DNA from: Rhodovulum marinum
GTDB lineage: Bacteria > Pseudomonadota > Alphaproteobacteria > Rhodobacterales > Rhodobacteraceae
DNA length: 64,000 bases
Assembly: GCF_004343075.1 (NCBI RefSeq)
Contig: NZ_SLXP01000008.1
Coordinates: 1 to 64,000 of the forward strand
Direction: 5' to 3'
The translations under genes were made by a program, and so were the position numbers. Position 1 is the first letter of the stretch. The number at the start of each line of letters is the position of its first letter. Of the stretch, positions 1-64,000 are shown in pieces. Under the pieces are notes generated by a model. That model was not told where the DNA came from and searched no databases. It saw only the letters and a list, made by a program, of their open reading frames with translations.

Positions 1-203
1 CTCGGCGCTGCGCGGGGGGGGTTTGTCGGTGTTTGCGGGGGCCCCGCCGGGGTGGGGGGTGTTTTGGGGGGGGGGGCCCGGGGGGCTTCCCGGAGCGGGG
101 GGGGGGGGGGGGGCCCCGCCCCCCCCCCCCCCGGCCGGGGGCTTTGCCCCCGGACCCCCAGGATATTTTCGCCAGAAGAAAGACCGGAAATGCGATGGGG
201 CCG
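1..203. other. G/C homopolymer-rich non-coding end
   Basis: No gene is supported here. The stretch holds several G runs, including a G17 run at 97-113 followed after a short CCCCG spacer by a C14 run at 119-132, which could pair as a very stable hairpin. Reading frames across it give only Gly/Pro/Arg low-complexity products and are rejected. Runs of this length are difficult for any sequencing platform, so the exact bases should be distrusted; this may lie near a contig end. Its right part contains copy 1 of the family repeat described separately. Confidence 0.6.
131..190 (+). repeat. Rhodobacteraceae-type hairpin/ATATTT intergenic repeat, copy 1
   Basis: A perfect hairpin (CCGGGGGC, loop TTT, GCCCCCGG at 135-153) is followed by a GGATATTTTC motif and GCCAGAAGAAAGACCGG. 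The same order (G/C hairpin, ATTT core, AGAA-rich tail) recurs at 12629-12694 on the plus strand and at 34148-34190 on the minus strand. It lies just past the 3' end of the AlkB-like gene and could act as a terminator or mRNA-end hairpin. From memory such elements are common in Rhodobacteraceae genomes. Confidence 0.65.
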
Positions 204-1343
204 TCAACTGCCCGCGGGCCAGGGCAGGCTGGCCTTTCGATAGGGCGTCCAGTCGGTGATATCGGGGTAGTATCGCCGCCGCCAGGCGCGCACCCGCGGG
301 TTCATCCGCCGCCGCCACAGCGGCGGGATCATCGCCAGCGCCGTCATCGCCGGGTAGCCCAGCGGCAGTTGCGGCGCCTCGCCCTCGGGATAGGTCTGCA
401 GCAGCGGGAAGCGGCGCTGCGGCTTGGTGTGGTGGTCGGAATGGCGCTGCAGGTTGATCAGCAGCCAGTTCGACGCCGTATGGGCGGCGTTCCAGCTGTG
501 GTGCGGCTGGACATGTTCGTATTTCCCTTCGCCCAGGTGCCGCCGGGTCAGGCCGTAATGTTCGACGTAATTGGTCAGCTCCAGTTGCCAGATCGCGACG
601 AAGGCCTGGAAGGCGAACAGCGCAAGCCCGGCCAACCCGCCGATCCACAGCACCAGCGCGACCATGCCCAGTTGCAGCGCGGCATAGCGCCAGAACGGAT
701 TGGTGGCGTGCCAGACGGGGCGCCCGGCGCGGGCGAGTTTCAGCCGCTCCGCCCGCCAGGCCGATGGCAGCCCGGTGGTCAGCACGCGCCAGAAATAGCG
801 GTGGAACCCCTCGTTATAGCGCGCGGTCACGCCGTCGCGCGGCGTGCCCACATGGGGGTGGTGGACCAGCAGGTGTTCGGTGCGGAAATGGCTGTACAGC
901 ACCGTGGCCAGCAGCAGGTCGCCCAGCCAGCGTTCCAACCGCGTGCGCTGGTGCAGCAATTCATGGGCATAGACGATCCCCACCGTCCCCGAGATCACGC
1001 CCACCCCGAAGAACAGCGCCACCGTTTCGCCTGCCGACAGGTGATCGGTATGGGTGACCCACCAGACCATCCCCAGGATCGTCGCCAGCTGGATCGGGAA
1101 CCAGACCAGGGTGATCAGCCGGTGCCAGAACAGGTCGGCCTCGGGGGTTTCGGGGTCGGGGTTGCGCTCGTTCCGGCCCAGCAGCGCATCCAGCAGCGTG
1201 ACCGAGACCCAGCCGTACAGCGGCAAGAGCGCCAGCGTCCAGCCGCCCTGGACCGCGCCGAGGATCGCCAGCGGGATCATCCCCAGCGACATCCAGAAGG
1301 GCAGCGCGGCGCGCAGGCGGGAAATCGGGGGGGTGTCGGTCAT
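204..1343 (-). CDS. alkB: AlkB-type integral-membrane di-iron hydroxylase (alkane 1-monooxygenase family)
   Basis: This 379-residue protein carries the histidine signatures of AlkB membrane monooxygenases: HELLH at residues 127-131, HLLVHHPHVGTP at 157-168, NYVEHYGL at 258-265 and QRHSDHH at 299-305, set among hydrophobic helices near residues 15-55, 75-95, 105-125 and 220-255. Family members hydroxylate terminal methyl groups of medium-chain alkanes or related chains in the inner membrane, using rubredoxin for electrons. Length and all four motifs fit an intact enzyme. No rubredoxin, rubredoxin reductase or AlkS-type regulator lies next to it, so the substrate is uncertain. It follows mutY on the same strand after 64 bases. 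Confidence 0.88.
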   Translation of the reverse strand: MTDTPPISRLRAALPFWMSLGMIPLAILGAVQGGWTLALLPLYGWVSVTLLDALLGRNERNPDPETPEADLFWHRLITLVWFPIQLATILGMVWWVTHTDHLSAGETVALFFGVGVISGTVGIVYAHELLHQRTRLERWLGDLLLATVLYSHFRTEHLLVHHPHVGTPRDGVTARYNEGFHRYFWRVLTTGLPSAWRAERLKLARAGRPVWHATNPFWRYAALQLGMVALVLWIGGLAGLALFAFQAFVAIWQLELTNYVEHYGLTRRHLGEGKYEHVQPHHSWNAAHTASNWLLINLQRHSDHHTKPQRRFPLLQTYPEGEAPQLPLGYPAMTALAMIPPLWRRRMNPRVRAWRRRYYPDITDWTPYRKASLPWPAGS

Positions 1344-1407
1344 GGCATCGTCCCAGGGTTGCGCGCGCCCCTTGCGACAAGGGTATAGCGCGAAGCGTGG
1401 CCCGGGC

Positions 1408-2469
1408 TCAATCCGCCGCGAAGGCGCCGCGCGCCAGGTCGAAGGCCTTGCGCATCACCGTGGGCAGGTCCGAGGGGCGGAATGCGTGGCGGTCGACGAA
1501 GGCGCCCCGCGCAGGGGTGCAGCCCCCGGGCAGGTCGGCCACCATCACGCCCAGGCGCAGGTGGAAATGGGTGAAGGTGTGGCGCACCTCGGCCCCCAGC
1601 GGGCGCCAGTCGGCGGCGGCGGGGGGGGCGGAAACAGGCTCTGTTTCGGCCCATTCGGTGCTGGGCCAGCCCAGCATGCCGCCCAGCAGCCCACGCTCGG
1701 GGCGGCGTTCCAGCAGCCAGGCGCCATCGGCACGCCGGCCGATATAGGCCAGGCCCAGCCGCGTGGGCTTGGGCTTTTTCGGCAGCTTGCGGGGAAGGTC
1801 GGCGGCGATCCCCTGCGCCCGCGCCGCGCAGGCCCCCATCCAGGGGCAGATGCCGCAGGCGGGGCTTTTCGGGGTGCAGATCGTAGCGCCCAGATCCATC
1901 ACCGCCTGCGCATGGCACCCGGGCCGTTCGTTCGGCGTCAGCCGGGCGGCCAGCGCGGTCAGTTCGGGCTTGGCCGTGGGCAGCGGCGTTTCGACGGCGA
2001 ACAAACGCGCCATCACCCGTTCCACATTGCCGTCCACCACGGTTTCCGCCCGGTCGAAGGCGATCGCCGCGATGGCGGCGGCGGTATAGGGGCCGATGCC
2101 GGGCAGCGCCTGCAGCCCCTCGCGCGTGTCGGGGAACCGCCCGCCATGGTCCCCCGCCACCGCGCGCGCGCATTTCAAAAGGTTGCGCGCCCGGGCGTAA
2201 TAGCCCAGCCCCGCCCATTCGCCCATCACGTCACCATCCTCGGCCGAGGCCAGCGCCGCCACATCGGGCCAGCGCGCCGTGAACCGGTGGAAATAGTCGC
2301 GCACCGCGGCCACGGTGGTCTGCTGCAGCATCACCTCGGACAGCCAGACCGCATAGAGATCGGGCACCATCCCCGCCGCCCGCGCCGCAGGCCCCACCCG
2401 CCACGGCAGGTCGCGCGCATGGGTTTCGTACCAGTTCAGCAGAACCCGGCTCAATTCCGCGTCACGCAA
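1408..2469 (-). CDS. mutY: A/G-specific adenine DNA glycosylase MutY
   Basis: This 353-residue enzyme removes adenine mispaired with 8-oxoguanine in base-excision repair. Visible features are the catalytic Glu in SEVMLQQT (residues 44-51), the helix-hairpin-helix LPGIGPYTA (122-130), the catalytic Asp in VVDGNV (about 146), the iron-sulfur cysteines C198, C205, C208 and C214 with the usual C-X6-C-X2-C-X5-C spacing, and a C-terminal Nudix-like 8-oxoG recognition domain (about 230-345). Length is normal. It is divergent from the DUF721 gene, with about 100 bases between the two starts that probably contain both promoters. Confidence 0.95.
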   Translation of the reverse strand: MRDAELSRVLLNWYETHARDLPWRVGPAARAAGMVPDLYAVWLSEVMLQQTTVAAVRDYFHRFTARWPDVAALASAEDGDVMGEWAGLGYYARARNLLKCARAVAGDHGGRFPDTREGLQALPGIGPYTAAAIAAIAFDRAETVVDGNVERVMARLFAVETPLPTAKPELTALAARLTPNERPGCHAQAVMDLGATICTPKSPACGICPWMGACAARAQGIAADLPRKLPKKPKPTRLGLAYIGRRADGAWLLERRPERGLLGGMLGWPSTEWAETEPVSAPPAAADWRPLGAEVRHTFTHFHLRLGVMVADLPGGCTPARGAFVDRHAFRPSDLPTVMRKAFDLARGAFAAD

Positions 2470-2568
2470 TCTTTATGGCCCCCCGCTGGTCATTTGTCTG
2501 GCTGCCCGCCGTCCTGCCGCCTAAACTAGGGGCAGGCAAGCGAAAGCACAGGCAGGACGACAACGGGC

Positions 2569-3087
2569 ATGGCCAACGCGGGCAACAGCCACGGCCGGCG
2601 GATGCGGGGCTTCGAACCCGCCTCGCGGCTTTTGGCGCAGCGCATCCGCCGCGCGGGCGAGTCGCGCGGATTCGCCGTGGCCAAGGTCCTGACCCACTGG
2701 ACCGAGATCGTGGGCCAGGACATCGCCCGCATCGCCCATCCCGTCGACGTGAAATACGGCCGCGAGGGGTTCGGCGCGACGCTGACCCTGCTGACAACGG
2801 GGGCCAACGCGCCCATGCTGGAGATGCAGAAAGAGGCGATCCGCGACAAGGTGAACGCCTGCTATGGCTATTCCGCGATCTCGCGCATCCGCCTGACCCA
2901 GACCGCGCCCACCGGCTTCGCCGAGGGGCAGGCCAGCTTTGCCCACGCAACGAAACCGGCCAAGGCCACCGCCGACCCGGCGACGGCCGCACGCGCCGCC
3001 GACCTGTCCGCCCCGGTGCAGGACGAGGGCCTGCGCGCGGCCCTTGCGGCACTTGGCCAAAACGTCCTATCCCGCCCGAAACGCTAG
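2569..3087 (+). CDS. DUF721 (DciA-like) domain protein
   Basis: The 172-residue product resembles alphaproteobacterial DUF721 proteins: a basic N-terminus, a core with LTHWTEIVGQDIARIAHP at about 41-58, and a second strand-rich segment ending in NACYGYSAISRIRL. DUF721 includes DciA, which assists loading of the replicative helicase DnaB, but I cannot tell from sequence whether this member does that. The last 60 residues are Ala-rich and probably disordered. The gene lies 13 bases before the DsbA-like gene and may be cotranscribed with it. Longer upstream starts in another frame were rejected. Confidence 0.8.
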   Translation: MANAGNSHGRRMRGFEPASRLLAQRIRRAGESRGFAVAKVLTHWTEIVGQDIARIAHPVDVKYGREGFGATLTLLTTGANAPMLEMQKEAIRDKVNACYGYSAISRIRLTQTAPTGFAEGQASFAHATKPAKATADPATAARAADLSAPVQDEGLRAALAALGQNVLSRPKR

Positions 3088-3100
3088 GGAGACCCCTTCC

Positions 3101-3751
3101 ATGATCCGCAGTCTTTCGATCTCGCTCGGCCTCGTCGCGCTCGCCGCTCTCGGCGGGTACTGGATGACCTCGCAGCCCAACGTGGGCCTGACCCCGGTCG
3201 CGGCCGCGCAGGCGCAAGAGGTGCCGCAGGTCGAATCCTTCACGCTGGGCGACCCCGACGCGCCGATCAAGCTCGAGGAATTCGCCTCCTTCACCTGCGG
3301 CCATTGCGGCAATTTCCACGAGGACGTGTTCAAGCGGCTCAAGGCCGACTACATCGACACCGGCAAGGTCCATTTCACCTATCGCGAGGTCTACTGGGAT
3401 CCCTACGCGATCTGGGCGGGGCTTCTGGCGCGCTGCGGCGGCGAGATGCGGTTCTTCGGGATCGTCTCGGTCCTGTATGAAAAGCAGAAGGACTGGATCG
3501 ACGCGAAAGATCCCGCCAAGACCGCCGAGAACCTGCGCCAGATCGGGCGGGCCGCGGGTCTGGGCGAGGCCGAGATGGAAACCTGCCTCAGCGACGCAGC
3601 GCTGGCCACCGCGCTGCGCGACCAGTCGGCAGCGACGACGGCGGCGGCGGGCGTGACCGGCACGCCCTCGATGCTGATCGACGGCGAGTTGTACAAGAAC
3701 ATGCGCTACCGCGACCTGAAAAAGATCCTCGACGAGAAACTGGCCGGCTGA
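3101..3751 (+). CDS. DsbA-family thiol:disulfide interchange protein
   Basis: A 216-residue exported thioredoxin-fold protein. An N-terminal hydrophobic segment (about 4-20) acts as signal peptide or anchor, followed by the redox site CGHC at residues 66-69, a helical insertion, and the cis-proline loop TGTPS near residue 190. This layout is typical of the short DsbA/DsbG-like proteins of Rhodobacterales, which oxidise or isomerise cysteines in periplasmic proteins. The start at 3101 is preferred over an upstream in-frame one because AGGGAGA lies about 10 bases before it and it begins the signal sequence. It is followed after 4 bases by a CoA-transferase gene. Confidence 0.9.
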   Translation: MIRSLSISLGLVALAALGGYWMTSQPNVGLTPVAAAQAQEVPQVESFTLGDPDAPIKLEEFASFTCGHCGNFHEDVFKRLKADYIDTGKVHFTYREVYWDPYAIWAGLLARCGGEMRFFGIVSVLYEKQKDWIDAKDPAKTAENLRQIGRAAGLGEAEMETCLSDAALATALRDQSAATTAAAGVTGTPSMLIDGELYKNMRYRDLKKILDEKLAG

Positions 3752-3755
3752 CGCG

Positions 3756-4898
3756 ATGGCCACCCCGCTCGCGGGTCTGCGCGTCGTCGAACTGGCGCGT
3801 ATCCTGGCCGGCCCCTGGGCGGGCCAGGTGCTGGCCGATCTGGGCGCCGAGGTCATCAAGGTCGAATCCCCCAAGGGCGACGACACCCGCCGCTGGGGCC
3901 CGCCCTTCGTCGACCGCCCGGGCGACCGCTCGGCCGCCTATTTCCATTCCTGCAACCGCGGCAAGGAATCCATCGCCTGCGATTTCCGCACGCCCGAGGG
4001 CCAGGCGCTGGTGCACGACCTGGTGGCCGGGGCGGACGTGGTCATCGAGAACTTCAAGCTGGGCGGTCTGGCCAAGTATGGACTGGATTACCCGTCTCTA
4101 TCCCGCCTCAATCCGCGGCTGATCTACTGTTCGATCACCGGCTTCGGGCAGGACGGCCCCTATGCCCACCGGGCGGGGTACGACTTCATCATCCAGGGCA
4201 TGTCGGGGCTGATGTCGATCACCGGCGAACCGGACGGCCAGCCGCAAAAGGTGGGCGTCGCCGTCACCGACATCTTCACCGGCATCTATGCCGCCACAGC
4301 GATCCTCGCGGCCCTGCACCAGCGCCAGACGACGGGGAAGGGCCAGCAGATCGACATGGCGCTGTTCGACGTGGCCACCGCGATCACCGCCAACCAGGCG
4401 ATGAACCACCTGACGACAGGGGTGCCGCCCACCCGCATGGGCAACGCGCATCCGAACCTGGCGCCCTACCAGGTGTTCGATTGCGCCGACGGCCACATCA
4501 TCATCGCGGTCGGCAACGACGCGCAATTCGCCCGGCTGTGCGGTCTTCTGGGCCTGCCGGGCCTCGCCGACGACCCGGCCTTCGCCACCAATGCCGACCG
4601 GGTGGAAAACCGCGCCGCCCTGACCGAGCGGCTGACCGCGGCGACGCGCGGCTTTGCCAAGGCCGACCTGCTTGCCGCCTGCGAGGGGCAGGGGGTGCCC
4701 GCCGGGCCGATCAACGACCTGGACGAGGTGTTCGCCGACCCGCAGATCGTCCATCGCGGGATGGTGGCGATGCGCGACGGGGTGCCGGGCGTGCGCACGC
4801 CGATCCGGTTCTCGGGGGCCGATCTGGCGCTCGACCATGCCGCGCCCAAACTCGACGAGCATGGGGACGCGATCCGTGCGCGCCTCAGGCGCGGCTAA
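3756..4898 (+). CDS. CaiB/BaiF (class III) CoA-transferase
   Basis: This 380-residue protein matches class III acyl-CoA transferases from its start ([19 protein letters not shown]) through the AEVIKVESP loop and the GFGQDGPY segment to the end. Asp172 in VAVTDIFTG is at the place of the catalytic aspartate that carries the CoA intermediate. Such enzymes move CoA between carboxylic acids (oxalate/formate, carnitine, succinate/mesaconate types); the substrate here cannot be deduced. The 3' end overlaps the convergent lpxK gene by 14 bases. Confidence 0.9.
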
Positions 4899-5886
4899 GA
4901 CCCAACCGGTCCAAAACAGTCTCTATCCCGGCCCAATCGTCCAGTTCCAGCCGCACCGGCAGGGTCAGCACCTTTTGCCGGAACGCGGGCGGCAGGCGCA
5001 CCGCGTCCTTCTCGGTGGTTACCAGCTGCGCGCCCAACAGCCTGGCTTCGTTCTCCAGCCGGGCCATCAACGCGGGCGTCAGCGGCTGGTGATCCTCCAG
5101 CGCCTCGCCCCGCAGCAGCCGCGCCCCCTGCCCCTCGACCGTGGCAAAGAACTTTTCCGGGTGGCCGATCCCCGCGAAGGCCAGCACCGGCATTCCCGCC
5201 CAGTCCATCCCGGTTTCCAGCGGGCGCAGCGCGCCGGTGACATGCGGCACCGACAGACGCGCCCCCCAGGTCGCCGCGAAATGCCGCTGCGCCGGGCGTG
5301 GCCCGATCGACAGCACCAAATCGGCGCGGGCCAGCCCCACCGCGACCGGCTCGCGCAACGGCCCCGCCGGGATCACCCGCCCGTTGCCGAACCCCTTGGC
5401 CGCATCCACCACCACGATGGAACAATCCTTGGCCAGCGCCGGGTTCTGGAACCCGTCATCCATCAGGATCGCCTGCGCGCCTGCGGCCACAGCCGCGCGT
5501 GCCCCCGCCGCCCGGTCGCGCGCCACCCAGGTGGGCAGGAACGCGGCCAGCAACAGCGGCTCGTCGCCCACATCGGCGGCGCTGTGCACCCGTTCCTCGA
5601 CCCGAACGGGGCCTTCCAGCCGCCCGCCATGGCCACGGCTGACGACATGGGCCGCCACGCCCCGCTCCATCAGCTTCAGCGCCAGCGCGATCACCGTGGG
5701 CGTCTTGCCGGTGCCGCCCGCGTTCAGGTTGCCCACGCAGATCACCGGCACGCCGACCCGTTCCGGCACACCCCGTGCCAGCCGCCGCGCCGTGCCCCTG
5801 GCGTAAAGCGCGCCCAACGGTGCCAGCGCGCGGGCGACGATGCCCGGCCGCTCGGGCGGCGTGAACCAGAAACCAGGCGCCCGCAT
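4885..5886 (-). CDS. lpxK: Tetraacyldisaccharide 4'-kinase LpxK
   Basis: LpxK phosphorylates the 4' position of the lipid A precursor at the inner membrane. The 333-residue product has the P-loop [11 protein letters not shown] at residues 52-62, an amphipathic membrane-associating N-terminus, DDGFQNP around residue 140, and a C-terminal part ending in the typical [11 protein letters not shown] segment. The ATG at 5886 overlaps the stop of the upstream WaaA-like gene (TGATG), implying translational coupling. Together with that gene it forms a lipid A/Kdo unit. Confidence 0.95.
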
Positions 5887-7058
5887 CACCCGGCCTCCGC
5901 CAGGTCCAGCGCCTCGATCATCCGGCGCACCACGCGCTCGGTGGCCTGGCTGCCCTCGGTCGAGACCTCCCAGGCCGCACGCGCCATCTCGGCGGCGCGG
6001 TCGGGCGACAACAGGTCGGCCAGCGCATCGGCCATCATGTGCTGGTCACGCACCAGCCGCGACGCGCCAGCCGCGGCCAGCCAGCGGTAATGCGCCGGGT
6101 GCGCACCGGTCGCCGGGCCATGCACGATGGCCGAGCCCAGCGCGGCGGCGTGATAGGGGTCGGGCCCGGCATCGCCCACCAGCGTGCCCCCCAGAAAGCT
6201 TACCGGTGCCAATCGCAGCCACAGCCCCATCTCGCCCTCGGTATCGGCGACATAGATCTGCGTCTCGGTTTCGGGTTCCTCGTCCTCGGATCGCAGCGAC
6301 ACCGCCCACCCCTCGTCCCGCAACCGGCGGGCCAGCGCCGGGCCCCGGGCGGGATCGTCGGGCACCACGATCAGCAGCAACCGGTGCGCCATGCGGATCG
6401 CCCTGGAATGGGCCGCGACGACCACGGGTTCGTCGCTGCGCTGGGTCTGGGCGGCCAGCCAGGCGGGCCGACCGCCCATCAGCCGCGCCAGCGCGTCGCG
6501 CTCGGCCTCGCTGCACCGCAGGACGGCGCTGCCCTCGGACAACGGGCCGCAAGTGCTCAGTTGCACCGACGACACGCCCATCATGCGCATCTGATCGGCG
6601 CAGGCCCGGTTCTGGGCGAACACCCGGTCGAACCGGCGCAGCACACGCCGGGTCAGCCCGGCCCCAATCCGCCAGCGGCTGCGCCACGCCTCCGGCAACT
6701 CGCGCGCGATCAGGAACAGCGTGCTGCCCCGGGCATGGGCCTGCGCCGCCGCCCCCATCGGCAGGGTCTCGGGATAGAACACCCCCAGATCCGGCCGCCA
6801 GGCATCCAGAAAGGCGCCAATGGCCCGGGGCGTGTCGCGGGGCGCGACGTCCAGGTGCAGGTTCGGCAGACCGGCAAGGGCGGCGGCCCAGTCGGGCGGC
6901 GCAGCATCCCCGGTCACCAGGACGGCCAGGCCGGGCCGGGCCGCCTGCAGCGCACGGATCAGTTCCGCCGCGGCGGCGCGTTCCAGGGGGGGCGGCGCGT
7001 GCAGCCAGACCAGCGGGCCCGCGGCCCGCCCGCCCGGTCCCCCTTGTCCCCCGACCAT
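5886..7058 (-). CDS. waaA: WaaA/KdtA-like Kdo transferase (divergent family member)
   Basis: The 390-residue product aligns by eye with Kdo transferases, the membrane-bound glycosyltransferases that add Kdo to lipid A precursor. It has a VWLHA entry motif, a [16 protein letters not shown] segment, LGRL-type spacing and [15 protein letters not shown] toward the C-terminus. Two family signatures are altered: the usual HAASVGE reads HAPPPLE (the Glu is kept) and the GGHN region reads [14 protein letters not shown]. The start at 7058 is chosen because GGAAGGGGG lies 4 bases upstream; an ATG at 7073 is possible. The neighbours lpxK (coupled) and DUF4170 support the role. It could instead be a non-catalytic paralogue. 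Confidence 0.75.
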
Positions 7059-7083
7059 GGCGCCCCCTTCCATCGCGGCCGCG

Positions 7084-7329
7084 TCAGCTGCCCAGTTCTT
7101 CGGTCGGGCCGGCCTCGGCCTCTTCGTCGCGCAAGCGGTGGATATGGGCGATGAAATAGCGCATATGCGCGTTGTCGACCGTGCGCTGGGCCTCGGCCTT
7201 CCAGGCATCGTAGGCGCTGGCATAATCGGGATACATCCCGACCATGTGGATGTCGTCGACGTTCTTGAACACCGTGCGGCTGGGGTCGACCAGCTCGCCT
7301 CCGAACACCAGGTGCAGGCGCTGGGTCAT
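7084..7329 (-). CDS. DUF4170 domain protein
   Basis: This small 81-residue acidic cytoplasmic protein has the pattern of DUF4170: LHLVFGGEL near the start, then VGMYPDYASAYDAWKAEAQ and AHMRYFIAHIHRL. No catalytic motif is evident and the function is unknown. In Rhodobacterales it usually sits just upstream of the WaaA/LpxK genes, as here (26 bases before the WaaA-like start), which suggests a link to lipid A/Kdo synthesis. Reads as intact. Confidence 0.85.
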   Translation of the reverse strand: MTQRLHLVFGGELVDPSRTVFKNVDDIHMVGMYPDYASAYDAWKAEAQRTVDNAHMRYFIAHIHRLRDEEAEAGPTEELGS

Positions 7330-7400
7330 CTTGTGCCTCCGGGCTGGGCCATTGAAATCGGCGCCACCCTAGACCAAGGCCGGGGTCCGCGAAAGGGCAC

Positions 7401-8174
7401 TCAGGCCAGCCGCCGGATCACCTCGGCATGCAGGTCCGCGGGCGCGGCGATCACCCCGCGCGAGATTGGCGCCTCGGTGTTGAAGACCAGCGCGCCGCCC
7501 GCCCGGTCGCTGACCCGCGCGCCCGCCTCGGTGGCGATCAGGCTACCGGCCGCGGTGTCCCAGTCCCAGCTGTCGCGCAGCGTCAGCATCGCGTCATAGC
7601 GCCCCTCGGCCACCAGGCACAGCCGGTAGGCCAGCGAGGCGCGCAGCGACCGGTGCAGCCGCGGCGGCGGCCCGTCCCAGTGCCGCGGGTCCAGCGCGGG
7701 CTTGGCGGTCAGCACCGCCGCCCCGTCCAGTTGCGCCCGCCCGCTGGCCCGGATCGGCGCGCCGTTCAGCGTGGCCCCCGCCCCCGCCGTCGCGGCATAC
7801 AGCTTGCCGTGCAGCGGCAGGTAGACCACCGCGGCCACCACCCGCCCCGCCTCGGCCACGGCCAGCGCATGGGCAAAGGTCTTGTCGCCTTCCAGGAAGG
7901 CGCGGGTGCCGTCCAGCGGATCGACCACGAACACCCGGTCGGCCGCCAGCCGCTCCGGCGTGTCCTCGCTTTCCTCGGACAGCCAGCCATAGCCGGGCCG
8001 CGCCGCGGTCAGCCGCTCGCGCAGCATCGCGTCGATTTCCAGGTCGGCCTCGGTCACCGGGCCCTGGTGGCCGGGCTTGTCCCAAGTTTTGGGCTTGCGG
8101 GTCCAGTGGCGCTCCGCGATCCGGCCGGCCGCCTCGGCCGCCTCGGTCAACAGCGCCAGGTCATTCGCCGGCAA
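7401..8174 (-). CDS. cysQ: Inositol monophosphatase-family phosphatase, CysQ-like
   Basis: The 257-residue protein has the metal-binding signatures of the Li-sensitive phosphatase superfamily: SEES at residues 66-69, DPLDGTRAF at 85-93 and WDWDTAAGSLIATEAG in the C-terminal third. CysQ members hydrolyse 3'-phosphoadenosine 5'-phosphate, a by-product of sulfate assimilation; inositol-1-phosphatase activity is the alternative. The gene begins inside the 3' end of pmbA (14-base overlap, same strand), so the two are probably cotranscribed. Confidence 0.85.
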   Translation of the reverse strand: MPANDLALLTEAAEAAGRIAERHWTRKPKTWDKPGHQGPVTEADLEIDAMLRERLTAARPGYGWLSEESEDTPERLAADRVFVVDPLDGTRAFLEGDKTFAHALAVAEAGRVVAAVVYLPLHGKLYAATAGAGATLNGAPIRASGRAQLDGAAVLTAKPALDPRHWDGPPPRLHRSLRASLAYRLCLVAEGRYDAMLTLRDSWDWDTAAGSLIATEAGARVSDRAGGALVFNTEAPISRGVIAAPADLHAEVIRRLA

Positions 8175-9507
8175 GCGTCAGCCCCTCGACCAGCAGGCTC
8201 GGCACCCGGCGCGCCTTGTGCTCTTGCGCGTCGTTCGCCGGCACGATCCGGCGCAGCATCTCGGGCAGGCTGCCCGCGATGGTGCATTCGTTGACCGGAT
8301 AGGCGATCTGCCCGTTCTCGACCCAGAAGCCCGAGGCCCCGCGCGAATAATCCCCCGTGGTCGGGTTGATTGTGCTGCCGATCATCGAGGTCACCAAAAG
8401 CCCCGTGCCCATCTCGGCGATCAGGTCGTCGCGGCTGCGTGTGCCGGGGCTCAGCGTCACGTTCCCGGCGGACGGCGACGGCGGCGCCGACAGCCCGCGC
8501 GTGGCGTTCGCCGTGCTTTCCAGCCCCAGCTTGCGCGCGGTGGCCAGGTCCAGCACCCAGCCCCGCAACACGCCCTCCTCGACCAGCGCGCGCCGCGCGG
8601 TCGGCAGCCCCTCGGCGTCGAACGGGCGCGAGCCCGCGATTCGTGGCCGGTGCGGCTCGGCGATCAGCGACACGCCGTCGGGCAGCACGGCCTGACCCAT
8701 CAGGTCGCGCGCCCAGGACGCGCCGCGCACGATGGCGGTGCCGTTGATCGCCGACAACAGGTGCCCGATCAGCGAGACCGCCACCCGTTCGTCATACAGA
8801 ACCGGGTAGGCGCCGGTTTTCGGCCGGCGCGGATTGGCCCGCGCCACCGTGCGCTCGGCGGCGATGCGGCCGATCTCCTCGGGGCTGGGCAGGTCGGCCT
8901 GGAACACGCGCGATTCGCTGCACCAGTCGCGCTCCATCCCCGTGCCCTCGCCGCAGATCGCCACGCAGGACGTGCCCCGGCTGGTCCGCGCATAGCCGCC
9001 CGAGAACCCGTTCGTCGCGGCAAGGTGCAGCCTCTGGCGGTCGTATCCGGCGCCCGCCGACTCGATCTGGGTGATGCCGGGCACGGCCCGCGCGGCGGCC
9101 TCGGCGCGGCGGGCATCCTCTTCCAGCGCGGCGGGGTCGGGTTCGGGCGCGGGATCGGCCAGTTCCAGCGCCGCCGCATCCAGCGCGCGGGCCAGTTGTC
9201 CCGGATCGGCCAGCCCCACGGTCGGGTCTTCCGGCGCCTCGCGCGCCATGGCCACCGCCCGCTCGGCCATTTCGGCCAGCGTCGCGGGCCGCGTGTCGGA
9301 TGCCGAAACACAGGCCTGCCGCCGCCCGATCATCACCCGCAACCCGATCTCGGTGCTTTCGGCGCGCTCGGCCTGTTCCAGCCGCCCGCCGCGCACGTCG
9401 ATCGCCAGCGACGCCTCCTCGACGGCCATCGCGTCGGCGGCCTCGGCGCCGGCCTTGCGCGCGGCATCGAGCAGGGCCTGGGTCAGCGTTTCAAGCGTGT
9501 CGGGCAT
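8161..9507 (-). CDS. pmbA: TldE/PmbA-family protein, partner of the TldD metalloprotease
   Basis: At 448 residues this has the normal length of PmbA (TldE). It begins with a helical segment, then DAMAVEEASLAIDVRGGRLEQ and AESTEIGLRVMIGRR, and ends in the family's C-terminal barrel with SMIGSTINPTTGDYSRGASG. TldD and TldE form a heterodimeric protease for unfolded peptides and maturation of some peptide antibiotics; TldE itself lacks the HExxH zinc site, and none is seen here. No tldD is in the window. It is followed by the overlapping cysQ-like gene. Confidence 0.92.
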   Translation of the reverse strand: MPDTLETLTQALLDAARKAGAEAADAMAVEEASLAIDVRGGRLEQAERAESTEIGLRVMIGRRQACVSASDTRPATLAEMAERAVAMAREAPEDPTVGLADPGQLARALDAAALELADPAPEPDPAALEEDARRAEAAARAVPGITQIESAGAGYDRQRLHLAATNGFSGGYARTSRGTSCVAICGEGTGMERDWCSESRVFQADLPSPEEIGRIAAERTVARANPRRPKTGAYPVLYDERVAVSLIGHLLSAINGTAIVRGASWARDLMGQAVLPDGVSLIAEPHRPRIAGSRPFDAEGLPTARRALVEEGVLRGWVLDLATARKLGLESTANATRGLSAPPSPSAGNVTLSPGTRSRDDLIAEMGTGLLVTSMIGSTINPTTGDYSRGASGFWVENGQIAYPVNECTIAGSLPEMLRRIVPANDAQEHKARRVPSLLVEGLTLAGE

Positions 9508-9580
9508 GGGGCCTCCGGCATGGGACTGCCGATCAGGTAGGCCGCCCGCGCCGCGGGTGCAAGCCTGCGCCCGCCCCCGA

Positions 9581-11095
9581 TCAGCGCAGCCGCTGCCCGT
9601 TCGCCAGAACCTGCCCCTCGGGCGTGACCTCGATTTCCGAGGTCAGCGTGTCGCCCTCGCCCGAGGGCCGGGCGAACATGCCCAGCATCATCCGCATCCC
9701 CGTCGCCTGGTCCGCCGGGATCAGCCCCATGTTCACCAGCCGGTCCAGCAGCGTGTTCGCCCCGGTCAGCTTCAGCGCGACGCCCCCGGTGGGTTTCGGC
9801 ACGCCGCCGAACGTCGTCTTGTCGGAATTGTCAAAGACAAAGGCCCCGTTGCCGGTCAGTTCCGCCCCGGCAAGGCTCAGTTGCAAATCCTTGACGTTCA
9901 GCTCGTGCAATTCGGCGGGCGGCGCCTCGGGCGAGGCGCCCGCCATCGTCTCGGGGTCGGTGATATCTACCAGCCAGCGCGCCTTGCCGCCCAGGTCCAG
10001 CACCAGCGTCGCCGGGTCGCGCGGCAATTGCCCCGCCGGATCCAGCATCGCCCAGATACCGTCGCTGACCGTCAGACCCTCGGTCCGCGTCAACAGCTGG
10101 AAATCGGCGGGCTCCTCGGTCTCGACCAGCGGCAGCCGCAGCCGGAACGCGCTTTCGGCAAATGCCAGGTCCAGCTGCGGCAGCGGCACGGCCGCGCCGC
10201 TGACCGTGATCTGCCCCGCATCGGACCGCAGGTCATAGACCATCCCGTCGCCCGCCAGCGCGAAATCGATCGACCCGCCGTCAAAGCTGGCCGCGACATC
10301 CGTCGCCCCGCCCCCGTCCGCAACCGACATTGCATAGGCGAACCCGCCATGGGTCACGCGGCCCTCGGACGCGAATCCCGCCTCCAGCATCGCCCCCAAC
10401 TGCGTGGTGTCCATCCCCGGCACCGTCACCGCCGTCGAGGTGCCGGCAAGGTCGCTCACCTCGCCCGCGTAGCGGAGGCTGACATTGTCCTCTGGCGCAT
10501 TGACGGCCACGTCGAACCGTGCCCCCTCGGCGGTGATCTCGCCCTCGACACGGGTGGTCTCGCCGCGGGCCACGGTATAGCGCCCGTTCATGCCGGTCAT
10601 CCCCGACACCGCGCGCGCATCCACCGGCGCGCCATCGGCCACGGCCCGATCAAGCGTCAGCGTGATCTCGGCGGCCGACATGTCATAGGTGATCGCGTCG
10701 GGCGTGCCGCTGGCAACCATCGAGAACCCGTCCTGGGCGACCGTCATGTCGGCCTGCACCTGCGGGCCCTCGTCGGGCCGGACGTCCATCGCGATCCCGA
10801 ACCTGCCGGGCAGCGTGACCTCGACCGACCCGTCGCCGCGGTCCCGGAACGCGATGGCGCCGTCCTGGCGGGCCACGGCGCTGCCCTCGGGCATCGCGGC
10901 GGTCACGGTCAGGTCGCTGATTGTCAGGGTGTCGCCCGAACGGGTCTCGGTCGCGCTGATCGTCTGGCCCGCCCCCTCGGCCACGGCCTTCCACGCGGCC
11001 CAGACCTCTTCGGCGGTCAGGTCGGCCCAGGCCGGCCCGGCCAGCACCAGCGCGGCGAAAATGGCCCCGGCAGAGGCCGAATTGCGGAACGACAT
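9581..11095 (-). CDS. Exported DUF2125 protein
   Basis: The 504-residue product starts with a clear Sec signal peptide (SAGAIFAALVLAGPAWA, cut near residue 24). The remainder is long, acidic and rich in beta-type repeats (for example LTISDLTVTAAMPEGSAVA and GAELTGNGAFVFDN), as in alphaproteobacterial DUF2125 proteins. The repeats recall AsmA-like or other periplasmic beta proteins, but no activity can be assigned. The start at 11095 is favoured by AAGGGG 6 bases upstream, although an ATG at 11110 also exists. It is divergent from the SDR gene, with about 140 bases between starts. Confidence 0.8.
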   Translation of the reverse strand: MSFRNSASAGAIFAALVLAGPAWADLTAEEVWAAWKAVAEGAGQTISATETRSGDTLTISDLTVTAAMPEGSAVARQDGAIAFRDRGDGSVEVTLPGRFGIAMDVRPDEGPQVQADMTVAQDGFSMVASGTPDAITYDMSAAEITLTLDRAVADGAPVDARAVSGMTGMNGRYTVARGETTRVEGEITAEGARFDVAVNAPEDNVSLRYAGEVSDLAGTSTAVTVPGMDTTQLGAMLEAGFASEGRVTHGGFAYAMSVADGGGATDVAASFDGGSIDFALAGDGMVYDLRSDAGQITVSGAAVPLPQLDLAFAESAFRLRLPLVETEEPADFQLLTRTEGLTVSDGIWAMLDPAGQLPRDPATLVLDLGGKARWLVDITDPETMAGASPEAPPAELHELNVKDLQLSLAGAELTGNGAFVFDNSDKTTFGGVPKPTGGVALKLTGANTLLDRLVNMGLIPADQATGMRMMLGMFARPSGEGDTLTSEIEVTPEGQVLANGQRLR

Positions 11096-11237
11096 GGGAA
11101 ACCCCTTCATGGCCGGATGTTTGGGCGCAGCTTCGGCCCAAGCCCCGGGGGAGTCAACGCCACGTTGCGCTGGCCTGCAACGGATGGCTGGGCTAGGAAA
11201 GAACCCCGAAGGCGCGGTCGAGCGAGGAGGCGGCAAG

Positions 11238-11993
11238 ATGGGTGAACTGGCGGGCAAAAGCGTCCTGATCACGGGGGCGAGCCGCGGCATCGGCGCGGCG
11301 GCGGCACGTGCCTTTGCCGAGGCGGGGGCGCATGTGGCGCTGGCCGCCCGCAGCGAGACAGCGATCACGACCATCGCGCGCGAAATCGGCGGCAAGGCCA
11401 TCGCGCTGCCCTGCGACGTGGCCGATTTCGCGCAGGTCTCGGACGCGGTGCGCGGCGTGGTCAAGGCATTCGGCCAGATCGACGTGCTGGTGAACAACGC
11501 CGCCGTGATCGAACCCATCGCCCGGCTGCAGGACGTCGACCCGGCCGAGTGGTCGACCGCGCTGGACATAAACCTGAAGGGCGTTTTCCACGGCTTTCGC
11601 GCGGCGATGCCCGTGATGGCCGCGATGGGCGGCGGCACCATCCTGACCATCAGTTCCGGCGCCGCCCATAGCGCGATGGAAGGCTGGAGCGCCTATTGCA
11701 CGTCCAAGGCGGGCGCCGCGATGCTGACCCGCTGCGCCGACGCGGAAGGCCGCGCGCAGGGCATCCGCGCGATCGGCCTGTCGCCCGGCACGGTCGCGAC
11801 CGACATGCAAAAGACGGTCAAGGACAGCGGCGTGAACCCCGTCAGCCGGCTGGACTGGTCCGAGCACATCCCCCCCGCCTGGCCCGCGCGCGCGCTGGTC
11901 TGGATGTGCACGGCCGATGCCGACGAATTCCTGGGCCAGGAGGTGTCGCTGCGCGAACGCGCGATCCGGCGGCGGGTGGGGCTGCCCTCGTGA
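11238..11993 (+). CDS. SDR-family NAD(P)-dependent oxidoreductase
   Basis: A 251-residue classical short-chain dehydrogenase. It has the nucleotide-binding GASRGIG (about 13-19), CDVAD for adenine contact, NNAA at about 90, and the Ser-Tyr-Lys triad as ISSGAAHS...YCTSK near residues 140-160. Substrate is not predictable. A GAGGAGG ribosome site 7 bases before the ATG fixes the start. The stop overlaps the GTG start of an enoyl-CoA hydratase gene (GTGA), so the pair may act in one acyl-CoA or beta-hydroxy acid pathway. Confidence 0.9.
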   Translation: MGELAGKSVLITGASRGIGAAAARAFAEAGAHVALAARSETAITTIAREIGGKAIALPCDVADFAQVSDAVRGVVKAFGQIDVLVNNAAVIEPIARLQDVDPAEWSTALDINLKGVFHGFRAAMPVMAAMGGGTILTISSGAAHSAMEGWSAYCTSKAGAAMLTRCADAEGRAQGIRAIGLSPGTVATDMQKTVKDSGVNPVSRLDWSEHIPPAWPARALVWMCTADADEFLGQEVSLRERAIRRRVGLPS

Positions 11994-12616
11994 TCGCGCT
12001 GGACAAGGCCGGCGCGCGCTGGAACGTGACCCTGACCCGGCCCGACAAGGCCAATTCGCTGACCCGCGCGATGCTGGGCGATCTCGACGACATCCTGGCC
12101 GAGGCGGCGGGCGCGGGCATCGCCGCGCTGGTTCTGACCGGCACGGGCAAGGTGTTCAGTGCCGGCGCCGATCTGGACGAGGCGAAAGCGGGGCTTGCCA
12201 CCGATCCCGTCTGGGAACGCGTCTCGGGCCGGATCGCGGCGCTGGACGCGCTGACGGTGGCGGCGCTGAACGGCACGCTGGCGGGCGGCGCCTTCGGCAT
12301 GGCGCTGGCCTGCGATCTGCGGCTGTCGGTGCCGGAGGCGAAATTCTTCTACCCCGTGATGAAGCTCGGCTTCCTGCCGCAACCCTCCGATCCGGGCCGG
12401 CTGGCCGCGTTGGTCGGACCCGCGCGCGCCAAGCTGTTGCTGATGGGCGGCGCGCGCCTCACCGCCGACGAGGCGCTGGCCTTCGGGCTGGTGGACCGCG
12501 TCGTGCCGGGCGAGGCGCTTTCGGCCGCGGTGGACGATCTGGTGGCCGACGTTCTGGCGGCAACGCCGGAACATCGATCGGCGATCAAGGCCCTGTGCGC
12601 GGGCCGGGACGCCTGA
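11990..12616 (+). CDS. Enoyl-CoA hydratase/isomerase family protein
   Basis: The 208-residue product has the crotonase fold pattern: RPDKANSLTRAML near the N-terminus, the oxyanion-hole segment VFSAGADLDEAKAG, and NGTLAGGAFGMALACDLRLSV. It is shorter than typical enoyl-CoA hydratases (about 255-260 residues) because the C-terminal trimerisation helices are reduced. The family Glu of the GxxGG region is not obvious, so activity may not be simple hydration. The GTG start overlaps the SDR stop by 4 bases and is preceded by GGTGGGG. Confidence 0.82.
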   Translation: MIALDKAGARWNVTLTRPDKANSLTRAMLGDLDDILAEAAGAGIAALVLTGTGKVFSAGADLDEAKAGLATDPVWERVSGRIAALDALTVAALNGTLAGGAFGMALACDLRLSVPEAKFFYPVMKLGFLPQPSDPGRLAALVGPARAKLLLMGGARLTADEALAFGLVDRVVPGEALSAAVDDLVADVLAATPEHRSAIKALCAGRDA

Positions 12617-12628
12617 AGCCGCGGCAAA

Positions 12629-12694
12629 GGGGGGGCTCTGCCCCCCGTCCTTCGGACTCCCCCCGGGATATTTCGCGCCAGAAGAAGGGGGAGG
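12629..12694 (+). repeat. Hairpin/ATATTT intergenic repeat, copy 2
   Basis: GGGGGGC, loop TCT, GCCCCCC (12630-12646) is followed by a second small hairpin GTCC-TTC-GGAC (12647-12657), then CCGGGATATTTCGCGCC and AGAAGAAGGGGG. It matches copy 1 (131-190) in order and core sequence. It lies between the crotonase-family gene and the 3' fragment of the HNH gene and may terminate both convergent transcripts. Confidence 0.65.
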
Positions 12695-12713
12695 CGAGAC
12701 GAGGGCGGAGGCC

Positions 12714-12887
12714 TTAGCGTTTGCGCCGTGCGCCCGGCGTTTTCGAGTGGAACCCCGGCGGCCGCCTGGCCACCCAGGCGATGAACTTTGCCAGGCGCGG
12801 ATGCCCCCGCAGCGCCGCGATCGTGTTATAGCTGCGCGCGAGTTCGCTTTCGCTGAGCGTTGCGTGGATTTCATTGTGGCAGATCTG
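12714..12887 (-). pseudogene. HNH endonuclease gene, 3' fragment (split by the IS1595-family element)
   Basis: The minus strand encodes HNEIHATLSESELARSYN and continues to RRPPGFHSKTPGARRKR followed by a TAA stop at 12714. It has no start of its own. Joined after removal of one 8-base target copy to the 5' fragment at 16369-16499 it gives a continuous 98-codon frame with the ICHNEIH active-site turn reconstituted, typical of the small HNH endonucleases common in Rhodobacterales. Base composition and codon use match the flanking chromosome, unlike the inserted element. Confidence 0.9.
12880..12887. repeat. Target-site duplication, left copy (CAGATCTG)
   Basis: The 8-base sequence CAGATCTG directly abuts the left inverted repeat and is repeated at 16369-16376 abutting the right one. 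An 8-base duplication is the length known for IS1595-family insertions. The target is itself a palindrome. Confidence 0.9.
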
Positions 12888-12910
12888 CGGGCTTATGTAG
12901 CAAGCGCACC
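12888..12910 (+). repeat. Left terminal inverted repeat of the IS1595-family element
   Basis: It starts CGGGCTTATGTAG and continues CAAGCGCACC. The reverse complement of 16346-16368 reads the same except at two positions (CAAG versus GAAA). These ends define the outer limits of the transposon. Confidence 0.9.
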
Positions 12911-12964
12911 AAAAGAGCAGTCGAAATTATCGACGCTAAATCTCTTCCTTGATAGCCATTTGAG

Positions 12965-13390
12965 ATGAAGATTCAGAATCTCATTAAAATCAAAGAAGCG
13001 GACTTAGTGGAGTTGTCTGCGGGTCGGCGGCCTGAACTTGAGGTTGGCATACTTCCAATTGAGGTGCGTCGGTACTTGGGTTGCTCGCGCGAGACCATTT
13101 TCTTGTCTGATCAATCGATACGGCACATTGTTCAAAAGCATGGGGACCACATTGGGAGCCAGCAACTTATGTCGCTTCCGGAAATCCTGAGCGCTGGTGT
13201 GTGGCTCGCCGACGACAGGCCCGCCCATGCTATAGCAACCTGTGAGATCGACGGCATCACGTTCAAATCGGTTGTCAAAGTGACGGTTGATCGAAGGCGC
13301 ACTTATGTGAAGACGCTTCACCGTATGACCTCACGGCAAACTCGTGCGATGCTCCGAAAGGGGACCAGAATTCGTGATGGATGGTACTGA
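12965..13390 (+). CDS. Passenger protein, possible BECR-fold (PBECR-like) nuclease
   Basis: I do not recognise the 141-residue protein firmly. The part from about residue 40 (SRETIFLSDQSIRHIVQKH, then LPEIL, FKSVVKVTVD and TYVKTLHRM) resembles phage and toxin nucleases of the Barnase-EndoU-ColicinE5-RelE group in its order of a first strand, an H-x3-KH helix and a late Thr-x-His-Arg segment. If correct it would be an RNase toxin or transposon maintenance factor. No cognate antitoxin is apparent next to it. The ribosome site is weak. Codon use is AT-richer than the host genes. Confidence 0.55.
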   Translation: MKIQNLIKIKEADLVELSAGRRPELEVGILPIEVRRYLGCSRETIFLSDQSIRHIVQKHGDHIGSQQLMSLPEILSAGVWLADDRPAHAIATCEIDGITFKSVVKVTVDRRRTYVKTLHRMTSRQTRAMLRKGTRIRDGWY

Positions 13391-13669
13391 GTGCAGCCAT
13401 GTGGTGGGGCCTGCCTGGAACCCCACAAAGCGCTCCCACCCGCGAGTGGTGCTACGGCCGGCAGAATATCACCGTGTCACACATGGCTTATGCACTGGTC
13501 AGCGGCCAAATTGCATGGTTTGACTTTAGGCTCTCTCGCGGCTTGCGTCAACGGGCCTGCGTGCGATTCTTGTTGATATTCCAACAGGTTACGTAACCCA
13601 TTGAACAGACTCGCGATTTTCGCGAATACACAGTTTGCTAACACGCTCCAGAGCGTCTTTTCCACAGGT

Positions 13670-14065
13670 TTAGTCGCTAGCCAGCCTCCAATCTGGGCTC
13701 AAGTGGATCACGACGCCTCGTTTCTTCATGCCGTCAAGAGCTGAGTATACCTTACGGTATGCCTGCACTTCGGTAAGCCCGCCATGATGTGATCTCACCG
13801 CTTCAGCGATCTCCTTTCCGGTCTTCGGGCCTTCTCTTAGCGCTTTAACAATCAAGCGGCGCAGTTCGCCCTTCTTGAAGGCTTTTGGACGTTTCTCGGC
13901 AAACCCGAACGCCTCGGGATCATGCCCCCGCAGCCGAAGCAAGGCGTCCACATGCTCCAGGCCCTCAGCGCCATCCCGCAGGCACTCGGCCCGGATGTAG
14001 AGAAGGGCGTTGCGAATGCTGGTTTCGGTCACGCGGCCGAGGCGGATGTGCTCTTTCTTGGTCAT
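13670..14065 (-). CDS. Winged-helix accessory protein coupled to the transposase
   Basis: The 131-residue product starts MTKKEHIRLGRV; its ATG overlaps the transposase stop (ATGA), so it is translated from the same mRNA. Residues 70-131 (ELRRLIVKALREGPKTGKEI, then VYSALDGMKKRGVV) look like a winged-helix DNA-binding domain. The N-terminal half is helical and charged with no known signature. A helper or regulator of transposition is the simplest reading, but this is inferred from position only. The longer upstream frame to 14398 is a shadow of the transposase. Confidence 0.7.
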   Translation of the reverse strand: MTKKEHIRLGRVTETSIRNALLYIRAECLRDGAEGLEHVDALLRLRGHDPEAFGFAEKRPKAFKKGELRRLIVKALREGPKTGKEIAEAVRSHHGGLTEVQAYRKVYSALDGMKKRGVVIHLSPDWRLASD

Positions 14066-15024
14066 GCCGCCCTCTGCCAGTAGCCTTTCCAATTCGCGCT
14101 GACCGGCGCGCCCATCGCGTTCGCCGCCAGCGTCATGGCCAGCCCGCCGTTGCTGACCCGGCGCTTGTCTTCCAGCCACGCGGCGTGGTTCGCATACTGG
14201 TAGAGATATTGCGGGCTGACGTGGTGGTGCTGGCCGTCGACCATGCGGCGCAGGCGGGAGAAGTAGCTTTCGGCCATGTTGGTATGCTTGCCGTGGTCGC
14301 TGTAGCTCAGCGAGTGGTTCACGCGATCCACCTGCCAGCCCATGTGCAGCAAGTCCCAATGGGACGCTTCGTCGGCCGACATGGTGGCGGTGCGGCACAC
14401 ATGCTCTTTCGCCAGATCGACGCCTTCGGCCTCGACCTTGGCGACGAAGGGCAGCGCCCGGCCCTTGCGCTCGCGCATCACGATCACGACGCGGCGCTTG
14501 CCGGTCTGGTGCGCTTTCAGGCGACGGTCTTTCCGGTTTTCCTTGCGGTTCTCGGGGCGAATGTGACCGCCAAAATAGGCCCCGTCGATTTCAACGTGCC
14601 CGTCCAGCACTTCGCCCGTGTGGACCTCCTGCGCCATGGCCTCGCGCAGCTTGTGCGCCAGAACGAAGGCGGTCTTGTATTGGCAATCCAGATCACGGGA
14701 CAGTTGGATCATGGAAACGCCCTTGGAAGCGTTCACGATGATGCAGATCGCCGCCAGCAGGTCCACAAAGTCCATCTTGCGCGAGGCGAAGATCGTGCCG
14801 GACGTGACCGAGAACTGGTGATGGCAGCCCTTGCACTTGAACTTCCGGCGGGTGGTGATGCTGTAGGTTTCGCAGCAGCCGCAGCGCGGGCAGATCGCCT
14901 CGCCGTCCGTCTCGGGCCAGCGCATCTTGCAGAATGTGTCGTAAGCGGTTTTCTCGCCCGCCTTGTAGATTTGGCGAATGCTGAGGGTGCGGGACGCCGC
15001 GGAAAGAAGGAAGTGCTGGGCCAT
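14062..15024 (-). CDS. IS1595-family (ISXO2-like) DDE transposase
   Basis: The 320-residue protein has an N-terminal zinc ribbon (C45, C48, C64, C67) and an ISXO2-type catalytic core. The likely acidic residues are D147 in VEIDGAYFGG, D218 in ATMSADEA, and E252 in HTNMAESYFSRL. The length is normal for the family and no frame damage is seen, so it may be active. It would cut and rejoin the inverted repeats that bound the element and make 8-base target duplications, as seen here. Downstream winged-helix gene is translationally coupled. Confidence 0.93.
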   Translation of the reverse strand: MAQHFLLSAASRTLSIRQIYKAGEKTAYDTFCKMRWPETDGEAICPRCGCCETYSITTRRKFKCKGCHHQFSVTSGTIFASRKMDFVDLLAAICIIVNASKGVSMIQLSRDLDCQYKTAFVLAHKLREAMAQEVHTGEVLDGHVEIDGAYFGGHIRPENRKENRKDRRLKAHQTGKRRVVIVMRERKGRALPFVAKVEAEGVDLAKEHVCRTATMSADEASHWDLLHMGWQVDRVNHSLSYSDHGKHTNMAESYFSRLRRMVDGQHHHVSPQYLYQYANHAAWLEDKRRVSNGGLAMTLAANAMGAPVSANWKGYWQRAA

Positions 15025-15087
15025 TTGTACTGTATCCGATGCCTATGCATCTCATATAGTACGTTGACGTATCCATTACAAGGGCAT

Positions 15088-15107
15088 AAGTATCAAATAT
15101 GATACTT
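15088..15107. promoter_or_regulatory. Palindromic operator candidate between transposase and DUF6471 genes
   Basis: AAGTATCA and TGATACTT form a perfect 8-base inverted repeat around AATA. A half-site TGATAC recurs at 15120-15125, just before the DUF6471 start. The site lies in the 102-base divergent region and could be bound by the DUF6471 or winged-helix product to control transposition. This is inferred from symmetry and position only. Confidence 0.5.
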
Positions 15108-15126
15108 TTAGCCTTGCAGGTGATAC

Positions 15127-15336
15127 ATGGCGGAGCAGTCCGAGTGGGAAGCCAAGGCGGCGAACCTCCTGAAAGCCGAGTTGAAGCGCCAGGGGGTGAC
15201 ATACGCCCAACTGGCCGAGCGGATCGGTGACAAGGAAGCCAATATCAGGAATAAGCTGTCACGCGGGAAGTTCAGCGCGGCGTTTTTGCTGGAGTGTTTG
15301 GCGGCAGTTGGGGTGAATAGACTTGCTCTAGACTGA
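15127..15336 (+). CDS. DUF6471 protein (small helix-turn-helix-like)
   Basis: The 69-residue product reads WEAKAANLLKAELKRQGVTY, AQLAERIG and IRNKLSRGKFSAAFLLECL, the pattern of DUF6471, whose layout recalls a Cro/CI-like helix-turn-helix. It is divergent from the transposase and follows a perfect palindrome. I infer a repressor-type role in the element; nothing in the sequence proves DNA binding. Family members are often found near transposases. Confidence 0.8.
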   Translation: MAEQSEWEAKAANLLKAELKRQGVTYAQLAERIGDKEANIRNKLSRGKFSAAFLLECLAAVGVNRLALD

Positions 15337-15347
15337 GGCCATCAACC

Positions 15348-15842
15348 TCAGTACGGAACCCCAAGCCGGATCGACATGGCGCTCGGAGAAACCTGAAACT
15401 TATGGGCCAACGATTCCACAGAAGTATCGCCCGCGTCGATTTCTCGATTCAGAAGATGCCAAGGCATTAATATATCAGCCGCCATGCGGTTCGCCTCGGC
15501 TTCCATCTTGTTGCTCAACATGCTGCGATAGAGCGCATCATCAGCGATACCGTCACCAATGCTGTCTTCGTGCAAGATGAAGTGTGCGCACTCATGTGCG
15601 GTCGTGAAGCGGCGACGATTGACGTGGTGAGTGCCGTTCACGAAGATGGCAAAACCGGAGTCTCCACCGCGAACCTCGTCCCGAACGATCTTTCCAGAAA
15701 GATCGTCAGGCCAACCTTGCACATGATAAACCTTAAGCCCGAGATCTTCTGCAATCGGAACGGTCTGCACAGGCGGGGCAATCGGCGCGGTTTGATGCCT
15801 CCGAACAATCTCAAGCTTTTCTGCAAGCGTAAGCATTTTCAT
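15348..15842 (-). CDS. ImmA/IrrE-family metallo-endopeptidase
   Basis: The 164-residue protein contains the zinc site HECAH at residues 83-87 within FTTAHECAHFILHED, and a downstream EAEANRMAADILMP segment supplying the third ligand. ImmA/IrrE peptidases cleave repressors to trigger mobile-element transfer or stress responses, or form the metalloprotease half of toxin-antitoxin pairs. The start overlaps the stop of the preceding membrane-protein gene (ATGA), so they are coupled. No Xre-type repressor of the usual partner kind is adjacent; the DUF6471 protein is the nearest DNA-binding candidate. Confidence 0.9.
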   Translation of the reverse strand: MKMLTLAEKLEIVRRHQTAPIAPPVQTVPIAEDLGLKVYHVQGWPDDLSGKIVRDEVRGGDSGFAIFVNGTHHVNRRRFTTAHECAHFILHEDSIGDGIADDALYRSMLSNKMEAEANRMAADILMPWHLLNREIDAGDTSVESLAHKFQVSPSAMSIRLGVPY

Positions 15843-16336
15843 TCTCCTCCCCCGGCAGGCGTGACCTTCACACCGCCAACCTCTGGGGCGGGGGTGTAGT
15901 CGCCCGTCGTTTCAGTCAGGCCGCTTCCGTCTCGTCTACGCGCCTCCATTTCCCGGCGGAACTTAATCATCTGCTGGTTAGCCTCTTCCCGGGCCTCTTT
16001 TTCGGCTGCCGCGACGGCCTTCTCCACAGCGGTCGCCTTGATCTCAACATATCCGAATATGCCGAGAGCGGCGAGAACAAAGCCAGAAAGCGCGATCACG
16101 ATCTCTAGGAACGTGACATTTAAGGCAAGAGTTTCGATTGTGTAGCCGCGCTCACTTGGCGGCATCTCTGCCGTCACCTCGATCATATTCCACCAAACGG
16201 CAAATAAGACTAGGTTAACGACGCCCACCAATGCCGCGGCAACGGCGGCCAGTGTTGCAGATTTGTTCACGGCGTCACCGCTTTTCAATGCGTAGCGAGT
16301 GACTACTTTCCGCGCGATGCTTGTGTCAACCAGCAT
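15839..16336 (-). CDS. Passenger membrane protein with coiled-coil tail
   Basis: I do not recognise this 165-residue protein. It shows two hydrophobic helices (about 27-55 and 72-100) followed by an Ala/Glu/Lys/Arg-rich segment (VEKAVAAAEKEAREEANQQM) likely to form a coiled coil, and a Gly/Pro-rich tail. It is translationally coupled to the ImmA/IrrE peptidase, so the two probably act together, for example a membrane anchor or substrate. The start at 16336 is 9 bases inside the right inverted repeat, so little room is left for a promoter of its own and transcription may enter from the broken HNH gene. Confidence 0.6.
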   Translation of the reverse strand: MLVDTSIARKVVTRYALKSGDAVNKSATLAAVAAALVGVVNLVLFAVWWNMIEVTAEMPPSERGYTIETLALNVTFLEIVIALSGFVLAALGIFGYVEIKATAVEKAVAAAEKEAREEANQQMIKFRREMEARRRDGSGLTETTGDYTPAPEVGGVKVTPAGGGE

Positions 16337-16345
16337 GTCGCCGAT

Positions 16346-16368
16346 GGTGCGTTTCCTACATAAGCCCG
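16346..16368 (-). repeat. Right terminal inverted repeat of the IS1595-family element
   Basis: The plus strand reads GGTGCGTTTC then CTACATAAGCCCG. It is the inverted counterpart of 12888-12910 with two mismatches. Entering from the HNH gene, its ATGTAG puts a TAG stop in the HNH frame at 16356-16358. Confidence 0.9.
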
Positions 16369-16499
16369 CAGATCTGGTGCAGCCGCACGGTCGGCCCGCC
16401 CTTGCCACCGCGCAGCTTGGGCGTCAGATGGTGCAGGCTCTGTTTCGCCTCCGGCGGGATGGGGCGGTCGCAGAGCGGGCAGATCGGCATGTCGGTCAT
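16356..16499 (-). pseudogene. HNH endonuclease gene, 5' fragment (truncated by the IS)
   Basis: The frame starts MTDMPICPLCDRPIPP at 16499 with a CPLC zinc-type knuckle, then KQSLHHLTPKLRGGKGGP and VRLHQIC. It runs into the inverted repeat and stops after three foreign residues, leaving 47 residues without the HNE...H half of the active site. The missing half is at 12714-12887. The intact protein would be a 98-residue HNH nuclease, a family frequent in alphaproteobacteria whose cellular role is not established. The gene is divergent from the flavoprotein gene, 43 bases between starts. Confidence 0.9.
16369..16376. repeat. Target-site duplication, right copy (CAGATCTG)
   Basis: It is identical to 12880-12887 and lies inside the HNH coding sequence. 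Removing the element and one copy restores the reading frame. Confidence 0.9.
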
Positions 16500-16542
16500 G
16501 CCCGCAAGGATGGGGCGCGGGCCGCAATCGGGCAAGGGGCGC

Positions 16543-17730
16543 ATGGAACGGATCGGGGCATTGGTGATCGGGGCGGGGCCCGCGGGCCTCATGGCGGCCG
16601 AGGCGCTGGGTGCGGCGGGCATTCCGGCCGTCATCGCCGAGGCCAAGCCCAGCCCCGCGCGCAAGTTCCTGATGGCGGGCAAGTCGGGGCTGAACCTGAC
16701 CAAGGCCGAACCGTTCGACAGTTTTCTTTCCGCCTATGCCGAGGCCGCCCACCGCCTGCGCCCGATGCTGGCGGCGTTCGGCCCCGATGACGTCTGCGCC
16801 TGGGCCGAGGGGCTGGGCCAGCCGGTGTTCACCGGTAGCACAGGCCGGGTGTTCCCCCGGGCGATGAAGGCCTCGCCGTTGTTGCGGGCGTGGTTGCGGC
16901 GGCTCGACGGGTATGGCGCGACGCTGCGCCCGGGCTGGCGTTGGACCGGCTGGGACGGCGGCGCGGTCAGGTTCGACACGCCGGAGGGGGCGCGCGCGGT
17001 GCGGCCCGGGGTCACGATCCTGGCGCTCGGGGGGGCGAGTTGGGCAAGGTTGGGCTCTGATGGGCGCTGGACCGGGGCGCTTTCCGGGGCGGGCGTGCCG
17101 CTTGCGCCCTTCGCGCCTGCGAATGCCGGGCTGGCGGTCGAGTGGTCCGCGCCCATGGCCCGCCAGTTCGGCCAGCCGGTCAAGGGCGTGGCGCTGCGGG
17201 CGGGTGACGGGCCATGGCACCGGGGGGAATTCGTGATCTCGGCCAAGGGGCTGGAGGGCGGCGGCATCTATGCCCTGTCGCGCCCCTTGCGCGAGGGCGC
17301 CCCCCTCATGGCCGACCTGTTGCCCGACTGGCCGCTGGACAAGGTCGTCGCGCGCCTTGCCCGCCCGCGCGGCAAGGCCAGCCTGACGAACCACCTGCGC
17401 AAGGCGCTGGGGCTGGACCCCGCGCGCCTGGCGCTGTTGATGGAATTCGGCCGCCCCCTGCCCGAAGGGGCGGACCTTGCCGCGCTGGTCAAGGCGCTGC
17501 CCATCGCCCATTCCGGCCCCCGCCCGCTGGACGAGGCGATCTCGACCGCGGGCGGCGTGCGTTGGGACGCGGTCGATGCCGGCCTGATGCTGACCGCGCG
17601 GCCGGGCACATTCCTCGCGGGCGAGATGCTGGACTGGGAGGCGCCTACAGGCGGCTATCTGATCACCGCGTGCCTGGCGACCGGGCGCTGGGCCGGTCAG
17701 GCCGCGGCGCGCAGGCTTCAGGCGGCCTGA
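16543..17730 (+). CDS. BaiN/RdsA-type (TIGR03862) flavoprotein
   Basis: The 395-residue protein begins with an FAD-binding Rossmann motif (ALVIGAGPAGLMAAEAL), continues with EAKPSPARKFLMAGKSGLNL, typical of the HI0933/BaiN family, and ends with AGEMLDWEAPTGGYLIT, which positions the flavin. It is probably an NAD(P)-dependent oxidoreductase acting on an unknown substrate. The start at 16543 follows AAGGGG; longer upstream starts would run through the HNH gene. It overlaps the convergent GST gene by 13 bases. Confidence 0.88.
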   Translation: MERIGALVIGAGPAGLMAAEALGAAGIPAVIAEAKPSPARKFLMAGKSGLNLTKAEPFDSFLSAYAEAAHRLRPMLAAFGPDDVCAWAEGLGQPVFTGSTGRVFPRAMKASPLLRAWLRRLDGYGATLRPGWRWTGWDGGAVRFDTPEGARAVRPGVTILALGGASWARLGSDGRWTGALSGAGVPLAPFAPANAGLAVEWSAPMARQFGQPVKGVALRAGDGPWHRGEFVISAKGLEGGGIYALSRPLREGAPLMADLLPDWPLDKVVARLARPRGKASLTNHLRKALGLDPARLALLMEFGRPLPEGADLAALVKALPIAHSGPRPLDEAISTAGGVRWDAVDAGLMLTARPGTFLAGEMLDWEAPTGGYLITACLATGRWAGQAAARRLQAA

Positions 17731-18305
17731 GCGCGGCGATAGGCCGGGCGCGCGCGCATCCGGCCCAGGTAGTCGGACAGCACCGGTTCGGTGATCGGGA
17801 AACAGGCCGTTTCGGCCCAGTCGCCGCAATGGGTCAGGATGATGTCGGGCACCGTCATCTCGGCGCCCATCAGGAACGGCCCGTCGCCCATCCGGTCCGC
17901 CAGCACCTTCTGGCTGCGGCCGAATTCCCATTTCAGGCTGTCCTTGATCGCCGATTGCCGCAGCGCCTCGGGCAGGACGAAACTGTGCCGCGCCGCCATC
18001 CACAGCGCCGAATCGAACTCGTCCAGCAGGAACTGGGTCAGGCTGTCCTGCCGGGCGCGGTCGATCGTGCCCGCGGGAAAGGTCAGCCGGCCATGCCGGT
18101 CGGACAGGAAGGTCAGGATCGCCGTCGAATCGGTGATCGGCACCCCGTCGGCGATCAGTACGGGCACCTTTCCGTTGGGGTTCAGCGCGACAACATCGTC
18201 CGAACGCGGCGGCGCGGGCACATGCTCATAGGGCAGGCCCAGCTCCTCCAGCATCCACAGAACCCTGCGCGCGCGGCTGTTGCCGCTGCCGATCACGCGA
18301 TACAT
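17718..18305 (-). CDS. Glutathione S-transferase family protein
   Basis: The 195-residue product has a thioredoxin-like N-terminal domain with SGNSRARRVLWMLEELGLPY, NPNGKVPVLIADG and the DSTAI glutathione-binding turn near residue 60, then an all-helical C-terminal domain with MTVPDIILTHC. Such proteins conjugate or reduce electrophiles with glutathione; substrate unknown. The ATG at 18305 is preferred to 18341 because GGGGGAAAG lies just upstream and the family begins at this point. Confidence 0.88.
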   Translation of the reverse strand: MYRVIGSGNSRARRVLWMLEELGLPYEHVPAPPRSDDVVALNPNGKVPVLIADGVPITDSTAILTFLSDRHGRLTFPAGTIDRARQDSLTQFLLDEFDSALWMAARHSFVLPEALRQSAIKDSLKWEFGRSQKVLADRMGDGPFLMGAEMTVPDIILTHCGDWAETACFPITEPVLSDYLGRMRARPAYRRAQAA

Positions 18306-18353
18306 CGCTTTCCCCCGTTCTGACGTTAGGGGTTCCAGCAATCGCGGCCATCG

Positions 18354-19382
18354 TCAAGACCGCGGCGCGACCAGCCGGGCCAGCCGGATCAGGCAGCGCT
18401 CCATCAGCGCCATCTGCGGCGCCCGCTGCGAGGACCGCAACTGCAGGTCGGTGTCGATCAGCAGGCCAAGCGCCTGTTCCAGCCGGGCCACCCCGCAGGC
18501 CTGGGCCTGGCGCACCATCCGGTCGCGCGCCTTGAAATGCACCGGCGGGCGCAGCCGGGCGATGCCCTGGGCCGGCCCGGCCGGATCGCAGGCGGCGGCA
18601 TGCAGCGCCCGGAAATGGCGCGTTGCCGCGATGCACAGCGTCACCGGCGTCACCCCCTGCGCCTCCAGCCGCTGCAACAGCGGGCCGACCGCGGTCATCC
18701 GGCCCTCGGCCACAACGTGAATCAACTCGTCGGCCTCGGCCTCGGTCGAGCGGGGCGCGCAGGCGGCCACGTCCTCGGGGGTGAGGGGCGCCGCGTCCCC
18801 CAGCTTGTAAAGCGACAGCTTTTCCACCGTCTGGCGGAAATCACCGGGATCCAGTTGTCCGGCCAGGTCGGTCAGCGCGCCCATCGCCGCCCGGTCGATG
18901 CCGGTCAGCCCGGCCTTGGCCAGCATCGCCTCGATCTCGTCGCGGCCCGGCGGGTCGTCGTAGATCGCCACGGCATAGGCGTTCGGATGCGACTCGAACC
19001 CCTTGCGCAGGGCCGAACGCGGGGTCAGCTGCTTCGCCGTCACCACCAGTTGCGCATCGCCCGGCTGCCAGTCGCCCAGCGCCGCGATCACGGTGTCGGC
19101 GATGCCGTCATTGGCCTCTTCCAGGAACACCACGCGCGGCCCGGGAAAGAACCCGCGCGCCTTGATCGCGTCGGTCAGCGCCGCCTTGTCGCCTCGCAGA
19201 TCGCCCGCGCCCATCCGCGTCAGGCGCATTTCCTCTTCGGCATTGGGGCCCAGCAGCTTGGCGATCGCCTCCTGCCGTTTTAGCGCCACCCGCATCGCGT
19301 CGGGGCCATAGATCAGCACCCCCGCCCGGTCGGGCTCGGGCCGGGCGAAATAGCGCGCCGCCTCGCGGGGCGACAGCTTCAT
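18354..19382 (-). CDS. holA: DNA polymerase III subunit delta
   Basis: HolA opens the beta sliding clamp as part of the clamp loader. The 342-residue product matches the family from LSPREAARYFARPEPDRAGV, through the P-loop-like LIYGPDAMRVALKRQEA remnant, to a C-terminal helical collar. Length fits. It begins within the 3' end of lptE (ATGA overlap), completing a leuS-lptE-holA unit conserved across alphaproteobacteria. Confidence 0.93.
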   Translation of the reverse strand: MKLSPREAARYFARPEPDRAGVLIYGPDAMRVALKRQEAIAKLLGPNAEEEMRLTRMGAGDLRGDKAALTDAIKARGFFPGPRVVFLEEANDGIADTVIAALGDWQPGDAQLVVTAKQLTPRSALRKGFESHPNAYAVAIYDDPPGRDEIEAMLAKAGLTGIDRAAMGALTDLAGQLDPGDFRQTVEKLSLYKLGDAAPLTPEDVAACAPRSTEAEADELIHVVAEGRMTAVGPLLQRLEAQGVTPVTLCIAATRHFRALHAAACDPAGPAQGIARLRPPVHFKARDRMVRQAQACGVARLEQALGLLIDTDLQLRSSQRAPQMALMERCLIRLARLVAPRS

Positions 19383-19873
19383 CGCGCCCGGACGCCCGCC
19401 GTCGCGACCAGCCGCGTCACCAGCTGGTCGGCCAGCATCACCATCAACCGCTCAACGGCATCGTTTTCGGCCGCGCGGGTGGCCACGGTCGTGCCGCTCG
19501 CGGAATAGGCACTGAAGGCCGTCACCATGCCCGAGTCCACAACCGCGCCGCTGTCCAGCGCGCGCAGCTGATAGGTCAATTCCCCCAGCACGGTATAGCG
19601 CGTGGTTTCCTGCGACCCGGTGATGCCCAGGGATTCGCGGTCCAGCGCGATGCGATAGCTCAGCCGGTAGACCGGCGCCTCGGCCCGGCCCAGCCGTTCT
19701 TCCAGCCGCGCCACCAGGGCAAAACCGTTGCGCGTGTCGGGGGCGTCGATCGCAACCCGGCCGCGCAGGTCGCCGGCCACCCCGCCGGGGCCATAGGCCG
19801 GGCGAAAGCCGCAACCGCCCAGCGCCAGCGCGCCCAGGCCCAACAGGAAAGTGCGGCGATCAGATGACGACAT
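19379..19873 (-). CDS. lptE: LPS-assembly lipoprotein LptE
   Basis: LptE plugs the LptD outer-membrane barrel that delivers LPS to the surface. The 164-residue protein has a twin-Arg-like charged start, a hydrophobic segment and the lipobox LGGC (C21), followed by FRPAYGPGG and an alpha/beta domain of the usual size. It overlaps leuS by 14 bases upstream and holA by 4 bases downstream. Confidence 0.92.
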
Positions 19874-22454
19874 TGACGATGCGCCCCGGCACGACGATCA
19901 GCTTTTTCGGGGCGCCGCCCGCCAGCGCCTTGATCACAGCATCGTCGGCAAGCACCAGCTTTTCAACCTCGTCCTTGGGCAGGTCCTTGGCGACCTTCAG
20001 TTCCGACCGCCGCTTGCCATTGATCTGGATCGGCAGCGTCACGGTATCCTCGACCAGCAGCGCGGGGTCGGCCTTCGGCCAGGGCGCATTCGCGATCAGC
20101 CCCTCGCCACCCAGCATGGCCCAGATTTCCTCGGCCAGGTGCGGGGTCATCGGGGCCATCAGCTGCGCCATGACCATCGCGGCTTCTCGCCGCGCGGCAA
20201 GCGCGGCCTTCGATTTGGCCAAAACGTTGGTAAAGGCGTACAATTTCGCGACCGAGGTATTGAAGCCAAAGCTTTCGATCCCCATCGTCACATCATGGAT
20301 CGTCCGGTGCAGGGCGCGGCGCAGGTCCAGGGTGTCTCCCCCATCTGTCGCCGCGCCTTCACCTTCCGATTCGTAGGCGGCGATGCCGCCCCCGCTTTCC
20401 ATCTCTTCGACGATGCCCTGCGCGATGCGCCAGACCCGGCCCAGGTGCTTGAACGCCGCCTCGGCACCGGCGGCGGTCCATTCCACGTCGCGCTCGGGCG
20501 GGCTGTCCGACAGCATGAACCAGCGCGCGGTATCGGCGCCATAGCTTTCGATGATGCTGACCGGGTCGACGACGTTCTTCTTCGATTTCGACATCTTGGC
20601 CGAGGGCACGATCTCGACCGGCTCGCCCGTGGCCTTCAGCTTTCCGCCCTCGACATCCTCGGGCAGGTGATAGACCGGACGGCCCTTGTCGTCGCGGGTC
20701 ATGTAGATTTCGTGCGTCACCATCCCTTGGGTGAACAGCGCGTCGAACGGTTCGCGGGCCTTCTCGGGCAGGTGGCCGGTGATCTGCATGGCGCGCGCGA
20801 AGAACCGCGAATACAGCAGGTGCAAAATCGCGTGCTCGATCCCGCCGATATACTGGTCGACATTCATCCAGTACTCGGCCTCGGCCATGTCGGTGGGCGT
20901 GGCCGCGTGGGGCGCGGTGAAGCGGGCGAAATACCACGAGGAATCCACGAAGGTATCCATCGTGTCGGTTTCGCGTTTCGCAGGCGCGCCGCATTTCGGG
21001 CAGGCGCAGTCGCGCCATGTCGGGTGGCGGTCCAGCGGGTTGCCCGGCTTGTCGAAACTCACGTCATAGGGCAGCTCGACCGGCAGGTTTTCCTTCTTCT
21101 CGGGCACCACGCCGCAGGCGTCGCAATGCACCACCGGGATCGGACAGCCCCAATAGCGTTGCCGCGACAGCCCCCAGTCGCGCAGGCGGAACTTGGTCAC
21201 GCCCTGGCCCACGCCGTTTTCCTCGCAGAACCGAATCGCGGCATCCACGGCCTCTTCGCCGGTCGCCACCTCGTCCCAGGCGAACGCTTTCAGCCAGCGG
21301 ACCTTTTCGGTCTTGGGCGGCACGAACGCCACATCGCCCACCGGTGCGCCGCCCTCCAGCGCGACGAAGGTATCGGTCACCGGCAGCCCGTATTTCCGCG
21401 CGAAATCCAGGTCGCGCTGGTCATGCGCCGGGCAGCCGAAGATCGCCCCGGTGCCATAGTCCATCAGGATGAAATTGGCGATGTAGACCGGCAATTCCCA
21501 CGCCTCGTCAAAGGGATGGCGCACCTTCAGCCCGGTGTCGAAGCCCTTCTTCTCGGCGGTTTCCAGTTCCTCCTCCGACGTGCCCATCCGCCGGCACTCG
21601 GCGCAGAACGCGGCCACCTCGGGGGTGTCCCGCTCCAGCGCGCGGGCCAGCGGGTGATCGGGCGAAATCCCGATGAAGCTTGCCCCCATCAGCGTGTCGG
21701 GCCGCGTGGTGTAAACCTCGACCCGGTCGAATCCCTCGGGCCCGTCGACCAGACCGAACGCCATCTGCAACCCGCGCGACTTGCCGATCCAGTTGCGCTG
21801 CATCAGCTTGACCTTCTCGGGCCAGTTCTCCAGCCCGTCCAGCGCCTCCAGCAATTCCTCGGCGAAATCCGAGATCTTGAAGAACCACTGCGTCAGCTCG
21901 CGCCGTTCCACCGGGGCGCCCGACCGCCAGCCCTTGCCCTCGATCACCTGCTCGTTGGCCAGAACCGTCATGTCCACCGGGTCCCAGTTCACGGTGGCGT
22001 TCTTGCGATAGACCAGCCCCGCCTCGAGGAAGTCGATGAACATCGCCTGCTGCTGGCCGTAATATTCGGGGTCGCAGGTGGCGAATTCGCGGCTCCAGTC
22101 GATCGACAGACCCAAGGGCTTCATCTGCGCGCGCATGTCGGCGATGTTGCCATAGGTCCAGTCCCTGGGATGGCCGCCCCGCTCCATCGCGGCGTTTTCC
22201 GCGGGCATCCCGAACGCATCCCAGCCCATCGGGTGCAACACGCTGAATCCGCACGAAGATTTGTACCGCGCCACCACGTCGCCCATGGTGTAGTTGCGCA
22301 CATGCCCCATGTGGATGCGCCCGGACGGATAGGGGAACATCTCCAGCACGTAATACTTCGGCCGCCCCTCCTCGCGTGTCGCGGCAAAGGTGCCGTCGGC
22401 CTCCCAGGCGGCCTGCCACCTGGGCTCGATCTCGCTGGGGTCATAGCGCGCCAT
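19860..22454 (-). CDS. leuS: Leucyl-tRNA synthetase
   Basis: This 864-residue class I synthetase charges tRNA-Leu. The HIGH-type motif reads HMGH (residues 48-51) and the KMSKS motif is intact near residue 620. The CP1 editing domain is present with [20 protein letters not shown] (about 250-270) and a zinc-type CDACG...CPKCG pair lies in the middle. Length and order are those of bacterial LeuRS. First gene of the leuS-lptE-holA unit. Confidence 0.97.
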
Positions 22455-22473
22455 GCTGTCCGTCCTCGTCGAA

Positions 22474-22503
22474 AGTAAAACGCCGGGCCCGCTGGCCCGG
22501 CGT
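22474..22503 (-). terminator. Rho-independent terminator of the DUF3576 gene
   Basis: On the minus strand CGCCGGGCC, loop AGCG, GGCCCGGCG (22481-22502) is followed by TTTTACTTT. It lies about 40 bases past the DUF3576 stop and before leuS. Confidence 0.75.
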
Positions 22504-22541
22504 CGTGAATAGTCGCCGCGGGACGTGGCGTCCAGTGCGGC

Positions 22542-23105
22542 CTAAAGCTTGCTGTCGCGGATGCGGATCTGGCGTGCCCGGGTCAGGATCGCGTCCTCGA
22601 CCGCGCGCACGGTGGCCGCGTCGACCGGCCCGCCGCGCGATTGCAGCGCCACCTTGAGCGAGCGCGCATCCAGCGCCGGGTCCTGCACATAGACGGTCGC
22701 GCGATAGGCACGGCCCCCGCCCGGCGGCGTGCCGTACCCCGTGACGATCACGCCCGAAAACGGATCGACCGACCGAATCGGCAAGAAGTTCAGAACCTCC
22801 AGCGAGGCCTGCCAGAGGTACTTGTTCACCTCGACCGTGGTGTTCGGATCGTCGGCATTGGTGAACAGGTCAAAGATCGACCCGCGCCGCGCGCGGTCCC
22901 GCTCGATCTCGGCCATGGGGGTATTCTCGTATTGCCGCGCGATATTGGCATCGCGGGCCGACTGGCGCTCGGCGCTTTCCTCGGGCGTCAGAACGCGGGG
23001 CTCGGACTGGCCGCCGAACATCCCGCCCAGCCCGCCGCCACAGCCCGACAGCCCGACAGCGATGGTCCCGATCAATGCCCCGCGGGCGATGCGGTGGAAG
23101 GTCAT
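22542..23105 (-). CDS. DUF3576 lipoprotein
   Basis: The 187-residue protein has a signal peptide ending in the lipobox LSGC (about residues 19-22) and then a Gly-rich linker. Its domain (SIFDLFTNADDPNTTVEVNK, FLPIRSVDPFSGVIVTGYG) is the alphaproteobacterial DUF3576 family. The function is unknown; envelope location is inferred from the lipobox. It stands upstream of leuS on the same strand with a terminator between, so it is a separate unit. Confidence 0.88.
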   Translation of the reverse strand: MTFHRIARGALIGTIAVGLSGCGGGLGGMFGGQSEPRVLTPEESAERQSARDANIARQYENTPMAEIERDRARRGSIFDLFTNADDPNTTVEVNKYLWQASLEVLNFLPIRSVDPFSGVIVTGYGTPPGGGRAYRATVYVQDPALDARSLKVALQSRGGPVDAATVRAVEDAILTRARQIRIRDSKL

Positions 23106-23348
23106 GGCCTGCGCCCTCTTTGTCCTTGGGCGGTCTTAGCCGAGGCGGCAAAGGCGGACAAGGTTTTTCCCTTTGGCCACGTTTGCTTGGGGCGCCGGGC
23201 GGTGTGGCATTGCTGCATCAATCAGGGGCAGCGTTCCGCCCCCCCTTCCGAGCGCCTTGCAATTCGGGGGGGCAAGAGCGAAACCCACAACATACTCAGA
23301 TCGGATGCTCCGGCCTGAGGTGCATCTTAACCGAATGAGGGAAAAACC

Positions 23349-24341
23349 ATGAAAAAGGTTCTCCTTGCGTCGACCGCCCTGGCCTTCTCGGCCGGTATGG
23401 CCGCTGCGGAAATCACCATCACCGGCTCGGCCGAAATGGGTATCAAAGGTGGCGATCGCTACGCTGATACGGACCCGGCCGTTACCGAAGACAAGACGCG
23501 CTTCCACTCCGACTTCACGATCAAGATCGTGGGTTCGGGTGAGACCGACAACGGCCTGACCTTCGGCATGAACGTCGAACTCGACGACGCCGGCGACGAA
23601 GACATGAACGACGGTGTCAACACCGACAACGAGTTCGTGTTCATCTCGGGCAACTTCGGCACCCTGACCCTGGGTGAAACCGATGGCGCCTTCGACAAGG
23701 TGATGTCGGAAGTCGCGCTGGCCGGTGGCTCGATTGCCGACGACGAAACCGAACATGCCGGTTTCAGCGGCAACAGCGGCTTTGACGGCTTCGGCCTGCC
23801 GGCGGATGAAGACGGCGACAACCAGATCCTGCGCTACGACTACGCGTTCGGCGACTTCGGCTTCTCGGCGTCGCTCGAGCAGGAGAATGACGGTCAGGAT
23901 CTCGTCGGCGACGACTCCGACATGATCTACGCCATCGGCGTTACCTGGGCCGGCCAGTTCACCGGCGTGGAAGTTGGCGTTGGCCTCGGCTACACCAGCT
24001 GGAATGACGATGCCGATCAGGGTGGCGACATCTGGGGCATCTCGCTGACGGGTGATTTCGGCAACGGCTTCCAGGCTGGTCTGAACTACTCGAACTTCAA
24101 CGCGGATGCGGCGGACTCCGACATTGAACACTGGGGTGTCGGCGTTGCCTACACCATGAATGCTTGGACCTTCGCGGCGAACTACGGCGACTTCGACCGT
24201 GAAGTTAACGCTGGCGACGACACCGACGGCTACGGCCTGCTCGTGAACTACGATCTCGGCGGCGGTGCCGTCATGCAGTTCGGCTATGGCGACGGTGATG
24301 ACACCGAAAGCTGGTCGTTCGGCGTGGCGATGTCGTTCTAA
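23349..24341 (+). CDS. Outer-membrane porin (Rhodobacter type)
   Basis: The 330-residue product starts with a signal peptide (MKKVLLASTALAFSAGMAAA) and continues as alternating beta-strands and short acidic loops, with EITITGSAEMGIKG at the mature N-terminus and a terminal Phe required for barrel insertion. It is a trimeric 16-strand general porin of the Rhodobacter capsulatus kind, strikingly rich in Asp in the loops (for example DDAGDEDMNDG), suggesting cation preference. Codon choice is biased toward frequent codons as expected for an abundant protein. AGGGAAAAACC precedes the start and a strong terminator follows. Confidence 0.95.
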   Translation: MKKVLLASTALAFSAGMAAAEITITGSAEMGIKGGDRYADTDPAVTEDKTRFHSDFTIKIVGSGETDNGLTFGMNVELDDAGDEDMNDGVNTDNEFVFISGNFGTLTLGETDGAFDKVMSEVALAGGSIADDETEHAGFSGNSGFDGFGLPADEDGDNQILRYDYAFGDFGFSASLEQENDGQDLVGDDSDMIYAIGVTWAGQFTGVEVGVGLGYTSWNDDADQGGDIWGISLTGDFGNGFQAGLNYSNFNADAADSDIEHWGVGVAYTMNAWTFAANYGDFDREVNAGDDTDGYGLLVNYDLGGGAVMQFGYGDGDDTESWSFGVAMSF

Positions 24342-24364
24342 GTCGCAAGACTTTTCGACTAGGG

Positions 24365-24394
24365 AAGAGCGGGCCTTTGTGCCCGCTCTTTTCC
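24365..24394 (+). terminator. Rho-independent terminator after the porin gene
   Basis: AAGAGCGGGC, loop CTTTGT, GCCCGCTCTT with a following TTCCTTT, 23 bases past the porin stop. The stem is perfect over 10 pairs. Confidence 0.9.
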
Positions 24395-24469
24395 TTTGTG
24401 GGGCGGCAAATCGACAAGCCGCCCGCCCCGTGCTATGGCCCGCCCGGACACCCCCGGAACCCCGCGCCC

Positions 24470-26527
24470 ATGCCCCCGACAGACCCGACACAGATCGCCC
24501 AACTCTACCGCCAGGCCGTCGCGCGCCAGGCCGCCGGCGATCTTGACGGGGCCGAGACCCGCCTGCGCCAGGTTCTGGCCGCCCGCCCCCGCCAGCCCGA
24601 GGCGCTGTTCCAGATGGGCCGCATCGCGCTGGCCCGCGGCGCGGCCAAGCGCGCGGTCCAGCATCTCGACCGCGCGGCGGATGCCAAACCCGGCGAACCC
24701 GCGATCTGGCTGGCATATGCCCAGGCCGTCGCCGCGCTGGGCGACAAGGCCCGCACCCGCGCCTTCCAGAAAAAGCTCAAGGCCGCGAAACCGCCCGCCG
24801 ACCTGCTGTCCCGCGTGCGCGAGGCTCTCTCGGGCGGCCCCGCCCCGGCCCTGGGCGACGCGCCGCCCGACCAGGTCCAGGCGCTGATCGGGCTGGTCAA
24901 TTCCGGCGAGTTCCAAACCGCCGCCGCCCGCGCCGCCGACCTGCGCGCCCGCCACCCCGGCGTGGCCCTGCTGGCCGACATCCACGCCAACGCGCTGGCA
25001 CGCCTTGGCCACCGCCCCGAGGCCCGCGCCGCCTTTCAGGATGCGCTGCGCCTCGACCCCGGGTTCCTCGAAAGCCGGCTGGCCTTTGCCCGCTTCCTCG
25101 CCGAAACCGGCGACCTGGCCGAGGCCGCGCAGCAGTTGCGCGAGGCCACCGAAACCCACCCCAAATCCGCCGAGGTCCAGCGCCTTCTGGGCCAGACCCT
25201 GTTGCGTGCCAAGGATTTCGCCGCCGCCGCCGATGCCTTTGCGCAGGCCATCGCCCTGGGCGACCGCCGCGCCGACACCTATGCCGCCCAGGCCCGCGCA
25301 CTCGACGGCGCCGGCCGCCCCGACGACGCGCTGGCCGCCCATGACGCCGCCCTTGCCGCCGCCCCCGACCGCGCCGAGGTGCATGGCCGCCGCGCGATCC
25401 AGCTTCAGCAGATGGGCCGCTTCGACGAGGCCGAGGCCGGATTCCGCCGCGCCATCGAGCTTGCGCCGGGCAATGGCGAGCCCTACCGCCTGATGGTCCA
25501 GACCCGCAAGCTGACCGATTCCGACCCGCTCATCGCCGAGATGGAAACGCTTTGGGCGCGCGGCGACCTGACCGACCACAGCCGCATGAACCTGGGCTTT
25601 GCCCTCGCCAAGGCGATGGAGGATACCGGCCGCCACGACCGCGTTTTCGCCTATCTGCACCCGGCCAACGCCCTGATGCGCAAGCTGTTCCCCTATGACA
25701 TCGCCGAACGCCGGGCCGAGATCGACGCGCTGAAAGCGGCCTGCGCGGGCACCGATTTCACCGCGCGGCGCATCGCGAACGCCCCCGATTACGCGCCGAT
25801 CTTCGTCACCGGCATGCCGCGGTCCGGCACCACGCTGGTCGAACAGATCGTGGCCAGCCATTCCCGCGTCACCGGCGGCGGCGAGCTGGGCTTCGTCATG
25901 CCCGAGGCGATGCGGCTGCTGTCCGACGGCGCGGGCGGGTTGCGCCCCGTCACCGACCTGTCCGATGACGAAATCTCCGCCTTCGGCCGCGCGATCGAGG
26001 CGCATTTCCGCATGCGCCTGCCTGGGTCCGACATCGTCACCGACAAGTCGATCCAGACCTACATGGTGGCGGGTCTGGTGCGCCTCGCGCTGCCCAATGC
26101 GCGCATCGTCGTCGTCCACCGCGACCCGCGCGACACCTGCCTGTCGATCTACAAGAACATCTTCGCCGAGGGCACGCATCGCTATGCCTACGACCTGCGC
26201 GACCTCGGCCTCTATTACCGCATGTTCCTGGAAACCGTCGATTTCTGGCGTGACCGCATGCCCGGCGGTTTCCACGAAATCCGCTACGAGGATCTCGTCG
26301 CCGACCCCGAACCCCAGGCCCGCGCGCTGATCGCCGCCTGCGGGCTGGACTGGGAGGAGGGGTGTCTGAACTTTCACAAGACCCGGCGCCGCGTGGCCAC
26401 GCTCAGCCTGCACCAGGTGCGCCAGCCGATCTATGCCTCGTCGATGAAGGCGTGGGAACGCTATGGCGACGAACTGGCCCCGCTGATAACCGCGCTGGGC
26501 GATGCCGTCGAAGAGGGAAAACCATGA
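24470..26527 (+). CDS. TPR-repeat sulfotransferase family protein
   Basis: The 685-residue product has two parts. Residues 1-370 are tetratricopeptide repeats (for example AVARQAAGDLDGAETRLRQV). The C-terminal half is a sulfotransferase with the PAPS 5'-phosphosulfate loop FVTGMPRSGTTLVEQ (about 445-460) and the 3'-phosphate site VVHRDPRDTCLSIYKN. Such TPR-sulfotransferases are frequent in alphaproteobacteria; the acceptor, a glycan, lipid or protein, is unknown. The start at 24470 leaves out a non-conserved extension through the terminator. Its stop overlaps the YggS start (ATGA). Confidence 0.9.
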   Translation: MPPTDPTQIAQLYRQAVARQAAGDLDGAETRLRQVLAARPRQPEALFQMGRIALARGAAKRAVQHLDRAADAKPGEPAIWLAYAQAVAALGDKARTRAFQKKLKAAKPPADLLSRVREALSGGPAPALGDAPPDQVQALIGLVNSGEFQTAAARAADLRARHPGVALLADIHANALARLGHRPEARAAFQDALRLDPGFLESRLAFARFLAETGDLAEAAQQLREATETHPKSAEVQRLLGQTLLRAKDFAAAADAFAQAIALGDRRADTYAAQARALDGAGRPDDALAAHDAALAAAPDRAEVHGRRAIQLQQMGRFDEAEAGFRRAIELAPGNGEPYRLMVQTRKLTDSDPLIAEMETLWARGDLTDHSRMNLGFALAKAMEDTGRHDRVFAYLHPANALMRKLFPYDIAERRAEIDALKAACAGTDFTARRIANAPDYAPIFVTGMPRSGTTLVEQIVASHSRVTGGGELGFVMPEAMRLLSDGAGGLRPVTDLSDDEISAFGRAIEAHFRMRLPGSDIVTDKSIQTYMVAGLVRLALPNARIVVVHRDPRDTCLSIYKNIFAEGTHRYAYDLRDLGLYYRMFLETVDFWRDRMPGGFHEIRYEDLVADPEPQARALIAACGLDWEEGCLNFHKTRRRVATLSLHQVRQPIYASSMKAWERYGDELAPLITALGDAVEEGKP

Positions 26528-27177
26528 GCCTTGAAGAGATTCGTGACCGCGTGGCAAAGGCCGAGGCCGAGGCGGGGCGTGCCCCCGGTTCGGTGACGCT
26601 GATCGCCATATCCAAGGTGCAGCCGCTGGAACGGGTCGAGGCCGTGCTGCAGGCCGGGCACCGCATCTTCGGCGAGAACAAGGTGCAAGAGGCGCAGGGC
26701 AAGTGGCCCGAGCTCATGGAACGCTTCGCGGGCGTCGAACTGCACCTCGTCGGCCCGCTGCAAAGCAACAAGACGCGGCCCGCGGTCGAACTGTTCGACG
26801 CGATCCATTCGCTCGACCGGATCAAGCTGGCCCGCCGGCTGGCCGACCACGCCCAGGAACGCGGCGCCTGCCCCGAGTTGTTCATCCAGGTCAACACCGG
26901 CGAGGAACCGCAAAAGGCGGGTGTCCTGCCGGGCGAGGCCGACGATTTCGTGGCCGAGTGCCGCGCGATGGACCTGCCCGTGCGGGGGCTGATGTGCATC
27001 CCGCCGGTGGACGAAACGCCGTCGCTGCATTTCGCGCTGTTGGCAAAGATCGCGGAACGCAACGGGCTTTCGGGCCTGTCCATGGGCATGAGCGGCGATT
27101 TCGAACAGGCCATCGCGCTGGGCGCGACCCATGTGCGTGTGGGGTCCGCCATTTTCGGCGAACGCAGCTACGGCTAG
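26524..27177 (+). CDS. yggS: YggS/PLPBP-family pyridoxal phosphate homeostasis protein
   Basis: The 217-residue protein has the PLP-binding lysine in TLIAISKVQ, then FGENKVQEAQGKWPEL, HLVGPLQSNKT, and the phosphate-binding MGMSGDFEQAIALGATHVRVGSAIFG at the end. The family binds PLP and balances vitamin B6 and amino acid pools without a known catalytic reaction. The ATG lies in a 4-base overlap with the sulfotransferase stop and has GAGGGAAAACC upstream, so a longer frame start at 26362 is not used. Confidence 0.94.
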   Translation: MSLEEIRDRVAKAEAEAGRAPGSVTLIAISKVQPLERVEAVLQAGHRIFGENKVQEAQGKWPELMERFAGVELHLVGPLQSNKTRPAVELFDAIHSLDRIKLARRLADHAQERGACPELFIQVNTGEEPQKAGVLPGEADDFVAECRAMDLPVRGLMCIPPVDETPSLHFALLAKIAERNGLSGLSMGMSGDFEQAIALGATHVRVGSAIFGERSYG

Positions 27178-27188
27178 GGCACCCGCGC

Positions 27189-27683
27189 TTACGGCACGAT
27201 CAGACGTCCGCCATGGCGCAGCCGCGCCGCGATCCAGCGCAAATGCTCGGGCCGCAGCGCGATGCAACCCTCGGTCGGGTGGCGCGGCTTGCGCCAGCGG
27301 TGCAGAAAGATCGCCGAACCGCGCCCCCGTTCCGCCCGCGGCCAGTTCCAGTCGGTGATCAGCACCAGATCATACAAGGGGTCCGCCCGGCGCAGCCGTT
27401 CGTGGCTATGGGGATAGGGCGCGCGAACCATCAGGTTGTAATCCTCGTGGCCCGGATCGTCCGACCACAGGTCCGACGGCCCGATCGGCACCGCCCAGTC
27501 GGCGGGCGGCGCCATCCGGTCGGGGCGATACAGCATCCCCACGATCCGGTGCACGCCCCTGGGCGTCGCGCCGTCCCCCTCGCGCTTGTCCCCCGTCACC
27601 CCGCCGCGCCCGATGGCGCGCGGAAACCGGCGCCCGGCAAAGCGCAGGTGGGTGGGCGTCAGCACAAGGTCGTCGCGTGTCAT
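27189..27683 (-). CDS. L,D-transpeptidase-like (YkuD domain) protein
   Basis: The 164-residue product has a catalytic-type motif AIFLHRWRKPRHPTEGCIAL, i.e. the HxxH-like histidine and the GCI/V cysteine of YkuD domains, within a YkuD core beginning GRGGVTGDKREGDGATPRG. It has no clear signal peptide with the chosen start. YkuD enzymes cross-link peptidoglycan or attach lipoproteins; this short form is common in Rhodobacterales and its substrate is untested. The start at 27683 fits homologue N-termini as I recall them; 27746 is an alternative. Confidence 0.85.
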   Translation of the reverse strand: MTRDDLVLTPTHLRFAGRRFPRAIGRGGVTGDKREGDGATPRGVHRIVGMLYRPDRMAPPADWAVPIGPSDLWSDDPGHEDYNLMVRAPYPHSHERLRRADPLYDLVLITDWNWPRAERGRGSAIFLHRWRKPRHPTEGCIALRPEHLRWIAARLRHGGRLIVP

Positions 27684-27815
27684 GCCGACAGCTTGCCCCA
27701 GCCACGGGTGCGGCGAAAGCCCGGTCTTGACCCCCATCAAGCGCAAGCCCCCCGGCCCGTGTTAGTCTGTCGCCCGCGGGCATCGCCCGCATGACCGCAA
27801 CAACGGAGGTTCGAG

Positions 27816-27998
27816 ATGGAAACGGCCAAGGTGATGGAATACGCCCGCTCTCTCCTCAACGCCCATGGCGACAAGGCCCAGGCCGAGGCGGCGCAGAAGG
27901 CCGCCGCCCACGAGGCCGCAGGCGAGGCGGACGAGGCCAAGACCTGGCGCGCGATCGAGGATGCGATTCGCCAGATGCGCCCGCCGCACCAGGGCTAG
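27816..27998 (+). CDS. Small conserved-looking helical protein
   Basis: The 60-residue product is Ala/Glu-rich and predicted to be mostly helix (METAKVMEYARSLLNAHGDK, then AIEDAIRQMRPPHQG). A strong ribosome site, GGAGG with 6-8 bases to the ATG, and GC-rich third positions support it as real. I do not recognise a domain. It is convergent with ribA, leaving only 7 bases between the stops. Confidence 0.7.
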   Translation: METAKVMEYARSLLNAHGDKAQAEAAQKAAAHEAAGEADEAKTWRAIEDAIRQMRPPHQG

Positions 27999-28005
27999 GC
28001 GCGCC

Positions 28006-29082
28006 CTATAACAGGTGCCCGGATTTCTCGGCCTTGGTGGCCAGGTAACGGGCATTCTCGGCCGTGTGCCCGACCTTCAGCGGCACGCGGTCGGTCACCT
28101 CGATCCCGTTCGCGCGCATCATCTCGATCTTGGCGGGGTTGTTGGTCATCAGCCGCACCGCGGAAAACCCCATCTCGCGCAGGATCGCCGCGCCGATGCG
28201 GAAATCGCGCTCGTCATCCTCGAAACCCAGCCGGTGGTTCGCCTCGACCGTGTCGAACCCCTGGTCCTGCAACGAATAGGCGCGCATCTTGTTGGCAAGG
28301 CCGATGCCGCGCCCCTCCTGGTTCAGGTACAGCAGAACCCCCGCGCCCTCGGCCCCCATCTGCGCCAGCGCCGCGTTCAGCTGCGCGCCGCAATCGCATT
28401 TCAGGCTGCCCAGAAGATCGCCGGTGAAGCACGCCGAATGCAGCCGTGCCAGAACCGGCTCGGCGCGCGGCGGGCTACCGATCTCGACGGCGTAATGTTC
28501 CTCGCTGCCATCGGCGGGGCGAAAGACGTGCACGCGCCCGGCCCGGGACACCGCCAGCGGCACGCGGGCCGAAACCACCTCGGCCAGGTGCGTTTCCTCG
28601 GCCAGCGCGGCGGCCGCCTCGGCCAGGGTCACCCGCGTCAACCCCTCCGCATCGGCCAGCGCCGTCGGGTCGGCCACCTCGACCGCCAGGACCGCGGGCA
28701 GCAGCTGCGCGGATTTCGCCAGGCCGATCGCCGCCCGGTGCGCCGCCGCGTCACCGCCGCGCAACGCCACGAACGGCCCCAGCAATGGCTTGGCCAGGTC
28801 GTCGGCGGGTTCGGCCACCGACCGCACCCAGTCGGGGCCCACGTCCTCGGGCAGGCGCAGCCGGGCGATGTCGCCGTCATAGGGCCGCGCCTTCAGCGTC
28901 GCCGCCCGCCGCGCCGTGATCGCCAGCACCGCGCCGCCCAGGCCCCGCAGCGCCGTCAGCCTGTCGGGCGTCAGCGTCTCGGCCGCGGCCACCACCAGGC
29001 CGCCCACCACCACGGGCACGCCCATGCGCAAGTCGCCGCGGGCGCGGGCGATCCGTTCGGTACTGTCGGGGCCAAGGGGCAT
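28006..29082 (-). CDS. ribA: GTP cyclohydrolase II with an N-terminal extra domain
   Basis: GTP cyclohydrolase II opens riboflavin synthesis. The C-terminal half of this 358-residue protein has the zinc site CFTGDLLGSLKCDCGAQL and the catalytic EGRGIGLANKMRAYSLQ. The first 160 residues hold no 3,4-dihydroxybutanone-phosphate synthase motif that I can see, though the layout recalls RibB-RibA fusions, so this may be a degenerate RibB-like domain. The start at 29082 follows GGAAAGGA. It is divergent from the response regulator gene. Confidence 0.9.
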   Translation of the reverse strand: MPLGPDSTERIARARGDLRMGVPVVVGGLVVAAAETLTPDRLTALRGLGGAVLAITARRAATLKARPYDGDIARLRLPEDVGPDWVRSVAEPADDLAKPLLGPFVALRGGDAAAHRAAIGLAKSAQLLPAVLAVEVADPTALADAEGLTRVTLAEAAAALAEETHLAEVVSARVPLAVSRAGRVHVFRPADGSEEHYAVEIGSPPRAEPVLARLHSACFTGDLLGSLKCDCGAQLNAALAQMGAEGAGVLLYLNQEGRGIGLANKMRAYSLQDQGFDTVEANHRLGFEDDERDFRIGAAILREMGFSAVRLMTNNPAKIEMMRANGIEVTDRVPLKVGHTAENARYLATKAEKSGHLL

Positions 29083-29190
29083 GGGCGATCCTTTCCGTGC
29101 GCCCGGGTCTAGCGCCAAATCCGACAGATATGAAACAATTCCCTTCCCCGCCACACGCTTGCGTGAAAACCCTGTTGCAAATCTTGTGCA

Positions 29191-29202
29191 CGGACCGGTC
29201 CG
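29191..29202. promoter_or_regulatory. 12-bp palindrome in the ribA/response-regulator divergent region
   Basis: CGGACCGGTCCG is a perfect palindrome, 38 bases before the response regulator start and between divergent genes. It could be an operator, but no second copy or known binding site supports it. Confidence 0.25.
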
Positions 29203-29239
29203 CGACATCTCAGCGCCACAACACAGAGGAGGGAACCCG

Positions 29240-29926
29240 ATGAGCACCCTGAAGAAAATCCTGCTGGTGGACGACGACGACGACCTGCGCGAGGCGCTGA
29301 GCGAACAGTTGGTGATGACCGAGGATTTCGACGTGTTCGAAGCGGGCACCGGCGCCGAGGCGATGGAAAAGGCCAAGGCCGCGATCTACGACCTGGTGAT
29401 CCTCGACGTGGGGCTGCCCGATACCGACGGGCGCGAGCTGTGCCGGCTGATGCGCAAGCAGAACGTCAAGTGCCCGGTGCTGATGCTGACGGGCCATGAC
29501 AGCGATGCCGACACGATCCTGGGGCTGGACGCCGGCGCCAACGATTACGTGACCAAGCCGTTCAAGTTCCCCGTGCTCTTGGCCCGCATCCGCGCCCAGC
29601 TGCGCCAGCACGAACAATCCGAGGACGCGGTGTTCCAGCTGGGGCCGTATACCTTCAAGCCGTCGATGAAGATGCTGATCACCGAGGACGACCGCAAGAT
29701 CCGCCTGACCGAGAAGGAAACCAACATCCTCAAGTATCTCTACCGCGCCTCCGAGGGCGTGGTGGCGCGCGACGTGCTGTTGCACGAGGTCTGGGGATAT
29801 AACGCGGGGGTGACGACCCACACGCTGGAAACCCATATCTACCGCCTGCGCCAGAAGATCGAGCCCGATCCCTCGAACGCGCGGCTGCTGGTCACGGAAT
29901 CGGGCGGCTACAGGCTGGTCGCCTGA
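29240..29926 (+). CDS. OmpR-family response regulator, CenR-like
   Basis: The 228-residue protein has a receiver domain with the acidic patch DDDDD (11-15), the phosphoacceptor D56 in LVILDVGLP and the KPF lysine loop in DYVTKPFKFPVLLARI, followed by an OmpR/PhoB winged helix ending TTHTLETHIYRLRQKIEPDP. The sequence is very like the essential alphaproteobacterial regulator CenR, which controls envelope and cell-division genes; that identity is from memory and unverified. No sensor kinase is adjacent. GAGGAGGG lies 8 bases before the start. Confidence 0.9.
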   Translation: MSTLKKILLVDDDDDLREALSEQLVMTEDFDVFEAGTGAEAMEKAKAAIYDLVILDVGLPDTDGRELCRLMRKQNVKCPVLMLTGHDSDADTILGLDAGANDYVTKPFKFPVLLARIRAQLRQHEQSEDAVFQLGPYTFKPSMKMLITEDDRKIRLTEKETNILKYLYRASEGVVARDVLLHEVWGYNAGVTTHTLETHIYRLRQKIEPDPSNARLLVTESGGYRLVA

Positions 29927-29951
29927 TCCGGGCGCGGCGCGGGCGCGCGGC

Positions 29952-31355
29952 TCAGAACCGGTAGGCCAGACGCAGCCCGCCCCAGTGCCGCCCCTTCACC
30001 TCGATCGGGGCGGACAGGTCCTTCATCAGGGCGAACTGCCCGCCGCCCATGTCCCGGCGATAGACCTGCAGCAGGAACGGCTCGCGCGACTGGCCCGCGC
30101 GCAGGCCCACCCGGTCGTCGAAGATGCGCCGGTTGCGGCAGTTGGCGGTGTTCCACACCGGGTCGTTGCCCTGCGGCTGGGAATACGTGCGGTTATGCGT
30201 CGGCAGATAGCCGTTCCGGTCCACCGCCGCGCAAAACACGATGCGCGGGTCCAAATCCAGCGCGGGTTCCTGGATCGCGGGCAGCACGGCATCGGTCAGG
30301 TCCGTGTAGGGCGCCATGACCTGCTGCGGGTCGGTATTCGGAATCGCCACGTAGCGCTGGTCGAACAGCGCCTCGGCGCGGATGCGGCCGGTCTCGATCG
30401 CCTTTTCGAACAACTGGCCGATCTGGCCCGCGGCCTGGCGCACGAAGTCGATCAGCGCGGAATCGGCATGCGACGCGCCCGCCAGCACCGAGTTCTGCAC
30501 CACCGATTCGCCCATCGCCACCAGCCCGTCGACCTGGGCGCGGGCGTCCTTGACGCCCTGGGCGGTCTTTTGCGTGGTGCCGATCAGTTCGTGGAAATAG
30601 GGGGCGAAACTCTCGTTGGCGGCGCGCACCTCGTCCGCCCGTGCCGCGATATCCACCGCCGAAGAACGTGTCACCTCGACCGAGCCGGTCATCCGCCCCA
30701 GCATCTGGTCGGTTTCGGTGGCCGCCGACAGCACGGCGCCCGCATCCCCGGCCGCGGTGCCCGCCTCGGTCTGCAGGGTCTCGATCGTCTCGCGCAGCCC
30801 CTCGACCGCCTTGGAAATCTTGTCCGCCGCGGTGGCGGTCTGGTGCGACAGCTGGTTGATCGCCTCGGCCACCACGGCGAACCCGCGGCCCGCGTCGCCC
30901 GCCCGCACTGCCTCGATCTTGGCGTTGATGGCCAGGATGTTCACCTGTTTCGAGATACTCACGATCTCGGCGTTCGAGTCGTGGACCGAGCTCAGCGTGC
31001 CCACCACGTCGGCCATCCGCGAATCGACCGATTGCACCCAGGTCGCCAGATTCTGGCTTTGATGCCCGGTGTCGCGCAACAGCGTGGCCGAGCCCGACAC
31101 CGCCTCCAGCGTTTCCTCGGCCGAGCGGGTGACCTCGTCGACGGCGTCCTGCACGCGGGCGTTGGCCTCCGCGACCATGGCCGCGGCCGCGCGCGCGGCC
31201 TCGATATGGCCAAGCTGCGCCTCGGCCGACGATTCAAGGTCGTCCAGAAAGCCCGCGACCTCGACGATGTCGCGGCCCAGCACCTCGCCGGTGGTGACCA
31301 GGGCATTCAGGTAGACGTCGTTCTCGCGCCGGTCGAATCCGGGGTCCAGGGGCAT
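29952..31355 (-). CDS. Soluble methyl-accepting chemotaxis-type transducer with C-terminal sensor domain
   Basis: The 467-residue protein has no transmembrane segment. A long coiled coil carries the signalling tip with [32 protein letters not shown] (about 135-170), a variant of the canonical NAxIEAARAGExG, and a C-terminal domain from about 330 with [17 protein letters not shown] and [18 protein letters not shown] that looks like a cytoplasmic ligand- or redox-sensing (Cache-like) module. Such transducers pair with CheA/CheW clusters in the cytoplasm or signal to non-flagellar outputs; no other che gene is in the window. Starts at 31355 (used) or 31409 are both possible. Confidence 0.88.
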
Positions 31356-31490
31356 GCGGTCTATCCGTTTCTGGGGCTCTGTCCGTTGTCGCATCCACGG
31401 GTTGCCCATCTGTTAACGCGCGCGCCTTCGACTTGAGGCCCGACGCCCCGGACACTAGCTTGCGCCGAACCGCCCCGAACGGAGACGCCG

Positions 31491-32279
31491 ATGCCCTTTA
31501 CCCTCGCCACCTGGAACATCAACTCGATCCGCCTGCGCGAGCCGCTGGTCAAACGCCTGCTGACCGAGGAGGCGCCGGATATCCTGTGCCTGCAGGAATG
31601 CAAGAGCCCGGTCGAGAAGATGCCGCTGGAGACATTCCGGGCCTTGGGCTACGGCCACGTCGTCGCCCGCGGGCAAAAGGGGTACAATGGCGTCGCGATC
31701 CTGTCGAAACTGCCGCTGGAGGATGCGGGCGAGCTGGATTTCGCGGGGCTGGGCCATGCCCGCCACGTCGCCGCGCGGCTGGAGAACGGCACCACGATCC
31801 ACAATTTCTACGTGCCCGCGGGCGGCGACGTGCCCGACCGCGCGGTGAACGAGAAGTTCGGCCAGAAGCTCGACTACCTCACCGACATGCGCGACTGGTT
31901 CCGCGACAGCCGCCCCGAACGGGCGATCCTCGTGGGCGACCTGAATATCGCGCCCCGCGAGGATGACGTCTGGTCGCACAAGCAACTGCTCAAGGTGGTC
32001 AGCCACACGCCGATCGAGGTCGACCACCTGGCCGACGCGCAACAGGCCGGCCACTGGGTCGATGTCACCCGCGCCGACATCCCCCAGGGACAGCTGTATT
32101 CCTGGTGGTCCTACCGCGCCCGCGACTGGGACGCCGCCGACAAGGGCCGGCGGCTCGACCATGTCTGGGCCTCGTCCGACATCGCCGCCGCGGCGCATTC
32201 CAGCCGCATCCTGCGCGCCGTTCGCGGCTGGGACCAGCCCTCGGACCACGCGCCGGTCTTCGCCAGCTTCGATCTTTAG
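31491..32279 (+). CDS. xthA: Exodeoxyribonuclease III / AP endonuclease
   Basis: The 262-residue enzyme cuts abasic sites and trims 3' ends. The catalytic series is intact: TWNINSIR near residue 10, LQECK with the metal-binding Glu at 36, GYNGVAILSK, VGDLNIAP around 150, LDHVWAS and the terminal SDHAPVFASF. GGAGA precedes the ATG by 7 bases. It is a stand-alone gene between the chemotaxis transducer and the thioredoxin-like gene. Confidence 0.95.
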   Translation: MPFTLATWNINSIRLREPLVKRLLTEEAPDILCLQECKSPVEKMPLETFRALGYGHVVARGQKGYNGVAILSKLPLEDAGELDFAGLGHARHVAARLENGTTIHNFYVPAGGDVPDRAVNEKFGQKLDYLTDMRDWFRDSRPERAILVGDLNIAPREDDVWSHKQLLKVVSHTPIEVDHLADAQQAGHWVDVTRADIPQGQLYSWWSYRARDWDAADKGRRLDHVWASSDIAAAAHSSRILRAVRGWDQPSDHAPVFASFDL

Positions 32280-32288
32280 GATTCACCC

Positions 32289-32318
32289 TTGGGTTTTGCG
32301 CGGCAAAGCTCATATAAG
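32289..32318 (+). promoter_or_regulatory. Candidate sigma-70 promoter of the thioredoxin-like gene
   Basis: TTGGGT and TATAAG are separated by 18 bases and end 34 bases before the start codon. The -35 is a partial match and there is no experimental support. Confidence 0.35.
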
Positions 32319-32351
32319 GCGCGAAATCGCCGATAACGCGGAGACGACGAC

Positions 32352-33263
32352 ATGCTGGAACTTGGCGGCAACACCGGCGGCGCCCAGCCGCAGGGCGACC
32401 TGATCAAGGACATCACCGAAGCGACCTTCATGCAGGACGTGATCGAGGCCTCGAAAGAGGTGCCGGTGATCGTTGATTTCTGGGCGCCCTGGTGCGGCCC
32501 GTGCAAGACGCTGGGCCCGATGCTGGAACAGGCCGTGACCGAGGCCAAGGGCCGCGTGAAAATGGTCAAGGTCAATGTCGACGAGAACCAGCAGATCGCG
32601 GCGCAACTGCGCATCCAGTCGATCCCCACGGTCTATGCCTTCTTCCAGGGCCAGCCGCTGGACGGGTTCCAGGGCGCGCTGCCGCAATCCGAGATCAAGG
32701 CCTTCGTCGACCGCATCGCCGGCGCGGCGGGCGATGGCGGCCTGGGCGAGGCGCTGGAGGCCGCCGAACAGATGCTGGCCGAGGGCGCCGTGGTCGATGC
32801 CGCGCAGACCTTTGCCGCCATCCTGGGCGAGGATCCGAACCACGCCGGCGCCTATGGCGGGCTGATCCGCGCGCACCTGGCCCTGGGCGAGACCGACCAG
32901 GCCGAGGGGCTTCTGGCCTCGGTGCCGGCCGAGATCGCGAAATCGCCCGAGGTCGAGGCCGCCCGCGCCCAGCTGGAACTGGCGCGCCAGGCCGCCGATG
33001 CCGGCCCGGTGGCCGATCTGCGTGCCGCCGTCGACCATGACCCCGACGATCACCAGGCGCGGTTCGACCTGGCCAAGGCCCTGCACGCCTCGGGCGAGGT
33101 CGAGGCGGCGGTCGACGAATTGCTGGAACTGTTCCGCCGCGACCGCGAATGGAACGAAGGCGCGGCCAAGGCCCAGTTGTTCACCATTTTCGACGCGCTG
33201 AAACCGCAGGACCCGATCGTTCTCAAGGGCCGGCGAAAACTGTCGTCGATGATATTTGCCTGA
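32352..33263 (+). CDS. Thioredoxin-fold protein with TPR tail (CnoX/YbbN type)
   Basis: Residues 20-125 form a thioredoxin domain with the redox site WCGPC (CGPC at 48-51) and the cis-Pro IPTVYAF. Residues 135-303 are tetratricopeptide-like helices (EALEAAEQMLAEGAVVDAA...). This is the layout of CnoX/YbbN, a chaperedoxin that protects proteins from oxidation and hands them to chaperones; unlike E. coli CnoX it keeps a full CxxC, so oxidoreductase activity is likely. It is followed closely by the Lon-substrate-binding-domain gene. Confidence 0.9.
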   Translation: MLELGGNTGGAQPQGDLIKDITEATFMQDVIEASKEVPVIVDFWAPWCGPCKTLGPMLEQAVTEAKGRVKMVKVNVDENQQIAAQLRIQSIPTVYAFFQGQPLDGFQGALPQSEIKAFVDRIAGAAGDGGLGEALEAAEQMLAEGAVVDAAQTFAAILGEDPNHAGAYGGLIRAHLALGETDQAEGLLASVPAEIAKSPEVEAARAQLELARQAADAGPVADLRAAVDHDPDDHQARFDLAKALHASGEVEAAVDELLELFRRDREWNEGAAKAQLFTIFDALKPQDPIVLKGRRKLSSMIFA

Positions 33264-33290
33264 CCGTTGGGTCGGCCTAGCTTGCCCTAT

Positions 33291-33935
33291 ATGTTTTCAT
33301 CGGCCGACCTGCCCGACACCATCCCCGTCTTCCCGCTTCCGGGCGCGCTCTTGCTGCCGCGCGCCCGGTTGCCGCTCCATATCTTCGAGCCGCGCTACCT
33401 CGCGATGCTCGACGATGCGCTGAAGACCCCGCAACGCCTGATCGGCATGATCCAGCCGCGCGAGGTGCCCGGCGGCGGCGAACGCAGGCTGCATGCCATC
33501 GGCTGCGCGGGCCGCGTGACCGCCTTCTCGGAAACCGAGGACGGGCGCTACATGATCACGCTTTCGGGCGTATCGCGCTATCGCATCACGCGCGAGATGT
33601 CGGGCTTTACCCCCTATCTCAAGGCCGACGTGTCCTGGGACGGGTTTGCCCGCGACCTGGGCGGCGGCGAGGACGATGACAGCTTCGACCGCACCCGGTT
33701 CATGGACCTGCTGCGGCGGTTTTTCGCAAGCCGGGGCCTTGCCACCGACTGGGACAGCCTGCAGGAGGCAGAGGACGAGCTTCTGATCAACTCGCTGTCC
33801 ATGCTGTGCCCCTTCGCCCCCGAGGACAAGCAGGCGCTTCTCGAGGCGCCGTCGCTGACCACGCGGCGCGAGACATTGGTCACGCTGATCGAGTTCGCAC
33901 TCAGAAGCGGCACCGACGAGGAGACGATGCAGTGA
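33291..33935 (+). CDS. Lon-like substrate-binding (LON N-terminal) domain protein
   Basis: The 214-residue protein consists of the N-terminal domain of Lon proteases ([20 protein letters not shown], then [15 protein letters not shown]) without ATPase or protease parts. Such stand-alone domains are widespread in alphaproteobacteria; role unknown, perhaps substrate adaptor. The ATG at 33291 is used rather than a TTG at 33267. Its stop overlaps the GTG start of the Trm112-like gene. Confidence 0.88.
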
Positions 33936-34114
33936 CCGAAACGCCCCATTCCGACCGCAAGATGCTTGAATCGCTGGTCTGCCCGGTGACCCACGCACCG
34001 CTGGCCTATGACGCGGCGCACCAGGAACTGGTGTCCAAGGCCGCGGGCCTCGCCTTCCCGATCCGCGGCGGCATCCCGATCATGCTGGTCGACGAGGCGC
34101 GGCAACTGGACTGA
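33932..34114 (+). CDS. Trm112-family protein
   Basis: The 60-residue product has the pattern [17 protein letters not shown] and [17 protein letters not shown]. Trm112 proteins activate methyltransferases in eukaryotes and archaea; bacterial members (UPF0434) are less understood. Only one cysteine remains where the family often has a CxxC zinc knuckle, so this form is unlikely to bind zinc that way. The GTG start overlaps the stop of the previous gene (GTGA). Confidence 0.85.
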
Positions 34115-34147
34115 GGCCCGCCCATCACGTCCCCCGGTCTTTTTCTT

Positions 34148-34190
34148 GGTTCAAATACTCAAATGGCCGGGGGCGCAGCCCCCGGCCCCG
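34148..34190 (-). repeat. Hairpin/ATTT intergenic repeat, copy 3
   Basis: On the minus strand GGCCGGGGGC, loop TGC, GCCCCCGGCC (34166-34188) is followed by ATTTGAGTATTTGAACCAAG and AAAAAGACCGG. Order and tail match copies 1 and 2, with copy 1 sharing the AAGACCGG ending. It lies downstream of the Trm112-like gene. Confidence 0.6.
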
Positions 34191-34314
34191 GCGCCGGATG
34201 TGCCCACGGCACCCTTTATTCGGACCTTGGACAGGACCGCGCGGCGGCGCGTGTGGACATGCGCCAGTGCCGGGTCGCGGGCGCGCTGGCGCCGGGGGCG
34301 GCCGGGCGAAACCT

Positions 34315-34369
34315 CATATCGGAGTCATATGCGATTCATATGGGAATCATATGCGATTCATATCGCCGA
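34315..34369. repeat. Five tandem 11-bp units beginning CATAT
   Basis: CATAT occurs at 34315, 34326, 34337, 34348 and 34359, exactly 11 bases apart; units 2 and 4 are identical (CATATGCGATT) and the others differ at up to five positions in the last six bases. The array lies in the 278-base gap between the Trm112-like gene and the convergent ubiH gene and is AT-rich against a very GC-rich background. The period is close to one DNA turn, so the units would face the same side of the helix. No gene is seen in the gap. Confidence 0.85.
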
Positions 34370-34392
34370 TTCCGGCCCGTCCGGGCGGTGCG

Positions 34393-35619
34393 TCACAGCG
34401 GCCGGCCGGTCATCAGCCGCGGCAGATCGCCGGTCAGCCCCGCCGCCTCGCGGATGAACCGGCGGCGCAGTCCGGGCAGCGCGTTGACCACCCCCAACCC
34501 CAGGTCTCGGCCCAGCCGCAGCACCGGATTGTCGTTTGAAAACAGCTTGTTGACCGCGTCCGTCCCGACCGCCATCAGCGCCGTGTCGAACCGCCGCCAG
34601 GTCTGGTAGCGTTCCAGCACGTCGATGGCGCCGATATCCTCGCCCCGGCGCCGCGCATCGACCAGCACCTCGGCCAGCGCGCCCACGTCGCGCAGCCCCA
34701 GGTTCAGCCCCTGCCCCGCGATCGGATGCACCCCATGCGCCGCATCTCCCAGCAATGCCAATCGGTTAGCGACGAATTCATTGGCGATGGTCAGGTTCAG
34801 CGGATAGGTGAACCGCTCCCCCTCCAGCGCGATTTCCCCCAGGAAATCCCCGAACCGCGGCCGCAGCGCGGCCAGGTATCCGTCATCGTCCAGCGCCTGG
34901 ATCGCGGCGGCGTTGGCATGGGTCTCGCTCCACACGATGGAACAACGATTGCCCGGCAAGGGCAGGATCGCCAAGGGCCCCGCCGGCATGAAGAATTGAT
35001 GCGCGGCGCCGTTATGGGGGTGCTCATGCGCGATGGCGCAAACCAGTGCCGTCTGCCCGTAATCCCACCCGGTCCGCTTGATCCCGGCCCGTTCCGCCGT
35101 GCCCGATTTCCGCCCGTCGCAACCCACCAGGACCCGGCCCCTCAGCCTGCCGCCCGAGGCCAGCGTCACCGTCGCCCCCGTCGCGTCAACCTCCTGTTCC
35201 ACAACGGTTTCCCCCGACACCGTGGTGATCCGCGGACTTGCCGCCATGGCGTCCAGGAAGGCCCGGCGCAGATAGCGGTCCTCCAGCATATAGCCCATCG
35301 GGCCTTCCTCGATCTCGCCATGGTGGAAATCCAGGAAGAACGGCGCCGGCCCCTCGCCCGCGCGCCCGTCGGACGCGACGATCTCCAGGATCGGCTGGCT
35401 CTGGTGGTGCACACCCTCCCAGATGCCGATCGCCTTCAAAAGCCGCATCGAGGCCAGCGCCAGCGCATAGGCCCGCCCGTCGAAACGCTCGCCCGCGCGC
35501 GCGTCTTCGGGCAGCGCGTCGATCACGGTCACGGACAGCCCGCCCTGGGCCAGCGCAAGCGCCAGCGCGGGACCGTTAAGCCCCCCGCCGACGATCAGGA
35601 TATCGCTATCGAATGCCAT
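34393..35619 (-). CDS. ubiH: UbiH/UbiF/COQ6-family ubiquinone-biosynthesis hydroxylase
   Basis: The 408-residue FAD monooxygenase has the Rossmann motif ILIVGGGLNGPALALAL, the DG-type segment LVGCDGRKSGTAERAG, and the second FAD site LALLGDAAHGVHPIAGQGLNLGLRD. It hydroxylates the ring of the ubiquinone precursor at the membrane. Which ring position it acts on cannot be set from sequence, since alphaproteobacterial UbiH/UbiF/UbiL are close. It is divergent from the amidase gene. Confidence 0.9.
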   Translation of the reverse strand: MAFDSDILIVGGGLNGPALALALAQGGLSVTVIDALPEDARAGERFDGRAYALALASMRLLKAIGIWEGVHHQSQPILEIVASDGRAGEGPAPFFLDFHHGEIEEGPMGYMLEDRYLRRAFLDAMAASPRITTVSGETVVEQEVDATGATVTLASGGRLRGRVLVGCDGRKSGTAERAGIKRTGWDYGQTALVCAIAHEHPHNGAAHQFFMPAGPLAILPLPGNRCSIVWSETHANAAAIQALDDDGYLAALRPRFGDFLGEIALEGERFTYPLNLTIANEFVANRLALLGDAAHGVHPIAGQGLNLGLRDVGALAEVLVDARRRGEDIGAIDVLERYQTWRRFDTALMAVGTDAVNKLFSNDNPVLRLGRDLGLGVVNALPGLRRRFIREAAGLTGDLPRLMTGRPL

Positions 35620-35706
35620 GCTTCGCTATATGGCCGCGCGGGCGGGATTGTCCATAAGCGCGGCGCCCGCTAGCCTCGCGCCGACACCGGACCAAGGGGG
35701 CAGGCG

Positions 35707-37038
35707 ATGACGGGTGACTGGCTGAAGATGAGCGCGGGCGCGTTGGGCCGGGGGATCGGCGCGGGCCAGATCGACCCGGTGGAGCTGGCAGCGGCCTTCC
35801 TCGATGCCATCGCGGCGCATGACCATGCCGACCGCATCTATGCCCGCCTGACCCGCACCCGCGCCCTGGCCGAGGCCGAGGCCGCGCGCACCCGCGCGAA
35901 AACCGGGCACAGGCTGGGGCCGCTCGACGGGGTGCCGATCTCGTGGAAAGACCTGTTCGACAGTGCGGGCGTGGCGACCGAGGCGGGCTCGGCGCTTCTG
36001 GCGGGCCGCGTGCCCGACCGCGACGCCGAGGTTCTGGCCAACGCGACCGCCGCGGGCCTCGTCTGCCTGGGCAAGACCCAAATGACCGAACTGGCCTTTT
36101 CCGGGCTGGGGGTGAACCCCGTCACCGCCACACCGCCCAACATCCATGACACGGGCGCCGCGCCGGGGGGGTCATCTTCGGGGGCGGCGGCCTCGGTGGC
36201 GTTCGGGCTGGCGGCGGCGGGGATCGGGTCCGACACCGGCGGGTCGGTGCGCGTGCCCGCGGTCTGGAACGACCTCGTGGGGCTGAAAACCGGGGCCGGA
36301 CGGCTGCCGCTGACCGGTGTGGTCCCGCTGTGCGCCCGGTTCGACACGGTCGGCCCACTGACCCGCAATGTCGAGGATGCCGCCCTGCTGCTGGCCGCGC
36401 TGGAGGGGGAAAAACCGGCCGATTTGAGAGGGGCGACGCTGAAAGGCACGCGGCTCATGGTGCTGGAAACCGCGGCCTTCGACGATATCCGCGACGCCCC
36501 CGCCGCGGGCTTTGAACACGCCGTGGACCGGCTGGCCCAGGCGGGCGCGACGATCGTGCGGGGCGAAATCCCAGAGGTGGCCGAGGCGATGGCCCTGTCC
36601 GGCGTTCTGTTCGCGACCGAGGCCTATGGCACCTGGGGGGCCACCATCGAGGCCGCGCCCGACAAGATGTATCCCGAGATTCTCAAACGCTTCCGCGGCG
36701 GGCGCGATTTCTCGGGCGCCGATTACGTGGCCGCCTGGCAGACACTCGACCGGCTGCGCGCGGCCTATGCGGCGGCGACGGCGGGCTTCGACGCGGTGCT
36801 GGTGCCGACCTGCCCGATCCTGCCGCCGTCCGTCGACAGGCTGCTGGCCGACCCCGAATTCTTCGTCGCCGAGAACCTGATGACCCTGCGCAATACCCGC
36901 ATCGGCAACCTGATGGGGCTGGCTGTGCTGACGCTTCCGGCCGGCGTACCGTCCACCGGGGTTTCCCTGATGGGGCCGCCCATGTCCGAGGAACGGCTGC
37001 TGCGCCTGGGCACGGCGGCCGAGGCGGCGCTGGCCTAA
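35707..37038 (+). CDS. Amidase-signature family hydrolase
   Basis: The 443-residue protein has the Ser-Ser-Lys catalytic set: Lys in PISWKDLFD (about residue 82), the Gly/Ser-rich APGGSSSGAAASVAFG and the cis-Ser/nucleophile turn GSDTGGSVRVPA (about 178-189). Members split amides such as indoleacetamide, nicotinamide-like compounds or peptides; GatA is excluded because gatB and gatC are absent. Substrate is unknown. GGGGGCAGGCG precedes the ATG. Confidence 0.88.
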   Translation: MTGDWLKMSAGALGRGIGAGQIDPVELAAAFLDAIAAHDHADRIYARLTRTRALAEAEAARTRAKTGHRLGPLDGVPISWKDLFDSAGVATEAGSALLAGRVPDRDAEVLANATAAGLVCLGKTQMTELAFSGLGVNPVTATPPNIHDTGAAPGGSSSGAAASVAFGLAAAGIGSDTGGSVRVPAVWNDLVGLKTGAGRLPLTGVVPLCARFDTVGPLTRNVEDAALLLAALEGEKPADLRGATLKGTRLMVLETAAFDDIRDAPAAGFEHAVDRLAQAGATIVRGEIPEVAEAMALSGVLFATEAYGTWGATIEAAPDKMYPEILKRFRGGRDFSGADYVAAWQTLDRLRAAYAAATAGFDAVLVPTCPILPPSVDRLLADPEFFVAENLMTLRNTRIGNLMGLAVLTLPAGVPSTGVSLMGPPMSEERLLRLGTAAEAALA

Positions 37039-37175
37039 ATGCCACAACTTCGCCCCGCAAGCCGCGCGGGCCGGGGCGTTTTCTGGACCGGGGCCATTCC
37101 TGCCGGTATCGTTGCGGGCAAACGGGGCGCATCAAGACGACCCCGATCCGAGGCAGTAAATACAGATTGGGGTCC

Positions 37176-38357
37176 ATGACCTTTCCCGAGCGGTTCTCGA
37201 ACCTGCCAGAATACGCGTTCCCGCGGCTGCGGCGTCTGTTGGATTGCCACGGCCCCGGCGGCGCGCCCGTGCACATGACCATCGGCGAGCCACAGCACGC
37301 CTTCCCCGACTGGGTGGCGGGCGTGATCGCGCAGCACGCGCATGAATTCGGCAAGTATCCCCCGAATGACGGCACGCCCGAACTGCTGAGCGCGATTTCC
37401 GACTGGCTGGCGCGGCGCTATGGCGTGATGATCGACCCCGACACCCGGATCACCGTGCTGAACGGCACGCGCGAGGGGCTGTTCAACGCCGCCCTCGCGC
37501 TGTGCCCCGAGGAAAAGGCGGGCAAGCGGCCCGTCATCCTGACGCCGAACCCGTTCTACCAGGTCTACGCGGTGGCGGCCCTCGCCGTCGCCGCCGACCC
37601 GGTCTACGTGCCCGCGACCGCCGAAACCGGGTTCCTGCCCGATTACGCTGCGCTGGACCCTGAAATCCTGAACCGCACCGCCATCGCCTATCTCTGCTCG
37701 CCCTCGAACCCGCAGGGCGCGGTGGCCGACCGGGCCTATTGGGCCGACCTTCTTCGGCTGGCCGAAAAGCACGATTTCCAGGTCTTCGCCGACGAATGCT
37801 ATTCCGAGGTCTACCGCGACACCCCGCCCCCCGGTGCGCTTGAGGTGGCCCGCGAAATCGGCGCCGACCCGGAACGGGTGGTCATCTTCCACTCGCTGTC
37901 GAAACGGTCGAACCTGCCGGGGCTGCGCTCGGGGTTCTGCGCGGGCGGGCCGGAAAGCCTGCGCCGCATTCGCCAGTTGCGCGCTTATGCCGGCGCGCCC
38001 ATGCCCCTGCCGTTGCAGCGGGTGGCCGAAAAGGTCTGGGCGGACGAGGCGCATGTCGTGGCAAGCCGCGCGCTGTACCAGCGCAAATACGCCATCGCCG
38101 ACGAACTGTTCGGCGATGTGCCCGGCTATCACCCGCCCCAGGCGGGGTTCTTCCTGTGGCTGCCCGTCGAGGATGGCGAGGCCGCCGCGCTCAAGGCCTG
38201 GCGCGAAACCGGGGTCCGGGTGCTGCCCGGGGCCTATCTTTCGCGCGACGTGAACGGCGAAAATCCCGGCGCGGGCTATATCCGCGTCGCGATGGTCGCC
38301 CCAGAACAAGAAATGCGGCACGGGCTGACACGGCTGCGTGACTGCCTCTACGGGTAA
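37176..38357 (+). CDS. Class I/II PLP aminotransferase (DapC-like)
   Basis: The 393-residue enzyme has fold-type I features: [10 protein letters not shown] near the start, [21 protein letters not shown], and the PLP lysine in [17 protein letters not shown]. Closest memory matches are the aminotransferases annotated as succinyldiaminopimelate transaminase in Rhodobacterales (lysine/peptidoglycan precursor synthesis), but other amino donors cannot be ruled out. It ends 13 bases before ftsK. Confidence 0.85.
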
Positions 38358-38370
38358 GGACGGCAAGGGT

Positions 38371-41100
38371 ATGGCTTCGTATCAGATGAAACGGCGGGAA
38401 CCGCTGCTCGATTCCACCACGCAGGCGGCGATCGAACGGCGCGGCAAGGAACTTCTCGGGTTCACGCTGATCGGTGCGGCGCTGGTGATGGCGCTGATAC
38501 TGGGCAGCTACGTGCCCGACGATCCCAGCTGGCTGTCGGCGACCGATGCGCCCGCCGAAAACGTTCTGGGCCGGTTCGGCGCCTCGATCGCCTCGCCCTT
38601 GTTCATCATCGTCGGCTGGGGCGCCTGGGGCCTGGTGGCGATCCCGGCGGCCTGGGGCCTGCGCCTCGTCACCCATGTCGGCGAGGACCGCGCGCTGTCG
38701 CGGCTGATCTTCGCGCCCGTCGCGGTGGCGCTGGCCGCGGTCTATGCCTCGACCCACGTGCCGCCCGCGTCCTGGACCCACAGCTTCGGCATGGGGGGAC
38801 TGTTCGGCGACACGGTGCTGGGCGCGATCCTGGGCGTGGCGCCGGTGGACACGGTGTTCGGCCTGCGCGTGGTCGCGGCGCTGGTCTGGCTGGCCGCGCT
38901 GGCCATGGCGCTGTTCGTCCTCGGTGCCGACCGGGACGAGTTCCGCCGCTTTGCCCGCTTCCTGCTGATCGGCGTGATCCTGACCTATGCCGGGCTGCGG
39001 CGCCTGGCCGGGCAATCGGCCCGCGGCGCGCTGGCCGCGGCCCAGCGGGTGGGCGAGGGGGTGCAGGCCCGCCGCGCTGCCGCCGCCCAGCCCGCCCGCA
39101 GCCACCGCGCAGAACCTGCCGTCGCCACGCGCAACTGGACGCCCACGCCCGATCAGCCCCGCACCCGCGACGGCCTTCTGTCCCGGATCCCGCTTCTGAA
39201 CCGGCGCATGGCCGAACCCGAGATGGAACTGGTCGAACCCGAACCGCCCGAGGGCCTGGACCGGATCGGCCCGATCTCCGAGGACCGGATCAAGGCCCGC
39301 ATCGCCGACGTGATCCGCAACCGCGCCCGGCAGGACCGCCCCGCCGTCCGCACCGAACCCCCGGTCGTGCGGGGGCGGGCGACCGACCCCGCCGATGTGC
39401 TGGACGATGAACCGCCCTTGACCGCCGGAACCGCGTTCCAGGCCGGAACAGAGCCTGTTCTGCCCCCGCGCCCCGCCGCCGAAGAGGCCCGGCGCGTGGT
39501 CCAGCACCCGCCCAGGAAACCCGCCCAGCCCTCGCGCCGGGCCCAGGAAGAGGCGCAGCCCGCCCTGCAATTCGACGACCCCGCCGCGGGCTACTCCACG
39601 CCGCCCCTGTCGCTTCTGGCCAGCCCCGACGCGGTCGAACGCCACGTGCTGTCCGACGAGGCGCTCGAGGAAAACGCGCGGATGCTGGAAAACGTGCTGG
39701 ACGATTACGGCGTCAAGGGCGAGATCGTCAGCGTCCGCCCCGGCCCCGTCGTCACCATGTACGAACTGGAACCCGCCCCGGGCCTCAAGGCGTCGCGCGT
39801 CATCGGGCTGGCCGATGACATCGCGCGGTCCATGTCGGCGCTGTCGGCCCGCGTCTCGACCGTGCCTGGCCGCAGCGTGATCGGCATCGAACTGCCCAAC
39901 GCCAACCGCGAAAAGGTGGTGCTGCGCGAAATCCTGTCCTCGCGCCAGTTCGGCGATACCTCGATGCGCCTGCCGCTGGCCTTGGGCAAGGATATCGGCG
40001 GCGATCCGATCGTCGCGAACCTGGCCAAGATGCCCCACCTGCTGATCGCCGGGACCACCGGGTCGGGCAAGTCGGTGGCGATCAACACCATGATCCTGTC
40101 GCTGCTCTACCGCCTGACCCCCGACGAATGCCGGCTGATCATGATCGACCCCAAGATGCTGGAACTGTCCGTCTATGACGGCATCCCGCACCTTCTGTCG
40201 CCCGTCGTCACCGACCCGAAAAAGGCCGTCGTCGCGCTGAAATGGGTCGTCGGCGAGATGGAGGAACGCTATCGCAAGATGTCCAAGATGGGCGTGCGCA
40301 ACATCGAGGGCTATAACGGCCGGGTGCGCGACGCGCTGGACAAGGGCGAGATGTTCAAGCGCACGGTGCAAACCGGCTTCGACGATGAAACCGGCGAACC
40401 CGTCTTCGAGACCGAGGAATTCCAGCCCGAAACCCTGCCCTATATCGTCGTGATCGTCGACGAGATGGCCGACCTGATGATGGTCGCCGGCAAGGAAATC
40501 GAGGCCTGCATCCAGCGCCTGGCGCAGATGGCGCGCGCCTCGGGCATCCATCTCATCATGGCCACCCAGCGCCCCTCGGTCGATGTCATCACCGGCACGA
40601 TCAAGGCGAACTTCCCCACCCGGATTTCCTTCCAGGTGACGGGCAAGATCGACAGCCGCACCATCCTGGGCGAACAGGGCGCCGAACAGCTCCTGGGCAT
40701 GGGCGATATGCTGTACATGGCCGGCGGCGGGCGAATTTCCCGCGTGCACGGCCCGTTCGTGTCCGACGAAGAGGTCGAGGAAATCGTGACCTTCCTGAAA
40801 TCCTACGGCCCGCCCGATTACGTCGGCGGCGTGGTCGAGGGCCCCGACGAGGACAAGGAAAACGATATCGACATGGTGCTGGGCCTGGGCGGCAACACCG
40901 ACAGCGAGGACGCGCTGTACGACACGGCCGTGGCCATCGTGCTGAAAGACCGCAAATGCTCCACCTCCTACATCCAGCGCAAGCTGGCCATCGGCTACAA
41001 CAAGGCCGCGCGCCTCGTCGAACAGATGGAGGAGGAAGGCGTGGTCAGCCCCGCCAACCATGTCGGCAAGCGCGAGATACTGGTGCCCGAACAGGCCTGA
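38371..41100 (+). CDS. ftsK: DNA translocase FtsK
   Basis: FtsK pumps chromosome ends through the division septum. The 909-residue protein has four N-terminal membrane helices (within about residues 30-205), a Pro/Arg/Glu-rich linker to about 420, and the motor with Walker A GTTGSGKS (about 562-569), Walker [13 protein letters not shown] (about 693-704) and a C-terminal gamma winged helix ([17 protein letters not shown]) that reads KOPS sites. The start at 38371 follows CAAGGG; a start at 38338 lies inside the upstream aminotransferase gene. Confidence 0.95.
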
Positions 41101-41180
41101 TCGGCGGGGGGTCGCGCCCCTCGCCCTTTCGTGACGCGATTGCAGGTGCATTGCGCCCCGGGCTTGCCTAGATTGGCGCC

Positions 41181-41795
41181 ATGATGAACCGACGCTCCGT
41201 TCTGACGCTGGGCGCGGGCCTGATGGCCCTCGCCGCCGCCCCCGCCCGGGCCGACAAGCTGCCGCTTTCGGCGATCTCGGCCTATCTGAACAGTTTCACC
41301 ACCGCGCGCGCCGATTTCACCCAGGTCAACGCCGACGGCTCGATCTCGACGGGGCGGCTGTCGATCCGGCGGCCGGGCCGGGCACGGTTCGAATACGACC
41401 CCCCGAACGAGGGGCTGGTGATCGCGGGCGGCGGACAGGTGGCGATCTTCGACGCCAAGTCGAACCAGCCGCCCGAACAATACCCGCTGGCCAAGACGCC
41501 GCTGAACATCATCCTGGAACGCAACGTGGACCTGTCCCGCGCGCGAATGGTGGTGGGCCATGACGGCGACGCCACCTCGACCCGCGTCATCGCGCAGGAC
41601 CCCGAGCATCCCGAATACGGCACCATCGCGCTGGTCTTCACCGGCAACCCGGTCGAACTGCGCCAATGGGTCATCACCGACGACACCGGGCAGGCGACCA
41701 CCGTGATCCTGGGCGAGATGCAGACCGGCGTTCAGCTGTCGGCGCGGATGTTCAACATCGTGCAGGAAACCGCCGACCGGATGGGCAACCGCTAG
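41181..41795 (+). CDS. lolA: Outer-membrane lipoprotein carrier protein LolA
   Basis: The 204-residue protein has a signal peptide (RRSVLTLGAGLMALAAAPARA) and the LolA domain with YLNSFTTARADFTQVN, RPGRARFEYDPPNEGLVIAGG and a conserved PLNIILE turn. LolA ferries lipoproteins across the periplasm from LolCDE to LolB. It lies 80 bases after ftsK, an arrangement common in alphaproteobacteria. The 3' end overlaps the convergent EamA-family gene by 4 bases. Confidence 0.92.
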   Translation: MMNRRSVLTLGAGLMALAAAPARADKLPLSAISAYLNSFTTARADFTQVNADGSISTGRLSIRRPGRARFEYDPPNEGLVIAGGGQVAIFDAKSNQPPEQYPLAKTPLNIILERNVDLSRARMVVGHDGDATSTRVIAQDPEHPEYGTIALVFTGNPVELRQWVITDDTGQATTVILGEMQTGVQLSARMFNIVQETADRMGNR

Positions 41796-42676
41796 GCCGG
41801 CCCCGCCGCGCGGGCCTGCTTGGACAACTGAACCGCCAGGATGCCCGCCATGATGACGGCGACCCCGGTCACGTCCAGCGGCCCCAGCCGTTCACCCAGC
41901 AGAAGCGCAGCGATCGAGACGCCGAAGAACGGGCTGAGAAAGTGGAAGGTCGCGGCCCGCACCGCCCCGATCCGGCGCACCAGCAGGAACCAGATCAGCG
42001 TGGCGACCAGCCCGGGAAAAAGCGTGGTATAGGCAAAGGCCGCGACCAGCTTCCAGCTCCAGGTGACGTCCCAACTCTCGCCCGCGGCCAGCGCGGCCAC
42101 GCCCAGCGCCGCCGCCCCCATCAGCATCTGCAACCCCACGATCATCAGAACGTTGCCCCCCGACGACGCGCTGCGCACCGCCAGCGTCGCCGCGGTCAGC
42201 GCGAAGACACCGCCCACGCACAGCGCCAGCCCGTACAGGTCGACGCCCCCGCTGATCCGGCTGCCCATGATGATCGCCACACCCACGAACCCCACGACCA
42301 AGCCCAGCACGCCCAGGGGCCGCACCCGCTCGCCCAGCACCAGCCAGCCGAACAGCGCGACCAGCAGGGGCATGGTCGACGCGATGATCGCCGCCATCGA
42401 CGCCTCCAGCGTCTGCATCGCGACGAAGTTCAGGCCAAGGTAAAGGCCGTTCTGGCTGATCCCGAAGATCGCCGTCGCCTTCCACTGCGCCCGCGTCAGC
42501 CGCCAGCTTTGGCCCAGCGCCGCCGCGATGCCCACCCCCAACAGCCCCGAGATCAGGAAGCGCAGCGAAAGCGCCGTCAAGGGCGGCGCATCGGCCACGA
42601 TGATCCGCGCCGAGGTAAAGGCCGAGGCCCAGATGAAGGCGAAGGCCAGGCCCATCGCCAGCGCGCGGAAATCCAT
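41792..42676 (-). CDS. DMT-superfamily (EamA) transporter
   Basis: The 294-residue protein shows ten hydrophobic helices arranged as two EamA repeats, starting MGLAFAFIWASAFTSARI and with the second repeat from about residue 150. Drug/metabolite transporters of this kind export amino acids, nucleosides or drugs. No substrate clue is present. It stands alone, downstream of the HU gene on the same strand with a terminator between. Confidence 0.88.
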   Translation of the reverse strand: MDFRALAMGLAFAFIWASAFTSARIIVADAPPLTALSLRFLISGLLGVGIAAALGQSWRLTRAQWKATAIFGISQNGLYLGLNFVAMQTLEASMAAIIASTMPLLVALFGWLVLGERVRPLGVLGLVVGFVGVAIIMGSRISGGVDLYGLALCVGGVFALTAATLAVRSASSGGNVLMIVGLQMLMGAAALGVAALAAGESWDVTWSWKLVAAFAYTTLFPGLVATLIWFLLVRRIGAVRAATFHFLSPFFGVSIAALLLGERLGPLDVTGVAVIMAGILAVQLSKQARAAGPA

Positions 42677-42700
42677 GCATCCTCCCGAAGGGCAGGGCCA

Positions 42701-42729
42701 AAAGAAAAGGGCCGCCCCGAGGCGACCCT
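42701..42729 (-). terminator. Rho-independent terminator of the HU gene
   Basis: On the minus strand AGGGTCGCC, loop TCGG, GGCGGCCCT (one G-U pair) is followed by TTTCTTTT. It lies 36 bases past the HU stop. Confidence 0.85.
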
Positions 42730-42764
42730 AAACCGTTTCCGGTGTCTCAGAAAGACGCGACGGC

Positions 42765-43052
42765 TCAGCCGTTCACGCTGTCTTTCAGGGCCTTGGCGAT
42801 GGTCATCTTGACGACCTTGTCCGCCGGCTTCTTGAACTGCTCGCCGGTGGCGGGGTTGCGCACCATGCGCTCGGGCCGCTCACGGCAATAGATCTTGCCG
42901 ACGCCCGGCAGGGTCACGGCGCCGCCGGCGGCGACTTCGCGGGTGATGATGCCCGTCACCGCATCCAGCGCCGCCGTGGCGGTTTTCTTGTCCGCGCCCA
43001 TTTCCTCGGCCAGGGCCGCGACGAGCTGGGTCTTGGTCATCGGTTTCGCCAT
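42765..43052 (-). CDS. hup: HU-family nucleoid protein
   Basis: The 95-residue protein is a histone-like DNA-bending protein: TKTQLVAALAEEMGADKKTA at the start, VTLPGVGKIYCRERPER, the beta-arm tip RNPATGEQ that inserts in the minor groove, and KALKDSVNG at the end. GAGGAGATCGTAC precedes the ATG at 43052; an upstream frame to 43157 is non-conserved. It has its own terminator and a probable promoter. Confidence 0.93.
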   Translation of the reverse strand: MAKPMTKTQLVAALAEEMGADKKTATAALDAVTGIITREVAAGGAVTLPGVGKIYCRERPERMVRNPATGEQFKKPADKVVKMTIAKALKDSVNG

Positions 43053-43097
43053 GTACGATCTCCTCGTTCGTGCCCTCTGTGGGGGCTGATCGTGGCA

Positions 43098-43126
43098 ATG
43101 TAACTCCATCTTGCGGAAACACACAA
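43098..43126 (-). promoter_or_regulatory. Candidate promoter of the HU gene
   Basis: On the minus strand TTGTGT and TTACAT are spaced by 17 bases and end 46 bases before the HU start. The boxes match the sigma-70 consensus only in part. Confidence 0.35.
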
Positions 43127-43190
43127 CGATTTGTGGTCTGAAAAGCCCGTTTTTCACGCATTTTGTGGGCGTTTTCCGCCGAAATCGCCG

Positions 43191-44675
43191 CTACAGGAAC
43201 GCCGTTTCCTCGAAGCTGCGCAGTTTGCGGCTGTGGATCCGTTCCAGCGGCATGTCGCGCAACCGTTCCATCGCGCGGATCCCGATGGCCAGGTGGCGCG
43301 ACACCTGCGTCTTGTAGAAATCGCTGGCCATCCCCGGCAGCTTCAACTCGCCATGCAGCGGCTTGTCCGACACGCACAAAAGCGTGCCATAGGGCACCCG
43401 GAACCGGAACCCGTTCGCCGCGATCGTGGCGCTTTCCATGTCCAGCGCGATGGCCCGCGACTGCGACAGGCGCTGTACCGGGCCGGACTGGTCGCGCAGT
43501 TCCCAGTTGCGGTTGTCGATGGTGGCGACCGTGCCGGTGCGCATGATCCGCTTCAGCTCGAACCCTTCCAGCCGGGTGATCTCCTCCACCGCGTCCTCCA
43601 GCGCCACCTGTATTTCCGCCAGCGCCGGGATCGGCACCCAGACCGGCAGGTCGTCGTCCAGAACGTGATCTTCGCGCAGGTAACCATGGGCCAGCACGAA
43701 ATCGCCCAGCCGCTGGGAATTCCGCAGCCCCGCGCAATGGCCCACCATCAGCCAGGCATGGGGGCGCAGCACCGCGATATGGTCGGTCGCCGTTTTCGCG
43801 TTCGACGGCCCCACCCCGATATTGACCAGGCTTACCCCCTGCCCGTCGGCGCGTTTCAGGTGATAGGTCGGCATCTGCGGCAGTTTCGCGGGCGCGGGCA
43901 GCGGCGCCTGCGCATCCGTGATCTCGGCATTGCCGGGGCCGACCAGCGCCACGTACCCGCTGTCGGGGTCGGCCAGCGCGGCGCGGGCAAAGGCCTCGAA
44001 CTCCTCGACATAGAACTGGTAGTTGGTGAACAGCACGTGGTTCTGGAAATGCCCGGGCCGGGTCGCGGTGTAATGCTCCAGCCGCGCCAGCGAGTAATCC
44101 ACCCGCTGCGCGGTGAACGGTGCCAGCGGCCGCGGCGCGCCCTCTGGCGCGGCCCAGGTGCCGTTCACGATATCGTCGTTCGTGGTGTTCAGGTCCGGCA
44201 CGTCGAACAGGTCGCGCAGCGGGAAATCCAGCACGCCTTCCTGCGGCACGGTCAACCCGCCCTCGCCCGCCACCGCGAAATGCACCGGGATCGGCGTGTC
44301 CGACGGGCCGATCACCACCGGCTGGCCGTGATTGGCGATCAACAGGCCGATCTGCTGGCGCAGGTAGTTGGCGAACAGGTCGGGCCGCGTCACCGTCGCG
44401 GCATAGGTCCCAGGTTCGGCCACGTGGCCGAAACTCAGCCGGCTGTCGACCCGGGCGAAGGTCGCCGTGGTGAACCGGATCTCGGGATAGACCGCGCGGA
44501 ACCGGGCCTTTCGGGGCCGCCCGGTCAGCGTTTCTTCGAACCGCGCCCGCAGAAACGCCCGCGAGGCGTCGTAGATCTCGCACAGCCGCGCCACCGCCGC
44601 CTCGGCATCGGTAAACGCCTCGGCGCCGGGCAGGTCCGGGCAGTCAAGCGGCAGTTCGGCGGCGTGCTCGGGCAT
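43191..44675 (-). CDS. amn: AMP nucleosidase
   Basis: The 494-residue enzyme splits AMP to adenine and ribose 5-phosphate. It has the N-terminal Amn domain (FTDAEAAVARLCEIYDASRAF) and the C-terminal nucleoside-phosphorylase fold with NIGVGPSNAKTATDHIA, MVGHCAGLRN and the substrate-binding ALDMESATIAANGFRFRVPYGTLLCVSDKPLHGELK. Full length. It stands alone, divergent from the epimerase-like gene. Confidence 0.93.
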   Translation of the reverse strand: MPEHAAELPLDCPDLPGAEAFTDAEAAVARLCEIYDASRAFLRARFEETLTGRPRKARFRAVYPEIRFTTATFARVDSRLSFGHVAEPGTYAATVTRPDLFANYLRQQIGLLIANHGQPVVIGPSDTPIPVHFAVAGEGGLTVPQEGVLDFPLRDLFDVPDLNTTNDDIVNGTWAAPEGAPRPLAPFTAQRVDYSLARLEHYTATRPGHFQNHVLFTNYQFYVEEFEAFARAALADPDSGYVALVGPGNAEITDAQAPLPAPAKLPQMPTYHLKRADGQGVSLVNIGVGPSNAKTATDHIAVLRPHAWLMVGHCAGLRNSQRLGDFVLAHGYLREDHVLDDDLPVWVPIPALAEIQVALEDAVEEITRLEGFELKRIMRTGTVATIDNRNWELRDQSGPVQRLSQSRAIALDMESATIAANGFRFRVPYGTLLCVSDKPLHGELKLPGMASDFYKTQVSRHLAIGIRAMERLRDMPLERIHSRKLRSFEETAFL

Positions 44676-44794
44676 CTTGCGTCCCCGTTGTCCTGGGCCT
44701 CATCACGGCATCGCGCCAAGTGTCACGCTTCGCCAAACTTCCGCAACCCCTGCGTGCCCTTGCCGGGCGGCCCCGCAAGACCGATGTTAGGGCC

Positions 44795-45646
44795 ATGACA
44801 CAGACGCTTCTGTCCATCGGACACGGTTATTCCGCCCGCGCGCTGGCGCGCGGGCTTGGCCCCGGCTGGCGGGTCATCGGCACCACGCGCAGCGCCGGCA
44901 ACGCCGCCACGCTGCGCGCCGAGGGGGTTCAGCCGCTGGTCTGGCCCGGCACCGACCTTGGCCCCGCGCTGGCCCGGGCCACCCACCTGCTCAGCTCCGT
45001 GCCCCCCGGGCAGGGCGGCGATCCGGTTCTGGCGGCGCTGGGTGACGAATTGCGCGACGCGACCCACCTGCGCTGGGTCGGCTACCTTTCGACCACCGGC
45101 GTCTATGGCGACCACGGGGGGGGCTGGGTCGATGAAACCACGCCGCTGACGCCCTCCACCGCCCGCGGCGCGGCCCGCGTCGCCGCCGAGGCCGCCTGGG
45201 CCGATCTTGGCCTGCCGCTCCACATCTTCCGGCTGGCGGGTATCTACGGCCCCGGCCGCTCGCCGCTGGACCGCGTGCGCGACGGCACCGCGCGGCGCAT
45301 CGTCAAGCCGGGGCAGGTCTTTTCCCGCATCCATGTCGACGACATCGCGCAGGTGCTGGCCGCCTCGATGGCGCGGCCCGACCCGGGCGCGGTCTACAAC
45401 GTTGCCGATGACGAACCGGCCCCGCCGCAGGACGTGATCGGTTTCGCCGCCCATCTGCTGGGGCTGGACCCACCCCCCGAGGTGCCCTTCGACCAGGCCG
45501 ACCTTGGCCCGATGGCCGCCAGTTTCTATGCCGAGTCCAAGCGCGTGGCGAACGACCGGATCAAGACCGAACTGGGCGTGCGGCTGCGCCACCCGGATTA
45601 CCGCGCGGGCCTTGCCGCGCTGCTGGACCGGGCGCGAACGACCTGA
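44795..45646 (+). CDS. NAD-dependent epimerase/dehydratase-like SDR protein
   Basis: The 283-residue protein has an atypical-SDR dinucleotide motif (LLSIGHGYSARALARGL), a VGYLSTTGVYGDHGG active-site region, RLAGIYGPGRS, and FSRIHVDDIAQVL. It resembles YeeZ-like proteins of unknown function. The Tyr-x3-Lys pair of classical SDRs is not complete, so catalysis is uncertain. The ATG at 44795 fits the fold; an upstream frame start is non-conserved. It is the last core gene before the injection-system locus. Confidence 0.85.
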   Translation: MTQTLLSIGHGYSARALARGLGPGWRVIGTTRSAGNAATLRAEGVQPLVWPGTDLGPALARATHLLSSVPPGQGGDPVLAALGDELRDATHLRWVGYLSTTGVYGDHGGGWVDETTPLTPSTARGAARVAAEAAWADLGLPLHIFRLAGIYGPGRSPLDRVRDGTARRIVKPGQVFSRIHVDDIAQVLAASMARPDPGAVYNVADDEPAPPQDVIGFAAHLLGLDPPPEVPFDQADLGPMAASFYAESKRVANDRIKTELGVRLRHPDYRAGLAALLDRARTT

Positions 45647-45670
45647 CCCGCGGCAGCCGGCCCCCGGGCC

Positions 45671-46291
45671 ATGAATTTGCCCCCAAGGCAACGGCTTGGT
45701 GACCGCGGCGCGGGTTTCATGCCAGGCTCGCACAACTGGAGGTTGCGTCGCATCGCCCGGATCTTCGCATCCGAACGCCCCACCGGCCGCCGGCCCAAAC
45801 CCGCCGCGCCCGGCCGTGCGGCCCCCGGCGGCACGCTCGACGCGCTGCGCGACGCCGCCGGGGCCAGCCGCGCCACCCGCGATCTTGTTCAGCTTCAGGC
45901 CATGGCCGACGCGCTGCAACGCACCCCCGAAGAGGACGAGGAACTGCTTCAGGGCAAGGCCAGCGGCGCGTCCGGCCTGCCCACCCGGCTGCGCGCCGGG
46001 GTCGAACGCCTGTCGGGCCGCGACATGCGCGGGGTCAACGTCCACTACAACTCCCCCAGGCCTGCCGCGGTTCAGGCCCATGCCTTCGCCCGGGCCGCCG
46101 ACATCCACCTGCCCCCCGGCCAGGAGCGCCACCTGCCGCACGAGGCATGGCACATCGTCCAGCAGGCCGAGGGCCGCGTCGCGCCCACCGCCGAAATCGC
46201 TGGCCAACCGGTCAACGACGACGCGGGCCTCGAACGCGAGGCCGACGCGATGGGGGCCCGCGCACCGCAGGAAGGCAGCCGCCGGGGCTGA
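45671..46291 (+). CDS. eCIS-core (DUF4157) protein with HExxH motif
   Basis: The 206-residue protein contains the DUF4157 domain found across extracellular contractile injection loci: LPTRLRAGVERLSGRDMRGV, NVHYNSPRPAAVQAHAFARA and DIHLPPGQERHLPHEAWHIV, with the zinc-type HEAWH at 157-161 and a downstream LEREAD Glu. A segment at about 80-96 (LQRTPEEDEELLQGKA) is also typical. The role, metalloprotease, toxin leader or assembly factor, is unsettled. Start is uncertain between 45671 and 45719. It opens the eCIS locus. Confidence 0.88.
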   Translation: MNLPPRQRLGDRGAGFMPGSHNWRLRRIARIFASERPTGRRPKPAAPGRAAPGGTLDALRDAAGASRATRDLVQLQAMADALQRTPEEDEELLQGKASGASGLPTRLRAGVERLSGRDMRGVNVHYNSPRPAAVQAHAFARAADIHLPPGQERHLPHEAWHIVQQAEGRVAPTAEIAGQPVNDDAGLEREADAMGARAPQEGSRRG

Positions 46292-46320
46292 TCCGACCAC
46301 CCGCCTTGATTTACCAGACC

Positions 46321-46336
46321 AAGTAGTGCTCTACTT
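46321..46336. promoter_or_regulatory. Inverted repeat before the GluR0-like gene
   Basis: AAGTAG-TGCT-CTACTT is a perfect 6-base inverted repeat in an AT-rich patch 67 bases before the GTG at 46403. It could be an operator of the following block. Support is positional only. Confidence 0.3.
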
Positions 46337-46402
46337 CCGATTGCGCGCCGTTACCGATTTTCGCGGTCCCGCCAACGCCCTTGCGAAAGGGGCACGACGC
46401 CG

Positions 46403-47520
46403 GTGTCCGCCCGCTCTCCCGTCCCCGCCCTTCTGGCCCTTGTCCTGTCCGCTGCCGCCGCCTTCGCGCAATGCGGCCAGGCCACCCGCGATGTCGACGT
46501 GGTCGTGGCGATCCGCGATGCCCCGCCGTTTTCCGCGATGTCGCCCAGCGGTTTCGCCGAGGGGTTCGCGATCGACATCTGGACCTCGGTCGAACACGAT
46601 CTGATCTCCGAGGGTGCGATGACCGCGTCCGAAATCGTGCTCTGCCGCTCCATCGCCGAGCAGGAGGCCGCGCTGATCGACGGGTCGGTCGACGTGGTGA
46701 TCTCACCGCTGACCATCACCGCCCAGCGGATGCGCAGCTATGACTTCTCGTAACAATACCTGCCCTCGGGCCTGACGCTGGCCGTCCCCTCGACCAGCGC
46801 CATCGACTTTGCGAACGCGACCCGGGTGATCGTTCAGACCGTGACCCAGCCCGGCGTGGTCAAGGCGGTGCTGGTGTTCCTTCTGGTCAACCTGGTGCTG
46901 GCCGCGCTGATCCGGCTGGCGATCCGCCACGAGATGCGCGGCCGCGCGGGGCAGGGCGGCGTCGACGCGCCCGGCTGGGTGACCACCCTGCTCGAAGCGA
47001 TCGTCAGCACCTCGGGGCTCAAGGGGCTGGGCGACCGGTTCAACACGGTGCTGGGCCGACTGTTGGAAATCTTCATGGCCGTCGTCGGCACCGTCCTGTC
47101 GGCCACCATCTTCGGCGTGCTGACCTCGGCCTTCGTCGGCTCCATTGGGGCAAGTTCGACCGTGCCGCCCGAAACCTTGCCCGACATGCGCATCGGCACG
47201 CTGGAAGGGTCCACCGCCCAGCAATTCTTGATCGCGCAATACGCCGCGGCAGACCTGTCGCAAACCGGCGCCGTCTGCGTCCCCGCCGCGCAGGCCACCG
47301 AGGAGTCCGGCTGCCTGCTTTACCCCGGCTGGCCCGCCGCGGTGCAGGCCCTGGACAAGGGCGAGGTCGCGGCCGTTCTGGGCGACTGGATCGCGCTCAG
47401 CTACCTGTCGCGGCTCGACCGCTACAATGGCCGGATCGAGGTGCAATCGGGCGTCTACCTGAACGAACCCGATGGCTGGGCCGTCGCCCCCGACCGCCCC
47501 GCCTTGCGCGAAGGCGGCGA
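46403..47520 (+). pseudogene. GluR0-like receptor-channel gene with an ochre stop
   Basis: The frame starts at GTG 46403 with a signal peptide (VPALLALVLSAAAAFAQC), then a split solute-binding domain (DVDVVVAIRDAPPFSAMSP...). An in-frame TAA at 46751-46753 falls at YDFS*QYLPSGL, where one C-to-T change of CAA explains it. The same frame then continues with a membrane helix (VVKAVLVFLLVNLVLAAL), a pore-loop-like STSGLKGLGD, a second helix and the second half of the binding domain. This is the order of prokaryotic ionotropic glutamate receptors (GluR0), with SGLKGLGD in place of TVGYGD. The 3' end runs without a stop into a methyltransferase remnant. Confidence 0.7.
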
Positions 47521-47990
47521 CAGCGGGCGCCACCTGTTGCGGCTGCAGGGCCGGGCGGGGCGCGCGGCGGGCTATGACATCAGCCCCGGCGCGCTGAACC
47601 TGTTGCGCGCGCGGGCCGGGGCGGCGGCTTGGCATGACCTTGCGATCCTCGGCCCCGATCCGGGCGATCTGGATCGCCAACTGGCCGACTGCGGCCCCGC
47701 CGACCTGGTGCTGTGCCTGTTCGGCGTGCTGGGCCATATCGAAACGGCCCCCGCCCGGCAGGCGGCGCTGGCCCGGATGCGGCACGCGCTGAAACCCGGC
47801 ACCGGGCGGTTATTGATCTCGGTGCCGAACCGCCGCCGCGGGGTTCGGCCACGTGACGCTGCACCCCGAAAGCGTGCTGCCCGAAAGCTGGCTTTTGAAC
47901 CATGGCGCGCTGCGTTGGCTGGATGGGCTGCTGACCCCGCTTTGCCCCGCGGGGCTGGGCTATGGCATCCTCGCGGTGGCCGCGCCATGA
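47505..47990 (+). pseudogene. SAM-dependent methyltransferase remnant, fused upstream and frameshifted
   Basis: GRHLLRLQGRAGRAAGYDIS, LVLCLFGVLGHIETAPARQA and LKPGTGRLLISVPNRRR are motifs I (partial), IV-V and post-motifs of a class I methyltransferase. The N-terminus is missing, its frame being continuous with the GluR0-like gene. Near 47840-47850 (CGCGGGGTTCGG) the frame must move to reach GFGHVTLHPESVLPESWLLN and a proper stop at 47988, overlapping the next start (ATGA). I take it as a deletion-fusion remnant. The normal substrate is unknown. Confidence 0.6.
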
Positions 47991-49153
47991 GGTGGCTGAC
48001 CCTCCTGCTTCTGGCGTTGCTCTGGTGCGCCGCGCCCACGCCCGCCCAGCCGCAAGATACGCTGCGCGCGGAACTGCCCGCCGATCCCTCCGGGCGGCTG
48101 GCCCACATCCTGCGGCGCGGCACGCTGATCGTGGGGGTGAAATCCGACTATCCCCCCTGGGGCATGGTCGACCCCGACCCGGCCTCGGACGCCCTCGTGG
48201 GCATCGAGCCCGACCTTGCCCGCGACATCGCCGACCGTCTGGGCGTCGGCCTGAAACTCGTCTCTGTCACGGCCCGAAACCGTATCGGGCGGGTCAATGA
48301 CGGCACGGTCGACCTTGTGATCGCCACCATGGGCGACACCGCCGTGCGCCGCACCCAGGCCGACCTGATCCAGCCCAATTACTTTTCCTCGGGCGTGGTG
48401 GTCTATGGCCGCATCGATCTTGGCCTGTCCGGCTGGGACGCGCTGCGCGGCGCGCCGGTCTGCCTGACCCAGGGGGCCTATTTCAACCGCACGCTGGAAT
48501 GCGATTACGGGCTGAAGGGGCAATACTTTCCCGGCAACCGCGAGGCCCGGCTGGCGCAATTGGTGCTGGCCGAGCCCGACCCCGAATTCGGCGTGATCGT
48601 CCCCACCATCCTGAACGTGCCCTGGGCGATGGCCGTGGCGCAGGGAGAGGGGGACGGCGACTGGGGCCGCTTCCTGTCCGACACGGTGGGCGAATGGCAC
48701 GCCACCGGCCGCATCCTGCAGCTTCAGCGCGAGTGGGCGTCGGCGAGACCGCGTTCGTGCGCGCCCTGCACGACACATGGTCCCGCGTCGAGGATGGCCG
48801 CCCGGCCTGCGCGCACAATCCCGAAACCGGGCAGCCCCCGCCCGCCTGCCTGGTCCAGGCCAGCTTCAGCGCCGCCGCCCCGGTCGAGATGCCCCCCGGG
48901 CGAACGCCCTGCACAAGGCCACCGGCATCGACCTGCGCGTTCTTTTCGATGCCTATGACCGCGCGCGGCTGATGCGGGGCCTCGCCCTGACCGAACTGGT
49001 GTCGACGGTGAACACGCTGGTGTCCGAGGGCGGCGACACATCCACCCTGATGAACGGCCTTCTGGTGTTCTACTTCGTCTTCGTCCTGGGGGTGATCTGG
49101 CTCGTCGACCGGCTTAGCGCGCGGTTGCATACCGGGGGGGGGCGGCGAAATGA
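47987..49153 (+). pseudogene. Solute-binding protein with C-terminal membrane anchor, three single-base frameshifts
   Basis: The product starts with a signal peptide (MRWLTLLLLALLWCAAPTPA) and a type 3 amino-acid-binding domain (GTLIVGVKSDYPPWGMVD, LARDIADRLGVGLKLV, VDLVIATMGDT). Missing single bases at about 48735 (G3), 48892-48900 (C6G3) and 49134-49142 (G9) shift the frame 2 to 1 to 0 to 2. Restoring one base each gives a 389-residue protein with ETAFVRALHDTWSRVEDG, ANALHKATGIDLRVLFDAYD and a membrane helix FYFVFVLGVIWLV, ending in an ATGA overlap with the permease. The neat overlap supports the reconstruction. Confidence 0.7.
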
Positions 49154-49767
49154 TCGACGTCTTGATCGAACGCACCCCCTACCTCGCCGGCGGGTTCGTC
49201 CGCAACCTGCTGATCTCGGCGGTGTCGATGGGGCTGGGCACGGGCATCGGCGCCACGCTCGGCTGGCTGCGACATCACCGGTTCCGCGCAACGCTGCGCA
49301 CCGAGGACATGCTGACCAACCTTTGCCGCAACGTGCCCAGCTTCGTGCTCCTTTACTACATGGCCTTCATGCTGCCCGCGGAGGTGGAGATCGCGGGCCG
49401 TATCCTGGCCGTGCCGGTCTGGATCAAGGCGAACCTCGCGCTGACCTTCCCGGCCATCGGCTTCGCCTCGGACCAGGCGCTGGGCTATTTCCGCCAGCGC
49501 GCGAACGGCATCGCGGGCGCGGGCGAAACCTTCACCGTGGCCTGGAACCAGTATTTCCTGATCATCATCATGGCGTCCGCCACCGCCTCGGTGATCGGCG
49601 TCGACGAAATCGTGGGCCGCGCCAACATGGTCATCGCGCGCGACGACCGCCCGGTCTTCATGCTGGTGACCTACCTTTACGTGTCGCTCTGGTTCATCGG
49701 TGCGGGGCTTCTGGTGTCGCGCGGCACGCTGTGGGCCGTCCGCCGGCGCGGCCCCCGATTGACCTAG
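49150..49767 (+). CDS. Amino-acid-type ABC transporter permease-like protein
   Basis: The 205-residue protein has about five membrane helices and an N-terminus (ERTPYLAGGFVRNLLISAVS) typical of HisMQ-family permeases. The EAA loop that contacts the ATPase is weak (ANMVIARDDRPVF). No ATPase gene is in the window, so it may be orphaned or work with a distant ATPase. Intact frame. The ATG overlaps the reconstructed stop of the binding protein. The eCIS structural operon begins 80 bases later. Confidence 0.72.
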   Translation: MIDVLIERTPYLAGGFVRNLLISAVSMGLGTGIGATLGWLRHHRFRATLRTEDMLTNLCRNVPSFVLLYYMAFMLPAEVEIAGRILAVPVWIKANLALTFPAIGFASDQALGYFRQRANGIAGAGETFTVAWNQYFLIIIMASATASVIGVDEIVGRANMVIARDDRPVFMLVTYLYVSLWFIGAGLLVSRGTLWAVRRRGPRLT

Positions 49768-49817
49768 GGGCACAACGAATTCTTGCTTTTCTTTAGGGAA
49801 CTCTTACGCTGGTTGCA

Positions 49818-49832
49818 TAACCGGAACGGTTA
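49818..49832. promoter_or_regulatory. Palindrome in the leader of the eCIS structural operon
   Basis: TAACCG-GAA-CGGTTA is a perfect 6-base inverted repeat in the only sizeable gap (49768-49846) before the structural genes. Upstream are TTGCTT (49783) and an AT-rich patch that could hold a promoter. A repressor or activator site is plausible but unproven. Confidence 0.4.
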
Positions 49833-49846
49833 CAAGGGAGGGATCG

Positions 49847-49915
49847 GTGAACGACCGAAACCCCGATGGTGCGGCCGGTGTGCCCCGCCCGTCGGCAATT
49901 CCCGGCCCGCCATGA
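49847..49915 (+). CDS. Possible 22-codon leader ORF of the eCIS operon
   Basis: A GTG at 49847 preceded by AGGGAGGGATCG opens a short frame (VNDRNPDGAAGVPRPSAIPG PP) whose TGA overlaps the DUF4255 start (ATGA). The ribosome site is the strongest in the area while DUF4255 has none of its own, so translation may enter here and pass on by coupling. It could instead be a true longer N-terminus joined by a missed base. Confidence 0.4.
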   Translation: MNDRNPDGAAGVPRPSAIPGPP

Positions 49916-50490
49916 TCGACAGCGCCCTCGGGCTGGTCGTCGCCCGCCTGAACGCGCATCTTTCGGCGCGCTACAAGGTGGCCGACGACCTGGTGGTGCT
50001 GTCCCCGCTGGCCGATGCCGAGGGCAAGCCCGCCGCCGAGGTGCGCAACCGCCTTGCGCTGTTCCTGATCAACATCGCCCATGACGCGACCCCCCGCCGC
50101 CCGCTGGCCCCCGCCGCGGGCCAGGTCGAGCGGGCGCCCCCGGTCCATCTCGACATCTATTTCATGCTGGCCTCGGGCCACGACCCCGACACCTATGGCG
50201 AGGGGCTGAAACTGATGTCGGCGGCCTTGATGTTCTTCCAGGCCACCCCGGTGATGACCCCGCAGACCACCCCCGAGATGCCCGAGGGCCTCGGCCAGCT
50301 TTCGGTCGAGATCTCCAACCTCCGGGTCGAGGAACTGGGCCAGCTCTGGGGCAACCTGGGCGGGCGCTACGTGCCGTCCGTGATGTTCAAGATGCGCTCG
50401 GTGATGATCGATTCCGGCGTCATCACCCGTGTCGTGCCGCTGGTCGAGAAACCCCGGGCCGGCGTCCAGCCCCGCAAGGAACGGGCCTGA
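49912..50490 (+). CDS. eCIS tube/sheath terminator protein, DUF4255 (Afp16/Pvc16-like)
   Basis: The 192-residue protein begins MIDSALGLVVARLNAHLSAR and contains RNRLALFLINIAHDAT and APPVHLDIYFMLASGHDP, the DUF4255 signature. In Afp and PVC particles this protein caps the distal end of the tube and sheath and sets particle length. Its stop and the next start overlap (TGATG), the pattern throughout the operon. Confidence 0.88.
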   Translation: MIDSALGLVVARLNAHLSARYKVADDLVVLSPLADAEGKPAAEVRNRLALFLINIAHDATPRRPLAPAAGQVERAPPVHLDIYFMLASGHDPDTYGEGLKLMSAALMFFQATPVMTPQTTPEMPEGLGQLSVEISNLRVEELGQLWGNLGGRYVPSVMFKMRSVMIDSGVITRVVPLVEKPRAGVQPRKERA

Positions 50491-51095
50491 TGGACTTCGC
50501 ACCGATCCTCTCTCTCGATCTCATGCACGCCTTCTACGGCGCATCGGTGCCGCCGATCCGGGTGGCCCCCGTCGACCCGGGGGCGTTCGCCCGGGCGGGG
50601 CTGGTCCTGCGGCAGACGGGCGGGCGCGCGATCCTCGCGGCCGAGACGGGCACCGACGACCGCCCCCGGACCGTGGCGCTGTCGCTTCAGGCGCTGGACC
50701 CCTCCGCGATCGGCGTCACCTGCCGGGCGGACAGGTCCACCATTCCCACCTGCGCGCTGCCGCTTGGACAGGACGAGGTCGCCTTTGACGGCCTGCCCGC
50801 CACCGAAACCCGGCAGCGCAAGGTCGGCGTCGAACTTGCCCGTCTCGACATCGCCCTGCCGCCCCGGGGAACCCGCGCCCTGCCCGACGGCACCCCGGCG
50901 CGGGTGCTGCGTTCGACCCGGCCCATCGCGGCGCGCGCGCGCCCGGACCGGGCCTTCGCGCTTCAACGACCGGGCCCGTCCGGCCCCGAGACGGTGATAC
51001 CAGTGCTTCCCGCAGCGGGGACGAGTTTCAGACCTGCCGATGAACCAGGCGGCGCTGCGCGCCTGCAATCCGACATCTTCGTCACCCTGTGGTAG
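50490..51095 (+). CDS. Unknown eCIS-operon protein
   Basis: I do not recognise this 201-residue protein. It starts MDFAPILSLDLMHAFYGASV and is beta-rich, with many Pro and Arg and no signal peptide or membrane helix. It lies between the terminator and sheath genes and overlaps both contexts closely, so a structural or assembly role in the particle is likely. The frame is intact to DIFVTLW. Confidence 0.75.
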   Translation: MDFAPILSLDLMHAFYGASVPPIRVAPVDPGAFARAGLVLRQTGGRAILAAETGTDDRPRTVALSLQALDPSAIGVTCRADRSTIPTCALPLGQDEVAFDGLPATETRQRKVGVELARLDIALPPRGTRALPDGTPARVLRSTRPIAARARPDRAFALQRPGPSGPETVIPVLPAAGTSFRPADEPGGAARLQSDIFVTLW

Positions 51096-51108
51096 AGGAG
51101 AGCCGCTG

Positions 51109-53277
51109 ATGGTCATGAAAACCCCGGGCGTCTACGTCGTCGAGAAGAACGCCTTCCCCAATTCCGTCGTCCAGGTGGCCACGGCCGTTCCGGCCTTCAT
51201 CGGCCATACCCACAGGGCCAATAACGGCAACGTGCCGCTGCACATGACCCCCTGGCGCATCACCTCGATGTCGGAATTCCACACCTATTTCGGCGGCGCC
51301 CCGCACCCGGTCTTCAAGATCGTGCCCTACGATCCCGACGCGACGCCGGTCTCGCCCCTGTCCGACGACGGCGCGAACAAGCCCGCCGCGCTGCCACGCG
51401 CGACCTTCACCGCGCAGGGGCCGCGCGGCCCCGAGAAATACGAACTGGTCCAGACCAACACCGCCTATGCGCTCTATGGCGCGATGCGGCTGTTCTTCCA
51501 GAACGGCGGCGGGCCCTGCTATGTCGTCTCGATCGGCGGCTATGACGATCCGCTGGATGCCAACGCGATGATGACCGCGCTCGACCGGCTGAAAAAGGAA
51601 GCCGAGCCGACCATGGTGGTGATCCCGGAAACCACCCGCCTGACCCGGCAGAACAGCCAGAAGGTCCAGCAGGCGATGCTGGCCCATTGCGGCACGGTGA
51701 TGAAGAACCGCTTTGCCATTCTCGACATGTTCGCCGGCCACCTGTCGCAACAGGATCCGCTGGGAAACCCGGTGGCGCGCTTCCGCAACGATATCGGGAT
51801 CAACGACCTGGATTTCGGCGCGACCTATTACCCGTGGCTCAACACCTCGATCTACCAGTCGCGCGATTTCAGCTATGAAAACATCGACCCCGACAGCCGG
51901 CAAAAGCTGATCGCGCTGATGAAGCGCAGCGTCGGGCAGGTCACGGAACTGACCGAGGAAATCCGCCGGATCAGCGCGCCCGTGGTGGCGGGCGACTTCA
52001 CCATCTCGGTGCCCCGGGGCGGCACCGTCGCGGTCACCACCGCCGACATCTCGGCCCGCGACGACCAGAGCGCGGCGGCGGGCCTGACCTACACGGTCGA
52101 GGGCGACGCCGCCGCGATGGGCGGCACGGTCCAACTGGACGGCAACGCCGCCGACAGCTTCACCCAGGCGGACCTGGAGGCCGGCAAGGTCAGCTTTACC
52201 CATGACGGGCAGGCCAGCGCCGGCCGCTTCGACCTGGTCGTCACCGACGAAGGCGACATCGCCACCGACGCGCTGAAGATCGGGGTCGAGGTGGTCGGCG
52301 CCGTGATCGACGCCCCCGCCGTCGCCGCCCGGACCGCGGTGGAAATCGACGTCCCCGCCGATCACCCCGACGGCGACAAGGCCACGGTCAGGCTGGTCGA
52401 TGCCGACGACGACACCGGCAAGACCCGCACCGTGCCCGAGATCGGCACCTGGAAGGTGGCCAAGACCGGCAAGGTCAGCTTCACCCCCGAAACCACCTTT
52501 GCCGGGCCGGAAACCCGCGCGAGTTACACCATCGAGGTCAACGGCGCCCCCACCGCCCCGAACACGCTGCGCGTGCTGATGTCGGGCGTGCCCACCGCCG
52601 AACGCCAGGGCGGCCCCTCGCCCGCGACCATCGACAAGACGCTGCGCGCCGTGGTGCCGATGTATGGCGACGTGATGAACGAGATCACGGCGCTGATGAA
52701 CACCATGCCGCCCGCCGCGGCGATGGCGGGCATCTACACCATGGTCGACAACACCCGCGGCGTCTGGAAGGCCCCGGCGAACGTCTCGCTGAACTCGGTC
52801 GTCTCGCCGCGCCTGAACATCAGCCACGAGGAACAAGAGAACCTGAACGTCTCGACCACCGGCAAGTCGATCAACGCCATCCGCCCCTTCGTGGGCGAGG
52901 GCACGCTGGTCTGGGGCGCGCGCACGCTGGACGGCAACAGCCTGGACTGGCGCTACATCAACGTGCGCCGGACCATGATCATGATCGAGGAATCGATCCG
53001 CCTGGCGTCCAAGGCCTATGTCTTCGAACCGAACACCGCGAACACCTGGGTCACCATGCGCTCGATGATCGAGAATTTCCTGACCTCGGTCTGGAAACAG
53101 GGCGGCCTGGCCGGCGCCACGCCCGAGGATGCCTTCAGCGTCCATCTGGGACTGGGCGAAACGATGACACCCGTCGACATCCTGGAAGGGATCCTGCGGA
53201 TCACCGTCCTGGTCGCCGTGACGCGGCCCGCGGAATTCATCGAGATCACGTTCCAGCAGCAGATGCAGAAATCCTGA
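51109..53277 (+). CDS. Contractile sheath protein with a large inserted Ig/CSPG-like domain
   Basis: The 722-residue protein has the N-terminal sheath fold (TPGVYVVEKNAFPNSVVQVA, TAVPAFIGHT, FFQNGGGPCYVVSIGGYDD) and the conserved C-terminal sheath domain (ISHEEQENLNVSTTGKSINA, WRYINVRRTMIMIEESI, AEFIEITFQQQ). Between about 290 and 490 lies an extra module (FTISVPRGGTVAVTTADISA, DSFTQADLEAGKVSFTHDG) resembling CSPG/cadherin-like beta-sandwich repeats, followed by a second beta segment. Family sheaths are usually 350-500 residues. In known sheaths this middle zone is on the outer surface. GAGGAG lies 7 bases before the ATG at 51109. Contraction of the sheath drives the tube. Confidence 0.93.
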   Translation: MVMKTPGVYVVEKNAFPNSVVQVATAVPAFIGHTHRANNGNVPLHMTPWRITSMSEFHTYFGGAPHPVFKIVPYDPDATPVSPLSDDGANKPAALPRATFTAQGPRGPEKYELVQTNTAYALYGAMRLFFQNGGGPCYVVSIGGYDDPLDANAMMTALDRLKKEAEPTMVVIPETTRLTRQNSQKVQQAMLAHCGTVMKNRFAILDMFAGHLSQQDPLGNPVARFRNDIGINDLDFGATYYPWLNTSIYQSRDFSYENIDPDSRQKLIALMKRSVGQVTELTEEIRRISAPVVAGDFTISVPRGGTVAVTTADISARDDQSAAAGLTYTVEGDAAAMGGTVQLDGNAADSFTQADLEAGKVSFTHDGQASAGRFDLVVTDEGDIATDALKIGVEVVGAVIDAPAVAARTAVEIDVPADHPDGDKATVRLVDADDDTGKTRTVPEIGTWKVAKTGKVSFTPETTFAGPETRASYTIEVNGAPTAPNTLRVLMSGVPTAERQGGPSPATIDKTLRAVVPMYGDVMNEITALMNTMPPAAAMAGIYTMVDNTRGVWKAPANVSLNSVVSPRLNISHEEQENLNVSTTGKSINAIRPFVGEGTLVWGARTLDGNSLDWRYINVRRTMIMIEESIRLASKAYVFEPNTANTWVTMRSMIENFLTSVWKQGGLAGATPEDAFSVHLGLGETMTPVDILEGILRITVLVAVTRPAEFIEITFQQQMQKS

Positions 53278-53297
53278 GACCGAGGGAGGTTTGAACA

Positions 53298-53756
53298 ATG
53301 GCAGATGACGGTTCCGCCCAGTCGCAGACGGTATGGCCGCTCCCCAAGTTCTATTTCCAGGTGAAATGGGACGACACCGAACTGGCCTTCCAGGAGGTCT
53401 CCGGGCTCGACATCGAATCCGAGCCGATCGAGTATCGCGCCGGCAACAGCAAGGTGTTCTCCAAGGTCAAGATGCCGGGGATGCTGAAATCCTCGAACAT
53501 CACCATGAAAAAGGGCGTTTTCGCCACGGACAACGCGATCTTCGACTGGTTCAACGAGATCAAGATGAACACCATCAAGCGCAAGGCGCTGACGATCTCA
53601 CTGCTCGACGAAGGGGGCAACCCGACCATGGTCTGGAAGGTCCGCAACGCCTTCCCGGTCAAGATCACGGGCACCGACCTCAAGGCCGAGGGCAACGAGG
53701 TCGCGGTCGAAAGCATCGAGATCGCGCATGAGGGCTTCACCATCGAGAACGCCTGA
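53298..53756 (+). CDS. Inner tube protein (Afp1-like, T4 gp19 family)
   Basis: The 152-residue protein forms the hexameric tube. Visible family features are PLPKFYFQVKWDDTELAFQE, VSGLDIESEPIEYRAGNS, MKSSNITMKKG-type turn (LKSSNITMKKGVF) and VKITGTDLKAEGNEVAVES. A strong GGGAGG precedes the start. It is the main tube subunit by position, right after the sheath. Confidence 0.93.
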   Translation: MADDGSAQSQTVWPLPKFYFQVKWDDTELAFQEVSGLDIESEPIEYRAGNSKVFSKVKMPGMLKSSNITMKKGVFATDNAIFDWFNEIKMNTIKRKALTISLLDEGGNPTMVWKVRNAFPVKITGTDLKAEGNEVAVESIEIAHEGFTIENA

Positions 53757-54214
53757 TGACGGCCCTCGGCGACCCGCCCGTCGCGTTCCATTTCTCGGTG
53801 ACCTTCCTGGGGGACGATCCGGCGGTGCCGGACATGGCCTTCCAGGAGGTCAGCGGGCTGGACAGCGGATTCGACACCGAAACGGTGGTCGAGGGCGGCG
53901 AGAACCGGTTCGTGCACCAGTTGCCGAAACCGGCGAAACACGACCCGCTCAGGCTCCGGCGCGCGCTGACCACGCAGGCCAGCGGGCTGGTGCGCTGGTG
54001 CAAGGCCACGCTGGAAACCGACCTCGCCCAGCCGATCAAGCCCAAGGACCTTGTGGTTTCCCTTCTGGATCAGAACGGCGCGCCGGTCGCCAGCTGGTCG
54101 GTCGGCCGCGCCTATCCCGTCAAATGGTCCATGGGCGGGTTCGACGCGATGAAGAACGAACTGGCGGTCGAAACCGTCGAACTGGCCTATGCCACGCTGA
54201 AAAGGACGCTGTGA
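53756..54214 (+). CDS. Second tube-initiator protein (Afp5-like)
   Basis: Also 152 residues and of the gp19 family: PPVAFHFSVTFLGDDPAVPD, MAFQEVSGLDSGFDTETVVE, and KWSMGGFDAMKNELAVETVE. The Afp5/Pvc5 protein starts the tube on top of the baseplate. It shares the EVSGLD motif with the first tube protein and was probably made by duplication. Overlapping start (TGATG). Confidence 0.9.
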   Translation: MTALGDPPVAFHFSVTFLGDDPAVPDMAFQEVSGLDSGFDTETVVEGGENRFVHQLPKPAKHDPLRLRRALTTQASGLVRWCKATLETDLAQPIKPKDLVVSLLDQNGAPVASWSVGRAYPVKWSMGGFDAMKNELAVETVELAYATLKRTL

Positions 54215-54387
54215 TGGCGATCGAGATCGGAACCCTGGTGGTGCGCGGCACCTTCGGCACGGCGCCGCGCACCGCCGCCCAGGACGGTCCCGAAGCCGAG
54301 GAACGCCTGCGCGCCCTGCGCGAGGAGATCCTCGACGAGGTGCGCGAGATGATGGCCGAGGCCGAGCGGCGGGCAAGGGAACGCTAG
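54214..54387 (+). CDS. DUF5908 small eCIS protein (Afp6-like)
   Basis: A 57-residue protein, MAIEIGTLVVRGTFGT at the start and a charged helix (EILDEVREMMAEAERRARER) at the end, as in DUF5908 proteins of eCIS loci. Position between the second tube gene and the LysM gene matches Afp6. Role unknown, perhaps a chaperone. Overlaps the previous stop. Confidence 0.82.
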   Translation: MAIEIGTLVVRGTFGTAPRTAAQDGPEAEERLRALREEILDEVREMMAEAERRARER

Positions 54388-54390
54388 GCC

Positions 54391-55080
54391 ATGGCCAGGC
54401 TCAAGATCATCCGCTGCAAGATCCAGAACGACCAGATCCGCGAACAGAAGGGCGCCGCCAACACCTTCGAGGCGACGATCAACCCCGAAAGCTATTCGCA
54501 CAAATACGGGCTCAGCTATTCCGGCACCACCAGGGGCAGCGGCAACCGCCCCGTCGGCAAGGCCGGCACCGTGGCGCGTTTCGCCAATACCGAACCCGAG
54601 AAACTGGACTTCACCATTCACCTCGACGGCACCGGCGTCGTGCCCGACACCGGCAAGACCACGGTCGCCGACCAGATCGCCAAGCTGCGCGACATCGTCT
54701 ACGACTATGACGGCGACACCCACGAACCCAACCCGGTCAAGGTGGTCTGGGGCAAGGGGCTGACCGCGTTCTTCGGCCGGCTCACCGCCATGTCGGTCGA
54801 CTACACCCTGTTCCACCCCGACGGCACCGCGCTGCGCGCCAAGGTGGCGCTGTCCTTCGTCGATGCCCGCACCGAGGCCCAGGAATCCCGCGAGGCCGCG
54901 CGCAACTCGCCCGACCTCACCCATGTCGTGCGCGTGGTCGAGGGCGACACCCTGCCGCTTCTGTGCCAGCGCATCTATGACGACGCGGGCAAGTACCTGG
55001 AAATCGCGCGGCTGAACGATTTCGACGGGTTCCGCGCGCTGGTGCCCGACACGCTCTTGCGCTTTCCCCCAATGAGGTAA
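54391..55080 (+). CDS. eCIS tube-baseplate adaptor with LysM domain (Afp7-like)
   Basis: The 229-residue protein has an N-terminal CIS-tube domain (NTFEATINPESYSHKYGLSY, FHPDGTALRAKVALSFV) and a C-terminal LysM-type module (THVVRVVEGDTLPLLCQRIY, YLEIARLNDFDGFRALVPD). In Afp/PVC the Afp7 protein joins the tube initiator to the spike and baseplate. The frame is intact; only 3 bases separate it from either neighbour. Confidence 0.9.
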   Translation: MARLKIIRCKIQNDQIREQKGAANTFEATINPESYSHKYGLSYSGTTRGSGNRPVGKAGTVARFANTEPEKLDFTIHLDGTGVVPDTGKTTVADQIAKLRDIVYDYDGDTHEPNPVKVVWGKGLTAFFGRLTAMSVDYTLFHPDGTALRAKVALSFVDARTEAQESREAARNSPDLTHVVRVVEGDTLPLLCQRIYDDAGKYLEIARLNDFDGFRALVPDTLLRFPPMR

Positions 55081-55083
55081 CCC

Positions 55084-56850
55084 ATGGCCGACAGCCCCAC
55101 CCTAGACGCCGACGGCCCGATCGGCATCACCATCAAGACCGACGGCGCCGCGATCCCCGACACCGCGCAGGTGGCCTCTGTGCGCATCCGGCGCGAGGCG
55201 AACCGCATCCCCGAGGCACAGGTCATCCTCGAAACCGGCTCGATCCCCGGGCAGGACTTCGGCGACGTGGACGGCACCGCCTATGCCATCGGCAAGGACA
55301 TCACCATCGCCGCCCATTACGGCAGCGGCGACCCGGCCACGCTGTTTTCCGGCGTGATCGTCGCGCAGCGGCTGCGCATCGCCGAACCGCGCGGGCCGCG
55401 TCTGGAACTGTTGTGCCGGGACAAGGCCATCGCGCTGACCCGCGGGCGCAAGTCGGCGCTTTACGCCCAGATGAAGGACAGCGACATCATCGCCCGGATC
55501 GCCTCCGACACGGGGCTGACGGCAGATGCCACCGCCACGCCCGACACCGCCCGCGACCAGCTGCGCCACCACGCGACCGACTGGGATTTCCTGCGCGCGC
55601 TGGCCGACCGCAACGGCCACCTGGTGCTGGTCGACGCGGGCAAGATCACGACCGGCCCGCCCGACACCTCTGCCGCGCCCGTCCTCACCCTGACGCTGGG
55701 CGAGGACATCATCGAATTCGACGCCGCCGCGAATACCGAGGGGTTGTATGCCACCGCCCGCGGCCTGGGCTGGGACGACACCGCGAAAGACACGGTCGAG
55801 GGGCAGGGCGGCGCGCTGCCCGCGCTGACCTGGGGCAACCAGACTGCCACCGGGCTGGCCGAGGTCCCGGCCAAGCGCGAACACCTGTTCACCACGCCCA
55901 ACCGGCTGGACGCCGCCGAGATCGAGACCATGGCAAACAGCCGTCTGATGCGCGCGTCGCTCTCCGCGCTTCAGGGCCATTGCAGCTTCCAGGGCAGCGG
56001 CAGGGTGGCCCCCGGCGACATGGTCGAATTGAAAGGGCTGGGCGCGCATTTCGGCGGCACCGCCTATGTCTCGGGCGTCACCCAGGTGATCGAGAACGGC
56101 GACTGGACCACCCGCGCCCATCTCGGCCTGCCCGAGGACTGGCTGACCGACGCGCCCGGCCCGGGCGGCGGGTTCGCCGCCGGGATCACCGCCCCGATCC
56201 ACGGGCTGCACATCGCCACCGTCCTGCAAATCCACGAAGACCCCGACGCGCGGCTGCGGATCAAGGTCGAACTGCCGCTGATCGGCGACCAGCCCGCCCA
56301 GGTCTGGGCGCGCATCGCCCAGCCCTATGCCTCGGGCGGGGCCGGCATCCAGTTCATGCCCGAAATCGGCGACGAGGTGGTGATCGCCTTCCTCAACTCC
56401 GACCCGAACGGCCCGGTGATGGTCGGCGCGCTGCATAACGGCCAGACCGACCAGCCGCACACCCCCGACGCGGAGAACACGCTCAAATCCATCGTCACCC
56501 GCGAACAGCTGAAAATCCAGTTCGACGACGACAAGAAGATCATCACCATCGAAACCCCCGGCGGGCACAGCGTCACGCTGGACGACGACGCCAAGACCGT
56601 GACGATCAAGGACACCACCGGCAACACCGTCGAACTGTCCGAAAGCGGCATCAAGATGGACAGCCCCAAGGACATCACCATCTCCGCCGCCGGCAATATC
56701 GACATCACCGCGTCGGGCGACGCCACGCTCTCGGGGATGAACGTCACCGCCAATGCCGACATGCAGATGACCGCCAAGGGCGGCGCGGCGGCGGAACTTT
56801 CCGCTGGCGGGCAGACCACCGTCAAGGGCGCCATGGTGATGATCAACTGA
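55084..56850 (+). CDS. VgrG-like central spike protein (Afp8-like)
   Basis: The 588-residue protein combines a gp27-like hub (residues 1-360), an OB-fold of gp5 type (VLQIHEDPDARLRIKVELPL, IGDQPAQVWARIAQPYASGG, IQFMPEIGDEVVIAFLNSDP), and a beta-helix needle with repeated D/T/I strands (TVTIKDTTGNTVELSESGIK, DITISAAGNIDITASGDAT). It forms the trimeric spike that pierces the target membrane. GAGGT lies 5 bases before the start. Confidence 0.93.
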   Translation: MADSPTLDADGPIGITIKTDGAAIPDTAQVASVRIRREANRIPEAQVILETGSIPGQDFGDVDGTAYAIGKDITIAAHYGSGDPATLFSGVIVAQRLRIAEPRGPRLELLCRDKAIALTRGRKSALYAQMKDSDIIARIASDTGLTADATATPDTARDQLRHHATDWDFLRALADRNGHLVLVDAGKITTGPPDTSAAPVLTLTLGEDIIEFDAAANTEGLYATARGLGWDDTAKDTVEGQGGALPALTWGNQTATGLAEVPAKREHLFTTPNRLDAAEIETMANSRLMRASLSALQGHCSFQGSGRVAPGDMVELKGLGAHFGGTAYVSGVTQVIENGDWTTRAHLGLPEDWLTDAPGPGGGFAAGITAPIHGLHIATVLQIHEDPDARLRIKVELPLIGDQPAQVWARIAQPYASGGAGIQFMPEIGDEVVIAFLNSDPNGPVMVGALHNGQTDQPHTPDAENTLKSIVTREQLKIQFDDDKKIITIETPGGHSVTLDDDAKTVTIKDTTGNTVELSESGIKMDSPKDITISAAGNIDITASGDATLSGMNVTANADMQMTAKGGAAAELSAGGQTTVKGAMVMIN

Positions 56851-56863
56851 AAGGACCGACCCC

Positions 56864-57154
56864 ATGCCCCCCGCCGCCCGCCTGACCGACATGCACACCT
56901 GCCCCGCCGCGAACGGCCCCGTGCCCCATGTCGGCGGCCCCATCGTCGGCCCGGGCGAACCGACCGTGCTGATCGCCGGGATGCCGGCGGCGGTAATGGG
57001 CGACACCTGCACCTGCGTCGGCCCGCCCGCCACCATCGTCAAGGGCTCGTCCACGGTGATGATCGGCGGCAAGCCCGCCGCACGGATGGGCGACAGCACC
57101 GCCCATGGCGGCAGCATCGCCACCGGCGCACCCACCGTGTTGATCGGGGGCTAG
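56864..57154 (+). CDS. PAAR-domain spike tip (Afp10-like)
   Basis: The 96-residue protein is one PAAR domain: PPAARLTDMHTCP, PHVGGPIVGPGEPTVLIAGM, PAAVMGDTCTCVGPP, VMIGGKPAARMGDSTAHGG. His and Cys residues fit a zinc-bound cone that sharpens the VgrG tip. There is no C-terminal toxin extension, so cargo must be loaded otherwise. It directly follows the spike gene. Confidence 0.93.
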   Translation: MPPAARLTDMHTCPAANGPVPHVGGPIVGPGEPTVLIAGMPAAVMGDTCTCVGPPATIVKGSSTVMIGGKPAARMGDSTAHGGSIATGAPTVLIGG

Positions 57155-57157
57155 GCG

Positions 57158-57591
57158 ATGGCGCGCGACGATCCGTCTTTCCTGGGGCGCGGCTGGGCCT
57201 TCCCCCGGCCTTCGACGGGCGCAGCGGGCGGCCCGCCCTGGTCGAGGCCGAGGACGACATCGCCGAAAGCCTGCGCATCCTGATGGGCACGCGCCCCGGC
57301 GAACGGGTGATGCAGCCCGATTACGGCTGCCGGTTGCACGATCTGGTCTTCGACCCCATGACCGCCGAGACCGAGGCCGAGATCGAGGTCGCGATCACCC
57401 GCGCGATCCTGTTCTTCGAACCGCGCATCGTGCTGAATTCGGTCCAGGTCGCCGACGACTGGCGCGCGGGCACCCTGCGCATCCGGCTGGAGTTCCGCGT
57501 GCGCTCGACCAATGCCCGGCACAACCGCGTCTTCCCGTTCTACCGCACCGAGGGCACGCTGATCTCCGCCCCGCCAGAGCCGGGGACGTGA
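57158..57591 (+). pseudogene. gp25-like baseplate protein (Afp9-like) with one missing C
   Basis: The start (MARDDPSFLGRGWAFP) at 57158 and the body (EDDIAESLRILMGTRPGERV, MQPDYGCRLHDLVF, RIRLEFRVRSTNARHN) are in different frames. Adding one C to the C5 run at 57202-57206 gives a smooth WAFPPAFDGRSGRPALVEAE and a 144-residue GPW/gp25 lysozyme-related wedge protein of normal size. As sequenced only an internal GTG or ATG start (for example 57283) could yield the domain. Essential for baseplates in other systems. Confidence 0.82.
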
Positions 57592-57779
57592 TGGCAGGGG
57601 GCGGCAGCACGCCGATGGGCAAGGGCCGCGAGGTGCCCGAGATCCGCTCCGCCTTCGAAAGCGCGCTGTTCGGCACCAAGGGACAGGCGGGACCGCCCCG
57701 CCGCTTCGGCGGCGCCTTCCTGGTGCAGGGCGACGCGGGCACGATCACCGGCGTGTTCCTGTCCGGCGAGGGGGGCTGA
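57591..57779 (+). CDS. Small eCIS-operon protein
   Basis: A 62-residue Gly-rich protein (GKGREVPEIRSAFESALFGT, GGAFLVQGDAGTITGVFLSG) starting by TGATG overlap with gp25. I do not recognise it. Position between gp25 and baseplate J and its intact frame suggest a small structural or chaperone part. Confidence 0.65.
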   Translation: MAGGGSTPMGKGREVPEIRSAFESALFGTKGQAGPPRRFGGAFLVQGDAGTITGVFLSGEGG

Positions 57780-57847
57780 CCCGATGCGCGCCTTGCCCCA
57801 TCGCCACCCTTATGCCGCGCCCCACCGGAACCGGGAAAGCCCCGCCC

Positions 57848-60800
57848 ATGCCTGACCCCTGGCCCCAGATGCGCGTCTCGCCCGGCGCGCGGGCCGATGC
57901 CCGGCTTCCCGCGGCGCTCGACCCGATCGCGCTCCGGGTGCGCCCGGCGACGCTGGCCGAGGATTTCGCCGCCGCCGGTCGCCGGCTGGGGGCCGAGGTG
58001 CCGCCGCTGGCCCGCCTGTTCCTGGACGAACCGGCCTACCTGCTGGCCGAGATCCTGGCCTTCCGCCCCGAGGATGCCGAACAGGCCTTCGACATCGCGC
58101 TTGACAAGGCGCCCGAAACCGCGCCCGCCCTGGTCCGCGCGCTGGCGCTGCGGCTGGGCGACTGGGTCGCGCGGATCAAGGCGCGGCTTCCGGGGTTGTC
58201 GGATGCGCGCCCCGCGCGGGTGATGCAGGCGGTGCTGACGGGGGCGCCCGGCGCCGACCGCGCCGCCGCCACGCCCGCCGACCCGCTGGCCCGCCTGCAC
58301 CTTGCCACCGCCCGGCTGCGCAGCACGCACGCACTCCTGCGCAACGCCGTGGCCAGCCTGCAACCCGCCGCCGCCCGCACCTTCGAGGCGCGGCTCGCCT
58401 CGGCCGGATCGACCCGGCGCTGGGCCTCTTGCTGGCCGAACTGACGGCCGCCCGCGACATCGACGCCGCGATGAACACCTTCGCCGCCTGGCACATGCGG
58501 TTCTATTACGGCCAGATCATCGGCCAGCACCCCCGCCCGGCCAGCCGCGAAAGTGTGCTGTTGCACCTGCCGCCCAGCGCCCGGCCCACCCATATCGCCC
58601 AGGGCACGCCCCTGCGCGCCCGCACCGCCGACGGCACGGTCCAACGCTTCATCACCGAAACCCCGGTCAGCGTCAGCCCCGCCCGCGTCGCCTCGACCGC
58701 GGTGCTGGTCTATGACACCGACCCGAAAATCTCGTTCAACGCCGCGCTTGCGGGCATCACCGACATCCGCGCGGCCCGCTATCCGCCGGGCCCACGCCCG
58801 ACCCCGATACGCCCGACCCCGAGGTGGTGCTGGCCCTGCGTTCCGATCCCGAATTGCTGGCCGCCTTCGGGCTGGACGGCAACAAGGCCCGGCTTGATGC
58901 CATCGCGCGCGAGGTGGGCGCGCTGGCCGCAAACCGCGGCGCCCGCCCGTCACTGGCCCTGCTTTACGAGGTGCTGGCCCGCAACGTGCTGGACCTCGAC
59001 CCGCTGCGGGTTCTCTTGGGCCGGATCGTCGCGCTGGCGCTGGTCGAACGCGAACCCCTGCCCGAAGGCGCCTATTGGGACATGCTGCAATCCAAGATCG
59101 ACACCTGCCGCGACCGGCTGGGCGCGCAGACCGCGGACGGCTCCAGCGCCTCGATGATCTTCGAAACCTTCGCCCGCACCCCGGACGGGCGGCTGGTCTA
59201 CACGCTGGACGACATCTTCCAGAAACTGCTGGGCGATGCTTTCACCCTGCGGCTGACCACCCCCGCCGGCCCTCGCGCCGCGACCTGGACCCAGATCCTG
59301 CCCCATGCCGAGCCGGGCGCGGGCGGGCTGTGCTTCCGGATGAAGCTGGATGCCGCGCGGCCCCCCGTCACCGCCCCCGAGGGCGCCGAGGCGCCGGTGC
59401 TGTCGATCCGCGCCGCCGACAGCGCGCGGATTTGCCCGGTCTCGATCTTCGAACGCTACCGCGTCACCGCCATCGGCTTTTACGTGCGCGCCGAGGGGCT
59501 GACCGATGTCTTCGCCTTTTCCGATGCCGGGCCGGTCGCCACCGACCAGACCTTCCTGCCCTTCGGGCCGCGCCCTGTGGACGGGGCCAGTTTCACCATC
59601 GGCGCGTCAGAACTGGCGCGCAAGCCGGTCACGGAAATCGGCCTGGGGCTGACCTGGGCCGCCCTGCCCGGTGCGGGCGCGGGCTTTGGCGCGCAGTATC
59701 GCCACTATCCCGACATCGACGCGCTGCCCAACCCCAAGCTGCGCGTCGACTACCTGGGCGGCGAGGGCTGGACCGCCTTGACCGAGGCGCCGGTGCCGGG
59801 CCAGCCGGTGCCCGCCGCCGCCCCCGTCACGCCCCGGGAATTCCGCTCGCGCCAGACGATGCGCGCGGGCGCGGTGCGGCTGACGCTGTCAGGCACGGCG
59901 GACGGGTTCCATGCCGGGCGCTACCCGCTGGCGCTGGTCCGCGCCATGCGCACCCAGCGCCTGCCCTTCGTCCAGCGCCCGGTGCCGCCCGAACCCTTCG
60001 TGCCGCGCGCGGCGGGCCTGACGCTGTCCTATGCCGCCGCCGACCGGATCGAGCTGAACGCCCCCGACACCGCCGATCCCGGCGAACGCGCCGTGCAGGT
60101 CTCGCCCTTCGGCCGGGTCGAACTGTTCCCCCGCCGCACCCGGCCCGAAGTGACCCTGTTCCCGCCCCGGCTGGGCTATGGCCACTTGTTCATCGAACTC
60201 GACGGCCCGCATGCCACCGGCCCGCTGGCTCTGTTGTTCGACATCGCCGCAAGCGGGCACCTGCGGCTGGTGCCCGACCCCAACCCCATCGCCTGGTTCT
60301 ACCTGACCGCCGCGGGCTGGGCCGCGCTGCCCGCCACCGCCGTCCTGTCGGACAGCACCGCGGGGCTGATGCGCTCGGGGCTGGTGATGATCGACCTGCC
60401 CGAGGACGCCGCCCGCAACGCCCCCGACATGCCGGGCAAGGGCGTCTGGATGGCCGCGGTGGCCACCCGACCGGGCCTCGATGCCTTTCCGGCGCTGTCG
60501 ATGGTCGCGACCAACGGCCTGCGCGTGATCCGCGCCGAGGATGGCACCCGGCCCGCCCCCGATGGTCCCGCCCGCGCCTGGAGTTTCGAGACACCCCGGC
60601 CGGGGCTGGGCGCGATGCGCGAAATCGCCCTGCCCGCCGCGATCCGCCCCCCCGAGACCGACCGCCACTACATCGCCCGCGTCTCGGAACGGCTGCGCCA
60701 CCGCAAGCGCGCGGTCACCCCCTGGGACATGGAACGCATGGTGCCGGAGGAATTCCCCGAGGTCTGAATGGCGAATGCCTGCCGCACCTGACCCGGCACC

Positions 60801-61435
60801 GGCCCGGCCCCACCCCGGGCGAGGTGACGCTGGTCGCGGTGCGCCGCGCACCCGAAACGGGCACCGGGACCTGGGCGCCCCGCGCGCATCTCTTCGACGT
60901 CAACACCCTGCGCCGCATCCGCGACTTCCTGGCCGCCCACGCCCCCGGCTTCGCCCGGATCGAGGCGGTGAACCCCGCCTTCGAGCGGCTTCAGGTGCGG
61001 GCCACGCTGGCCTTCGACGCGTTCCGCGATGACGGCGCGATGGCCCGCCGCGTGAATGCCGAGATCGCCCGCTATCTTTCCGTCTGGACCGCGCCGCCCG
61101 CCATGGCCCGCTTCGGCTGGTCGCTGAACGCCCGCGCGCTCTGCGCCCATATCGAGGCGTTCGATTTCGTGCGCGGCGTCACCGATTTCTCGGTGCTGCA
61201 CCTGTCGGGCGACGACGACGGCACCTATGCGCTGCTCGATACCGCGCAGTCGGACGGGCGCGGCCCGCACGGCCCCGCGATCCGCCCCGCCCGGCCCTGG
61301 AGCCTGCCGCTCTCGGTGCGCGACCACGCGCTGGCCACCGCGCCCGAGATCCGGCCCGAAGACCCGGTCCAAAGCGGCATCGGCCGGCTTTCCATCGGCG
61401 ACATGTTCATCGTGCGGCAAAGGACGAACCCGTGA
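57848..61435 (+). pseudogene. Baseplate J-like protein (Afp11-like), three single-base frameshifts
   Basis: Four consecutive frames together encode one large baseplate wedge: 57848-58405 (AALDPIALRVRPATLAEDFA), then IDPALGLLLAELTAARDIDA to about 58788, then DPDTPDPEVVLALRSDPELL to 60763, and LNGECLPHLTRHRPGPTPGE to 61435. Each junction is solved by adding one base: about 58401-58408, 58788-58793 and 60764 (tc to tcc). The restored product is 1,196 residues, a plausible size for an Afp11-type protein. The stop overlaps the next start (GTGA). As sequenced no full product can be made. The start at 57848 has GGGAAAG upstream; 57812 is an alternative. Confidence 0.8.
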
Positions 61436-62292
61436 CAAAACAGGATCGCACCACCCTCAAGTCCTTCTTCCGCGATGGCGCGCTGCCCACCGCCGAACAT
61501 TTCCGCGACCTGATCGACAGCGGCGTGAACCAGGTCGAGGACGGCTTTGCCAAGACCCCCACCGACGGGCTGAAACTGACCTCGGTCGGCGCCTCGCTTC
61601 GGGTGACCAGCCTGTACCAGGGCCTGTCCAGCCCCGCGCCCTCCTGGGTGATCGACCACGGCGACACCGCCGACGGGCAGGACCCCGGCGCGCTGCAGTT
61701 CCGGCCGATGTGGGGCGACACCCCGCCCCCGCCCGACACCGACCCCGGCGCGCCCGCCTCGCACGGGCTGTGCCTGACGCGCGACGGACGCGCGGGCGTG
61801 AACGTGGCCGATCCGCTGTGGCGGCTGGACGTCGGCGGCGTGGCGCGGATGGCGGGCCGCGTGGGCGTCGCCACCGACACCATTCCCGACATCCCCGCCG
61901 ATGGCGACTGGCACGACATCACCCCGGCGCTGACCGGCTGCCAGGCGTTCGAGGTGATGGCCGGCGCCGGCGGCGAGGTGACCGAGGGGCGCTATGCCCT
62001 GCTGCACGCCATCGCGATGAACGCCTACCACCCGCGCAACCCGATCCTGAACTGGCTGTTCGGGCGGCGGCGCATCCGCGCGCAGACCGCCGTCTACGGC
62101 AGCTATGCCGACCGGCTGCGCCTGCGCTGGGTGGCGGGCGATGAACGCCACCATTTCCGCCTGCAACTGCGTTCCAACGCCGATTACGGCGCGTGCAAGC
62201 GCATCCGCTATTACCTGACCCGGCTGTGGTTCGATACCCGGATGGAGGGCGCGCGCAGCCCCCGCACCGACCTTGACGAGGGCCTGCTGTGA
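61432..62292 (+). CDS. eCIS fibre- or baseplate-associated protein
   Basis: The 286-residue protein starts TLKSFFRDGALPTAEHFRDL IDSGVNQ-like, a pattern I associate with baseplate-attached fibre proteins of eCIS loci. The middle (LTRDGRAGVNVADPLWRLDV, GGVARMAGRVGV) resembles tail-fibre or S74-associated heads, and the C-terminus (FEVMAGAGGEVTEGRYALLH, RLRWVAGDERHHF) is a beta-rich domain. Receptor binding is possible but not shown. GTG start in a 4-base overlap; its own stop overlaps the next GTG. Confidence 0.72.
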   Translation: MTKQDRTTLKSFFRDGALPTAEHFRDLIDSGVNQVEDGFAKTPTDGLKLTSVGASLRVTSLYQGLSSPAPSWVIDHGDTADGQDPGALQFRPMWGDTPPPPDTDPGAPASHGLCLTRDGRAGVNVADPLWRLDVGGVARMAGRVGVATDTIPDIPADGDWHDITPALTGCQAFEVMAGAGGEVTEGRYALLHAIAMNAYHPRNPILNWLFGRRRIRAQTAVYGSYADRLRLRWVAGDERHHFRLQLRSNADYGACKRIRYYLTRLWFDTRMEGARSPRTDLDEGLL

Positions 62293-63947
62293 CCGACCCG
62301 ACCCCGCCCGATTTCGCCCCCCTGCGCGAACGCGGCATCCGCGCCGCCCAGGACGCCTCGGGCGAGGTCTGGACCGATTACAACCTGCACGACCCCGGCG
62401 TGACGCTGCTGGAACAGACCTGCTTCGCGCTGACCGAGGTCGGTTATCGCAACGCCCACCCGGTGCGCGACCTGCTGACCGGGCCGGACGACACGCTCGA
62501 CCACGACGCCGCCGGTCTGTTCGACCCGGCCCGGATGCTGCCCACCGCGCCGGTGACCGAACAGGACCTCGCCGCCGCGATCACCCGGTCCGACCGCATC
62601 GCTTGCGCCGTGGTGCTGCGCAGCGGCCACAAGGGGCTGTACGAGGTGCGGGTGATCCCCGAACCCGACCCGAACGATCCCGACCCCGACGCCGCCGACG
62701 CCGCCGCCCTGGCCGAGGCGACGCGCATCTTCCGCGAGAACCGGCCGCTCTGCTGCGATCTGGATGCGGTGCGGGTCAGCCGCCGCCGCCCGGTGCGCCT
62801 GACCGGCGAGGTGGCGATCACCCCCACCGCCGCGCCCGAACGCGTGGTCGCCGAGATCCTGTATCGCGTCGGCGCGCTGCTGCGCGGCCAGGCCGATCCC
62901 GCTGGCGACGACCGGAAAGGTCCGGCGCGACGGGCGGTGGCGCGGCTTCGACCGGCCGCCGGTCGACACGCTTTTACCGATGATCTACCGCACGCCCGGC
63001 GCACCACCGCCGCCGGTCCCGCGCCGCCCCACCGCCGGATCGAGGTGCTGGACCACCTGATCGCGCTGCAGGGCGAGGAAATGCCCGCCACCCGCCACAC
63101 CGGCCTGCACCATTACCGCAGCCGCGCCGAACGCGAACGGGCCGAGATCGACCGGCACATCACCTTCCTGCGCGCGCTGCCCGACGCCAATTTCGCCCGC
63201 AGCACCGCCCCCCATGGCACCCGCGCGGGCGGCTTCCTGGCCAAGCTGGCCCTCTTGGCCGACCTGCGGGTGGCGCAGGGCGGCGACCTGGCCGGGCCGA
63301 TGGCCGCCTTGGGCCTGGCGCTCGACCCCGACGCCTGCCCGCCCGACCCGGCGCTCGACCGCGCCGACCTGCCCGCTTCCGGCGATCCGATGGCCCTTCT
63401 GATGCCCCGCGACCCCACCGCGCCGCCGCTCGTGGACGAGGCGCTGCTGATCGCCTCGCCCTTCGTGGCGGAGGGCCGCATCGCGCCCGCGCTTTTCACC
63501 CGCGCCGCCGATCCCGCCGCCTATCTCGTGGCCCCCGACGGCGCGGGCGGGCACCGCGTGCTGTTCGACCCGGGCACGGGGCAGGGGCTGTATCCCTGCG
63601 GCCAGCTCCCCCGCCGGGCCGGGGCCGACCTGTTGGCCAACCGGTTGCGGAACGGCTGGCGCGCCCTGCACGAAAGGTGCGAGGGGCTTTATCTGGTCGA
63701 GGACATCCTGCTGCGCGCCCGCACCCAGGGGTTCGCCCCCCATGTCGCCGCCCTCGTGCTGACCGGCTGGACCGCCCGAACCGCGCGCCCCGATTTCCGC
63801 GCCCATGTCGAGGCGCTGGTCGCCCGCCTGTCCCCCGCCCATGTGCTGATCCGTCCGCTCTGGCTGGGGCTGGACCAGATGGCCCGTCTCGACCGCGCCG
63901 CCGCACGGCTCGACGCGCGCAACGTGGTCCGCGAGGCGCAGGCATGA
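62289..63947 (+). CDS. Baseplate protein (Afp12-like)
   Basis: The 552-residue protein begins with the Afp12/Pvc12 pattern VWTDYNLHDPGVTLLEQTCF ALTEVGYRN and later has IEVLDHLIALQGEEMP and GFAPHVAALVLTGWTARTAR, LSPAHVLIRPLWLGLDQM. It would close the baseplate wedge around the spike. Between about 62915 and 63030 another frame (DGRWRGFDRPPVDTLLPMIY) looks more protein-like than the open one, hinting at a pair of compensating indels. The stop overlaps the next ATG (ATGA). Confidence 0.82.
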   Translation: MTDPTPPDFAPLRERGIRAAQDASGEVWTDYNLHDPGVTLLEQTCFALTEVGYRNAHPVRDLLTGPDDTLDHDAAGLFDPARMLPTAPVTEQDLAAAITRSDRIACAVVLRSGHKGLYEVRVIPEPDPNDPDPDAADAAALAEATRIFRENRPLCCDLDAVRVSRRRPVRLTGEVAITPTAAPERVVAEILYRVGALLRGQADPAGDDRKGPARRAVARLRPAAGRHAFTDDLPHARRTTAAGPAPPHRRIEVLDHLIALQGEEMPATRHTGLHHYRSRAERERAEIDRHITFLRALPDANFARSTAPHGTRAGGFLAKLALLADLRVAQGGDLAGPMAALGLALDPDACPPDPALDRADLPASGDPMALLMPRDPTAPPLVDEALLIASPFVAEGRIAPALFTRAADPAAYLVAPDGAGGHRVLFDPGTGQGLYPCGQLPRRAGADLLANRLRNGWRALHERCEGLYLVEDILLRARTQGFAPHVAALVLTGWTARTARPDFRAHVEALVARLSPAHVLIRPLWLGLDQMARLDRAAARLDARNVVREAQA

Positions 63948-64000
63948 GCACGGCGCACCCGTCCCCCCGGCCCGTGGCGCCCGGCCCGCGCCACCGCATC
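63944..64000 (+). CDS. Start of the next eCIS-operon gene (cut by window end)
   Basis: ATG at 63944 overlaps the Afp12-like stop and opens a frame MSTAHPSPRPVAPGPRHRI that continues past the window. Too little is present to name it. By order in Afp/PVC loci a further baseplate, tape-measure, ATPase or cargo gene may follow. Confidence 0.5.
   Translation, partial: MSTAHPSPRPVAPGPRHRI

Follow-up and report, generated by a model that had tools for sequence, protein, structure and literature searches.

The window, by which we mean the whole 64,000-nucleotide stretch that was analysed, very probably carries a Rhodobacterales extracellular contractile injection system (eCIS) in a decaying copy, and not a working syringe, as judged from comparison with intact relatives. 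The overall explanation that we lean towards combines this decaying copy with intact members of the same lineage in which an amino-acid-sensing membrane module would control the particle.

The locus is an eCIS cluster inserted beside dxs

Positions 45671 to about 69415 form a cluster resembling those of Afp and AlgoCIS (Pfam scan and homology to relatives), with the same gene order as in the relatives (Table 1). The first-pass annotation had listed eCIS genes here and the list is borne out: eCIS_core, Pvc16_N (its DUF4255), sheath, two gp19 tubes, CIS_tube, base_V, PAAR and gp25 were matched by Pfam families, while for its DUF5908, baseplate J and Afp12-like genes the identification comes from homology to relatives alone. 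The core structural set lies in one cluster, as genes or as pieces, and the call of an eCIS-type locus in a Rhodobacterales genome stands. Capsid, portal and terminase had been described as lacking; consistently, none was matched by Pfam among the 30 cluster-region ORFs scanned, a tailed prophage was rejected on this ground, and no head genes adjoin the cluster, both flanks matching DNA of eCIS-free genus-mates. The eCIS is an insertion between the epimerase gene and dxs: two genus-mates (G312 and G354) have no insert at this site and carry the epimerase-like gene beside dxs, with about 50 and about 40 bases between the matches, respectively.

Table 1. Genes of the eCIS locus and its flanks; features within the window are all on the + strand, and C8 marks contig positions past the window
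Feature	Position	Strand	State	Basis or remark
Epimerase-like gene, left flank	44795..45646	+	intact	
eCIS_core (DUF4157-type)	45671..46291	+	open	PF13699 34 bits; 45-62% to relatives
Receptor-channel gene, GluR0/iGluR-like	46403..47524	+	broken	single in-frame stop, at 46751; lacks the C-terminal end
Methyltransferase gene	47483..47987	+	broken	in two frames; lacks 47-57 residues at the N terminus and 31-43 internally
SBP-permease fusion gene	47993..49145	+	broken	2-3 frames; >100 residues missing
perm2, second permease-like gene	49150..49767	+	open	TIGR01726 37.6 bits, under cut-off 42.2; alignment
Pvc16/Afp16-type gene (Pvc16_N)	49912..50490	+	open	PF14065 106 bits
Conserved gene, no assigned role	50490..51095	+	open	201 aa vs 238-245 in relatives
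Sheath, with cadherin/Ig-like inserted stretch	51109..53277	+	open	Pfam; best solved relative 9r9h_T, 600 bits
Tube protein 1 (gp19)	53298..53756	+	open	PF06841 166 bits
Tube protein 2 (gp19)	53756..54214	+	open	PF06841 133 bits
DUF5908-type gene, 57 residues	54214..54387	+	open	homology only; name from first-pass annotation
CIS_tube adaptor	54391..55080	+	open	PF19266 147 bits
VgrG-like spike (base_V)	55084..56850	+	open	PF04717 75 bits
PAAR tip	56864..57154	+	open	PF05488 94 bits
gp25	57178..57591	+	mostly open	Pfam for 57283-57591; start region doubtful
Gene of about 300 residues	57594..57770	+	remnant (18-20%)	homology to relatives
Baseplate J	57848..61432	+	broken	frames 3>2>1>3; about 40-74 residues gone near 58790-58820
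Conserved 286-residue gene, no assigned role	61432..62292	+	open	homology to relatives
Afp12-like gene	62289..63947	+	open, internal deletion	about 130-195 residues deleted; 552 vs 721-733 aa
Tape measure	63944..64000, on to C8 66151	+	broken	both ends recognisable, most of the middle gone; frame stops at 64459
AAA ATPase	C8 66155-67377		broken	Pfam AAA fragment 66856-67377
LAST, membrane protein, final cluster gene	C8 67392-69412		broken	
dxs, right flank	C8 69419-71344			

The cluster has sheath, tube, adaptor, spike, PAAR, gp25, baseplate J, tape measure, AAA ATPase and the Pvc16-type gene in common with Afp, PVC, AlgoCIS and the Anabaena tCIS, which we take to be the systems behind the PDB entries matched. 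It differs from them in that the window copy is broken and carries an Ig-like insert in its one sheath gene, and in that a receptor/permease cassette and LAST are extras of its lineage. Within the order, tube protein 1 stands at 82-89% to 24 Rhodobacterales loci (L008-L030, L079). The best solved relatives of sheath, baseplate J and LAST belong to the CIS of 9r9a, 9r9h, 9r9i, 9r9n and 9rce, which we infer from their neighbouring codes to be one project: the baseplate J of relative G221 best matches 9rce_A, the LAST profile matches 9r9a_B (E 7e-17), and the sheath of the 9r9h group has 519 aa compared with 722 in the window. The 281-residue gene after baseplate J had no solved relative at E<=0.01.

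The window copy is very probably decaying

We compared 22 genes, each a single ORF in the relatives G221, G075 and G294, with the window copy by tblastn. Nine of the 22 are damaged by frameshifts, stops or deletions, so that the intact gene set needed to build a particle is absent and an intact secreted eCIS was rejected. The intact methyltransferase measures 262-263 aa in these three genomes, the SBP-permease fusion 533, 564 and 551 aa and the tape measure 1091, 1012 and 1438 aa, respectively (CIS_TMP 164 bits in G221), and baseplate J is one ORF of 1238-1326 aa; chance tape-measure matches outside the gene, near 50444, 57575 and 62192, were disregarded. A complete cluster is not confirmed, with baseplate J in four frames, the Afp12-like gene shortened and tape measure, ATPase and last gene broken. 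An ATPase had been predicted past 64000, and its absence from the flank named as counter-evidence: the gene is indeed there, but it is broken, and the proposed search beyond 64000 likewise recovers tape measure and ATPase, both broken.

It is highly improbable that the eCIS is intact and that errors of sequencing or assembly account for its frame breaks. Such a reading could draw on the 12 of 22 genes that are open, sheath and tubes among them, and on the fact that a lone frame change, for instance in the ATPase, could stem from a single miscalled base; in several places, however, tens to hundreds of residues have been deleted. As a flank control we used 105 proteins of more than 150 aa from three genus-mates, of which 23 gave no match and 4 fell below 50% identity, and none of the 78 counted, covering 35 flank genes, was read in two frames. 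The breaks in the cluster are thus decay and not bad sequence, and assembly error was rejected on this control. With baseplate J, tape measure and ATPase broken next to flanks in which every counted query is single-frame, the suggestion that the locus makes secreted particles is not supported; gene names alone would have it annotated as a syringe, when it is in all likelihood a decaying remnant.

A receptor/permease cassette in intact relatives

Positions 46403-49767 fell within the cluster as first described yet went unmentioned; they hold the receptor/permease cassette, mostly broken in the window. In the eCIS gene string of the relatives this cassette comprises intact genes for a receptor channel, a methyltransferase, an SBP-permease fusion and a second permease. 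Each is a single ORF in G221, G075, G218, G294 and G369, and in G221 the channel gene begins 13 bases past eCIS_core, with overlaps of 1-4 bases among the four cassette genes. The full cassette is already found in the basal branch (G369/L029).

The channel of the relatives has the order S1-TM-P-TM-S2 (intact rows aligned), with two TM helices, and a P region between them, interrupting the ligand-binding domain. PLT(I/V)TxxR, RTxxL(K/R)G and GDW are kept in 10/10 channel rows, and in all ten hydrophobic segments, as judged by hydropathy only, flank the pore motif between PLTxTxxR and GDW. Against solved structures the channel matched 1iit (GluR0), 2pyy and NMDA-receptor chains, which relates it in sequence to known iGluRs; in the profile search GluR0 scores lower than an ancestral amino-acid-binding protein, the Pfam family Lig_chan-Glu_bd falls below its cut-off, and the SBP_bac_3 match is spread across 34-383. 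By this relation the channel's kin are the receptors that sense glutamate in animal nerves. The alignments suggest that an iGluR-type amino-acid pocket is kept and that there is no K+ filter. In the parts of Ger et al. 2010 (PMC2950845) available to us, prokaryotic iGluRs (GluR0; Group 2) likewise show S1-TM-P-TM-S2 with an agonist-type motif, and Group 2 likewise has no K+ filter; compared with what is described there, encoding in an eCIS cluster and the conserved RTxxL(K/R)G pore motif set our channel apart.

The permeases bear on how the cassette would work. The docking loop for an ABC ATPase (EAA loop) is absent in 8/8 rows aligned against L121, L122 and L123 (8 of the 19 permease rows; L125 was not included owing to the motif filter, and L121_2, an aligned row in the wrong frame, is not counted), and the gene lists of the cassettes in G221, G075, G218, G294 and G369 contain no ABC ATPase gene. 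A polar amino-acid ABC importer, which has both, was rejected on the missing loop in the rows aligned. As a single protein perm2 had no solved structure at E<=10, and as a profile it reached 4yms_D at E 0.23. PADLOC returned no match for channel, SBP-permease, perm2 or LAST; it matched the methyltransferase to mad2 and to a type II methyltransferase, which we read as generic methyltransferase likeness. A channel with an iGluR-type pocket and no K+ filter, together with permeases devoid of the docking loop, suggests that the set works as a sensor or gate, and that it is not an importer driven by ATP.

It is unlikely, on this evidence, that the cassette serves amino-acid uptake and accompanies the eCIS while playing no part in the machine: the SBP_bac_3 domains in the cassette (Pfam), the likeness of perm2 to TIGR01726, under cut-off, and the failure to find the cassette in genomes of genus g4 would suit this view, whereas the lack of docking loop and ATPase gene, the retention of the channel without the permeases in L008, L009 and L011, and a channel family met only alongside eCIS in 390 Rhodobacterales genomes all speak against it. 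eCIS_core is a domain linked to cargo, and the channel gene adjoins it, so the channel might itself be cargo or the producer's immunity protein. This is very unlikely, since permeases and a methyltransferase accompany it and the three channel proteins checked have a hydrophobic stretch at the start and further ones inside, as for export to the producer's own membrane.

The channel is associated with eCIS loci

The channel and its cassette are associated with eCIS loci, and their divergence is linked. The channel family occurs in 13 of 390 Rhodobacterales genomes (E<=2.5e-124) and CIS_tube in 25, with 12 having both; the thirteenth channel genome (G263, locus L018) has eCIS genes and no adaptor match, so that eCIS accompanies the channel in 13/13. 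The nesting of these 13 inside the 26/390 eCIS genomes gives P 1.6e-17, on genomes that are not independent (7/13 are of genus g24); at genus level 5/5 fall within 13/139 (P 3e-6). Channel and eCIS distances correlate (Mantel r 0.885, 15 loci, 0/9999 permutations), a figure that still includes shared ancestry; L012, with a tube-1 gene only, was dropped before the distance tree.

Outside the Rhodobacterales set only G000 gave a close channel match, the other hits in 385 class genomes having E of at least 3e-19 and those in 398 phylum genomes E of at least 2e-22; these further matches were distant and partial. Two Rhodobacterales genomes without a CIS_tube match (G009 and G021) have a distant partial relative (E 6e-19 and 8e-19). 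Among 72,556 plasmid records the channel query found one distant partial match, and the tube 1 query 77 records, the best 63% identical. A close channel homologue was found in none of 20 other eCIS genomes (one partial match, 2e-17), nor was the channel found in four eCIS genomes of genus g4, which carry LAST; the machine as such therefore does not need the channel. Except in the 20 other eCIS genomes, up to four first-look candidates were scored per genome, so these absences are not proof.

Neutral hitch-hiking, with a single capture of the cassette early in the lineage and persistence by linkage, is decidedly improbable. The association concerns one lineage, and shared descent alone can yield linked divergence; against this, the cassette remains part of the cluster even in L018 and G369, whose gene order is different, and its open reading frames and the channel motifs are kept as described above. 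We consider that the cassette is probably a functional part of the eCIS.

Proposed mechanism and significance

The module would sit in the producer's inner membrane and sense an outside amino acid; by ion flux or conformational change the signal would pass on and govern whether the particle docks, fires or is released, perhaps in partnership with the membrane protein LAST. By analogy and from the motifs, an amino-acid-gated trigger is a tentative reading. Slightly more speculative is the fuller version, in which a CIS lineage could be wired to an iGluR-type channel and an ATPase-free permease-derived complex, such that an outside amino acid triggers or licenses the machine. Besides, a conserved membrane protein (A4 family) is found in 17/26 Rhodobacterales eCIS genomes and, at E<=0.001 and in some cases weakly, in 19/20 other eCIS genomes; its presence in the relatives leaves free secretion open even for intact members.

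In Streptomyces coelicolor the CIS membrane protein CisA is required for firing, and its periplasmic domain is similar to substrate-binding domains (PMC12237407). An SBP-like periplasmic domain in a CIS membrane protein is, by description only, its likeness to the module; CisA is bitopic, belongs to another CIS lineage, and the portion of that paper available to us describes no channel or permease partners. How docking, firing and exit from the cell are set off in a CIS has long been a question. If the proposal is true, a channel with an amino-acid pocket in the CIS gene string would be a concrete, testable input signal, the module would echo CisA in a distant lineage, and iGluR-like channels and ABC permeases minus the ATPase docking loop would be put to an unusual use. 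Chemosensory input would then be built into the CIS gene cluster, and machines of this kind may react to extracellular amino acids.

The eCIS cluster of the window is very probably decaying

The eCIS (extracellular contractile injection system) cluster of Rhodovulum marinum continues beyond the window, which covers the first 64000 of the 204199 bp of contig C8 (genome 3.95 Mb), and ends where the DXP synthase gene starts on the opposite strand. Pfam identified eCIS_core, Pvc16_N, sheath, two gp19 tubes, CIS_tube, base_V, PAAR and gp25, in agreement with the first-pass annotation, and the ATPase gene that it expected past 64000 was indeed found there as a Pfam AAA fragment, in a gene with a frame change. 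The reference for damage was a set of 22 cluster genes, each one ORF in three comparison genomes (G221, G075 and G294); in the window 12 are open, 9 are damaged and gp25 is doubtful at its start. As a control, proteins longer than 150 aa encoded in the flanks of three genus-mates (105 in total) were compared with 102 kb of the contig: 23 were unmatched, 4 had <50% identity, and the remaining 78, representing 35 distinct window genes, matched with coverage of at least 0.87 and never in two frames (0/78), so that, as far as tested, the breaks are confined to the insert. We therefore regard decay of this cluster as very probable.

Positions on contig C8 and state of cluster features (damaged genes by tblastn with the reference proteins)
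Feature	Position	Observation
eCIS cluster	45671 to ~69415	DXP synthase at its end
Cassette	46403-49767	homologous to intact genes within relatives' eCIS loci
Sheath	51109-53277	cadherin/Ig-like insert, residues about 296-480
Channel		stop, end lost
Methyltransferase		frame changes and deletions
SBP-permease		frame changes and deletions
~300-residue gene		18-20% left
Baseplate J		split over four frames
Afp12-like		about 130-195 residues deleted internally, frame kept
Tape measure		middle gone, stop
ATPase		frame change
Final membrane protein (LAST)	67392-69412	five pieces

A single collection scan, with tube 1 as query, yielded 169 relatives, from which 80 loci were retained; 24 of these bear Rhodobacterales names (L008-L030, L079), with tube 1 identities of 82-89%. 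The Cereibacter ovatus locus (L018, genome G263) kept sheath and tube 1 while tube 2, the DUF5908-type gene, the adaptor and the spike start are missing (L018:10001-12000), and it appears to be another decaying member of the lineage. L012:10001-10459 is a lone tube-1 gene (84% identical), no other eCIS reference gene being matched within 10 kb on either side. The sheath has 526 residues in the basal relative L029 (genome G369) versus 720-770 in most others, some starts being uncertain. The eCIS_core protein of G218 (L103/L102) has 523 aa, with a long C-terminal extension bearing hydrophobic stretches, versus 176-265 aa in G221 and G075. R. marinum itself has a second, distinct eCIS on the minus strand of contig C4 (205101-228906; L005, L006), where sheath, gp19 tube, Pvc16_N, AAA ATPase, eCIS_core, base_V, gp25 and two Baseplate_J genes are all open frames.

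Insertion site

Matches to the epimerase and DXP synthase genes are separated by about 50 bases in the genus-mate G312 and about 40 in G354, and the eCIS, about 23.8 kb, therefore appears to have been either inserted in the window's strain or cleanly lost from the others. A third genus-mate, G280, whose genome has no CIS_tube match, carries 8.2 kb of other genes between epimerase and dxs (L115, contig C12), so the site gained or lost DNA more than once. Contig C6 of G239 (85347 bp; L100, L101) has 77 bases common to both ends; the contig thus seems to be a circular replicon of some 85 kb that carries the eCIS and its cassette. Contig C8 of G221 (L088) has 85355 bp, with upstream genes that are ParA/ParB-like by eye.

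A receptor-channel cassette is associated with the eCIS of Rhodobacterales

The cassette comprises a GluR0/iGluR-like receptor channel, a methyltransferase, an SBP-permease fusion and a second permease (perm2). In the available DNA of the 24 Rhodobacterales loci, channel and perm2 are each present in 12/24, with L014, L027 and L028 not scorable as their DNA stops at or near the place, and neither was found in the other 56 loci at E<=1e-5. The L029 channel falls outside its locus DNA but is present in its genome; the channel stands alone in L008, L009 and L011. Among 390 whole Rhodobacterales genomes, the channel was found in 13 (absences being limited by the scoring of at most four channel candidates per genome), CIS_tube in 25 and both in 12 (hypergeometric P: genomes 1.6e-17, genera 3e-6; shared descent uncorrected in both). 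The thirteenth, G263, has no CIS_tube match but has sheath and tube 1. Under the same limit of four candidates, four others matched among 385 class genomes (E 3e-19 to 1e-11) and six others, all partial, among 398 phylum genomes (E 2e-22 to 3e-16), two of the six being the Rhodobacterales genomes G009 and G021, without CIS_tube match; the 20 genomes behind other eCIS loci gave one partial match.

Channel and adaptor lie about 5-9 kb apart in 10/12 genomes with both; the distance is 25 kb in G369, still within the cluster, and in G239 76 kb along the contig, or about 9 kb across the junction of the overlapping ends. Eleven of the 13 channel genomes have perm2, and G141 has a weak match elsewhere. 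In G221, 13 bases separate eCIS_core from the channel gene, and neighbouring genes within the four-gene cassette share 1-4 bases. In a tree built from the concatenated sequences of six eCIS proteins across 32 loci, L029, with its full cassette, is basal in the Rhodobacterales group; L019, L079 and L021-L024 form one clade with no channel seen in its members. Channel and eCIS distances are correlated (r 0.885; n=15, including the window's broken channel piece; 0/9999 permutations). An old cassette with later losses fits these data, which are compatible with function as well as with shared descent.

Cassette and LAST proteins

The channel profile matched best 4zv1, an ancestral amino-acid-binding protein, then 2pyy and 1iit (GluR0), followed by other binding proteins and, via the S2 half, NMDA-receptor chains. 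All 10 channel rows have the order PLT(I/V)TxxR, hydrophobic segment, RTxxL(K/R)G, second hydrophobic segment, GDW; PLTxTxxR corresponds to the glutamate-contacting motif in animal AMPA receptors. TVGYG, the pore sequence of K+ channels, is absent from the pore in the 10 rows, and the pore motif of the window copy, STSGLKG, no longer has its arginine. In the accessible text of Ger et al. (PMC2950845), filter-less channels of such type constitute Group 2.

Perm2 resembles TIGR01726 below cut-off and 4yms_D at E 0.23. When four perm2 (of 10) and four SBP-permease proteins (of 9) were aligned with L121, L122 and L123, permeases from the same genome, a segment of about 20 residues with the EAA motif, the ATPase docking site of ABC permeases, was missing in 8/8 perm2 and SBP-permease rows. 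No ABC ATPase gene appears among the genes listed for five intact cassettes.

LAST, which closes the cluster, encodes about 1084-1133 aa, with one N-terminal and three near-C-terminal hydrophobic stretches (three proteins checked) and no Pfam family over cut-off in two proteins scanned. A relative among solved structures is 9r9a_B (E 7e-17); since the best solved matches of sheath and baseplate J are 9r9h and 9rce, the three entries look like one solved CIS, and no paper naming them was found in the open-licence literature. LAST is present in 17/26 Rhodobacterales eCIS genomes and, at the level of whole genomes, in 19/20 other eCIS genomes at E<=0.001 (weakest best match 1.5e-6).

Proposed role of the cassette

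A link between a CIS and a glutamate-receptor-like channel was not found in the accessible open-licence literature and may be in print elsewhere. PMC8213781, PMC12923769 and PMC10598620 mention neither Rhodobacter, Roseobacter nor transporter (in some, nor channel or methyltransferase); in PMC12210884 'channel' is the one such term present, and it denotes the tube. Association, gene order and motifs of the cassette are direct observations; sensing and gating, and their coupling to the machine, are inferred. Judged by its sequences, the cassette would provide two membrane proteins that carry amino-acid-binding domains, together with a permease lacking its motor; the methyltransferase is not accounted for in this explanation. 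The cassette would sense amino acids and would thereby control docking, firing or release of the machine.
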